From: Muricea muricata
Lineage: Eukaryota; Cnidaria; Anthozoa; Malacalcyonacea; Plexauridae
Reading direction: 5' to 3'
Length of the DNA: 64,000 bases
NCBI GenBank assembly: GCA_963855995.1
Contig: OY979717.1
Location: 16,870,960 to 16,934,959 of the forward strand
Part shown: piece by piece, positions 1 to 64,000 of the stretch
Layout of the letters: each line of letters opens with the position of its first letter
Position numbering within the stretch: position 1 is the first letter of the stretch
The notes under the pieces: model-generated
What the model was told of the DNA's origin: nothing
What the model saw: only the letters and a program-made list of their open reading frames with translations
Database searches by the model: none
Made by a program: the position numbers and the translations under genes

Positions 1-2328
1 GACAATGTACAATCTTAATAAAGAAAACATAGTATCACCTTATCGTATTTCACAGTGCACATGTATACACGTCATATCTAGCTTCATTTCACACTTTCAC
101 AGTTTATAAATCATTATAAATATACCCGTTGAAGGCTACAGACTGGTGGCCGAAAGCTCGTAAACAAATAAATATATTTTAGTCAGAGAACGTCTCACCC
201 TTTTCATTTATGTCTAATCCTGGCTACACATCTACGATTTTTAGTGGTTTATATTGTTCAACTATTTTTTAAAGATCATTCAGTTGAAAACGGGTAAATA
301 ATTTAAACCACATAGGGCGAGTGTAATAGCCAACGCGGTCTGGTGATCAAGCAAAGTGGTGCAGTAAATAAACAACGCAGCTGAACGATAATTCCCTTGC
401 TCGGAATTATTTTTATGTTTTAGAACAATTATAGGCTAGAGTAAACCCCGCTTAAACAATTTAAGTGGCAAGGGCGTGATAGCATTCGTGTAGTCTAGTG
501 GCCAATGAAAAATGTCTCAAGTCAACGAGTTCTTGGTCAAATCTTGCCCTTGTCACAAACCCCATAGGCTTTTGTCTGGGGTAAGAACTATTATAAATAT
601 ACACGCTAGATTAATTCAAAGTTATTTGAACCCATTCGCGAGCTTTTGTTCGCATTTCATCGAATAATATTTAATCATACTCTGTCGAGGAAGATCTTGA
701 AGTTGCTTTGAGTGTAATTACATTTTTAAATGTATGTACAAATTTATTCCTAAATAAATCCAATTCAGTCTTTTGCAATATCACAAATAATAAAAATCGA
801 TAAGATCACAACTTGAGCATACAGTAGGTTTCTGGTGCTACGAATTTTAAAAGCCCATATGTTTGTAAGTAGAACATGTGAAAAATAAATGTGTGTTGAA
901 ATCAGCCTTCCCTTATACTCGGAGAAGACCTTGAAATTCTGATCAAACATACATTTCCAAATTTAATGACCCAGCTTTAGGCGTTCAATATATATCATTG
1001 AACTAAACAGATCACTATTTAAATCTAATGTCGAAGAACAACATTATTGCTGACTCTGAGGCACTACAGAGACGATAAGTATTTAATAAATGGAAATGTT
1101 GTTCGCTGATTCCTTAAATGATCACGCAAATTATATTTTGATGTTTATGACACAACTTATATAAAGCACGTTAATAACCGCATCCTATACATGGACGCAT
1201 GTGCGCATGGCAATAGTGTCTACCCGGTCGTAATTCAACCACAATCACTGCAACAGCAGAGCATGAGGTATATATATACAAATCGGTGTTACTATATCTT
1301 GATGGTCTGATTCGAAGATACAGGGTTTTAGCACTTACGGTCTGGGGGCCGCTTCTACCCTCCCCTATATTTCGAACCAGAGGTGGTGGAGTTATGACAC
1401 AGACGGTTGAGGCAGTCAATTCGATGTCGTTGTCGAAAGGCAACCGCATTTGGTGGGTTGTCGAGGCCAACTGTTCGAAGCCATCCGAGTGCCATCCGTG
1501 TGCAAACTTTTATTACAATACCCCGGTCCTTTTCACTATCGTCATGCTGTCTTTTATACCGCCATCCCTAGACTAATCCTCCGAAGGTAGCAGAATTTCT
1601 CAGCTGACACCCATTGGAACTTTCTAATTTAAATTGGCTACGCTAGTGTGCAATCTCTTATGATGCTTTTCAATAGCCCCTAATGTAAGGGGTATAGCAT
1701 AATTCTTTTCAATTATTTATTTGGGGTTTTTTTGCAAGAAAAAAAGATGGTTCCCACCGTTATGAAAAACTATAGCATTTTGAGCACGGTGTTTTGTCGA
1801 ATTTTTTTCGATGATTTTTTAAAACTGTTATTTTCTCCATTTACCAGAAATTTTGTCAGTGCGGTTAAGAACGAAATAAAAATTTTCATTTATCAGACTG
1901 TATGATACAAAGAAGTTGTGAAATTTTGACGACTTCTTTTCTAAAAAAAATTTTAAAATAGACCAAAAGATACTTTGGAAAGGGTCATAATTCTTCCACT
2001 TGACGAAAACTATTTAATGCATGGGCAGGAATTGATCCTAGCCACTTTTGTTGAGTCATTTTTACTTGACCACTGGATTACGTTGGTTATGAGGCTCCGG
2101 CAGGTGGGTTTAAGTTGTCTAAACGTTTTAGCCTATGCTTAATTCTTAAAACTGACCAAAGCCAGAACGATTTTTGGCAAAGCTAGGCAGGCATTGTTCC
2201 CGGACTCAGTGATTGATTTTGATGGATACATATTGCCGGTCTTTACGGCACTAGACTATGTTAGTTACCACTTTCCATGTTAGTTACCACTTTCAAAGGG
2301 TGAAGAATTATCATAAATATAAACGCTA

Positions 2329-2498
2329 CGCCAGTTAACAAGTAAACTCACTCGATAAACACAAGTACAGTCAATAATGTAATATATTGTAATCCCTGAA
2401 CAATAACAATGCACAATATTATATGCGCGAAAACAAGCGGAAGTAAACTTGCGGAAGTCACGCGTTCTACTAATATAAATAACGACACCATGTGTGGC
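2329..2498 (-). repeat. 3' LTR of the retrotransposon
   Basis: This copy of the 170-bp repeat lies downstream of pol on the coding strand. Identity with the 5' copy implies a recent insertion, because LTRs are identical when they integrate and diverge afterwards. The satellite is interrupted after AAACGCTA at 2328. Confidence 0.9.
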
Positions 2499-2530
2499 GC
2501 AGTTTCTGTTTGTTTTTTTTTTTTTCTTCC
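2499..2530 (-). other. Candidate polypurine-like tract before the 3' LTR
   Basis: On the minus strand the last bases before the 3' LTR are strongly A-rich: GGAAG followed by 13 A residues, then AACAAACAGAAACTG. The position matches a plus-strand primer. The segment touching the LTR contains C and T, so it is not a clean polypurine tract. Confidence 0.35.
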
Positions 2531-2600
2531 TAAGATGGTGAGGCTGTTCCATACTTCAGCTACAGTTACTCTATATAAACTAACGCAAGTATTTACAATA

Positions 2601-5600
2601 TTAATGTTCATACTCCAAGTAGTTGGGTGGCTTTCGTATGCGCTGAGGCCGTGTGGGTATTTGGGCGGTGGTCGGAGAAGATGGGTGAAGCTGCAAAACG
2701 TCAGGCACCGATGGAGAAGGCCGGGGTTCCACGGGGGCTGACTCAACCATACACTGCGTTTCGTCCTCACTATCTGATTCGGCGAAATGGTTGCCTGTGG
2801 CCTGACTCACTTCACTGGGAACACGATAACATTCGTCAAGGCGGACTTTATAAGAGACTGCTCGAATCTGTGAATTAGTAAACTTCTTGATAAAGCACCA
2901 TGGGTGGTCAATTGATACCACCAGGTATCTGTTGCGGACTTTTGTTTTATCTCGTTCGGTACGCAGGTAAACGAGATCACCAACTGCTATTTTGTGGATT
3001 GAAGTGTGCACACGAGTTTCTTTAGGATATTTGGAGCGTTCGCTATAGGGGTGATTCTTTAAGCGCTGTTGACGCTGGGTTCTGATTGTGTTGATGTCGT
3101 CTATCGGGAGTTGAGTGTTAGAGTATTGGTCCCTGTGTGTCCATAATTCGTATGCAGAGAGTCCCTGTCGACGAAGGCGGGAGTTTAGCCTGGATATAGC
3201 AATACTTAATCCAAGGTGAGTAATAGGTTCCCCATTTGGTGCTTGTCGGCGGAGTTCTTCCTCGACTTCAGCAACGGCCTTCTCTGCAACCGGATTCTTG
3301 TTGATGTTTTTGGCTCTACCAATCTCCAACGTGATGCCTAGGGTCAGAAGTGCGGGATCATTTTTTAACGCTCGGAAACCAGGGGCAGGATCTACTCGAA
3401 TTGTAGCAGGGGGACCGTCGGGAGAGTGGAGTGCGACGAATAAAGTGGATAGATTGTCGCGAAGGGTGGCAGTCTTTTCGTCCGAAATGATACAGGCAGA
3501 GGTAAAAGATGTCGAGGTATCTCGAAGAACAAGAATAAACTGTTTGCTTCTTCGAAGAACATCTGCAGCAAAGGAGATGCCAACTACAGCAGGTGGATCG
3601 TTTGAGGTCTGGTTTAGTAGAGGTTGTGGCAGATTGCGGAGAGAGGCGCAGGTGTGGCACGTGTCGCGAACACGATCAATGGCTTTCGTCATATCGAGAG
3701 CATAAAAATGGCGTTTCATAGCAAGATTCAATTGATGCGCAGTGGGATGGTCCAGTCTGACGTGGAGAGCTGTTATAAGACTATCGAGGGCACTGCGTGG
3801 AACAACAATCAATTCCGTAATGGGGGAAAGAGGGTCTGTACGTGGAACGACCAAGAGGCCATCTTTAGCAATGGATGCGACGTTAAGATATCGCTTCACA
3901 TCATTGATGTTGGTGGCTTTTTTGGAGGGTCGTGTGCCTTGTTTCAAGTGGGCATGGGTGCGACGAAGGTCGGAACACTCAGCCTGAACCTCATACCACG
4001 CGGATCTCGTTGTAAATGGCAGATGTGAAAGGTTTCGAATATCTTGAACAGACGCTGCCCGAACGACGGAATCTTCAGTCGCCGCGATGAATGTGCAGAC
4101 TTGGCAATGTGGCTCGGAACATTCGGCAGCATTGCGGCTTGAAAAATCTGAAGGGATATTAGACGACCCAGCAAGGTGTTGAACGTGAACGGCATAACGA
4201 CTGACGATGGAAAGAAAGGATGTTACTCGAGGGCTGGCAGAAAATTCTCCACGACACAATTTTTGAACTGCCTGTACACATGGCTTGCTGTCCGTAAGTA
4301 GGCACGTGGGCTGGACTGATTGTATTATGTATGGACTGAAATGTTTGATGGACGCTGCAATGCTTAGGGCCTCGATCTCGCACGGAAGCCAGGTGACCTG
4401 GTGTTTGCGCAATTTGGCGCTGAAAAAGCCTGCAAGTTGTACTTTGCTATCCCTGTTTACATACAACGTTGCACCGATACCGCTTTTAGCCACTGAACCA
4501 TCGGTCACAATCCAGAGCTGGTCGGATGGTCGTGGGAGCGTAATGGACTTGTGTTCCTTGAGAGCATTTTGGGCAGCATGGAAGTGTACAAGTGAAGTAT
4601 CTGTCCACGGTATAGCGTCACGGGATTCTTTGCCTGATATGAACTGATCAAGTGGTGCGAGGAGTTGGGAGCAGCTTGGAAGGACACGGCTAAGGGCTTT
4701 GTATGCGCCAATAAATGAGCGTAATCCACGGACAGTGTCTGGCGGTGGACACGAAGAAAGAGTAGCAACGCGATGTTGGCTGGCGGACAACTGACCTAGT
4801 GTCCAGACCCATCCAAGGATGGTGGTGGATTGGGGACAGATTGTGGTTTTAGATGCAGACAGGTGAAGATTGCACCGCTGGAGGGCATCTAGAACTCGTT
4901 GCCAGTTCTGTAACAGCTCTTCGGGTGTGTCTGCACCACAATAAAGATCATCTGCCAGTTTTGCCGCGATTCCATCCTGTAAACAATCTCCGAGAACCCG
5001 ACACATGAGTTCTTCTAGGGCAGTTTCGGAACCTGGCATTCCCATTGCACAACGTGTGTAGGCACGGACGCCCCGGAAAGGTGTTGCAACGCCGCAATAC
5101 TTCATAGATTCCTTTGCTAGGGGTATCTGATAGAATGCGCTAGTGAGATCAGTTACGATCAGGTACTTCCACCTTGCGATTGTGCGCAAGGTGGTCTCCA
5201 CGTCGGGCATTAAAGATGGTTGAGGCTTACTGTATCTGGCCACGTCAGCAAAGGCAGTGACTAGTCGGTGTCCACCAGATGGTTTTGTGACTAGAAAGGA
5301 TGGGTTGAGATATTCTATCGTTATGCCAATGTCCTCTGGACGTTGAAATACTCCCTGACGCTCCAGCTCATCAAACTTTGCCTGCAGCTGAACTAACTTG
5401 TTGCGAGAATACTGGGGGAGACGACCCTTTCGTTGGGGCGGTTGCACTGGGCCCATGTTGACGATGGCTTCGAAAGGACCCACGGCGCCATTGTATCCGG
5501 AAATGGAGGGGTCAAATACAGAGTCGTAACTGTGCAGTAACTTTTGGAAAGCGGCACGACTGGTTTCAGGTAGGATATGGTCAGGGTCTAGTTGGACTGC

Positions 5601-5666
5601 AGAGGAGTGGAGGGGAATGGGTTCTGCTGGTGTGGAGGGTGGGGGGGGGGGGCAGGAGGTAGTGTG
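2601..5666 (-). CDS. Pol polyprotein (reverse transcriptase-RNase H-integrase)
   Basis: The frame is open from 5666, just after an in-frame stop at 5667-5669, to the stop at 2601 (about 1020 codons). It has no obvious own ATG near its start and lies in the -1 frame relative to gag, overlapping it by 79 nt, so frameshift expression is likely. Reverse transcriptase has a first catalytic Asp at 5148-5150 (VTDLTSAFYQ) and the Asp pair at 4947-4952 in LADD rather than the common YxDD. RNase H starts with VTDGS (Asp 4500-4502) and has later EIEAL and TDSK motifs. Integrase has an HX4H...CX2C zinc finger (His 3762-3764 and 3747-3749; Cys 3657-3659 and 3648-3650) and a DDE triad at 3561-3563, 3390-3392 and 3282-3284, with exactly 35 residues between the last two. 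All catalytic residues I looked for are present, so the element may still be active. Confidence 0.9.
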   Translation of the reverse strand, partial: HTTSCPPPPPSTPAEPIPLHSSAVQLDPDHILPETSRAAFQKLLHSYDSVFDPSISGYNGAVGPFEAIVNMGPVQPPQRKGRLPQYSRNKLVQLQAKFDELERQGVFQRPEDIGITIEYLNPSFLVTKPSGGHRLVTAFADVARYSKPQPSLMPDVETTLRTIARWKYLIVTDLTSAFYQIPLAKESMKYCGVATPFRGVRAYTRCAMGMPGSETALEELMCRVLGDCLQDGIAAKLADDLYCGADTPEELLQNWQRVLDALQRCNLHLSASKTTICPQSTTILGWVWTLGQLSASQHRVATLSSCPPPDTVRGLRSFIGAYKALSRVLPSCSQLLAPLDQFISGKESRDAIPWTDTSLVHFHAAQNALKEHKSITLPRPSDQLWIVTDGSVAKSGIGATLYVNRDSKVQLAGFFSAKLRKHQVTWLPCEIEALSIAASIKHFSPYIIQSVQPTCLLTDSKPCVQAVQKLCRGEFSASPRVTSFLSIVSRYAVHVQHLAGSSNIPSDFSSRNAAECSEPHCQVCTFIAATEDSVVRAASVQDIRNLSHLPFTTRSAWYEVQAECSDLRRTHAHLKQGTRPSKKATNINDVKRYLNVASIAKDGLLVVPRTDPLSPITELIVVPRSALDSLITALHVRLDHPTAHQLNLAMKRHFYALDMTKAIDRVRDTCHTCASLRNLPQPLLNQTSNDPPAVVGISFAADVLRRSKQFILVLRDTSTSFTSACIISDEKTATLRDNLSTLFVALHSPDGPPATIRVDPAPGFRALKNDPALLTLGITLEIGRAKNINKNPVAEKAVAEVEEELRRQAPNGEPITHLGLSIAISRLNSRLRRQGLSAYELWTHRDQYSNTQLPIDDINTIRTQRQQRLKNHPYSERSKYPKETRVHTSIHKIAVGDLVYLRTERDKTKVRNRYLVVSIDHPWCFIKKFTNSQIRAVSYKVRLDECYRVPSEVSQATGNHFAESDSEDETQCMVESAPVEPRPSPSVPDVLQLHPSSPTTAQIPTRPQRIRKPPNYLEYEH

Positions 5667-7414
5667 TTATCGACAATAGACACGTCTGAGGTTAAGGTGG
5701 GTAGGACCTGGCAAAAGTGTTCATGGCGAGCAAGATGTTGAGGTTCAGTCGTGTCATTCAGAATACGAACGTGACCAGCAACAGCTTCAACGATGTTGGG
5801 ATGAGGCCAATTACGAGTCGATCTGGCGCAATCTGGGCGAGGTTCCAGTGCAAGGATAGAATCAGGGTGGACTTGGGGAGGTAACTGAATGTCTATATAC
5901 TCTCCTGGCCAAATGACTGTAGATGATGGTGAAGCACGTAAGACATGGGACTGGGTGCGCCGTACATGGTTCTGTGGAGGGTCAGGGCCTTCAGCTCCAT
6001 AATACAAGATGTGGGAGCCTTGGATGGATATCTGTTGGAGGGATGGTCTAACCGAGATGTCATTGAGTGCCATAAAGGGCGTTCCAGCTAAGATATCAAC
6101 ATCGAGTTCCTCGACTGCGAGGGCATCAAGATGAAGGTCAACATGATCGCGATTGACATTGAAGTGGACTTCCCCAACTACGGTAAGGGGGGTTATGCCG
6201 TCAGCCTGGAGGGCAGTTTGTGTGGTCTTATGGATAATGGCCCCAACTTGTCTAGCCACTGACGCTTTGATCATACTTATCTCGGCACCTGTGTCGAGGG
6301 TAAGCTGCAGAGCATGATGGTGGTAAAAAACCTTAAGGTGAGGAGAGCGCTTGGTACAGACCCGTCGCGTTGTAGGCGTAACGCGGTAGTTATGGGAGCT
6401 ACCTTCCATAATGCTTTCAGGAGGAGTTGCTATGTGGCCAGGAGGGGTTTCAATGTAATCAGATGCAGTTTCGATATCGAAGCTTTCGGACATCACTTGT
6501 CGTGCACGGGTCAAGTATTGGCGATCAGGAGTTGGAAGGAGGGGACACTTGCTAAGGTAATGGTAAAACTGTGATCGGTTTGCTTGTTGACACAGAGGGC
6601 ATATTTTCCGTCTTGTACTTGGGACCCTGGTGTTGGAAGGTGCCTGTGGGTGTGTATTACGTTGAGAGCTAGACTGTTGAAATGCAGTACGTAGGACTTT
6701 TGACTCATTTGTGCTCTGAATTTCTTCCAGCAGGGACTCGAGGGCCTGGGATATTTCAGGCTTTAGGCTGGCTAATGTTTGGGACCTTAGCTCAGTTCCG
6801 TAGCGCTGCTTAATGAGTGCTGGTAAGTCGGGGTGAACTAGACGTAACCATGTAATAACGATAACATTTTCAAGGGTGGGAGTAAGCTCTTCATCGTTAG
6901 TCACATTTTCCCCGTGGTGGCGGATACTGCCATTCACCTTTAGCAAATTATCGTCCATAAAGCCCAATAGACGTTGATAGAGGTCCTCGGGTCGTTCCCC
7001 GGGTTCTAAGTGTAGGTTATTAAAATCTAAGAACCTGGCACCGGTAGCCTGGAACCCAAAGTGAGCTCGAATAGCCTGCCAAATTGATTGCATGGATGTG
7101 GAATTTTTAACAATAGTGTTGCGAGCAACTACCGGACAAAAGTTAGCAATCTGACCCAACATTAATTCTAGGTGAGTTACCTTTTGAGCGGCGGTCCGTC
7201 GGTTTGCTTGTGGTACGTCCTCGCCATCATCAGCGAAGCCTCGAGTTGGCTGATTGCTAGTCTTGCGTTGCCATGTTGTTTCTTCGAGCAAAAAGTGAGC
7301 AAAATTCGGATCCAAGGACAAGATATATAGAAGGTTCTGACGCCACGCTTCGAATGAAGTGATTGTTTCATCTTTGGATAAACTCCACTGTTTAGGAGCA
7401 CGATTACTGGCCAT
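5588..7414 (-). CDS. Gag-protease polyprotein of the LTR retrotransposon
   Basis: This 608-residue ORF is uninterrupted from ATG at 7414. The N-terminal ~250 residues form a gag-like region rich in helix-forming residues. A Cys/His cluster at C272, C275, H285 and C290 (CX2CX9HX4C) resembles a zinc knuckle with unusual spacing. A retropepsin-type aspartic protease follows, with the catalytic DTGA at residues 374-377 (Asp codon 6293-6295) and a later DILAGTPF motif like the family's ILG element. A further ~120 residues after the protease are of unknown role. The C-terminus is proline-rich and encoded partly by a run of 12 C. Gag should form the particle and the protease should process the polyproteins. 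The pol frame begins inside its 3' end. The ATG at 7414 lies 160 nt downstream of the LTR. Confidence 0.88.
   Translation of the reverse strand: MASNRAPKQWSLSKDETITSFEAWRQNLLYILSLDPNFAHFLLEETTWQRKTSNQPTRGFADDGEDVPQANRRTAAQKVTHLELMLGQIANFCPVVARNTIVKNSTSMQSIWQAIRAHFGFQATGARFLDFNNLHLEPGERPEDLYQRLLGFMDDNLLKVNGSIRHHGENVTNDEELTPTLENVIVITWLRLVHPDLPALIKQRYGTELRSQTLASLKPEISQALESLLEEIQSTNESKVLRTAFQQSSSQRNTHPQAPSNTRVPSTRRKICPLCQQANRSQFYHYLSKCPLLPTPDRQYLTRARQVMSESFDIETASDYIETPPGHIATPPESIMEGSSHNYRVTPTTRRVCTKRSPHLKVFYHHHALQLTLDTGAEISMIKASVARQVGAIIHKTTQTALQADGITPLTVVGEVHFNVNRDHVDLHLDALAVEELDVDILAGTPFMALNDISVRPSLQQISIQGSHILYYGAEGPDPPQNHVRRTQSHVLRASPSSTVIWPGEYIDIQLPPQVHPDSILALEPRPDCARSTRNWPHPNIVEAVAGHVRILNDTTEPQHLARHEHFCQVLPTLTSDVSIVDNTLPPAPPPHPPHQQNPFPSTPLQSN
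5641..5652 (-). promoter_or_regulatory. Poly-C tract in the gag-pol overlap, candidate -1 frameshift site
   Basis: Twelve consecutive C residues on the coding strand lie inside the 79-nt overlap between gag (ends 5588) and the pol frame (opens 5666). Pol is in the -1 frame, and a homopolymer allows tandem tRNA slippage by -1. One additional C would place gag and pol in a single frame, so tract length decides the architecture. A sequencing error here is also possible. Confidence 0.45.
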
Positions 7415-7555
7415 TCTGATGACTTAGCGACTGACTTTTTACAGCGTGATACAAGCTGTCGTGTTTTGACTCCTTTAGTCCGAGCGAATTGTTGTCGATC
7501 TGACTGTGTAGCAAAGTTACACCTTGTCGTAACTGTTTATTAAATCAGAGTTGAA

Positions 7556-7573
7556 TAAATGACGCTGCCACCA
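7556..7573 (-). other. Candidate primer-binding site
   Basis: Read on the minus strand, the sequence abutting the 5' LTR begins TGGTGGCAGCG. Ty3/Gypsy primer-binding sites begin with TGG, the complement of the tRNA CCA end, directly after the LTR. The position fits; I did not identify the primer tRNA. Confidence 0.55.
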
Positions 7574-7743
7574 CGCCAGTTAACAAGTAAACTCACTCGA
7601 TAAACACAAGTACAGTCAATAATGTAATATATTGTAATCCCTGAACAATAACAATGCACAATATTATATGCGCGAAAACAAGCGGAAGTAAACTTGCGGA
7701 AGTCACGCGTTCTACTAATATAAATAACGACACCATGTGTGGC
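7574..7743 (-). repeat. 5' LTR of the retrotransposon
   Basis: This 170-bp direct repeat lies upstream of gag on the coding strand. I saw no difference from the copy at 2329-2498. Its start on the plus strand is fixed by the adjacent TGG of the primer-binding site. Its other end is ambiguous by one or two bases because the LTR end and the target duplication share CGC. On the coding strand it contains TATA-like AT stretches that could act as a promoter. No canonical AATAAA was seen. It is short for an LTR of this class. Confidence 0.9.
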
Positions 7744-8138
7744 GCTAGATTAAATCGAAGTTATTCGAGCGCATTCGCGAGCTTTTGTTCGCATTTCATC
7801 AAATAATATTTAATCATACTCTGTCGAGGAAGACCCTGAAGTTGCTTTTGAGTGTAATTACATTTTTAAATTATGTAAAAATTTATTTCTAAATAAATCC
7901 AATTGAGTCTTTTGCAATATAACAAGTAACAAAAATGGGTAAGATCACAACTTGAGCATACAGTAGGTTTCTGGTTCTACGAATTTTAAAAGCCTATACT
8001 TTTGTGAGTATATACGTAATAAAACATTTGAAAAATAAATGTGTGTTGAAATCAGCCTTCTCTTATACTCGGAGAAGATCTTGTAAATTCTGATCAAACA
8101 TACCGGCTTTTCGAAACATAATGACCTAGCTATAGGTG

Positions 8139-8176
<38 letters not shown>

Positions 8177-8580
8177 TTGAACAAAGAAGATCACTATTTA
8201 AATCTAATTTCGAAGGCAACATTATTGCTGGGGCAATCCAGAGACGATAAGTATTAAATAAATGGAAATGTGTTTCGCTGATTTCATAAATGACCACGCA
8301 AATTATATTTTGATGTTTATGATAAAACTTATGCAGGACGTTAATAACAGCAGCCTATATATAGATGCATGTGCGCATGGCATTAGTGCCTACCTGGTCG
8401 TAATTCAACCACAATTAGTGCAACAGGAAAGCATGACGTACATATATAGAAATCGGTGGCACTATAGTATCACCGATTTGTATATATATACGTCATGCTT
8501 TGCTGTTGCAGTAATTGTGGTTGAATTACGACCAGGTAGGCACTATTGCCATGCGTGATCATTTGCTTTTCTTGTTTTAA

Positions 8581-8839
8581 AATATCTGCCTGTACTTAGG
8601 GGAAACAGGCAGATCTCTGAAAACAAGAAAGGCTGAACACATCAGAAACGTTAAGGAGCATAATAATGGTTCAAACATCGAAAAACATGCAACGCGAAAA
8701 TCATTGACACACGGAATTTCCGTAGTCGCCTAACACTAGAAGTCCAGAATCATGGCATACAGCTGGCAAAGACAGGAATGCTGATAACAACTCAAAACCG
8801 CTTCCTCGACAATGTACAATCTTAATAAAGAAAACATAG
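8581..8839 (+). pseudogene. C-terminal remnant of a Penelope-like element GIY-YIG endonuclease
   Basis: Frame 1 (8581-8733, 50 codons) holds YLGETGRSLKTR, then EH and NNGSNIEKHA. This is the pattern of the GIY-YIG endonuclease at the C-terminus of EN+ Penelope-like retroelements: a YIG-like motif, GETGRSL and the Arg of KTRxxEH. After a frameshift, a second frame (8726-8839) reads ESWHTAG, then NADNNSKPLPRQ and a stop at 8837-8839, which is the typical end of such proteins. No reverse transcriptase lies upstream; the palindrome abuts instead. The same fossil crosses every unit border at -227 to +32 of each start. It is non-functional: truncated, frameshifted, and with an extra stop in unit 15. 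Family assignment is from motif memory, not a search. Confidence 0.78.
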
Positions 8840-9287
8840 TATCACCTTATCGTATTTCACAGTGCACATGTATACACGTCATATCTAGCTTCATTTCACA
8901 CTTTCACAGTTTATAAATCATTATAAATATACCCGTTGAAGGCTACACACTGGTGGCCGAAAGCTCGTAAACAAATAAATATATTTTAGTCAGAGAACGT
9001 CTCACCCTTTTCATTTATGTCTAATCCTGGCTACACATCTACGATTTTTAGTGGTTTATATTGTTCAACTATTTTTTAAAGATCATTCAGTTGAAAACGG
9101 GTAAATAATTTAAACCACATAGGGCGAGTGTAATAGCCAACGCGGTCTGGTGATCAAGCAAAGTGGTGCAGTAAATAAACAACGCAGCTGAACGATAATT
9201 CCCTTGCTCGGAATTATTTTTATGTTTTAGAACAATTATAGGCTAGAGTAAACCCCGCTTAAACAATTTAAGTGGCAAGGGCGTGAT
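8840..9287. other. AT-rich segment between the PLE tail and the forward SINE-like piece
   Basis: Apart from the hairpin at 8932-8971 I see no coding frame or repeat structure here. It could be the old 3' untranslated part of the PLE. The equivalent segment recurs in each unit. Confidence 0.5.
8932..8971 (+). other. Small hairpin resembling the hammerhead-like motif of Penelope-like element ends
   Basis: About 100 nt after the PLE stop lies CCGTTGAA, a 6-bp stem GGCTAC/GTGGCC (8941-8946 with 8953-8958, one G-U pair) closing a 6-nt loop, then GAAAG. Hammerhead ribozymes have CUGANGA, stem II and GAAA, and PLE terminal repeats are known to carry them. The first core box deviates here (about two mismatches plus an extra A) and I could not define stems I and III. 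A degenerate, probably inactive version is the best reading. Present at offset +125 to +164 of each unit. Confidence 0.38.
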
Positions 9288-9420
9288 AGCATTCGTGTAG
9301 TCTAGTGGCCAATGAAAAATGTCTCAAGTCAACGAGTTCTTGGTCAAATCTTGCCCTTGTCACAAACCCCATAGGCTTTTGTCTGGGGTAAGAACTATTA
9401 TAAATATACACGCTAGATTA
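9288..9420 (+). repeat. Forward tRNA-derived SINE-like piece
   Basis: An A box TAGTCTAGTGG (9298-9308) fits TRGYNNAGYGG exactly. A degraded B box, TGGTCAAATCT (9341-9351), starts 43 nt later, as in tRNA-derived Pol III promoters. After it come a short hairpin (ACCCC...GGGGT) and the tail AAGAACTATTATAAATATA. It aligns along its length with the inverted piece at 10789-10900, which supports common origin. It does not fold as a tRNA. Present in every unit (A box at offset +491). Confidence 0.6.
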
Positions 9421-10103
9421 ATTCAAAGTTATTTGAACCCATTCGCGAGCTTTTGTTCGCATTTCATCGAATAATATTTAATCATACTCTGTCGAGGAAG
9501 ATCTTGAAGTTGCTTTGAGTGTAATTACATTTTTAAATGTATGTACAAATTTATTCCTAAATAAATCCAATTGAGTCTTTTGCAATATCACAAATAATAA
9601 AAATCGATAAGATCACAACTTGAGCATACAGTAGGTTTCTGGTGCTACGAATTTTAAAAGCCCATATGTTTGTAAGTAGAACATGTGAAAAATAAATGTG
9701 TGTTGAAATCAGCCTTCCCTTATACTCGGAGAAGACCTTGAAATTCTGATCAAACATACATTTCCAAATTTAATGACCCAGCTTTAGGCGTTCAATATAT
9801 ATCATTGAACTAAACAGATCACTATTTAAATCTAATGTCGAAGAACAACATTATTGCTGACTCTGAGGCACTACAGAGACGATAAGTATTTAATAAATGG
9901 AAATGTTGTTCGCTGATTCCTTAAATGATCACGCAAATTATATTTTGATGTTTATGACACAACTTATATAAAGCACGTTAATAACCGCATCCTATACATG
10001 GACGCATGTGCGCATGGCAATAGTGTCTACCCGGTCGTAATTCAACCACAATCACTGCAACAGCAGAGCATGAGGTATATATATACAAATCGGTGTTACT
10101 ATA
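9390..10103 (+). repeat. Block A, first copy of the ~0.7-kb internal duplication
   Basis: It starts AAGAACTATTATAAATATACACG and ends CGGTGTTACTATA. It aligns with block B through shared stretches such as TTTTGTTCGCATTTCATC, TATTTAATCATACTCTG, AATAAATGTGTGTTGAAATC and GCATGTGCGCATGGCAATAG. It differs from B by many substitutions and has no long AT tract. It ends with one arm-like sequence (about 10013-10103), related to the palindrome arms but not followed by an inverted copy. Short ORFs here are duplicated by the array and unconvincing. Confidence 0.85.
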
Positions 10104-10788
10104 TCTTGATGGTCTGATTCGAAGATACAGGGTTTTAGCACTTACGGTCTGGGGGCCGCTTCTACCCTCCCCTACATTTCGAACCAGAGGTGGTGGAGTT
10201 ATGACACAGACGGTTGAGGCAGTCAATTCGATGTCGTTGTCGAAAGGCAACCGCATTTGGTGGGTTGTCGAGGCCAACTGTTCGAAGCCATCCGAGTGCC
10301 ATCCGTGTGCAAACTTTTATTACAATACCCCGGTCCTTTTCACTATCGTCATGCTGTCTTTTATACCGCCATCCCTAGACTAATCCTCCGAAGGTAGCAG
10401 AATTTCTCAGCTGACACCCATTGGAACTTTCTAATTTAAATTGGCTACGCTAGTGTGCAATCTCTTATGATGCTTTTCAATAGCCCCTAATGTAAGGGGT
10501 ATAGCATAATTCTTTTCAATTATTTATTTGGGGGTTTTTTGCAAGAAAAAAAGATGGTTCCCACCGTTATGAAAAACTATAGCATTTTGAGCACGGTGTT
10601 TTGTCCAATTTTTTTCGATGATTTTTTAAAACTGTTATTTTCTCCATTTACCAGAAATTTTGTCAGTGCGGTTAAGAACGAAATAAAAATTTTCATTTAT
10701 CAGACTGTATGATACAAAGAAGTTGTGAAATTTTGACGACTTCTTTTCTAAAAAAAATTTTAAAATAGACCAAAAGATACTTTGGAAA
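10104..10788. other. Unit spacer between block A and the inverted SINE-like piece
   Basis: This ~685 bp is not part of either block. It holds a short hairpin CCCCT-AATGTA-AGGGG (10484-10499) and T- and A-rich runs. ORFs of 96 codons (plus) and 99 codons (minus) overlap block A and this spacer. The plus-strand one is stopped in units 6, 8 and 10 by CATCCTAGTG, so I do not call a gene. Confidence 0.6.
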
Positions 10789-10900
10789 GGGTCATAATTC
10801 TTCCACTTGACGAAAACTATTTAATGCATGGGCAGGAATTGATCCTAGCCACTTTTGTTGAGTCATTTTTACTTGACCACTGGATTACGTTGGTTATGAG
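10789..10900 (-). repeat. Inverted tRNA-derived SINE-like piece
   Basis: Read on the minus strand, the A box is TAATCCAGTGG (10887-10877, one mismatch to consensus) and the B box is GGATCAATTCC (10845-10835, one mismatch to GGTTCRANNCC), 42 nt apart. The downstream tail GGAAGAATTATGA matches the tails of the forward piece and of block B. With the forward copy it makes a ~1.5-kb inverted pair in each unit. Confidence 0.62.
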
Positions 10901-11106
10901 GCTCCGGCAGGTGGGTTTAAGTTGTCTAAACGTTTTAGCCTATGCTTAATTCTTAAAACTGACCAAAGCCAGAACGATTTTTGGCAAAGCTAGGCAGGCA
11001 TTGTTCCCGGACTCAGTGATTGATTTTGATGGATACATATTGCCGGTCTTTACGGCACTAGACTATGTTAGTTACCACTTTCCATGTTAGTTACCACTTT
11101 CAAAGG
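10901..11106. other. Unit spacer before block B
   Basis: It contains a small hairpin TGCCG-GTCTTTA-CGGCA (11041-11057) and two adjacent copies of ATGTTAGTTACCACTTT (about 11065-11100). Nothing coding was seen. Confidence 0.6.
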
Positions 11107-11526
11107 GTGAAGAATTATCATAAATATAAACGCTAGATTAAATCGAAGTTATTCGAGCGCATTCGCGAGCTTTTGTTCGCATTTCATCAAATAATATTTA
11201 ATCATACTCTGTCGAGGAAGACCCTGAAGTTGCTTTTGAGTGTAATTACATTTTTAAATTATGTAAAAATTTATTTCTAAATAAATCCAATTGAGTCTTT
11301 TGCAATATAACAAGTAACAAAAATGGGTAAGATCACAACTTGAGCATACAGTAGGTTTCTGGTTCTACGAATTTTAAAAGCCTATACTTTTGTGAGTATA
11401 TACGTAATAAAACATTTGAAAAATAAATGTGTGTTGAAATCAGCCTTCTCTTATACTCGGAGAAGATCTTGTAAATTCTGATCAAACATACCGGCTTTTC
11501 GAAACATAATGACCTAGCTATAGGTG

Positions 11527-11608
<82 letters not shown>

Positions 11609-11898
11609 TTGAACAAAGAAGATCACTATTTAAATCTAATTTCGAAGGCAACATTATTGCTGGGGCAATCCAGAGACGATAAGTATTAAATAAATGGAAA
11701 TGTGTTTCGCTGATTGCATAAATGACCACGCAAATTATATTTTGATGTTTATGATAAAACTTATACAGCACGTTAATAACAGCAGCCTATATATAGATGC
11801 ATGTGCGCATGGCAATAGTGCCTACCTGGTCGTAATTCAACCACAATTAGTGCAACAGGAAAGCATGACGTACATATATAGAAATCGGTGGCACTATA
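11107..11898 (+). repeat. Block B, second copy of the internal duplication, with the (AT)n tract
   Basis: It starts GAAGAATTATCATAAATATAAACG and ends CGGTGGCACTATA, where the palindrome turns around. It carries the variable (AT)n tract (11531-11606 here), the only part of the unit that differs much in length between copies. The LTR retrotransposon in unit 1 is inserted in its first 25 bp. Confidence 0.85.
11531..11606. repeat. (AT)n microsatellite within block B
   Basis: 38 AT dinucleotides here. Across units 1-16 the tract lengths are 32, 76, 22, 24, 26, 24, 24, 24, 24, 26, 72, 20, 20, 20, 72 and 30 nt. Almost all variation in unit length is explained by this tract. Confidence 0.95.
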
Positions 11899-11987
11899 GT
11901 ATCACCGATTTGTATATATATACGTCATGCTTTGCTGTTGCAGTAATTGTGGTTGAATTACGACCAGGTAGGCACTATTGCCATGCG
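11806..11987. repeat. 182-bp palindrome with no spacer at its centre
   Basis: The two arms (about 91 bp) differ at 6 positions, counting two adjacent ones near the centre. The axis lies in ACTATAGT at 11893-11900. The left arm is the end of block B; the right arm is its inverted copy, ending GCCATGCG just before the next PLE tail. Similar DNA can extrude cruciforms and its RNA would fold as a long hairpin; neither is shown here. Every complete unit carries it at -434 to -253 from the next unit start. The 98-codon ORF across it is a by-product. Confidence 0.93.
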
Positions 11988-12239
11988 TGATCATTTGCTT
12001 TTCTTGTTTTAAAATATCTGCCTGTACTTAGGGGAAACAGGCAGATCTCTGAAAACAAGAAAGGCTGAACACATCAGAAACGTTAAGGAGCATAATAATG
12101 GTTCAAACATCGAAAAACATGCAACGCGAAAATCATTGACACACGGAATTTCCGTAGTCGCCTAACACTAGAAGTCCAGAATCATGGCATACAGCTGGCA
12201 AAGACAGGAATGCTGATAACAACTCAAAACCGCTTCCTC

Positions 12240-15200
12240 GACAATGTACAATCTTAATAAAGAAAACATAGTATCACCTTATCGTATTTCACAGTGCACA
12301 TGTATACACGTCATATCTAGCTTCATTTCACACTTTCACAGTTTATAAATCATTATAAATATACCCGTTGAAGGCTACAGACTGGTGGCCGAAAGCTCGT
12401 AAACAAATAAATATATTTTAGTCAGAGAACGTCTCACCCTTTTCATTTATGTCTAATCCTGGCTACACATCTACGATTTTTAGTGGTTTATATTGTTCAA
12501 CTATTTTTTAAAGATCATTCAGTTGAAAACGGGTAAATAATTTAAACCACATAGGGCGAGTGTAATAGCCAACGCGGTCTGGTGATCAAGCAAAGTGGTG
12601 CAGTAAATAAACAACGCAGCTGAACGATAATTCCCTTGCTCGGAGTTATTTTTATGTTTTAGAACAATTATAGGCTAGAGTAAACCCCGCTTAAACAATT
12701 TAAGTGGCAAGGGCGTGATAGCATTCGTGTAGTCTAGTGGCCAATGAAAAATGTCTCAAGTCAACGAGTTCTTGGTCAAATCTTGCCCTTAACACAAACC
12801 CCATAGGCTTTTGTCTGGGGTAAGAACTATTATAAATATACACGCTAGATTAATTCAAAGTTATTTGAACCCATTCGCGAGCTTTTGTTCGCATTTCATC
12901 GAATAATATTTAATCATACTCTGTCGAGGAAGATCTTGAAGTTGCTTTGAGTGTAATTACATTTTTAAATGTATGTACAAATTTATTCCTAAATAAATCC
13001 AATTGAGTCTTTTGCAATATCACAAATAATAAAAATCGATAAGATCACAACTTGAGCATACAGTAGGTTTCTGGTGCTACGAATTTTAAAAGCCCATATG
13101 TTTGTAAGTAGAACATGTGAAAAATAAATGTGTGTTGAAATCAGCCTTCCCTTATACTCGGAGAAGACCTTGAAATTCTGATCAAACATACATTTCCAAA
13201 TTTAATGACCCAGCTTTAGGCGTTCAATATATATCATTGAACTAAACAGATCACTATTTAAATCTAATGTCGAAGAACAACATTATTGCTGACTCTGAGG
13301 CACTACAGAGACGATAAGTATTTAATAAATGGAAATGTTGTTCGCTGATTCCTTAAATGATCACGCAAATTATATTTTGATGTTTATGACACAACTTATA
13401 TACAGCACGTTAATAACCGCATCCTATACATGGACGCATGTGCGCATGGCAATAGTGTCTACCCGGTCGTAATTCAACCACAATCACTGCAACAGCAGAG
13501 CATGAGGTATATATATACAAATCAGTGTTACTATACCTTGATGGTCTGATTCGAAGATACAGGGTTTTAGCACTTACGGTCTGGGGGCCGCTTCTACCCT
13601 CCCCTATATTTCGAACCAGAGGTGGTGGAGTTATGATACAGACGGTTGAGGCAGTCAATTCGATGTCGTTGTCGAAAGGCAACCGCATTTGGTGGGTTGT
13701 CGAGGCCAACTGTGCGAAGCCATCCGAGTGCCATCCGTGTGCAAACTTTTATTACAATACCCCGGTCCTTTTCATTATCGTCATGCTGTCTTTTATACCG
13801 CCATCCCTAGACTAATCCTCCGAAGGTAGCAGAATTTCTCAGCTGACACCTATTGGAACTTTCTAATTTAAATTGGTTACGCTAGTGTGCAATCTCTTAT
13901 GATGCTTTTCAATAGCCCCTAATGTAAGGGGTATAGCATAATTCTTTTCAATTATTTATTTGGGGTTTTTTTGCAAAAAAAAAAGATGGTTCCCACCGTT
14001 ATGAAAAACTATAGCATTTTGAGCACGGTGTTTTGTCCAATTTTTTTCGATGATTTTTTAAAACTGTTATTTTCTCCATTTACCAGAAATTTTGTCAGTG
14101 CGGTTAAGAACGAAATAAAAATTTTCATTTATCAGACTGTATGATACAAAGAAGTTGTGAAATTTTGACGACTTCTTTTCTAAAAAAAATTTTAAAATAG
14201 ACCAAAAGATACTTTGGAAAGGGTCATAATTCTTCCACTTGACGAAAACTATTTAATGCATGGGCAGGAATTGATCCTAGCCACTTTTGTTGAGTCATTT
14301 TTACTTGACCACTGGATTACGTTGGTTATGAGGCTCCGGCAGGTGGGTTTAAGTTGTCTACACGTTTTAGCCTATGCTTAATTCTTAAAACTGACCAAAG
14401 CCAGAACGATTTTTGGCAAAGCTAGGCAGGCATTGTTCCCGGACTCAGTGATTGATTTTGATGGATACATATTGCCGGTCTTTACGGCACTAGACTATGT
14501 TAGTTACCACTTTCCATGTTAGTTACCACTTTCAAAGGGTGAAGAATTATCATAAATATAAACGCTAGATTAAATCGAAGTTATTCGAGCCCATTCGCGA
14601 GCTTTTGTTCGCATTTCATCAAATAATATTTAATCATACTCTGTCGAGGAAGACCCTGAAGTTGCTTTTGAGTGTAATTACATTTTTAAATTATGTAAAA
14701 ATTTATTTCTAAATAAATCCAATTGAGTCTTTTCCAATATAACAAGTAACAAAAATGGGTAAGATCACAACTTGAGCATACAGTAGGTTTCTGGTTCTAC
14801 GAATTTTAAAAGCCTATACTTTTGTGAGTATATACGTGATAAAACATTTGAAAAATAAATGTGTGTTGAAATCAGCCTTCTCTTATACTCGGAGAAGATC
14901 TTGTAAATTCTGATCAAACATACCGGCTTTTCGAAACATAATGACCTAGCTATAGGTGTCCAATATATATATATATATATATATCATTGAACAAAGAAGA
15001 TCACTATTTAAATCTAATTTCGAAGGCAACATTATTGCTGGGGCAATCCAGAGACGATAAGTACTAAATAAATGGAAATGTGTTTCGCTGATTGCATAAA
15101 TGACCACGCAAATTATATTTTGATGTTTATGATAAAACTTATACAGCACGTTAATAACAGCAGCCTATATATAGATGCATGTGCGCATGGCAATAGTGCC

Positions 15201-15617
15201 TACCTGGTCGTAATTCAACCACAATTAGTGCAACAGGAAAGCATGACGTACATATATAGAAATCGGTGGCACTATAGTATCACCGATTTGTATATATATA
15301 CGTCATGCTTTGCTGTTGCAGTAATTGTGGTTGAATTACGACCAGGTAGGCACTATTGCCATGCGTGATCATTTGCTTTTCTTGTTTTAAAATATCTGCC
15401 TGTACTTAGGGGAAACAGGCAGATCTCTGAAAACAAGAAAGGCTGAACACATCAGAAACGTTAAGGAACATAATAATGGTTCAAACATCGAAAAACATGC
15501 AACGCGAAAATCATTGACACACGGAATTTCCGTAGTCGCCTAACACTAGAAGTCCAGAATCATGGCATACAGCTGGCAAAGACAGGAATGCTGATAACAA
15601 CTCAAAACCGCTTCCTC
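12240..15617. repeat. Macrosatellite unit 3, 3378 bp
   Basis: AT tract 14963-14984 (22 nt); palindrome 15184-15365; PLE tail 15391-15649. It carries the ATGATACAG variant in the spacer, shared with units 4 and 14. TTTTCCAATAT and ACGTGATAAAAC in block B are shared with unit 14; the second is also in unit 12. Confidence 0.96.
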
Positions 15618-18600
15618 GACAATGTACAATCTTAATAAAGAAAACATAGTATCACCTTATCGTATTTCACAGTGCACATGTATACACGTCATATCTAGCT
15701 TCATTTCACACTTTCACAGTTTATAAATCATTATAAATATACCCGTTGAAGGCTACACACTGGTGGCCGAAAGCTCGTAAACAAATAAATATATTTTAGT
15801 CAGAGAACGTCTCACCCTTTTCATTTATGTCTAATCCTGGCTACACATCTACGATTTTTAGTGGTTTATATTGTTCAACTATTTTTTAAAGATCATTCAG
15901 TTGAAAACGGGTAAATAATTTAAACCACATAGGGCGAGTGTAATAGCCAACGCGGTCTGGTGATCAAGCAAAGTGGTGCAGTAAATAAACAACGCAGCTG
16001 AACGATAATTCCCTTGCTCGGAATTATTTTTATGTTTTAGAACAATTATAGGCTAGAGTAAACCCCGCTTAAACAATTTAAGTGGCAAGGGCGTGATAGC
16101 ATTCGTGTAGTCTAGTGGCCAATGAAAAATGTCTCAAGTCAACGAGTTCTTGGTCAAATCTTGCCCTTAACACAAACCCCATAGGCTTTTGTCTGGGGTA
16201 AGAACTATTATAAATATACAAGCTAGATTAATTCAAAGTTATTTGAACCCATTCGCGAGCTTTTGTTCGCATTTCATCGAATAATATTTAATCATACTCT
16301 GTCGAGGAAGATCTTGAAGTTGCTTTGAGTGTAATTACATTTTTAAATGTATGTACAAATTTATTCCTAAATAAATCCAATTGAGTCTTTTGCAATATCA
16401 CAAATAATAAAAATCGATAAGATCACAACTTGAGCATACAGTAGGTTTCTGGTGCTACGAATTTTAAAAGCCCATATGTTTGTAAGTAGAACATGTGAAA
16501 AATAAATGTGTGTTGAAATCAGCCTTCCCTTATACTCGGAGAAGACCTTGAAATTCTGATCAAACATACATTTCCAAATTTAATGACCCAGCTTTAGGCG
16601 TTCAATATATATCATTGAACTAAACAGATCACTATTTAAATCTAATGTCGAAGAACAACATTATTGCTGACTCTGAGGCACTACAGAGACGATAAGTATT
16701 TAGTAAATGGAAATGTTGTTCGCTGATTCCTTAAATGATCACGCAAATTATATTTTGATGTTTATGACACAACTTATATACAGCACGTTAATAACCGCAT
16801 CCTATACATGGACGCATGTGCGCATGGCAATAGTGTCTACCCGGTCGTAATTCAACCACAATCACTGCAACAGCAGAGCATGAGGTATATATATACAAAT
16901 CGGTGTTACTATACCTTGATGGTCTGATTCGAAGATACAGGGTTTTAGCACTTACGGTCTGGGGGCCGCTTCTACCCTCCCCTATATTTCGAACCAGAGG
17001 TGGTGGAGTTATGATACAGACGGTTGAGGCAGTCAATTCGATGTCGTTGTCGAAAGGCAACCGCATTTGGTGGGTTGTCGAGGCCAACTGTGCGAAGCCA
17101 TCCGAGTGCCATCCGTGTGCAAACTTTTATTACAATACCCCGGTCCTTTTCATTATCGTCATGCTGTCTTTTATACCGCCATCCCTAGACTAATCCTCCG
17201 AAGGTAGCAGAATTTCTCAGCTGACACCTATTGGAACTTTCTAATTTAAATTGGTTACGCTAGTGTTCAATCTCTTATGATGCTTTTCAATAGCCCTTAA
17301 TGTAAGGGGTATAGCATAATTCTTTTCAATTATTTATTTGGGGTTTTTTTGCAAAAAAAAAAGATGGTTCCCACCGTTATGAAAAACTATAGCATTTTGA
17401 GCACGGTGTTTTGTCGAATTTTTTTCGATGATTTTTTAAAACTGTTATTTTCTCCATTTACCAGAAATTTTGTCAGTGCGGTTAAGAACGAAATAAAAAT
17501 TTTCATTTATCAGACTGTATGATACAAAGAAGTTGTGAAATTTTGACGACTTCTTTTCTAAAAAAAATTTTAAAATAGACCAAAAGATACTTTGGAAAGG
17601 GTCATAATTCTTCCACTTGACGAAAACTATTTAATGCATGGGCAGGAATTGATCCTAGCCACTTTTGTTGAGTCATTTTTACTTGACCACTGGATTACGT
17701 TGGTTATGAGGCTCCGGCAGGTGGGTTTAAGTTGTCTACACGTTTTAGCCTATGCTTAATTCTTAAAACTGACCAAAGCCAGAACGATTTTTGGCAAAGC
17801 TAGGCAGGCATTGTTCCCGGACTCAGTGATTGATTTTGATGGATACATATTGCCGGTCTTTACGGCACTAGACTATGTTAGTTACCACTTTCCATGTTAG
17901 TTACCACTTTCAAAGGGTGAAGAATTATCATAAATATAAACGCTAGATTAAATCGAAGTTATTCGAGCCCATTCGCGAGCTTTTGTTCGCATTTCATCAA
18001 ATAATATTTAATCATACTCTGTCGAGGAAGACCCTGAAGTTGCTTTTGAGTGTAATTACATTTTTAAATTATGTAAAAATTTATTTCTAAATAAATCCAA
18101 TTGAGTCTTTTGCAATATAACAAGTAACAAAAATGGGTAAGATCACAACTTGAGCATACAGTAGGTTTGTGGTTCTACGAATTTTAAAAGCCTATACTTT
18201 TGTGAGTATATACGTAATAAAACATTTGAAAAATAAATGTGTGTTGAAATCAGCCTTCTCTTATACTCGGAGAAGATCTTGTAAATTCTGATCAAACATA
18301 CCGGCTTTTCGAAACATAATGACCTAGCTATAGGTGTCCAATATATATATATATATATATATATCATTGAACAAAGAAGATCACTATTTAAATCTAATTT
18401 CGAAGGCAACATTATTGCTGGGGCAATCCAGAGACGATAAGTATTAAATAAATGGAAATGTGTTTCGCTGATTGCATAAATGACCACGCAAATTATATTT
18501 TGATGTTTATGATAAAACTTATACAGCACGTTAATAACAGCAGCCTGTATATAGATGCATGTGCGCATGGCAATAGTGCCTACCTGGTCGTAATTCAACC

Positions 18601-18997
18601 ACAATTAGTGCAACAGGAAAGCATGACGTACATATATAGAAATCGGTGGCACTATAGTATCACCGATTTGTATATATATACGTCATGCTTTGCTGTTGCA
18701 GTAATTGTGGTTGAATTACGACCAGGTAGGCACTATTGCCATGCGTGATCATTTGCTTTTCTTGTTTTAAAATATCTGCCTGTACTTAGGGGAAACAGGC
18801 AGATCTCTGAAAACAAGAAAGGCTGAACACATCAGAAACGTTAAGGAACATAATAATGGTTCAAACATCGAAAAACATGCAACGCGAAAATCATTGACAC
18901 ACGGAATTTCCGTAGTCGCCTAACACTAGAAGTCCAGAATCATGGCATACAGCTGGCAAAGACAGGAATGCTGATAACAACTCAAAACCGCTTCCTC
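15618..18997. repeat. Macrosatellite unit 4, 3380 bp
   Basis: AT tract 18341-18364 (24 nt); palindrome 18564-18745; PLE tail 18771-19029. In block A it has TTTAGTAAATGG, shared only with unit 14 (53751), and the ATGATACAG variant. Its hairpin loop has ACACTG like unit 2. Confidence 0.96.
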
Positions 18998-21900
18998 GAC
19001 AATGTACAATCTTAATACAGAAAACATAGTATCACCTTATCGTATTTCACAGTGCACATGTATACACGTCATATCTAGCTTCATTTCACACTTTCACAGT
19101 TTATAAATCATCATAAATATACCCGTTGAAGGCTACAGACTGGTGGCCGAAAGCTCGTAAACAAATAAATATATTTTAGTCAGAGAACGTCTCACCCTTT
19201 TCATTTATGTCTAATCCTGGCTACACATCTACGATTTTTAGTGGTTTATATTGTTCAACTATTTTTTAAAGATCATTCAGTTGAAAACGGGTAAATAATT
19301 TAAACCACATAGGGCGAGTGTAATAGCCAACGCGGTCTGGTGATCAAGCAAAGTGGTGCAGTAAATAAACAACGCAGCTGAACGATAATTCCCTTGCTCG
19401 GAATTATTTTTATGTTTTAGAACAATTATAGGCTAGAGTAAACCCCGCTTAAACAATTTAAGTGGCAAGGGCGTGATAGCATTCGTGTAGTCTAGTGGCC
19501 AATGAAAAATGTCTCAAGTCAACGAGTTCTTGGTCAAATCTTGCCCTTAACACAAACCCCATAGGCTTTTGTCTGGGTTAAGAACTATTATAAATATACA
19601 AGCTAGATTAATTCAAAGTTATTTGAACCCATTCGCGAGCTTTTGTTCGCATTTCATCGAATAATATTTAATCATACTCTGTCGAGGAAGATCTTGAAGT
19701 TGCTTTGAGTGTAATTACATTTTTAAATGTATGTACAAATTTATTCCTAAATAAATCCAATTGAGTCTTTTGCAATATCACAAATAATAAAAATCGATAA
19801 GATCACAACTTGAGCATACAGTAGGTTTCTGGTGCTACGAATTTTAAAAGCCCATATGTTTGTAAGTAGAACATGTGAAAAATAAATGTGTGTTGAAATC
19901 AGCCTTCCCTTATACTCGGAGAAGACCTTGAAATTCTGATCAAACATACATTTCCAAATTTAATGACCCAGCTTTAGACGTTCAATATATATCATTGAAC
20001 TAAACAGATCACTATTTAAATCTAATGTCGAAGAACAACATTATTGCTGACTCTGAGGCACTACAGAGACGATAAGTATTTAATAAATGGAAATGTTGTT
20101 CGCTGATTCCTTAAATGATCACGCAAATTATATTTTGATGTTTATGACACAACTTATATACAGCACGTTAATAACCGCATCCTATACATGGACGCATGTG
20201 CGCATGGCAATAGTGTCTACCCGGTCGTAATTCAACCACAATCACTGCAACAGCAGAGCATGAGGTATATATATACAAATCGGTGTTACTATATCTTGAT
20301 GGTCTGATTCGAAGATACAGGGTTTTAGCACTTACGGTCTGGGGGCCGCTTCTACCCTCCCCTACATTTCGAACCAGAGGTGGTGGAGTTATGACACAGA
20401 CGGTTGAGGCAGTCAATTCGATGTCGTTGTCGAAAGGCAACCGCATTTGGTGGGTTGTCGAGGCCAACTGTGCGAAGCCATCCGAGTGCCATCCGTGTGC
20501 AAACTTTTATTACAATACCCCGGTCCTTTTCACTATCGTCATGCTGTCTTTTATACCGCCATCCCTAGACTAATCCTCCGAAGGTAGCAGAATTTCTCAG
20601 CTGACACCTATTGGAACTTTCTAATTTAAATTGGTTACGCTAGTGTGCAATCTCTTATGATGCTTTTCAATAGCCCTTAATGTAAGGGGTATAGCATAAT
20701 TCTTTTCAATTATTTATTTGGGGTTTTTTTGCAAAAAAAAAAGATGGTTCCCACCGTTATGAAAAACTATAGCATTTTGAGCACGGTGTTTTGTCGAATT
20801 TTTTTCGATGATTTTTTAAAACTGTTATTTTCTCCATTTACCAGAAATTTTGTCAGTGCGGTTAAGAACGAAATAAAAATTTTCATTTATCAGACTGTAT
20901 GATACAAAGAAGTTGTGAAATTTTGACGACTTCTTTTCTAAAAAAAATTTTAAAATAGACCAAAAGATACTTTGGAAAGGGTCATAATTCTTCCACTTGA
21001 CGAAAACTATTTAATGCATGGGCAGGAATTGATCCTAGCCACTTTTGTTGAGTCATTTTTACTTGACCACTGGATTACGTTGGTTATGAGGCTCCGGCAG
21101 GTGGGTTTAAGTTGTCTACACGTTTTAGCCTATGCTTAATTCTTAAAACTGACCAAAGCCAGAACGATTTTTGGCAAAGCTAGGCAGGCATTGTTCCCGG
21201 ACTCAGTGATTGATTTTGATGGATACATATTGCCGGTCTTTACGGCACTAGACTATGTTAGTTACCACTTTCCATGTTAGTTACCACTTTCAAAGGGTGA
21301 AGAATTATCATAAATATAAACGCTAGATTAAATCGAAGTTATTCGAGCCCATTCGCGAGCTTTTGTTCGCATTTCATCAAATAATATTTAATCATACTCT
21401 GTCGAGGAAGACCCTGAAGTTGCTTTTGAGTGTAATTACATTTTTAAATTATGTAAAAATTTATTTCTAAATAAATCCAATTGAGTCTTTTGCAATATAA
21501 CAAGTAACAAAAATGGGTAAGATCACAACTTGAGCATACAGTAGGTTTCTGGTTCTACGGATTTTAAAAGCCTATACTTTTGTGAGTATATACGTAATAA
21601 AACATTTGAAAAATAAATGTGTGTTGAAATCAGCCTTCTCTTATACTCGGAGAAGATCTTGTAAATTCTGATCAAACATACCGGCTTTTCGAAACATAAT
21701 GACCTAGCTATAGGTGTCCAATATATATATATATATATATATATATCATTGAACAAAGAAGATCACTATTTAAATCTAATTTCGAAGGCAACATTATTGC
21801 TGGGGCAATCCAGAGACGATAAGTACTAAATAAATGGAAATGTGTTTCGCTGATTGCATAAATGACCACGCAAATTATATTTTGATGTTTATGATAAAAC

Positions 21901-22379
21901 TTATGCAGGACGTTAATAACAGCAGCCTATATATAGATGCATGTGCGCATGGCAATAGTGCCTACCTGGTCGTAATTCAACCACAATTAGTGCAACAGGA
22001 AAGCATGACGTACATATATAGAAATCGGTGGCACTATAGTATCACCGATTTGTATATATATACGTCATGCTTTGCTGTTGCAGTAATTGTAGTTGAATTA
22101 CGACCAGGTAGGCACTATTGCCATGCGTGATCATTTGCTTTTCTTGTTTTAAAATATCTGCCTGTACTTAGGGGAAACAGGCAGATCTCTGAAAACAAGA
22201 AAGGCTGAACACATCAGAAACGTTAAGGAACATAATAATGGTTCAAACATCGAAAAACATGCAACGCGAAAATCATTGACACACGGAATTTCCGTAGTCG
22301 CCTAACACTAGAAGTCCAGAATCATGGCATACAGCTGGCAAAGACAGGAATGCTGATAACAACTCAAAACCGCTTCCTC
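18998..22379. repeat. Macrosatellite unit 5, 3382 bp
   Basis: AT tract 21721-21746 (26 nt); palindrome 21946-22127; PLE tail 22153-22411. The first half has its own variants (for example CCTACATTTCG at 20361-20371, shared with unit 2). From about 20.4-20.7 kb onward it matches type B of the higher-order dimer. Confidence 0.96.
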
Positions 22380-25300
22380 GACAATGTACAATCTTAATAA
22401 AGAAAACATAGTATCACCTTATCGTATTTCACAGTGCACATGTATACACGTCATATCTAGCTTCATTTCACACTTTCACAGTTTATAAATCATTATAAAT
22501 ATACCCGTTGAAGGCTACAGACTGGTGGCCGAAAGCTCGTAAACAAATAAATATATTTTAGTCAGAGAACGTCTCACCCTTTTCATTTATGTCTAATCCT
22601 GGATACACATCTACGATTTTTAGTGGTTTATATTGTTCAACTATTTTTTAAAGATCATTTAGTTGAAAACGGGTAAATAATTTAAACCACATAGGGCGAG
22701 TGTAATAGCCAACGCGGTCTGGTGATCAAGCAAAGTGGTGCAGTAAATAAACAACGCAGCTGAACGATAATTCCCTTGCTCGGAATTATTTTTATGTTTT
22801 AGAACAATTATAGGCTAGAGTAAACCCCGCTTAAACAATTTAAGTGGCAAGGGCGTGATAGCATTCGTGTAGTCTAGTGGCCAATGAAAAATGTCTCAAG
22901 TCAACGAGTTCTTGGTCAAATCTTGCCCTTGTCACAAACCCCATAGGCTTTTGTCTGGGGTAAGAACTATTATAAATATACACGCTAGATTAATTCAAAG
23001 TTATTTGAACCCATTCGCGAGCTTTTGTTCGCATTTCATCGAATAATATTTAATCATACTCTGTCGAGGAAGATCTTGAAGTTGCTTTGAGTGTAATTAC
23101 ATTTTTAAATGTATGTACAAATTTATTCCTAAATAAATCCAATTGAGTCTTTTGCAATATCACAAATAATAAAAATCGATAAGATCACAACTTGAGCATA
23201 CAGTAGGTTTCTGGTGCTACGAATTTTAAAAGCCCATATGTTTGTAAGTAGAACATGTGAAAAATAAATGTGTGTTGAAATCAGCCTTCCCTTATACTCG
23301 GAGAAGACCTTGAAATTCTGATCAAACATACATTTCCAAATTTAATGACCCAGCTTTAGGCGTTCAATATATATCATTGAACTAAACAGATCACTATTTA
23401 AATCTAATGTCGAAGAACAACATTATTGCTGACTCTGAGGCACTACAGAGACGATAAGTATTTAATAAATGGAAATGTTGTTCGCTGATTCCTTAAATGA
23501 TCACGCAAATTATATTTTGATGTTTATGACACAACTTATATACAGCACGTTAATAACCGCATCCTATACATGGACGCATGTGCGCATGGCAATAGTGTCT
23601 ACCCGGTCGTAATTCAACCACAATCACTGCAACAGCAGAGCATGAGGTATATATATACAAATCGGTGTTACTATATCTTGATGGTCTGATTCGAAGATAC
23701 AGGGTTTTAGCACTTACGGTCTGGGGGCCGCTTCTACCCTCCCCTATATTTCGAACCAGAGGTGGTGGAGTTATGACACAGACGGTTGAGGCAGTCAATT
23801 CGATGTCGTTGTCGAAAGGCAACCGCATTTGGTGGGTTGTCGAGGCCAACTGTGCGAAGCCATCCTAGTGCCATCCGTGTGCAAACTTTTATTACAATAC
23901 CCCGGTCCTTTTCACTATCGTCATGCTGTCTTTTATACCGCCATCCCTAGACTAATCCTCCGAAGGTAGCAGAATTTCTCAGCTGACACCTATTGGAACT
24001 TTCTAATTTAAATTGGTTACGCTAGTGTGCAATCTCTTATGATGCTTTTCAATAGCCCCTAATGTAAGGGGTATAGCATAATTCTTTTCAATTATTTATT
24101 TGGGGTTTTTTTGCAAGAAAAAAAGATGGTTCCCACCGTTATGAAAAACTATAGCATTTTGAGCACGGTGTTTTGTCCAATTTTTTTCGATGATTTTTTA
24201 AAACTGTTATTTTCTCCATTTACCAGAAATTTTGTCAGTGCGGTTAAGAACGAAATAAAAATTTTCATTTATCAGACTGTATGATACAAAGAAGTTGTGA
24301 AATTTTGACGACTTCTTTTCTAAAAAAAATTTTAAAATAGACCAAAAGATACTTTGGAAAGGGTCATAATTCTTCCACTTGACGAAAACTATTTAATGCA
24401 TGGGCAGGAATTGATCCTAGCCACTTTTGTTGAGTCATTTTTACTTGACCACTGGATTACGTTGGTTATGAGGCTCCGGCAGGTGGGTTTAAGTTGTCTA
24501 CACGTTTTAGCCTATGCTTAATTCTTAAAACTGACCAAAGCCAGAACGATTTTTGGCAAAGCTAGGCAGGCATTGTTCCCGGACTCAGTGATTGATTTTG
24601 ATGGATACATATTGCCGGTCTTTACGGCACTAGACTATGTTAGTTACCACTTTCCATGTTAGTTACCACTTTCAAAGGGTGAAGAATTATCATAAATATA
24701 AACGCTAGATTAAATCGAAGTTATTCGAGCCCATTCGCGAGCTTTTGTTCGCATTTCATCAAATAATATTTAATCATACTCTGTCGAGGAAGACCCTGAA
24801 GTTGCTTTTGAGTGTAATTACATTTTTAAATTATGTAAAAATTTATTTCTAAATAAATCCAATTGAGTCTTTTGCAATATAACAAGTAACAAAAATGGGT
24901 AAGATCACAACTTGAGCATACAGTAGGTTTCTGGTTCTACGGATTTTAAAAGCCTATACTTTTGTGAGTATATACGTAATAAAACATTTGAAAAATAAAT
25001 GTGTGTTGAAATCAGCCTTCTCTTATACTCGGAGAAGATCTTGTAAATTCTGATCAAACATACCGGCTTTTCGAAACATAATGACCTAGCTATAGGTGTC
25101 CAATATATATATATATATATATATATCATTGAACAAAGAAGATCACTATTTAAATCTAATTTCGAAGGCAACATTATTGCTGGGGCAATCCAGAGACGAT
25201 AAGTACTAAATAAATGGAAATGTGTTTCGCTGATTGCATAAATGACCACGCAAATTATATTTTGATGTTTATGATAAAACTTATGCAGGACGTTAATAAC

Positions 25301-25759
25301 AGCAGCCTATATATAGATGCATGTGCGCATGGCAATAGTGCCTACCTGGTCGTAATTCAACCACAATTAGTGCAACAGGAAAGCATGACGTACATATATA
25401 GAAATCGGTGGCACTATAGTATCACCGATTTGTATATATATACGTCATGCTTTGCTGTTGCAGTAATTGTGGTTGAATTACGACCAGGTAGGCACTATTG
25501 CCATGCGTGATCATTTGCTTTTCTTGTTTTAAAATATCTGCCTGTACTTAGGGGAAACAGGCAGATCTCTGAAAACAAGAAAGGCTGAACACATCAGAAA
25601 CGTTAAGGAGCATAATAATGGTTCAAACATCGAAAAACATGCAACGTGAAAATCATTGACACACGGAATTTCCGTAGTCGCCTAACACTAGAAGTCCAGA
25701 ATCATGGCATACAGCTGGCAAAGACAGGAATGCTGATAACAACTCAAAACCGCTTCCTC
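22380..25759. repeat. Macrosatellite unit 6, 3380 bp, type A of the dimer
   Basis: Type A markers are GGATACACAT near 22610, ATCATTTAGTTG, and CATCCTAGTG near 23865, which puts a stop in a 96-codon frame. AT tract 25103-25126; palindrome 25326-25507; PLE tail 25533-25791, with ACGTGAAAATC where other units have ACGCGAAAATC. Confidence 0.96.
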
Positions 25760-28700
25760 GACAATGTACAATCTTAATAAAGAAAACATAGTATCACCTT
25801 ATCGTATTTCACAGTGCACATGTATACACGTCATATCTAGCTTCATTTCACACTTTCACAGTTTATAAATCATTATAAATATACCCGTTGAAGGCTACAG
25901 ACTGGTGGCCGAAAGCTCGTAAACAAATAAATATATTTTAGTCAGAGAATGTCTCACCCTTTTCATTTATGTCTAATCCTGGCTACACATCTACGATTTT
26001 TAGTGGTTTATATTGTTCAACTATTTTTTAAAGATCATTCAGTTGAAAACGGGTAAATAATTTAAACCACATAGGGCGAGTGTAATAGCCAACGCGGTCT
26101 GGTGATCAAGCAAAGTGGTGCAGTAAATAAACAACGCAGCTGAACGATAATTCCCTTGCTCGGAATTATTTTTATGTTTTAGAACAATTATAGGCTAGAG
26201 TAAACCCCGCTTAAACAATTTAAGTGGCAAGGGCGTGATAGCATTTGTGTAGTCTAGTGGCAAATGAAAAATGTCTCAAGTCAACGAGTTCTTGGTCAAA
26301 TCTTGCCCTTGTCACAAACCCCATAGGCTTTTGTCTGGGGTAAGAACTATTATAAATATACACGCTAGATTAATTCAAAGTTATTTGAACCCATTCGCGA
26401 GCTTTTGTTCGCATTTCATCGAATAATATTTAATCATACTCTGTCGAGGAAGATCTTGAAGTTGCTTTGAGTGTAATTACATTTTTAAATGTATGTACAA
26501 ATTTATTCCTAAATAAATCCAATTGAGTCTTTTGCAATATCACAAATAATAAAAATCGATAAGATCACAACTTGAGCATACAGTAGGTTTCTGGTGCTAC
26601 GAATTTTAAAAGCCCATATGTTTGTAAGTAGAACATGTGAAAAATAAATGTGTGTTGAAATCAGCCTTCCCTTATACTCGGAGAAGACCTTGAAATTCTG
26701 ATCAAACATACATTTCCAAATTTAATGACCCAGCTTTAGGCGTTCAATATATATCATTGAACTAAACAGATCACTATTTAAATCTAATGTCGAAGAACAA
26801 CATTATTGCTGACTCTGAGGCACTACAGAGACGATAAGTATTTAATAAATGGAAATGAAGTTCGCTGATTCCTTAAATGATCACGCAAATTATATTTTGA
26901 TGTTTATGACACAACTTATATACAGCACGTTAATAACCGCATCCTATACATGGACGCATGTGCGCATGGCAATAGTGTCTACCCGGTCGTAATTCAACCA
27001 CAATCACTGCAACAGCAGAGCATGAGGTATATATATACAAATCGGTGTTACTATATCTTGATGGTCTGATTCGAAGATACAGGGTTTTAGCACTTACGGT
27101 CTGGGGGCCGCTTCTACCCTCCCCTATATTTCGAACCAGAGGTGGTGGAGTTATGACACAGACGGTTGAGGCAGTCAATTCGATGTCGTTGTCGAAAGGC
27201 AACCGCATTTGGTGGGTTGTCGAGGCCAACTGTGCGAAGCCATCCGAGTGCCATCCGTGTGCAAACTTTTATTACAATACCCCGGTCCTTTTCACTATCG
27301 TCATGCTGTCTTTTATACCGCCATCCCTAGACTAATCCTCCGAAGGTAGCAGAATTTCTCAGCTGACACCTATTGGAACTTTCTAATTTAAATTGGTTAC
27401 GCTAGTGTGCAATCTCTTATGATGCTTTTCAATAGCCCTTAATGTAAGGGGTATAGCATAATTCTTTTCAATTATTTATTTGGGGTTTTTTTGCAAAAAA
27501 AAAAGATGGTTCCCACCGTTATGAAAAACTATAGCATTTTGAGCACGGTGTTTTGTCGAATTTTTTTCGATGATTTTTTAAAACTGTTATTTTCTCCATT
27601 TACCAGAAATTTTGTCAGTGCGGTTAAGAACGAAATAAAAATTTTCATTTATCAGACTGTATGATACAAAGAAGTTGTGAAATTTTGACGACTTCTTTTC
27701 TAAAAAAAATTTTAAAATAGACCAAAAGATACTTTGGAAAGGGTCATAATTCTTCCACTTGACGAAAACTATTTAATGCATGGGCAGGAATTGATCCTAG
27801 CCACTTTTGTTGAGTCATTTTTACTTGACCACTGGATTACGTTGGTTATGAGGCTCCGGCAGGTGGGTTTAAGTTGTCTACACGTTTTAGCCTATGCTTA
27901 ATTCTTAAAACTGACCAAAGCCAGAACGATTTTTGGCAAAGCTAGGCAGGCATTGTTCCCGGACTCAGTGATTGATTTTGATGGATACATATTGCCGGTC
28001 TTTACGGCACTAGACTATGTTAGTTACCACTTTCCATGTTAGTTACCACTTTCAAAGGGTGAAGAATTATCATAAATATAAACGCTAGATTAAATCGAAG
28101 TTATTCGAGCCCATTCGCGAGCTTTTGTTCGCATTTCATCAAATAATATTTAATCATACTCTGTCGAGGAAGACCCTGAAGTTGCTTTTGAGTGTAATTA
28201 CATTTTTAAATTATGTAAAAATTTATTTCTAAATAAATCCAATTGAGTCTTTTGCAATATAACAAGTAACAAAAATGGGTAAGATCACAACTTGAGCATA
28301 CAGTAGGTTTCTGGTTCTACGGATTTTAAAAGCCTATACTTTTGTGAGTATATACGTAATAAAACATTTGAAAAATAAATGTGTGTTGAAATCAGCCTTC
28401 TCTTATACTCGGAGAAGATCTTGTAAATTCTGATCAAACATACCGGCTTTTCGAAACATAATGACCTAGCTATAGGTGTCCAATATATATATATATATAT
28501 ATATATCATTGAACAAAGAAGATCACTATTTAAATCTAATTTCGAAGGCAACATTATTGCTGGGGCAATCCAGAGACGATAAGTACTAAATAAATGGAAA
28601 TGTGTTTCGCTGATTGCATAAATGACCACGCAAATTATATTTTGATGTTTATGATAAAACTTATGCAGGACGTTAATAACAGCAGCCTATATATAGATGC

Positions 28701-29139
28701 ATGTGCGCATGGCAATAGTGCCTACCTGGTCGTAATTCAACCACAATTAGTGCAACAGGAAAGCATGACGTACATATATAGAAATCGGTGGCACTATAGT
28801 ATCACCGATTTGTATATATATACGTCATGCTTTGCTGTTGCAGTAATTGTAGTTGAATTACGACCAGGTAGGCACTATTGCCATGCGTGATCATTTGCTT
28901 TTCTTGTTTTAAAATATCTGCCTGTACTTAGGGGAAACAGGCAGATCTCTGAAAACAAGAAAGGCTGAACACATCAGAAACGTTAAGGAACATAATAATG
29001 GTTCAAACATCGAAAAACATGCAACGCGAAAATCATTGACACACGGAATTTCCGTAGTCGCCTAACACTAGAAGTCCAGAATCATGGCATACAGCTGGCA
29101 AAGACAGGAATGCTGATAACAACTCAAAACCGCTTCCTC
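25760..29139. repeat. Macrosatellite unit 7, 3380 bp, type B of the dimer
   Basis: Type B markers are GAGAATGTCTC, CATTTGTGTAG, GGAAATGAAGTTC near 26853 and GCCCTTAATG in the spacer. AT tract 28483-28506; palindrome 28706-28887 with GTAGTTGAATTA in its right arm; PLE tail 28913-29171. Confidence 0.96.
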
Positions 29140-32100
29140 GACAATGTACAATCTTAATAAAGAAAACATAGTATCACCTTATCGTATTTCACAGTGCACA
29201 TGTATACACGTCATATCTAGCTTCATTTCACACTTTCACAGTTTATAAATCATTATAAATATACCCGTTGAAGGCTACAGACTGGTGGCCGAAAGCTCGT
29301 AAACAAATAAATATATTTTAGTCAGAGAACGTCTCACCCTTTTCATTTATGTCTAATCCTGGATACACATCTACGATTTTTAGTGGTTTATATTGTTCAA
29401 CTATTTTTTAAAGATCATTTAGTTGAAAACGGGTAAATAATTTAAACCACATAGGGCGAGTGTAATAGCCAACGCGGTCTGGTGATCAAGCAAAGTGGTG
29501 CAGTAAATAAACAACGCAGCTGAACGATAATTCCCTTGCTCGGAATTATTTTTATGTTTTAGAACAATTATAGGCTAGAGTAAACCCCGCTTAAACAATT
29601 TAAGTGGCAAGGGCGTGATAGCATTCGTGTAGTCTAGTGGCCAATGAAAAATGTCTCAAGTCAACGAGTTCTTGGTCAAATCTTGCCCTTGTCACAAACC
29701 CCATAGGCTTTTGTCTGGGGTAAGAACTATTATAAATATACACGCTAGATTAATTCAAAGTTATTTGAACCCATTCGCGAGCTTTTGTTCGCATTTCATC
29801 GAATAATATTTAATCATACTCTGTCGAGGAAGATCTTGAAGTTGCTTTGAGTGTAATTACATTTTTAAATGTATGTACAAATTTATTCCTAAATAAATCC
29901 AATTGAGTCTTTTGCAATATCACAAATAATAAAAATCGATAAGATCACAACTTGAGCATACAGTAGGTTTCTGGTGCTACGAATTTTAAAAGCCCATATG
30001 TTTGTAAGTAGAACATGTGAAAAATAAATGTGTGTTGAAATCAGCCTTCCCTTATACTCGGAGAAGACCTTGAAATTCTGATCAAACATACATTTCCAAA
30101 TTTAATGACCCAGCTTTAGGCGTTCAATATATATCATTGAACTAAACAGATCACTATTTAAATCTAATGTCGAAGAACAACATTATTGCTGACTCTGAGG
30201 CACTACAGAGACGATAAGTATTTAATAAATGGAAATGTTGTTCGCTGATTCCTTAAATGATCACGCAAATTATATTTTGATGTTTATGACACAACTTATA
30301 TACAGCACGTTAATAACCGCATCCTATACATGGACGCATGTGCGCATGGCAATAGTGTCTACCCGGTCGTAATTCAACCACAATCACTGCAACAGCAGAG
30401 CATGAGGTATATATATACAAATCGGTGTTACTATATCTTGATGGTCTGATTCGAAGATACAGGGTTTTAGCACTTACGGTCTGGGGGCCGCTTCTACCCT
30501 CCCCTATATTTCGAACCAGAGGTGGTGGAGTTATGACACAGACGGTTGAGGCAGTCAATTCGATGTCGTTGTCGAAAGGCAACCGCATTTGGTGGGTTGT
30601 CGAGGCCAACTGTGCGAAGCCATCCTAGTGCCATCCGTGTGCAAACTTTTATTACAATACCCCGGTCCTTTTCACTATCGTCATGCTGTCTTTTATACCG
30701 CCATCCCTAGACTAATCCTCCGAAGGTAGCAGAATTTCTCAGCTGACACCTATTGGAACTTTCTAATTTAAATTGGTTACGCTAGTGTGCAATCTCTTAT
30801 GATGCTTTTCAATAGCCCCTAATGTAAGGGGTATAGCATAATTCTTTTCAATTATTTATTTGGGGTTTTTTTGCAAGAAAAAAAGATGGTTCCCACCGTT
30901 ATGAAAAACTATAGCATTTTGAGCACGGTGTTTTGTCCAATTTTTTTCGATGATTTTTTAAAACTGTTATTTTCTCCATTTACCAGAAATTTTGTCAGTG
31001 CGGTTAAGAACGAAATAAAAATTTTCATTTATCAGACTGTATGATACAAAGAAGTTGTGAAATTTTGACGACTTCTTTTCTAAAAAAAATTTTAAAATAG
31101 ACCAAAAGATACTTTGGAAAGGGTCATAATTCTTCCACTTGACGAAAACTATTTAATGCATGGGCAGGAATTGATCCTAGCCACTTTTGTTGAGTCATTT
31201 TTACTTGACCACTGGATTACGTTGGTTATGAGGCTCCGGCAGGTGGGTTTAAGTTGTCTACACGTTTTAGCCTATGCTTAATTCTTAAAACTGACCAAAG
31301 CCAGAACGATTTTTGGCAAAGCTAGGCAGGCATTGTTCCCGGACTCAGTGATTGATTTTGATGGATACATATTGCCGGTCTTTACGGCACTAGACTATGT
31401 TAGTTACCACTTTCCATGTTAGTTACCACTTTCAAAGGGTGAAGAATTATCATAAATATAAACGCTAGATTAAATCGAAGTTATTCGAGCCCATTCGCGA
31501 GCTTTTGTTCGCATTTCATCAAATAATATTTAATCATACTCTGTCGAGGAAGACCCTGAAGTTGCTTTTGAGTGTAATTACATTTTTAAATTATGTAAAA
31601 ATTTATTTCTAAATAAATCCAATTGAGTCTTTTGCAATATAACAAGTAACAAAAATGGGTAAGATCACAACTTGAGCATACAGTAGGTTTCTGGTTCTAC
31701 GGATTTTAAAAGCCTATACTTTTGTGAGTATATACGTAATAAAACATTTGAAAAATAAATGTGTGTTGAAATCAGCCTTCTCTTATACTCGGAGAAGATC
31801 TTGTAAATTCTGATCAAACATACCGGCTTTTCGAAACATAATGACCTAGCTATAGGTGTCCAATATATATATATATATATATATATCATTGAACAAAGAA
31901 GATCACTATTTAAATCTAATTTCGAAGGCAACATTATTGCTGGGGCAATCCAGAGACGATAAGTACTAAATAAATGGAAATGTGTTTCGCTGATTGCATA
32001 AATGACCACGCAAATTATATTTTGATGTTTATGATAAAACTTATGCAGGACGTTAATAACAGCAGCCTATATATAGATGCATGTGCGCATGGCAATAGTG

Positions 32101-32519
32101 CCTACCTGGTCGTAATTCAACCACAATTAGTGCAACAGGAAAGCATGACGTACATATATAGAAATCGGTGGCACTATAGTATCACCGATTTGTATATATA
32201 TACGTCATGCTTTGCTGTTGCAGTAATTGTGGTTGAATTACGACCAGGTAGGCACTATTGCCATGCGTGATCATTTGCTTTTCTTGTTTTAAAATATCTG
32301 CCTGTACTTAGGGGAAACAGGCAGATCTCTGAAAACAAGAAAGGCTGAACACATCAGAAACGTTAAGGAGCATAATAATGGTTCAAACATCGAAAAACAT
32401 GCAACGTGAAAATCATTGACACACGGAATTTCCGTAGTCGCCTAACACTAGAAGTCCAGAATCATGGCATACAGCTGGCAAAGACAGGAATGCTGATAAC
32501 AACTCAAAACCGCTTCCTC
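29140..32519. repeat. Macrosatellite unit 8, 3380 bp, type A of the dimer
   Basis: It carries all the type A markers of unit 6 at a 6760-bp offset. I saw no difference from unit 6 at the positions I compared. AT tract 31863-31886; palindrome 32086-32267; PLE tail 32293-32551. Confidence 0.96.
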
Positions 32520-35500
32520 GACAATGTACAATCTTAATAAAGAAAACATAGTATCACCTTATCGTATTTCACAGTGCACATGTATACACGTCATATCTAG
32601 CTTCATTTCACACTTTCACAGTTTATAAATCATTATAAATATACCCGTTGAAGGCTACAGACTGGTGGCCGAAAGCTCGTAAACAAATAAATATATTTTA
32701 GTCAGAGAATGTCTCACCCTTTTCATTTATGTCTAATCCTGGCTACACATCTACGATTTTTAGTGGTTTATATTGTTCAACTATTTTTTAAAGATCATTC
32801 AGTTGAAAACGGGTAAATAATTTAAACCACATAGGGCGAGTGTAATAGCCAACGCGGTCTGGTGATCAAGCAAAGTGGTGCAGTAAATAAACAACGCAGC
32901 TGAACGATAATTCCCTTGCTCGGAATTATTTTTATGTTTTAGAACAATTATAGGCTAGAGTAAACCCCGCTTAAACAATTTAAGTGGCAAGGGCGTGATA
33001 GCATTTGTGTAGTCTAGTGGCAAATGAAAAATGTCTCAAGTCAACGAGTTCTTGGTCAAATCTTGCCCTTGTCACAAACCCCATAGGCTTTTGTCTGGGG
33101 TAAGAACTATTATAAATATACACGCTAGATTAATTCAAAGTTATTTGAACCCATTCGCGAGCTTTTGTTCGCATTTCATCGAATAATATTTAATCATACT
33201 CTGTCGAGGAAGATCTTGAAGTTGCTTTGAGTGTAATTACATTTTTAAATGTATGTACAAATTTATTCCTAAATAAATCCAATTGAGTCTTTTGCAATAT
33301 CACAAATAATAAAAATCGATAAGATCACAACTTGAGCATACAGTAGGTTTCTGGTGCTACGAATTTTAAAAGCCCATATGTTTGTAAGTAGAACATGTGA
33401 AAAATAAATGTGTGTTGAAATCAGCCTTCCCTTATACTCGGAGAAGACCTTGAAATTCTGATCAAACATACATTTCCAAATTTAATGACCCAGCTTTAGG
33501 CGTTCAATATATATCATTGAACTAAACAGATCACTATTTAAATCTAATGTCGAAGAACAACATTATTGCTGACTCTGAGGCACTACAGAGACGATAAGTA
33601 TTTAATAAATGGAAATGAAGTTCGCTGATTCCTTAAATGATCACGCAAATTATATTTTGATGTTTATGACACAACTTATATACAGCACGTTAATAACCGC
33701 ATCCTATACATGGACGCATGTGCGCATGGCAATAGTGTCTACCCGGTCGTAATTCAACCACAATCACTGCAACAGCAGAGCATGAGGTATATATATACAA
33801 ATCGGTGTTACTATATCTTGATGGTCTGATTCGAAGATACAGGGTTTTAGCACTTACGGTCTGGGGGCCGCTTCTACCCTCCCCTATATTTCGAACCAGA
33901 GGTGGTGGAGTTATGACACAGACGGTTGAGGCAGTCAATTCGATGTCGTTGTCGAAAGGCAACCGCATTTGGTGGGTTGTCGAGGCCAACTGTGCGAAGC
34001 CATCCGAGTGCCATCCGTGTGCAAACTTTTATTACAATACCCCGGTCCTTTTCACTATCGTCATGCTGTCTTTTATACCGCCATCCCTAGACTAATCCTC
34101 CGAAGGTAGCAGAATTTCTCAGCTGACACCTATTGGAACTTTCTAATTTAAATTGGTTACGCTAGTGTGCAATCTCTTATGATGCTTTTCAATAGCCCTT
34201 AATGTAAGGGGTATAGCATAATTCTTTTCAATTATTTATTTGGGGTTTTTTTGCAAAAAAAAAAGATGGTTCCCACCGTTATGAAAAACTATAGCATTTT
34301 GAGCACGGTGTTTTGTCGAATTTTTTTCGATGATTTTTTAAAACTGTTATTTTCTCCATTTACCAGAAATTTTGTCAGTGCGGTTAAGAACGAAATAAAA
34401 ATTTTCATTTATCAGACTGTATGATACAAAGAAGTTGTGAAATTTTGACGACTTCTTTTCTAAAAAAAATTTTAAAATAGACCAAAAGATACTTTGGAAA
34501 GGGTCATAATTCTTCCACTTGACGAAAACTATTTAATGCATGGGCAGGAATTGATCCTAGCCACTTTTGTTGAGTCATTTTTACTTGACCACTGGATTAC
34601 GTTGGTTATGAGGCTCCGGCAGGTGGGTTTAAGTTGTCTACACGTTTTAGCCTATGCTTAATTCTTAAAACTGACCAAAGCCAGAACGATTTTTGGCAAA
34701 GCTAGGCAGGCATTGTTCCCGGACTCAGTGATTGATTTTGATGGATACATATTGCCGGTCTTTACGGCACTAGACTATGTTAGTTACCACTTTCCATGTT
34801 AGTTACCACTTTCAAAGGGTGAAGAATTATCATAAATATAAACGCTAGATTAAATCGAAGTTATTCGAGCCCATTCGCGAGCTTTTGTTCGCATTTCATC
34901 AAATAATATTTAATCATACTCTGTCGAGGAAGACCCTGAAGTTGCTTTTGAGTGTAATTACATTTTTAAATTATGTAAAAATTTATTTCTAAATAAATCC
35001 AATTGAGTCTTTTGCAATATAACAAGTAACAAAAATGGGTAAGATCACAACTTGAGCATACAGTAGGTTTCTGGTTCTACGGATTTTAAAAGCCTATACT
35101 TTTGTGAGTATATACGTAATAAAACATTTGAAAAATAAATGTGTGTTGAAATCAGCCTTCTCTTATACTCGGAGAAGATCTTGTAAATTCTGATCAAACA
35201 TACCGGCTTTTCGAAACATAATGACCTAGCTATAGGTGTCCAATATATATATATATATATATATATCATTGAACAAAGAAGATCACTATTTAAATCTAAT
35301 TTCGAAGGCAACATTATTGCTGGGGCAATCCAGAGACGATAAGTACTAAATAAATGGAAATGTGTTTCGCTGATTGCATAAATGACCACGCAAATTATAT
35401 TTTGATGTTTATGATAAAACTTATGCAGGACGTTAATAACAGCAGCCTATATATAGATGCATGTGCGCATGGCAATAGTGCCTACCTGGTCGTAATTCAA

Positions 35501-35899
35501 CCACAATTAGTGCAACAGGAAAGCATGACGTACATATATAGAAATCGGTGGCACTATAGTATCACCGATTTGTATATATATACGTCATGCTTTGCTGTTG
35601 CAGTAATTGTAGTTGAATTACGACCAGGTAGGCACTATTGCCATGCGTGATCATTTGCTTTTCTTGTTTTAAAATATCTGCCTGTACTTAGGGGAAACAG
35701 GCAGATCTCTGAAAACAAGAAAGGCTGAACACATCAGAAACGTTAAGGAACATAATAATGGTTCAAACATCGAAAAACATGCAACGCGAAAATCATTGAC
35801 ACACGGAATTTCCGTAGTCGCCTAACACTAGAAGTCCAGAATCATGGCATACAGCTGGCAAAGACAGGAATGCTGATAACAACTCAAAACCGCTTCCTC
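32520..35899. repeat. Macrosatellite unit 9, 3380 bp, type B of the dimer
   Basis: It carries all the type B markers of unit 7 at a 6760-bp offset. AT tract 35243-35266; palindrome 35466-35647; PLE tail 35673-35931. Confidence 0.96.
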
Positions 35900-38800
35900 G
35901 ACAATGTACAATCTTAATAAAGAAAACATAGTATCACCTTATCGTATTTCACAGTGCACATGTATACACGTCATATCTAGCTTCATTTCACACTTTCACA
36001 GTTTATAAATCATTATAAATATACCCGTTGAAGGCTACAGACTGGTGGCCGAAAGCTCGTAAACAAATAAATATATTTTAGTCAGAGAACGTCTCACCCT
36101 TTTCATTTATGTCTAATCCTGGATACACATCTACGATTTTTAGTGGTTTATATTGTTCAACTATTTTTTAAAGATCATTTAGTTGAAAACGGGTAAATAA
36201 TTTAAACCACATAGGGCGAGTGTAATAGCCAACGCGGTCTGGTGATCAAGCAAAGTGGTGCAGTAAATAAACAACGCAGCTGAACGATAATTCCCTTGCT
36301 CGGAATTATTTTTATGTTTTAGAACAATTATAGGCTAGAGTAAACCCCGCTTAAACAATTTAAGTGGCAAGGGCGTGATAGCATTCGTGTAGTCTAGTGG
36401 CCAATGAAAAATGTCTCAAGTCAACGAGTTCTTGGTCAAATCTTGCCCTTGTCACAAACCCCATAGGCTTTTGTCTGGGGTAAGAACTATTATAAATATA
36501 CACGCTAGATTAATTCAAAGTTATTTGAACCCATTCGCGAGCTTTTGTTCGCATTTCATCGAATAATATTTAATCATACTCTGTCGAGGAAGATCTTGAA
36601 GTTGCTTTGAGTGTAATTACATTTTTAAATGTATGTACAAATTTATTCCTAAATAAATCCAATTGAGTCTTTTGCAATATCACAAATAATAAAAATCGAT
36701 AAGATCACAACTTGAGCATACAGTAGGTTTCTGGTGCTACGAATTTTAAAAGCCCATATGTTTGTAAGTAGAACATGTGAAAAATAAATGTGTGTTGAAA
36801 TCAGCCTTCCCTTATACTCGGAGAAGACCTTGAAATTCTGATCAAACATACATTTCCAAATTTAATGACCCAGCTTTAGGCGTTCAATATATATCATTGA
36901 ACTAAACAGATCACTATTTAAATCTAATGTCGAAGAACAACATTATTGCTGACTCTGAGGCACTACAGAGACGATAAGTATTTAATAAATGGAAATGTTG
37001 TTCGCTGATTCCTTAAATGATCACGCAAATTATATTTTGATGTTTATGACACAACTTATATACAGCACGTTAATAACCGCATCCTATACATGGACGCATG
37101 TGCGCATGGCAATAGTGTCTACCCGGTCGTAATTCAACCACAATCACTGCAACAGCAGAGCATGAGGTATATATATACAAATCGGTGTTACTATATCTTG
37201 ATGGTCTGATTCGAAGATACAGGGTTTTAGCACTTACGGTCTGGGGGCCGCTTCTACCCTCCCCTATATTTCGAACCAGAGGTGGTGGAGTTATGACACA
37301 GACGGTTGAGGCAGTCAATTCGATGTCGTTGTCGAAAGGCAACCGCATTTGGTGGGTTGTCGAGGCCAACTGTGCGAAGCCATCCTAGTGCCATCCGTGT
37401 GCAAACTTTTATTACAATACCCCGGTCCTTTTCACTATCGTCATGCTGTCTTTTATACCGCCATCCCTAGACTAATCCTCCGAAGGTAGCAGAATTTCTC
37501 AGCTGACACCTATTGGAACTTTCTAATTTAAATTGGTTACGCTAGTGTGCAATCTCTTATGATGCTTTTCAATAGCCCCTAATGTAAGGGGTATAGCATA
37601 ATTCTTTTCAATTATTTATTTGGGGTTTTTTTGCAAGAAAAAAAGATGGTTCCCACCGTTATGAAAAACTATAGCATTTTGAGCACGGTGTTTTGTCCAA
37701 TTTTTTTCGATGATTTTTTAAAACTGTTATTTTCTCCATTTACCAGAAATTTTGTCAGTGCGGTTAAGAACGAAATAAAAATTTTCATTTATCAGACTGT
37801 ATGATACAAAGAAGTTGTGAAATTTTGACGACTTCTTTTCTAAAAAAAATTTTAAAATAGACCAAAAGATACTTTGGAAAGGGTCATAATTCTTCCACTT
37901 GACGAAAACTATTTAATGCATGGGCAGGAATTGATCCTAGCCACTTTTGTTGAGTCATTTTTACTTGACCACTGGATTACGTTGGTTATGAGGCTCCGGC
38001 AGGTGGGTTTAAGTTGTCTACACGTTTTAGCCTATGCTTAATTCTTAAAACTGACCAAAGCCAGAACGATTTTTGGCAAAGCTAGGCAGGCATTGTTCCC
38101 GGACTCAGTGATTGATTTTGATGGATACATATTGCCGGTCTTTACGGCACTAGACTATGTTAGTTACCACTTTCCATGTTAGTTACCACTTTCAAAGGGT
38201 GAAGAATTATCATAAATATAAACGCTAGATTAAATCGAAGTTATTCGAGCCCATTCGCGAGCTTTTGTTCGCATTTCATCAAATAATATTTAATCATACT
38301 CTGTCGAGGAAGACCCTGAAGTTGCTTTTGAGTGTAATTACATTTTTAAATTATGTAAAAATTTATTTCTAAATAAATCCAATTGAGTCTTTTGCAATAT
38401 AACAAGTAACAAAAATGGGTAAGATCACAACTTGAGCATACAGTAGGTTTCTGGTTCTACGGATTTTAAAAGCCTATACTTTTGTGAGTATATACGTAAT
38501 AAAACATTTGAAAAATAAATGTGTGTTGAAATCAGCCTTCTCTTATACTCGGAGAAGATCTTGTAAATTCTGATCAAACATACCGGCTTTTCGAAACATA
38601 ATGACCTAGCTATAGGTGTCCAATATATATATATATATATATATATATCATTGAACAAAGAAGATCACTATTTAAATCTAATTTCGAAGGCAACATTATT
38701 GCTGGGGCAATCCAGAGACGATAAGTACTAAATAAATGGAAATGTGTTTCGCTGATTGCATAAATGACCACGCAAATTATATTTATGTTTATGATAAAAC

Positions 38801-39279
38801 TTATGCAGGACGTTAATAACAGCAGCCTATATATAGATGCATGTGCGCATGGCAATAGTGCCTACCTGGTCGTAATTCAACCACAATTAGTGCAACAGGA
38901 AAGCATGACGTACATATATAGAAATCGGTGGCACTATAGTATCACCGATTTGTATATATATACGTCATGCTTTGCTGTTGCAGTAATTGTGGTTGAATTA
39001 CGACCAGGTAGGCACTATTGCCATGCGTGATCATTTGCTTTTCTTGTTTTAAAATATCTGCCTGTACTTAGGGGAAACAGGCAGATCTCTGAAAACAAGA
39101 AAGGCTGAACACATCAGAAACGTTAAGGAGCATAATAATGGTTCAAACATCGAAAAACATGCAACGTGAAAATCATTGACACACGGAATTTCCGTAGTCG
39201 CCTAACACTAGAAGTCCAGAATCATGGCATACAGCTGGCAAAGACAGGAATGCTGATAACAACTCAAAACCGCTTCCTC
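35900..39279. repeat. Macrosatellite unit 10, 3380 bp, type A of the dimer
   Basis: Type A markers are present. It differs from units 6 and 8 by one extra AT dinucleotide (38623-38648) and a private 2-nt deletion near 38784 (ATTTATG instead of ATTTTGATG), which cancel in length. Palindrome 38846-39027; PLE tail 39053-39311. Confidence 0.96.
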
Positions 39280-42000
39280 GACAATGTACAATCTTAATAA
39301 AGAAAACATAGTATCACCTTATCGTATTTCACAGTGCACATGTATACACGTCATATCTAGCTTCATTTCACACTTTCACAGTTTATAAATCATTATAAAT
39401 ATACCCGTTGAAGGCTACAGACTGGTGGCCGAAAGCTCGTAAACAAATAAATATATTTTAGTCAGAGAATGTCTCACCCTTTTCATTTATGTCTAATCCT
39501 GGCTACACATCTACGATTTTTAGTGGTTTATATTGTTCAACTATTTTTTAAAGATCATTCAGTTGAAAACGGGTAAATAATTTAAACCACATAGGGCGAG
39601 TGTAATAGCCAACGCGGTCTGGTGATCAAGCAAAGTGGTGCAGTAAATAAACAACGCAGCTGAACGATAATTCCCTTGCTCGGAATTATTTTTATGTTTT
39701 AGAACAATTATAGGCTAGAGTAAACCCCGCTTAAACAATTTAAGTGGCAAGGGCGTGATAGCATTTGTGTAGTCTAGTGGCAAATGAAAAATGTCTCAAG
39801 TCAACGAGTTCTTGGTCAAATCTTGCCCTTGTCACAAACCCCATAGGCTTTTGTCTGGGGTAAGAACTATTATAAATATACACGCTAGATTAATTCAAAG
39901 TTATTTGAACCCATTCGCGAGCTTTTGTTCGCATTTCATCGAATAATATTTAATCATACTCTGTCGAGGAAGATCTTGAAGTTGCTTTGAGTGTAATTAC
40001 ATTTTTAAATGTATGTACAAATTTATTCCTAAATAAATCCAATTGAGTCTTTTGCAATATCACAAATAATAAAAATCGATAAGATCACAACTTGAGCATA
40101 CAGTAGGTTTCTGGTGCTACGAATTTTAAAAGCCCATATGTTTGTAAGTAGAACATGTGAAAAATAAATGTGTGTTGAAATCAGCCTTCCCTTATACTCG
40201 GAGAAGACCTTGAAATTCTGATCAAACATACATTTCCAAATTTAATGACCCAGCTTTAGGCGTTCAATATATATCATTGAACTAAACAGATCACTATTTA
40301 AATCTAATGTCGAAGAACAACATTATTGCTGACTCTGAGGCACTACAGAGACGATAAGTATTTAATAAATGGAAATGAAGTTCGCTGATTCCTTAAATGA
40401 TCACGCAAATTATATTTTGATGTTTATGACACAACTTATATACAGCACGTTAATAACCGCATCCTATACATGGACGCATGTGCGCATGGCAATAGTGTCT
40501 ACCCGGTCGTAATTCAACCACAATCACTGCAACAGCAGAGCATGAGGTATATATATACAAATCGGTGTTACTATATCTTGATGGTCTGATTCGAAGATAC
40601 AGGGTTTTAGCACTTACGGTCTGGGGGCCGCTTCTACCCTCCCCTATATTTCGAACCAGAGGTGGTGGAGTTATGACACAGACGGTTGAGGCAGTCAATT
40701 CGATGTCGTTGTCGAAAGGCAACCGCATTTGGTGGGTTGTCGAGGCCAACTGTGCGAAGCCATCCGAGTGCCATCCGTGTGCAAACTTTTATTACAATAC
40801 CCCGGTCCTTTTCACTATCGTCATGCTGTCTTTTATACCGCCATCCCTAGACTAATCCTCCGAAGGTAGCAGAATTTCTCAGCTGACACCTATTGGAACT
40901 TTCTAATTTAAATTGGTTACGCTAGTGTGCAATCTCTTATGATGCTTTTCAATAGCCCCTAATGTAAGGGGTATAGCATAATTCTTTTCAATTATTTATT
41001 TGGGGTTTTTTTGCAAAAAAAAAAGATGGTTCCCACCGTTATGAAAAACTATAGCATTTTGAGCACGGTGTTTTGTCCAATTTTTTTCGATGATTTTTTA
41101 AAACTGTTATTTTCTCCATTTACCAGAAATTTTGTCAGTGCGGTTAAGAACGAAATAAAAATTTTCATTTATAAAACTGTATGATACAAAAAAGTTGTGA
41201 AATTTTGACGACTTCTTTTCTAAAAAAAAATTTAAAATAGACCAAAAGATACTTTGGAAAGGGTCATAATTCTTCCACTTGACGAAAACTATTTAATGCA
41301 TGGGCAGGAATTGATCCTAGCCACTTTTGTTGAGTCATTTTTACTTGACCACTGGATTACGTTGGTTATGAGGCTCCGGCAGGTGGGTTTAAGTTGTCTA
41401 CACGTTTTAGCCTATGCTTAATTCTTAAAACTGACCAAAGCCAGAACGATTTTTGGCAAAGCTAGGCAGGCATTGTTCCCGGACTCAGTGATTGATTTTG
41501 ACGGATACATATTGCCGGTCTTTACGGCACTAGACTATGTTAGTTACCACTTTCCATGTTAGTTACCACTTTCAAAGGGTGAAGAATTATCATAAATATA
41601 AACGCTAGATTAAATCGAAGTTATTCGAGCCCATTCGCGAGCTTTTGTTCGCATTTCATCAAATAATATTTAATCATACTCTGTCGAGGAAGACCCTGAA
41701 GTTGCTTTTGAGTGTAATTACATTTTTAAATTATGTAAAAATTTATTTCTAAATAAATCCAATTGAGTCTTTTGCAATATAACAAGTAACAAAAATGGGT
41801 AAGATCACAACTTGAGCATACAGTAGGTTTCTGGTTCTACGAATTTTAAAAGCCTATACTTTTGTGAGTATATACGTAATAAAACATTTGAAAAATAAAT
41901 GTGTGTTGAAATCAGCCTTCTCTTATACTCGGAGAAGATCTTGTAAATTCTGATCAAACATACCGGCTTTTCGAAACATAATGACCTAGCTATAGGTGTT

Positions 42001-42076
<76 letters not shown>

Positions 42077-42707
42077 TTGAACAAAGAAGATCACTATTTA
42101 AATCTAATTTCGAAGGCAACATTATTGCTGGGGCAATCCAGAGACGATAAGTACTAAATAAATGGAAATGTGTTTCGCTGATTGCATAAATGACCACGCA
42201 AATTATATTTTGATGTTTATGATAAAACTTATACAGCACGTTAATAACAGCAGCCTATATATAGATGCATGTGCGCATGGCAATAGTGCCTACCTGGTCG
42301 TAATTCAACCACAATTAGTGCAACAGGAAAGCATGACGTACATATATAGAAATCGGTGGCACTATAGTATCACCGATTTGTATATATATACGTCATGCTT
42401 TGCTGTTGCAGTAATTGTGGTTGAATTAGGACCAGGTAGGCACTATTGCCATGCGTGATCATTTGCTTTTCTTGTTTTAAAATATCTGCCTGTACTTAGG
42501 GGAAACAGGCAGATCTCTGAAAACAAGAAAGGCTGAACACATCAGAAACGTTAAGGAGCATAATAATGGTTCAAACATCGAAAAACATGCAACGCGAAAA
42601 TCATTGACACACGGAATTTCCGTAGTCGCCTAACACTAGAAGTCCAGAATCATGGCATACAGCTGGCAAAGACAGGAATGCTGATAACAACTCAAAACCG
42701 CTTCCTC
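39280..42707. repeat. Macrosatellite unit 11, 3428 bp, type B first half then a different lineage
   Basis: The first part has type B markers (GAGAATGTCTC, GGAAATGAAGTTC near 40373). From 40959 it changes to GCCCCTAATG and TTTTGTCCAA, then private substitutions near 41172-41190. The AT tract is long (72 nt, 42003-42074). Palindrome 42274-42455 with GAATTAGGACC in the right arm; PLE tail 42481-42739. It is a recombinant unit. Confidence 0.95.
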
Positions 42708-45700
42708 GACAATGTACAATCTTAATAAAGAAAATATAGTATCACCTTATCGTATTTCACAGTGCACATGTATACACGTCATATCTAGCTTCATTTCACA
42801 CTTTCACAGTTTATAAATCATCATAAATATACCCGTTGAAGGCTACAGACTGGTGGCCGAAAGCTCGTAAACAAATAAATATATTTTAGTCAGAGAACGT
42901 CTCACCCTTTTCATTTATGTCTAATCCTGGCTACACATCTACGATTTTTAGTGGTTTATATTGTTCAACTATTTTTTAAAGATCATTCAGTTGAAAACGG
43001 GTAAATAATTTAAACCACATAGGGCGAGTGTAATAGCCAACGCGGTCTGGTGATCAAGCAAAGTGGTGCAGTAAATAAACAACGCAGCTGAACGATAATT
43101 CCCTTGCTCGGAATTATTTTTATGTTTTAGAACAATTATAGGCTAGAGTAAACCCCGCTTAAACAATTTAAGTGGCAAGGGCGTGATAGCATTTGTGTAG
43201 TCTAGTGGCAAATGAAAAATGTCTCAAGTCAACGAGTTCTTGGTCAAATCTTGCCCTTGTCACAAACCCCATAGGCTTTTGTCTGGGGTAAGAACTATTA
43301 TAAATATACACGCTAGATTAATTCAAAGTTATTTGAACCCATTCGCGAGCTTTTGTTCGCATTTCATCGAATAATATTTAATCATACTCTGTCGAGGAAG
43401 ATCTTGAAGTTGCTTTGAGTGTAATTACATTTTTAAATGTATGTACAAATTTATTCCTAAATAAATCCAATTGAGTCTTTTGCAATATCACAAATAATAA
43501 AAATCGATAAGATCACAACTTGAGCATACAGTAGGTTTCTGGTGCTACGAATTTTAAAAGCCCATATGTTTGTAAGTAGAACATGTGAAAAATAAATGTG
43601 TGTTGAAATCAGCCTTCCCTTATACTCGGAGAAGACCTTGAAATTCTGATCAAACATACATTTCCAAATTTAATGACCCAGCTTTAGGCGTTCAATATAT
43701 ATCATTGAACTAAACAGATCACTATTTAAATCTAATGTCGAAGAACAACATTATTGCTGACTCTGAGGCACTACAGAGACGATAAGTATTTAATAAATGG
43801 AAATGTTGTTCGCTGATTCCTTAAATGATCACGCAAATTATATTTTGATGTTTATGACACAACTTATATACAGCACGTTAATAACCGCATCCTATACATG
43901 GACGCATGTGCGCATGGCAATAGTGTCTACCCGGTCGTAATTCAACCACAATCACTGCAACAGCAGAGCATGAGGTATATATATACAAATCGGTGTTACT
44001 ATATCTTGATGGTCTGATTCGAAGATACAGGGTTTTAGCACTTACGGTCTGGGGGCCGCTTCTACCCTCCCCTATATTTCGAACCAGAGGTGGTGGAGTT
44101 ATGACACAGACGGTTGAGGCAGTCAATTCGATGTCGTTGTCGAAAGGCAACCGCATTTGGTGGGTTGTCGAGGCCAACTGTGCGAAGCCATCCGAGTGCC
44201 ATGCGTGTGCAAACTTTTATTACAATACCCCGGTCCTTTTCACTATCGTCCTGCTGTCTTTTATACCGCCATCCCTAGACTAATCCTCCGAACGTAGCAG
44301 AATTTCTCAGCTGACACCTATTGGAACTTTCTAATTTAAATTGGTTACGCTAGTGTGCAATCTCTTATGATGCTTTTCAATAGCCCCTAATGTAAGGGGT
44401 ATAGCATAATTCTTTTCAATTATTTATTTGGGGTTTTTTTGCAAAAAAAAAAGATGGTTCCCACCGTTATGAAAAACTATAGCATTTTGAGCACGGTGTT
44501 TTGTCGAATTTTTTTCGATGATTTTTTAAAACTGTTATTTTCTCCATTTACCAGAAATTTTGTCAGTGCGGTTAAGAACGAAATAAAAATTTTCATTTAT
44601 CAGACTGTATGATACAAAGAAGTTGTGAAATTTTGACGACTTCTTTTCTAAAAAAAATTTTAAAATAGACCAAAAGATACTTTGGAAAGGGTCATAATTC
44701 TTCCACTTGACGAAAACTATTTAATGCATGGGCAGGAATTGATCCTAGCCACTTTTGTTGAGTCATTTTTACTTGACCACTGGATTACGTTGGTTATGAG
44801 GCTCCGGCAGGTGGGTTTAAGTTGTCTACACGTTTTAGCCTATGCTTAATTCTTAAAACTGACCAAAGCCAGAACGATTTTTGGCAAAGCTAGGCAGGCA
44901 TTGTTCCCGGACTCAGTGATTGATTTTGACGGATACATATTGCCGGTCTTTACGGCACTAGACTATGTTAGTTACCACTTTCCATGTTAGTTACCACTTT
45001 CAAAGGGTGAAGAATTATCATAAATATAAACGCTAGATTAAATCGAAGTTATTCGAGCCCATTCGCGAGCTTTTGTTCGCATTTCATCAAATAATATTTA
45101 ATCATACTCTGTCGAGGAAGACCCTGAAGTTGCTTTTGAGTGTAATTACATTTTTAAATTATGTAAAAATTTATTTCTAAATAAATCCAATTGAGTCTTT
45201 TGCAATATAACAAGTAACAAAAATGGGTAAGATCACAACTTGAGCATACAGTAGGTTTCTGGTTCTACGAATTTTAAAAGCCTATACTTTTGTGAGTATA
45301 TACGTGATAAAACATTTGAAAAATAAATGTGTGTTGAAATCAGCCTTCTCTTATACTCGGAGAAGATCTTGTAAATTCTGATCAAACATACCGGCTTTTC
45401 GAAACATAATGACCTAGCTATAGGTGTCCAATATATATATATATATATATCATTGAACAAAGAAGATCACTATTTAAATCTAATTTCGAAGGCAACATTA
45501 TTGCTGGGGCAATCCAGAGACGATAAGTACTAAATAAATGGAAATGTGTTTCGCTGATTGCATAAATGACCACGCAAATTATATTTTGATGTTTATGATA
45601 AAACTTATGCAGGACGTTAATAACAGCAGCCTATATATAGATGCATGTGCGCATGGCAATAGTGCCTACCTGGTCGTAATTCAACCACAATTAGTGCAAC

Positions 45701-46083
45701 AGGAAAGCATGACGTACATATATAGAAATCGGTGGCACTATAGTATCACCGATTTGTATATATATACGTCATGCTTTGCTGTTGCAGTAATTGTGGTTGA
45801 ATTACGACCAGGTAGGCACTATTGCCATGCGTGATCATTTGCTTTTCTTGTTTTAAAATATCTGCCTGTACTTAGGGGAAACAGGCAGATCTCTGAAAAC
45901 AAGAAAGGCTGAACACATCAGAAACGTTAAGGAGCATAATAATGGTTCAAACATCGAAAAACATGCAACGCGAAAATCATTGACACACGGAATTTCCGTA
46001 GTCGCCTAACACTAGAAGTCCAGAATCATGGCATACAGCTGGCAAAGACAGGAATGCTGATAACAACTCAAAACCGCTTCCTC
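42708..46083. repeat. Macrosatellite unit 12, 3376 bp
   Basis: AT tract 45431-45450 (20 nt); palindrome 45650-45831; PLE tail 45857-46115. Private variants include ATGCGTGTGC near 44202 and CGAACGTAGC near 44289. Confidence 0.96.
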
Positions 46084-47389
46084 GACAATGTACAATCTTA
46101 ATAAAGAAAACATAGTATCACCTTATCGTATTTCACAGTGCACATGTATACACGTCATATCTAGCTTCATTTCACACTTTCACAGTTTATAAATCATCAT
46201 AAATATACCCGTTGAAGGCTACAGACTGGTGGCCGAAAGCTCGTAAACAAATAAATATATTTTAGTCAGAGAACGTCTCACCCTTTTCATTTATGTCTAA
46301 TCCTGGCTACACATCTACGATTTTTAGTGGTTTATATTGTTCAACTATTTTTTAAAGATCATTCAGTTGAAAACGGGTAAATAATTTAAACCACATAGGG
46401 CGAGTGTAATAGCCAACGCGGTCTGGTGATCAAGCAAAGTGGTGCAGTAAATAAACAACGCAGCTGAACGATAATTCCCTTGCTCGGAATTATTTTTATG
46501 TTTTAGAACAATTATAGGCTAGAGTAAACCCCGCTTAAACAATTTAAGTGGCAAGGGCGTGATAGCATTTGTGTAGTCTAGTGGCAAATGAAAAATGTCT
46601 CAAGTCAACGAGTTCTTGGTCAAATCTTGCCCTTGTCACAAACCCCATAGGCTTTTGTCTGGGGTAAGAACTATTATAAATATACACGCTAGATTAATTC
46701 AAAGTTATTTGAACCCATTCGCGAGCTTTTGTTCGCATTTCATCGAATAATATTTAATCATACTCTGTCGAGGAAGATCTTGAAGTTGCTTTGAGTGTAA
46801 TTACATTTTTAAATGTATGTACAAATTTATTCCTAAATAAATCCAATTGAGTCTTTTGCAATATCACAAATAATAAAAATCGATAAGATCACAACTTGAG
46901 CATACAGTAGGTTTCTGGTGCTACGAATTTTAAAAGCCCATATGTTTGTAAGTAGAACATGTGAAAAATAAATGTGTGTTGAAATCAGCCTTCCCTTATA
47001 CTCGGAGAAGACCTTGAAATTCTGATCAAACATACATTTCCAAATTTAATGACCCAGCTTTAGGCGTTCAATATATATCATTGAACTAAACAGATCACTA
47101 TTTAAATCTAATGTCGAAGAACAACATTATTGCTGACTCTGAGGCACTACAGAGACGATAAGTATTTAATAAATGGAAATGTTGTTCGCTGATTCCTTAA
47201 ATGATCACGCAAATTATATTTTGATGTTTATGACACAACTTATATACAGCACGTTAATAACCGCATCCTATACATGGACGCATGTGCGCATGGCAATAGT
47301 GTCTACCCGGTCGTAATTCAACCACAATCACTGCAACAGCAGAGCATGAGGTATATATATACAAATCGGTGTTACTACACTGTAAAAAC

Positions 47390-47792
47390 AAACTGGTTAA
47401 AATGACCAATTTTTATTGGTTGTAACCAATTCAAATTGGTAATTATAACCAATTAAAGAGTTGGTTAGTCCGACATAACCAATTAAATATTGGTTGTTTC
47501 GACCAATTCTGTATTGGTTGCAATTTTTGACCAATTTGAATTGGTTAATTGAACCAATTTGAAATTGGTCATATGTATAACCAATTTTGAATTGGTCAAA
47601 TGCATAACCAATTTAAAATTGGTAAAATATATAACCAATTTAAAATAGGTCAAATACATAACCATCTTAAATTGGTCAAATAATTAACCAATTCAAAATT
47701 GGTCAAATCCACAACCAATTATAAATTGGTCAAATTTATAACAAAATTAGAAATTGGTCAAATCCGCAACCAATTATTGATTGGTCAACTTT
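47390..47792. repeat. Left subterminal array of CCAATT/AATTGG palindromic repeats
   Basis: About fifteen imperfect copies, ~25-27 bp apart, each hold a small palindrome of the form ACCAATT-N-AATTGGT followed by an AT-rich spacer such as CAAATNNATA. In other TIR transposons such subterminal repeats bind transposase or accessory protein; that role is inference here. The short minus-strand ORF at 47483-47665 is only a translation of this array. Confidence 0.85.
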
Positions 47793-50285
47793 ATGAATTC
47801 TCTAACGAATTATATATGAGCCTTTGTCACAATCGTCAGGAACATATTTATAAATCGTTTATGATCTTTTCGTGAGAATTTTGGGTTTACACCTGTTGGA
47901 AACAGGCAGCGCAAAAAGACCCATGTGCTAAAATAGACCTCTTGCGTTTGGCTTGATAATAGCAGCATTGAACTAAGAATTTATATTTATAGTATAAGGC
48001 GCATTCATTAGCAATGGATGTTTTTACCAGAGGAAATATCTCAGTTTATTCCATGTTGGAAAAACACAATGATGGTGTACAGTCAATTATACAGATCAGT
48101 GGCAGTACTCCGCGCGCAATGCAAACCGGGAAGCGTCTCACATGCTTCGAAGCCATATTTTTCATTCTTTCAATTATGATGTCGCTTTATAGCAAACAAA
48201 ATTGCAATAATAACCGTGATGACGAATGAAATAACTCCTCATACATCAGGAAAGACAGCGTAATACTCAGGTGAGATGGTTGTTATACTTTTTGTGTCGA
48301 TAAGCCCTTTGGACGTGTAATATTTACTTCGTTTCACCGTCATGTATTTCAAACACGTGTTCCAGTTTATATATATTTGAATTTCGCGCGACAGTATTTG
48401 AAATAAAACGTTGATATCAACAGATTGCCTTGATACAAGGTTTTATTTGAATGGAAAGAACTACAAACGGTAAAAATTGTATTCTGTAGATAGCCAGATG
48501 TGGTTATATGCAGACACATACTGAATGTCTGTGAATGCATGTCTGAATGCCCATCAGACTATGCAATCAATACATATACATATTATTAGATAGTTCTATA
48601 ACTCAAGCGTGCCACTTACATACGTTACTGTTTATTTAAATATCTGTAAGGATGGTAGTTTATAAGGATGTAAATTAACACTATGCATCAGTCAAAGGTT
48701 TGTGATGCATTTTGAATCAGTCAAAGATGCAGTGATGCAGTTTGAATCTACCAACTTTATCTATTTCTTTCTCAGCAAATTTTGTGGGATATTTGCCCTG
48801 TATTAGTTATGTGACACTTATTATATTTTGATATCAAGTGTTAGCACAGTATTTAGTTAAGTCTTGCTCTCCCTTTGGTAATAAAATTGCCTGCCATAAT
48901 GAAGACACCATAAAATCATAAGGTAGAGAAAATTGCTGCTTACATGTATATAAAAAATAACCTCATTCAAAAAGTTCCATCATACTATTGGATGTAAAGC
49001 GTCTTACATGCCCGACTTTCAAGTTCTTGTTTTAAAAGAAGTAATGAACTCCTTGTTTGAATATGTATTTTTGACAAACTCTTATGCCAGATTAGTTTTA
49101 TTTGTGTATGTATACCTGACCATACAATTCTATTCATCAACAGAAGTGCTACAGTATGTGCACTTCTCAAAACTTAGCAAAACAATCTGTTAATGCAATT
49201 CTCTAAAGCTTATAAATAACAATGTGACCAAAGCATACCATTTTATTACTATATTTTGTTAAATGTCAGATTATTGCACTTAACAAGGGAGTGTCACCAA
49301 CATTGCATTATTTTCCCTTCTAATTTTGGCAAAACACCAGAAAATTTTATTTAGAAAGTTGATTTTAGATTCTTGTTTGTATTGTTGCAATGAATAACTA
49401 AGTTATTTCTTATTGTTATATATGCTATGTCATATGCTATATAGCTATTTGGTTATTCTAACATAAGATTTTATTAAATTGCAGGCTTCAAGTATATGTT
49501 ACATGTAAATGCATGGAAACATCTTTGGTTATGCTTCCGTCATTGAATAAAAGGCTCGAACAATTGGTTGCAAGTTGTTGATTGCTGTCAAAAGTATTCA
49601 GATTATGAAAGACAGGAAGTTCCAACACAATTTTCAACTCCAGTTTTGGATATTATAGAAGTAATCAATTTACTAGGTTTGTTACAAACATTGAATGTCC
49701 TTGTTGCCTAAAACCAGGCGTTTTAGCTGCCAAACCCCAAAATATTGAACAGAAGTATGGTATGATTAAATTGAGAGGGACAGCTGGCATGCATTAATGT
49801 TTAATGCTGGTACTGCTGTCTTGTAGTCAAAAAAGTTTTTTCCATTGTAAGTAGCTGTATAGCTGTTATTTGGATATTAGATAAATCCTCTAACTTCAAA
49901 GCTTAAGTGCATGCTGATGTTTGGTATAGTTTGTTTAATTCCATAAGATATGAACATTTGACACTTTACTGTTCTTCAATGAAATGGCAAGATCTGATCA
50001 TTTACTGCATGTCCATTTACAGTTCAGTACAACTTATTTTTGCAACATATATGGGCCATGCATAATAATATAGCTTTCAGGTTAGAGCTGATAATCAGTA
50101 TAACAGCTGTCAGTTACAGTTTGGTCACTTTTTAATGAGTCATCTTTGTAAATATCTTTATGATTCATTGTCCAGTCAACAGTTAAATAAATGTTTATGC
50201 ATTGGGGGTAATCTGTACAAATATCATAAGCATGTTACTTAATGTCATTTCACCTTTTTGTAACACAAATTAAATTTTTGTGTTA
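47793..50285. other. Interior of the DNA transposon, no recognisable gene
   Basis: About 2.5 kb of AT-rich single-copy sequence lies between the subterminal arrays. The longest plus-strand ORF is 71 codons (48014-48229); it has no motif I recognise and no companion exons I can defend. A CAG|GTGAGA donor-like site near 48270, an acceptor-like TTGCAG near 49480 and AATAAA near 49546 could belong to a captured exon pair, but this is speculation. It could be captured host DNA or a decayed transposase. Confidence 0.5.
48687..48745 (+). repeat. Two-copy short tandem repeat inside the DNA transposon
   Basis: Two adjacent ~29-30-bp copies both begin ATCAGTCAAAG, continue GTGATGCA and end TTTGA. They are slightly diverged. 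No function is implied. Confidence 0.7.
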
Positions 50286-50347
50286 AGTAGCCGGTCATTT
50301 TAATCATTTTAAAATGGCTAACCAATTTAAATTTGGTCATTTTAAAT

Positions 50348-50557
50348 TAGTTAAAATGACCAAAAAAAATTGGTAGTTTGGATGCATCTGAGACAACCAG
50401 TTTAGATTGGTCATTTTAACCAAAACCTAATTTGGTTAAAACAACCAAAAATGTAATTGGTAAAAATGACCAATTATTTTTTTGGTTAAAGCAACCAATT
50501 TAAACTGGCTGTCTCAGATGCATCCAAACAACCAAATTTTTTTGGTCGTTTTAACCA
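50348..50557. repeat. Right-end palindrome of the DNA transposon
   Basis: A ~210-bp palindrome is centred near 50452. The arms pair TTAAAATGACC at the outside, GATGCATC at 50381-50388 with GATGCATC at 50517-50524, and a shared CCAGTTTA/TAAACTGG segment. The outer edge runs into the right terminal repeat. The left end has the short-period array instead, so the two ends differ in architecture. It contains the same TTGGT/ACCAA units as the left array. Confidence 0.75.
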
Positions 50558-52667
50558 ATCTGTTTTTACAGTGTATATCTTGATGGTCTGATTCGAAGAT
50601 ACAGGGTTTTAGCACTTACGGTCTGGGGGCCGCTTCTACCCTCCCCTATATTTCGAACCAGAGGTGGTGGAGTTATGACACAGACGGTTGAGGCAGTCAA
50701 TTCGATGTCGTTGTCGAAAGGCAACCGCATTTGGTGGGTTGTCGAGGCCAACTGTGCGAAGCCATCCGAGTGCCATCCGAGAGCCATCCGTGTGCAAACT
50801 TTTATTACAATACCCCGGTCCTTTTCACTATCGTCCTGCTGTCTTTTATACCGCCATCCCTAGACTAATCCTCCGAAGGTAGCAGAATTTCTCAGCTGAC
50901 ACCTATTGGAACTTTCTAATTTAAATTGGTTACGCTAGTGTCCAATCTCTTATGATGCTTTTCAATAGCCCCTAATGTAAGGGGTATAGCATAATTCTTT
51001 TCAATTATTTATTTGGGGTTTTTTGCAAGAAAAAAAGATGGTTCCCACCGTTATGAAAAACTATAGCATTTTGAGCACGGTGTTTTGTCCAATTTTTTTC
51101 GATGATTTTTTAAAACTGTTATTTTCTCCATTTACCAGAAATTTTGTCAGTGCGGTTAAGAACGAAATAAAAATTTTCATTTATCAGACTGTATGATACA
51201 AAGAAGTTGTGAAATTTTGACGACTTCTTTTCTAAAAAAAATTTTAAAATAGACCAAAAGATACTTTGGAAAGGGTCATAATTCTTCCACTTGACGAAAA
51301 CTATTTAATGCATGGGCAGGAATTGATCCTAGCCACTTTTGTTGAGTCATTTTTACTTGACCACTGGATTACGTTGGTTATGAGGCTCCGGCAGGTGGGT
51401 TTAAGTTGTCTACACGTTTTAGCCTATGCTTAATTCTTAAAACTGACCAAAGCCAGAACGATTTTTGGCAAAGCTAGGCAGGCATTGTTCCCGGACTCAG
51501 TGATTGATTTTGATGGATACATATTGCCGGTCTTTACGGCACTAGACTATGTTAGTTACCACTTTCCATGTTAGTTACCACTTTCAAAGGGTGAAGAATT
51601 ATCATAAATATAAACGCTAGATTAAATCGAAGTTATTCGAGCCCATTCGCGAGCTTTTGTTCGCATTTCATCAAATAATATTTAATCATACTCTGTCGAG
51701 GAAGACCCTGAAGTTGCTTTTGAGTGTAATTACATTTTTAAATTATGTAAAAATTTATTTCTAAATAAATCCAATTGAGTCTTTTGCAATATAACAAGTA
51801 ACAAAAATGGGTAAGATCACAACTTGAGCATACAGTAGGTTTGTGGTTCTACGAATTTTAAAAGCCTATACTTTTGTGAGTATATACGTAATAAAACATT
51901 TGAAAAATAAATGTGTGTTGAAATCAGCCTTCTCTTATACTCGGAGAAGATCTTGTAAATTCTGATCAAACATACCGGCTTTTCGAAACATAATGACCTA
52001 GCTATAGGTGTCCAATATATATATATATATATATCATTGAACAAAGAAGATCACTATTTAAATCTAATTTCGAAGGCAACATTATTGCTGGGGCAATCCA
52101 GAGACGATAAGTACTAAATAAATGGAAATGTGTTTCGCTGATTGCATAAATGACCACGCAAATTATATTTTGATGTTTATGATAAAACTTATACAGCACG
52201 TTAATAACAGCAGCCTATATATAGATGCATGTGCGCATGGCAATAGTGCCTACCTGGTCGTAATTCAACCACAATTAGTGCAACAGGAAAGCATGACGTA
52301 CATATATAGAAATCGGTGGCACTATAGTATCACCGATTTGTATATATATACGTCATGCTTTGCTGTTGCAGTAATTGTGGTTGAATTAGGACCAGGTAGG
52401 CACTATTGCCATGCGTGATCATTTGCTTTTCTTGTTTTAAAATATCTGCCTGTACTTAGGGGAAACAGGCAGATCTCTGAAAACAAGAAAGGCTGAACAC
52501 ATCAGAAACGTTAAGGAACATAATAATGGTTCAAACATCGAAAAACATGCAACGCGAAAATCATTGACACACGGAATTTCCGTAGTCGCCTAACACTAGA
52601 AGTCCAGAATCATGGCATACAGCTGGCAAAGACAGGAATGCTGATAACAACTCAAAACCGCTTCCTC

Positions 52668-55600
52668 GACAATGTACAATCTTAATAAAGAAAACATAGT
52701 ATCACCTTATCGTATTTCACAGTGCACATGTATACACGTCATATCTAGCTTCATTTCACACTTTCACAGTTTATAAATCATTATAAATATACCCGTTGAA
52801 GGCTACAGACTGGTGGCCGAAAGCTCGTAAACAAATAAATATATTTTAGTCAGAGAACGTCTCACCCTTTTCATTTATGTCTAATCCTGGCTACACATCT
52901 ACGATTTTTAGTGGTTTATATTGTTCAACTATTTTTTAAAGATCATTCAGTTGAAAACGGGTAAATAATTTAAACCACATAGGGCGAGTGTAATAGCCAA
53001 CGCGGTCTGGTGATCAAGCAAAGTGGTGCAGTAAATAAACAACGCAGCTGAACGATAATTCCCTTGCTCGGAATTATTTTTATGTTTTAGAACAATTATA
53101 GGCTAGAGTAAACCCCGCTTAAACAATTTAAGTGGCAAGGGCGTGATAGCATTCGTGTAGTCTAGTGGCCAATGAAAAATGTCTCAAGTCAACGAGTTCT
53201 TGGTCAAATCTTGCCCTTAACACAAACCCCATAGGCTTTTGTCTGGGGTAAGAACTATTATAAATATACAAGCTAGATTAATTCAAAGTTATTTGAACCC
53301 ATTCGCGAGCTTTTGTTCGCATTTCATCGAATAATATTTAATCATACTCTGTCGAGGAAGATCTTGAAGTTGCTTTGAGTGTAATTACATTTTTAAATGT
53401 ATGTACAAATTTATTCCTAAATAAATCCAATTGAGTCTTTTGCAATATCACAAATAATAAAAATCGATAAGATCACAACTTGAGCATACAGTAGGTTTCT
53501 GGTGCTACGAATTTTAAAAGCCCATATGTTTGTAAGTAGAACATGTGAAAAATAAATGTGTGTTGAAATCAGCCTTCCCTTATACTCGGAGAAGACCTTG
53601 AAATTCTGATCAAACATACATTTCCAAATTTAATGACCCAGCTTTAGGCGTTCAATATATATCATTGAACTAAACAGATCACTATTTAAATCTAATGTCG
53701 AAGAACAACATTATTGCTGACTCTGAGGCACTACAGAGACGATAAGTATTTAGTAAATGGAAATGTTGTTCGCTGATTCCTTAAATGATCACGCAAATTA
53801 TATTTTGATGTTTATGACACAACTTATATACAGCACGTTAATAACCGCATCCTATACATGGACGCATGTGCGCATGGCAATAGTGTCTACCCGGTCGTAA
53901 TTCAACCACAATCACTGCAACAGCAGAGCATGAGGTATATATATACAAATCGGTGTTACTATACCTTGATGGTCTGATTCGAAGATACAGGGTTTTAGCA
54001 CTTACGGTCTGGGGGCCGCTTCTACCCTCCCCTATATTTCGAACCAGAGGTGGTGGAGTTATGATACAGACGGTTGAGGCAGTCAATTCGATGTCGTCGT
54101 CGAAAGGCAACCGCATTTGGTGGGTTGTCGAGGCCAACTGTGCGAAGCCATCCGAGTGCCATCCGTGTGCAAACTTTTATTACAATACCCCGGTCCTTTT
54201 CATTATCGTCATGCTGTCTTTTATACCGCCATCCCTAGACTAATCCTCCGAAGGTAGCAGAATTTCTCAGCTGACACCTATTGGAACTTTCTAATTTAAA
54301 TTGGTTACGCTAGTGTGCAATCTCTTATGATGCTTTTCAATAGCCCTTAATGTAAGGGGTATAGCATAATTCTTTTCAATTATTTATTTGGGGTTTTTTT
54401 GCAAAAAAAAAAGATGGTTCCCACCGTTATGAAAAACTATAGCATTTTGAGCACGGTGTTTTGTCGAATTTTTTTCGATGATTTTTTAAAACTGTTATTT
54501 TCTCCATTTACCAGAAATTTTGTCAGTGCGGTTAAGAACGAAATAAAAATTTTCATTTATCAGACTGTATGATACAAAGAAGTTGTGAAATTTTGACGAC
54601 TTCTTTTCTAAAAAAAATTTTAAAATAGACCAAAAGATACTTTGGAAAGGGTCATAATTCTTCCACTTGACGAAAACTATTTAATGCATGGGCAGGAATT
54701 GATCCTAGCCACTTTTGTTGAGTCATTTTTACTTGACCACTGGATTACGTTGGTTATGAGGCTCCGGCAGGTGGGTTTAAGTTGTCTACACGTTTTAGCC
54801 TATGCTTAATTCTTAAAACTGACCAAAGCCAGAACGATTTTTGGCAAAGCTAGGCAGGCATTGTTCCCGGACTCAGTGATTGATTTTGATGGATACATAT
54901 TGCCGGTCTTTACGGCACTAGACTATGTTAGTTACCACTTTCCATGTTAGTTACCACTTTCAAAGGGTGAAGAATTATCATAAATATAAACGCTAGATTA
55001 AATCGAAGTTATTCGAGCCCATTCGCGAGCTTTTGTTCGCATTTCATCAAATAATATTTAATCATACTCTGTCGAGGAAGACCCTGAAGTTGCTTTTGAG
55101 TGTAATTACATTTTTAAATTATGTAAAAATTTATTTCTAAATAAATCCAATTGAGTCTTTTCCAATATAACAAGTAACAAAAATGGGTAAGATCACAACT
55201 TGAGCATACAGTAGGTTTCTGGTTCTACGAATTTTAAAAGCCTATACTTTTGTGAGTATATACGTGATAAAACATTTGAAAAATAAATGTGTGTTGAAAT
55301 CAGCCTTCTCTTATACTCGGAGAAGATCTTGTAAATTCTGATCAAACATACCGGCTTTTCGAAACATAATGACCTAGCTATAGGTGTCCAATATATATAT
55401 ATATATATATCATTGAACAAAGAAGATCACTATTTAAATCTAATTTCGAAGGCAACATTATTGCTGGGGCAATCCAGAGACGATAAGTACTAAATAAATG
55501 GGAATGTGTTTCGCTGATTGCATAAATGACCACGCAAATTATATTTTGATGTTTATGATAAAACTTATGCAGGACGTTAATAACAGCAGCCTATATATAG

Positions 55601-56043
55601 ATGCATGTGCGCATGGCAATAGTGCCTACCTGGTTGTAATTCAACCACAATTAGTGCAACAGGAAAGCATGACGTACATATATAGAAATCGGTGGCACTA
55701 TAGTATCACCGATTTGTATATATATACGTCATGCTTTGCTGTTGCAGTAATTGTGGTTGAATTACGACCAGGTAGGCACTATTGCCATGCGTGATCATTT
55801 GCTTTTCTTGTTTTAAAATATCTGCCTGTACTTAGGGGAAACAGGCAGATCTCAGAAAACAAGAAAGGCTGAACACATCAGAAACGTTAAGGAACATAAT
55901 AATGGTTCAAACATCGAAAAACATGCAACGCGAAAATCATTGACACACGGAATTTCCGTAGTCGCCTAACACTAGAAGTCCAGAATCATGGCATACAGCT
56001 GGCAAAGACAGGAATGCTGATAACAACTCAAAACCGCTTCCTC
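52668..56043. repeat. Macrosatellite unit 14, 3376 bp, mosaic
   Basis: Its first half shares TTTAGTAAATGG and ATGATACAG with unit 4. Its second half shares TTTTCCAATAT with unit 3 and ACGTGATAAAAC with units 3 and 12. AT tract 55391-55410; palindrome 55610-55791, with a private change in its left arm (TGGTTGTAATTC); PLE tail 55817-56075. Confidence 0.96.
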
Positions 56044-58762
56044 GACAATGTACAATCTTAATAAAGAAAACATAGTATCACCTTATCGTATTTCACAGTG
56101 CACATGTATACACGTCATATCTAGCTTCATTTCACACTTTCACAGTTTATAAATCATCATAAATATACCCGTTGAAGGCTACAGACTGGTGGCCGAAAGC
56201 TCGTAAACAAATAAATATATTTTAGTCAGAGAACGTCTCACCCTTTTCATTTATGTCTAATCCTGGCTACACATCTACGATTTTTAGTGGTTTATATTGT
56301 TCAACTATTTTTTAAAGATCATTCAGTTGAAAACGGGTAAATAATTTAAACCACATAGGGCGAGTGTAATAGCCAACGCGGTCTGGTGATCAAGCAAAGT
56401 GGTGCAGTAAATAAACAACGCAGCTGAACGATAATTCCCTTGCTCGGAATTATTTTTATGTTTTAGAACAATTATAGGCTAGAGTAAACCCCGCTTAAAC
56501 AATTTAAGTGGCAAGGGCGTGATAGCATTCGTGTAGTCTAGTGGCAAATGAAAAATGTCTCAAGTCAACGAGTTCTTGGTCAAATCTTGCCCTTAACACA
56601 AACCCCATAGGCTTTTGTCTGGGGTAAGAACTATTATAAATATACAAGCTAGATTAATTCAAAGTTATTTGAACCCATTCGCGAGCTTTTGTTCGCATTT
56701 CATCGAATAATATTTAATCATACTCTGTCGAGGAAGATCTTGAAGTTGCTTTGAGTGTAATTACATTTTTAAATGTATGTACAAATTTATTCCTAAATAA
56801 ATCCAATTGAGTCTTTTGCAATATCACAAATAATAAAAATCGATAAGATCACAACTTGAGCATACAGTAGGTTTCTGGTGCTACGAATTTTAAAAGCCCA
56901 TATGTTTGTAAGTAGAACATGTGAAAAATAAATGTGTGTTGAAATCAGCCTTCCCTTATACTCGGAGAAGACCTTGAAATTCTGATCAAACATACATTTC
57001 CAAATTTAATGACCCAGCTTTAGGCGTTCAATATATATCATTGAACTAAACAGATCACTATTTAAATCTAATGTCGAAGAACAACATTATTGCTGACTCT
57101 GAGGCACTACAGAGACGATAAGTATTTAATAAATGGAAATGTTGTTCGCTGATTCCTTAAATGATCACGCAAATTATATTTTGATGTTTATGACACAACT
57201 TATATACAGCACGTTAATAACCGCATCCTATACATGGACGCATGTGCGCATGGCAATAGTGTCTACCCGGTCGTAATTCAACCACAATCACTGCAACAGC
57301 AGAGCATGAGGTATATATATACAAATCGGTGTTACTATATCTTGATGGTCTGATTCGAAGATACAGGGTTTTAGCACTTACGGTCTGGGGGCCGCTTCTA
57401 CCCTCCCCTATATTTCGAACCAGAGGTGGTGGAGTTATGACACAGACGGTTGAGGCAGTCAATTCGATGTCGTTGTCGAAAGGCAACCGCATTTGGTGGG
57501 TTGTCGAGGCCAACTGTGCGAAGCCATCCGAGTGCCATCCGTGTGCAAACTTTTATTACAATACCCCGATCCTTTTCATTATCGTCATGCTGTCTTTTAT
57601 ACCGCCATCCCTAGACTAATCCTCCGAAGGTAGCAGAATTTCTCAGCTGACACCCATTGGAACTTTCTAATTTAAATTGGTTACGCTAGTGTGCAATCTC
57701 TTATGATGCTTTTCAATAGCCCCTAATGTAAGGGGTATAGCATAATTCTTTTCAATTATTTATTTGGGGTTTTTTTGCAAGAAAAAAAGATGGTTCCCAC
57801 CGTTATGAAAAACTATAGCATTTTGAGCACGGTGTTTTGTCCAATTTTTTTCGATGATTTTTTAAAACTGTTATTTTCTCCATTTACCAGAAATTTTGTC
57901 AGTGCGGTTAAGAACGAAATAAAAATTTTCATTTATCAGACTGTATGATACAAAGAAGTTGTGAAATTTTGACGACTTCTTTTCTAAAAAAAATTTTAAA
58001 ATAGACCAAAAGATACTTTGGAAAGGGTCATAATTCTTCCACTTGACGAAAACTATTTAATGCATGGGCAGGAATTGATCCTAGCCACTTTTGTTGAGTC
58101 ATTTTTACTTGACCACTGGATTACGTTGGTTATGAGGCTCCGGCAGGTGGGTTTAAGTTGTCTAAACGTTTTAGCCTATGCTTAATTCTTAAAACTGACC
58201 AAAGCCAGAACGATTTTTGGCAAAGCTAGGCAGGCATTGTTCCCGGACTCAGTGATTGATTTTGATGGATACATATTGCCGGTCTTTACGGCACTAGACT
58301 ATGTTAGTTACCACTTTCCATGTTAGTTACCACTTTCAAAGGGTGAAGAATTATCATAAATATAAACGCTAGATTAAATCGAAGTTATTCGAGCGCATTC
58401 GCGAGCTTTTGTTCGCATTTCATCAAATAATATTTAATCATACTCTGTCGAGGAAGACCCTGAAGTTGCTTTTGAGTGTAATTACATTTTTAAATTATGT
58501 AAAAATTTATTTCTAAATAAATCCAATTGAGTCTTTTGCAATATAACAAGTAACAAAAATGGGTAAGATCACAACTTGAGCATACAGTAGGTTTCTGGTT
58601 CTACGAATTTTAAAAGCCTATACTTTTGTGAGTATATACGTAATAAAACATTTGAAAAATAAATGTGTGTTGAAATCAGCCTTCTCTTATACTCGGAGAA
58701 GATCTTGTAAATTCTGATCAAACATACCGGCTTTTCGAAACATAATGACCTAGCTATAGGTG

Positions 58763-58840
<78 letters not shown>

Positions 58841-59471
58841 TTGAACAAAGAAGATCACTATTTAAATCTAATTTCGAAGGCAACATTATTGCTGGGGCAA
58901 TCCAGAGACGATAAGTATTAAATAAATGGAAATGTGTTTCGCTGATTGCATAAATGACCACGCAAATTATATTTTGATGTTTATGATAAAACTTATACAG
59001 CACGTTAATAACAGCAGCCTATATATAGATGCATGTGCGCATGGCAATAGTGCCTACCTGGTCGTAATTCAACCACAATTAGTGCAACAGGAAAGCATGA
59101 CGTACATATATAGAAATCGGTGGCACTATAGTATCACCGATTTGTATATATATACGTCATGCTTTGCTGTTGCAGTAATTGTGGTTGAATTACGACCAGG
59201 TAGGCACTATTGCCATGCGTGATCATTTGCTTTTCTTGTTTTAAAATATCTGCCTGTAGTTAGGGGAAACAGGCAGATCTCTGAAAACAAGAAAGGCTGA
59301 ACACATCAGAAACGTTAAGGAGCATAATAATGGTTCAAACATCGAAAAACATGCAACGCGAAAATCATTGACACACGGAATTTCCGTAGTCGCCTAACAC
59401 TAGAAGTCCAGAATCATGGCATACAGCTGGCAAAGACAGGAATGCTGATAACAACTCAAAACCGCTTCCTC
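56044..59471. repeat. Macrosatellite unit 15, 3428 bp
   Basis: Long AT tract (72 nt, 58767-58838). Palindrome 59038-59219; PLE tail 59245-59503, where the YLG tyrosine codon is TAG instead of TAC (near 59257), so this copy has lost even the conserved motif. Confidence 0.96.
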
Positions 59472-62190
59472 GACAATGTACAATCTTAATAAAGAAAACA
59501 TAGTATCACCTTATCGTATTTCACAGTGCACATGTATGCACGTCATATCTAGCTTCATTTCACACTTTCACAGTTTATAAATCATTATAAATATACCCGT
59601 TGAAGGCTACAGACTGGTGGCCGAAAGCTCGTAAACAAATAAATATATTTTAGTCAGAGAACGTCTCACCCTTTTCATTTATGTCTAATCCTGGCTACAC
59701 ATCTACGATTTTTAGTGGTTTATATTGTTCAACTATTTTTTAAAGATCATTCAGTTGAAAACGGGTAAATAATTTAAACCACATAGGGCGAGTGTAATAG
59801 CCAACGCGGTCTGGTGATCAAGCAAAGTGGTGCAGTAAATAAACAACGCAGCTGAACGATAATTCCCTTGCTCGGAATTATCTTTATGTTTTAGAACAAT
59901 TATAGGCTAGAGTAAACCCCGCTTAAACAATTTAAGTGGCAAGGGCGTGATAGCATTCGTGTAGTCTAGTGGCCAATGAAAAATGTCTCAAGTCAACGAG
60001 TTCTTGGTCAAATCTTGCCCTTGTCACAAACCCCATAGGCTTTTGTCTGGGGTAAGAACTATTATAAATATACACGCTAGATTAATTCAAAGTTATTTGA
60101 ACCCATTCGCGAGCTTTTGTTCGCATTTCATCGAATAATATTTAATCATACTCTGTCGAGGAAGATCTTGAAGTTGCTTTGAGTGTAATTACATTTTTAA
60201 ATGTATGTACAAATTTATTCCTAAATAAATCCAATTGAGTCTTTTGCAATATCACAAATAATAAAAATCGATAAGATCACAACTTGAGCATACAGTAGGT
60301 TTCTGGTGCTACGAATTTTAAAAGCCCATATGTTTGTAAGTAGAACATGTGAAAAATAAATGTGTGTTGAAATCAGCCTTCCCTTATACTCGGAGAAGAC
60401 CTTGAAATTCTGATCAAACATACATTTCCAAATTTAATGACCCAGCTTTAGGCGTTCAATATATATCATTGAACTAAACAGATCACTATTTAAATCTAAT
60501 GTCGAAGAACAACATTATTGCTGACTCTGAGGCACTACAGAGACGATAAGTATTTAATAAATGGAAATGTTGTTCGCTGATTCCTTAAATGATCACGCAA
60601 ATTATATTTTGATGTTTATGACACAACTTATATACAGCACGTTAATAACCGCATCCTATACATGGACGCATGTGCGCATGGCAATAGTGTCTACCCGGTC
60701 GTAATTCAACCACAATCACTGCAACAGCAGAGCATGAGGTATATATATACAAATCGGTGTTACTATATCTTGATGGTCTGATTCGAAGATACAGGGTTTT
60801 AGCACTTACGGTCTGGGGGCCGCTTCTACCCTCCCCTATATTTCGAACCAGAGGTGGTGGAGTTATGACACAGACGGTTGAGGCAGTCAATTCGATGTCG
60901 TTGTCGAAAGGCAACCGCATTTGGTGGGTTGTCGAGGCCAACTGTTCGAAGCCATCCGAGTGCCATCCGTGTGCAAACTTTTATTACAATACCCCGGTCC
61001 TTTTCACTATCGTCATGCTGTCTTTTATACCGCCATCCCTAGACTAATCCTCCGAAGGTAGCAGAATTTCTCAGCTGACACCCATTGGAACTTTCTAATT
61101 TAAATTGGTTACGCTAGTGTGCAATCTCTTATGATGCTTTTCAATAGCCCCTAATGTAAGGGGTATAGCATAATTCTTTTCAATTATTTATTTGGGGTTT
61201 TTTTGCAAGAAAAAAAGATGGTTCCCACCGTTATGAAAAACTATAGCATTTTGAGCACGGTGTTTTGTCCAATTTTTTTCGATGATTTTTTAAAACTGTT
61301 ATTTTCTCCATTTACCAGAAATTTTGTCAGTGCGGTTAAGAACGAAATAAAAATTTTCATTTATCAGACTGTATGATACAAAGAAGTTGTGAAATTTTGA
61401 CGACTTCTTTTCTAAAAAAAATTTTAAAATAGACCAAAAGATACTTTGGAAAGGGTCATAATTCTTCCACTTGACGAAAACTATTTAATGCATGGGCAGG
61501 AATTGATCCTAGCCACTTTTGTTGAGTCATTTTTACTTGACCACTGGATTACGTTGGTTATGAGGCTCCGGCAGGTGGGTTTAAGTTGTCTAAACGTTTT
61601 AGCCTATGCTTAATTCTTAAAACTGACCAAAGCCAGAACGATTTTTGGCAAAGCTAGGCAGGCATTGTTCCCGGACTCAGTGATTGATTTTGATGGATAC
61701 ATATTGCCGGTCTTTACGGCACTAGACTATGTTAGTTACCACTTTCCATGTTAGTTACCACTTTCAAAGGGTGAAGAATTATCATAAATATAAACGCTAG
61801 ATTAAATCGAAGTTATTCGAGCGCATTCGCGAGCTTTTGTTCGCATTTCATCAAATAATATTTAATCATACTCTGTCGAGGAAGACCCTGAAGTTGCTTT
61901 TGAGTGTAATTACATTTTTAAATTATGTAAAAATTTATTTCTAAATAAATCCAATTGAGTCTTTTGCAATATAACAAGTAACAAAAATGGGTAAGATCAC
62001 AACTTGAGCATACAGTAGGTTTCTGGTTCTACGAATTTTAAAAGCCTATACTTTTGTGAGTATATACGTAATAAAACATTTGAAAAATAAATGTGTGTTG
62101 AAATCAGCCTTCTCTTATACTCGGAGAAGATCTTGTAAATTCTGATCAAACATACCGGCTTTTCGAAACATAATGACCTAGCTATAGGTG

Positions 62191-62226
<36 letters not shown>

Positions 62227-62857
62227 TTGAACAAAGAAGATCACTATTTAAATCTAATTTCGAAGGCAACATTATTGCTGGGGCAATCCAGAGACGATAA
62301 GTATTAAATAAATGGAAATGTGTTTCGCTGATTGCATAAATGACCACGCAAATTATATTTTGATGTTTATGATAAAACTTATGCAGGACGTTAATAACAG
62401 CAGCCTATATATAGATGCATGTGCGCATGGCAACAGTGCCTACCTGGTCGTAATTCAACCACAATTAGTGCAACAGGAAAGCATGACGTACATATATAGA
62501 AATCGGTGGCACTATAGTATCACCGATTTGTATATATATACGTCATGCTTTGCTGTTGCAGTAATTGTAGTTGAATTACGACCAGGTAGGCACTATTGCC
62601 ATGCGTGATCATTTGCTTTTCTTGTTTTAAAATATCTGCCTGTACTTAGGGGAAACAGGCAGATCTCTGAAAACAAGAAAGGCTGAACACATCAGAAACG
62701 TTAAGGAGCATAATAATGGTTCAAACATCGAAAAACATGCAACGCGAAAATCATTGACACACGGAATTTCCGTAGTCGCCTAACACTAGAAGTCCAGAAT
62801 CATGGCATACAGCTGGCAAAGACAGGAATGCTGATAACAACTCAAAACCGCTTCCTC
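59472..62857. repeat. Macrosatellite unit 16, 3386 bp
   Basis: AT tract 62195-62224 (30 nt); palindrome 62424-62605, with a private GGCAACAGTG in its left arm; PLE tail 62631-62889. Confidence 0.96.
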
Positions 62858-64000
62858 GACAATGTACAATCTTAATAAAGAAAACATAGTATCACCTTAT
62901 CGTATTTCACAGTGCACATGTATACACGTCATATCTAGCTTCATTTCACACTTTCACAGTTTATAAATCATTATAAATATACCCGTTGAAGGCTACAGAC
63001 TGGTGGCCGAAAGCTCGTAAACAAATAAATATATTTTAGTCAGAGAACGTCTCACCCTTTTCATTTATGTCTAATCCTGGCTACACATCTACGATTTTTA
63101 GTGGTTTATATTGTTCAACTATTTTTTAAAGATCATTCAGTTGAAAACGGGTAAATAATTTAAACCACATAGGGCGAGTGTAATAGCCAACGCGGTCTGG
63201 TGATCAAGCAAAGTGGTGCAGTAAATAAACAACGCAGCTGAACGATAATTTTCTTGCTCGGAATTATTTTTATGTTTTAGAACAATTATAGGCTAGAGTA
63301 AACCCCGCTTAAACAATTTAAGTGGCAAGGGCGTGATAGCATTCGTGTAGTCTAGTGGCCAATGAAAAATGTCTCAAGTCAACGAGTTCTTGGTCAAATC
63401 TTGCCCTTGTCACAAACCCCATAGGCTTTTGTCTGGGGTAAGAACTATTATAAATATACACGCTAGATTAATTCAAAGTTATTTGAACCCATTCGCGAGC
63501 TTTTGTTCGCATTTCATCGAATAATATTTAATCATACTCTGTCGAGGAAGATCTTGAAGTTGCTTTGAGTGTAATTACATTTTTAAATGTATGTACAAAT
63601 TTATTCCTAAATAAATCCAATTGAGTCTTTTGCAATATCACAAATAATAAAAATCGATAAGATCACAACTTGAGCATACAGTAGGTTTCTGGTGCTACGA
63701 ATTTTAAAAGCCCATATGTTTGTAAGTAGAACATGTGAAAAATAAATGTGTGTTGAAATCAGCCTTCCTTTATACTCGGAGAAGACCTTGAAATTCTGAT
63801 CAAACATACATTTCCAAATTTAATGACCCAGCTTTAGGCGTTCAATATATATCATTGAACTAAACAGATCACTATTTAAATCTAATGTCGAAGAACAACA
63901 TTATTGCTGACTCTGAGGCACTACAGAGACGATAAGTATTTAATAAATGGAAATGTTGTTCGCTGATTCCTTAAATGATCACGCAAATTATATTTTGATG
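62858..64000. repeat. Macrosatellite unit 17, partial
   Basis: The unit is cut by the window end inside block A. It shows the PLE tail end, the hairpin, the forward SINE-like piece and most of block A. The array therefore continues beyond the window on this side. On the left, position 1 is already inside the PLE tail, so it continues there too. Confidence 0.95.

Follow-up and report, generated by a model that had tools for sequence, protein, structure and literature searches.

Macrosatellites such as human DXZ4 consist of a kilobase-sized unit repeated as a tandem array of near-identical copies. Composite satellite DNAs form a second group of described systems: according to the accessible part of PMC12628747, their monomers hold stretches of several transposable elements (TEs), palindromes are frequent among them, and the origin proposed is tandemisation of shuffled TE debris; the same part describes, for the bivalve Crassostrea gigas, shuffled loci of satellite DNAs and Helitron parts. 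Penelope-like elements (PLEs) are a third, as their organisation in the host is tandem or partly tandem and a hammerhead ribozyme is reported in their pLTRs (accessible part of PMC11167929). In the accessible part of PMC3833285, which deals with medium-sized tandem repeats of Drosophila virilis, Penelope is named in the reference list alone. A broad literature search, in which subscription journals were thinly covered, returned no published account recognisable by its title or abstract opening as the satellite family described here.

Self-comparison of the window (the whole stretch of DNA that was analysed, 64,000 nt) showed that 20-mers recur at spacings of 3380 and 6760 bp. Repeated 20-mers are absent from only 6 of the 64 one-kb bins (3001-7000 and 48001-50000), and both of these zones, at 3-7 kb and 48-50 kb, fall within two insertions. 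The remainder of the window is covered head to tail by BLAST of one unit at 98-100% identity, and identity of this order over kilobases leaves chance no serious alternative as an explanation of the array, which continues past both window ends.

1..64000, plus strand: head-to-tail array of a unit of 3356 bp plus an (AT)n tract, with two insertions (self-comparison, BLAST, alignment)

Units were called from a 19-bp anchor word with 16 occurrences, and the left partial unit was numbered u00. The array touches 17 units: 15 are complete, and the partial ones are u00 (2257 bp) and u16 (2272 bp). Of the complete units, 13 measure 3356 bp once the insertions, one copy of each target duplication and the (AT)n tract are subtracted; the exceptions are u10 (3354 bp) and u12 (3366 bp). 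The ten additional bases of u12 sit in an 11-bp repeat, GCCATCCGAGT, of which that unit has an extra copy.

50761..50795, plus strand: 11-bp repeat with an extra copy in u12, the source of that unit's +10 (TRF, alignment)

Head-to-tail tandem copies of one unit are what defines a satellite or macrosatellite, and the macrosatellite with two insertions that the first-pass annotation had described is borne out by self-comparison, BLAST and unit alignment. The self-comparison proposed there confirms the tandem array with its 3380/6760-bp periodicity. The annotated lengths (exactly 3356 bp without the AT tract, with unit 10 shorter by 2 and unit 13 longer by 10) agree with ours, its "unit 13" being, as we take it, u12 in the present numbering. 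Its number of full units, sixteen, is too high by one.

The anatomy of the unit is described on u05. It should be noted that the start phase of the unit is arbitrary, and that BLAST and the self-comparison of blocks took the first 3380 bases of u05.

21255..24636, plus strand: reference unit u05, 3382 bp (3356 + 26) (BLAST, alignment)
21295..22038, plus strand: block A, direct copy of a 745-bp repeat (self-comparison of the unit)
21721..21746, no strand: (AT)n tract, where most of the length variation of the unit lies (TRF, BLAST, alignment)
21946..22127, no strand: palindrome with 91-bp arms, 0-bp spacer, 92% complementary (self-comparison; -139.6 kcal/mol as RNA)
22137..22205, no strand: second hairpin with 29-bp arms (86%) and an 11-bp loop (-31.9 kcal/mol as RNA)
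22153..22302, plus strand: 50-aa open frame resembling a GIY-YIG tail, 5'-truncated (GIY_YIG_2 match below cut-off)
22505..22534, plus strand: hammerhead-core-like word, two mismatches to CTGATGA, then CGAAA (word search)
22958..23675, plus strand: block B, the other direct copy of this 745-bp repeat (self-comparison of the unit)

Blocks A and B are 85% alike over 754 columns and share one end point (...ACTATA). At its end, block A passes directly into an inverted copy of its own 3' 93 bp, which forms the right arm of a 182-bp, zero-spacer palindrome; within those 93 bp, A and B show 11 differences, and the inverted copy shows 7 to each. The palindrome was found by BLAST in each of the 16 units that extend across that part (u00 is without it); in the 14 units for which sound pairing values were obtained (u02-u15), 84-85 of 94 positions pair. 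Thus, both the duplicated block and the large palindrome of the first-pass annotation were recovered. Two miRNA-like Rfam matches at 21984-22089 (E 1.8e-8 and 3.4e-7) reach about 46 bits each, where the gathering scores are 97 and 95; they were rejected and are attributed to the hairpin of the palindrome. The second hairpin is located at the start of the PLE-like frame. The (AT)n tract ranges from 20 to 76 bases over the 16 units holding it, with a bimodal distribution (20-32 bases in 13 of the 16 units, 72-76 in u02, u11 and u15); none of the three long-tract units, compared by substitutions among complete units, is nearest to another of them. No telomere repeat (two adjacent TTAGGG or CCCTAA) occurs within the window.

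The 50-aa frame, which we take to be the end of a Penelope-like GIY-YIG endonuclease, matches Pfam GIY_YIG_2 at E 0.03 and 14.7 bits, below the cut-off of 22.4. The "PLE tail" of the first-pass annotation is plausible, but its basis is this one short, sub-threshold frame. Six exodeoxyribonuclease/5'-exonuclease chains from the PDB (E 0.41-0.95) also matched the frame and were judged to be chance relatives. Altogether, 26 frames of at least 45 aa overlap the unit, and Pfam was run on 13 of these; the other 12 of the 13 gave no match at E<=1.

PLEs being themselves tandem, a fair rival is that the unit is a decayed non-autonomous PLE, in which A and B are pseudo-LTRs around an endonuclease remnant and the array grew by the element's own tandem insertion. 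In favour of this reading, direct copies A and B flank the GIY-YIG-like frame, a hammerhead-core-like word lies between them, and tandem or partial tandem organisation is on record for PLEs (accessible part of PMC11167929). However, of the reverse transcriptase (RT) and GIY-YIG endonuclease by which a PLE is recognised, the first matches none of the 13 frames tested out of the 26, and the second is represented by the 50-aa, sub-threshold frame; nor does the unit contain an Rfam hammerhead at E<=5, the ribozyme expected in a pLTR. The word at 22505 lies outside both A and B; since the unit has four such matches under relaxed criteria, this one is either decayed or due to chance; the relaxed match inside block A (unit position 414) is as likely to be chance. 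Furthermore, A and B are only 85% alike compared to 99.4% for the units, and the duplication thus looks far older than the array. We therefore consider a PLE unit unlikely. The bolder variant, in which the unit is a mobile non-autonomous PLE relative with 745-bp pseudo-LTRs, and retrotransposition, to a greater extent than crossing-over, seeds new multi-kilobase satellite arrays, is very improbable.

The first-pass annotation also included two SINE-like pieces in opposite orientation, one of which probably corresponds to the segment following block B.

23676..23990, no strand: segment probably meant as SINE-like, right end approximate (reading of the earlier text)

A SINE carries a head that derives from tRNA, 5S or 7SL RNA and contains A and B boxes. 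ARAGORN (bacterial setting) found no tRNA; tRNA, 5S and SRP RNA families are absent from the 11 Rfam matches at E<=5 in 21255-25000, and the stretch after block B shows no resemblance to tRNA, 5S or SRP RNA up to E<=10. Each strand has a single A-box-like word when one mismatch is allowed; a B-box was not found at that tolerance, and the stretch after block B shows no more than an A-box-like word. The SINE-like pieces, accordingly, received no support from ARAGORN, Rfam or the A/B-box words, and a SINE origin, having no RNA-family support, was rejected. No dispersed single copy of any unit part was detected in bacterial, viral and plasmid DNA collections, an absence that says little given the nature of these collections. 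The sole genome-contig match, in a Cytophagales MAG, is only a 22-base pattern and was rejected as chance; 27 pattern matches to viral contigs failed tblastn, leaving no confirmed viral relative, and plasmids gave no match at E 1e-5.

Next to this anatomy, the units carry a record of exchange. Sites were counted in the 15 complete units, partial u00 and u16 being excluded, and de-duplicated counts used the 12 complete units that remain after removal of the exact copies u07-u09. The mean pairwise divergence is 0.58% (12 units). The 15 units contain 66 substitution sites, 38 of them informative (34 sites with 12 units). Of 703 site pairs, 231 fail the four-gamete test, with at least 10 exchange intervals, and the frequency of incompatible pairs climbs from 1/17 (6%) at less than 50 columns to 45% among the 216 pairs that are 1500 columns or more apart; whether 15 units (38 sites) or 12 units (34 sites) were used, none of 5000 shuffles of site positions reached this trend. 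Divergence does not rise as units lie farther apart in the array (12 units; r = -0.008, a value reached in 958 of 2000 permutations). Low divergence, decaying linkage and the flat distance relationship are together the signature of concerted evolution, here within one array only. In the absence of structure by array distance, conversion within the array is indistinguishable from exchange with other arrays or with the unsampled rest of this one. Unequal crossing-over and gene conversion predict and explain this pattern, and the array is probably kept uniform by exchange among its units.

A further rival is that the array is functional and its sequence under selection, either as a centromeric or chromatin-forming macrosatellite or as a source of hairpin RNA or siRNA through the 182-bp palindrome. 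In its favour, the array is long and uniform, the zero-spacer palindrome is kept in all 16 units reaching it and has a strong predicted fold, and a 377-column stretch of block B is without variable sites. This stretch (22983-23360 in u05; alignment columns 1779-2156; 15 complete units) is the longest invariant one; notwithstanding its length, the overall spread of sites is compatible with uniformity. The distribution of the 66 variable sites does not differ from an even one beyond chance (KS p 0.54, with limited power at n=66), so no constraint is seen. In addition, the palindrome arms of u05 are mismatched at 7 of 93 positions, the only CENP-B-box-like word was found at up to 4 mismatches, no RNA family reaches its gathering score in the window, and the 13 unit frames tested gave no Pfam match above cut-off. 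Selection for function is thus an improbable explanation; no function of the array is indicated, and conversion together with unequal crossing-over suffices to account for its passive spread.

One part of the array appears to have been copied recently as a dimer.

20366..38646, plus strand: tract of the two-unit (6760-bp) duplication (unit alignment)

Excepting (AT)n, no substitution separates u05, u07 and u09 from each other, nor u06 from u08, and exact identity extends over about 11.5 kb at a shift of 6760-6762 bp; all other pairs of complete units have 7-28 differences. These identities point to a recent copying of a 6760-bp block, unless the assembly looped there. An assembly artefact in part, i.e., a graph loop at the u05-u09 dimer or a wrong copy number, would account for the same substitution-free units and the same long exact identity. 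However, the AT length differs among the dimer copies (26 versus 24), u10 differs from u06/u08 at 7 sites, the remaining complete units are all distinct, and the insertion junctions are clean and have target duplications. We consider an artefact highly unlikely.

The array is probably a composite, TE-derived satellite, with a unit of unusual length, that spread passively by crossing-over and conversion. This reading is based on the exact length of 13 of the 15 units, the decay of linkage within the unit, the exact dimer and the fold-back junctions; the TE origin of the unit's parts, as judged from sequence, is weakly shown. The process may have started from a locus where two copies of the 745-bp repeat lay together with a Penelope-like fragment, truncated at its 5' end, and further debris; this locus would have undergone two fold-back duplications and then tandem duplication. 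The unit copies then exchanged sequence, and meanwhile the AT tract drifted in length. Two mobile elements landed in single units, probably at a later time.

2329..7742, minus strand: Ty3-type LTR retrotransposon inserted in u01 (LTRs, target duplication, Pfam and PDB matches)
47378..50573, no strand: transposon-like insert in u12 (terminal inverted repeats, TA duplication, minisatellite)

The first insert is flanked by a 5-bp target duplication, CGCTA (2324-2328 and 7743-7747), and has two LTRs of 169 bp that are identical to each other and are without the usual TG...CA ends. Its two open frames (611 and 1021 aa, minus strand) include RT and RNase H above the Pfam cut-offs; the LTR pair, the 5-bp duplication and the order RT then RNase H identify a Ty3-type element. 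Two sub-threshold domains, gag-asp_proteas (20.3 bits, cut-off 28.2) before RT and the integrase zinc-binding domain Integrase_H2C2 (22.7 bits, cut-off 25.5) after RNase H, are in the expected order. The best PDB match is the RT/RNase H chain 4ol8, followed by Ty3 Gag-Pol 7q5b (E 2.6e-26), and viral contigs hold no confirmed relative, two pattern matches having failed tblastn. The insert is apparently a young Ty3-type element that inserted recently. The second insert is flanked by a TA duplication and has 32-bp terminal inverted repeats (91%; ends CACTGTAAAAAC); its subterminal minisatellite, of 27 bp, consists of AACCAATT/AATTGGTT words in inverted arrangement. It is AT-rich, with no frame over 79 aa wholly inside, and its insertion point is no more than 2 bp away from where block B ends on the 3' side. 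From these features we infer a non-autonomous DNA transposon, apparently non-coding. The observed/expected CpG ratio is 0.94 in the unit (not depleted) and 0.88 in the first insert (hardly depleted); the second insert, at 0.49 compared to 0.94 for the array, is clearly CpG-depleted. Each insertion is present in just 1 of the 17 units; therefore, both probably postdate the building of the array. The subterminal repeats of the second insert, the Ty3-type element and the Penelope-like tail may hint at a mollusc or some other invertebrate as host.

The array is real and well measured, its explanation is an ordinary one, and no new system is indicated. It is a clean record, within the sequence itself, of satellite homogenisation at the kilobase scale, in which conversion-like mixing below the scale of the unit is seen together with a recent two-unit duplication. 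The first-pass annotation had suggested something undescribed; this may hold for the sequence family, which is perhaps unnamed, but not for the kind, since composite satellite monomers are already described (accessible part of PMC12628747). The array resembles tandem PLEs with pLTRs in its tandem habit, its GIY-YIG-like frame and its flanking direct repeats (accessible part of PMC11167929), and differs from them in the truncated frame, with no RT found and no Rfam hammerhead. The array shares with human macrosatellites of the DXZ4 type the kilobase unit and the near-identical tandem copies, no promoter, gene or chromatin role being indicated here. The closest likeness is to the recently proposed composite "TE graveyard" satellites, which also have palindromes or inverted repeats and head-to-tail order, and whose monomer of several TE-like stretches the present unit may share (accessible part of PMC12628747). 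In contrast to these, the pieces of the present unit match no named TE except through one sub-threshold frame: of the several TE types that a composite satellite should contain, Pfam returned a single sub-threshold GIY_YIG_2 match, with the 12 other tested frames matchless. As far as its TE parts are testable, the unit would fit this kind. It also differs in being 3.4 kb long with junctions that are still legible, and these junctions make it well suited to testing the idea that satellite DNA arises from shuffled TE debris.
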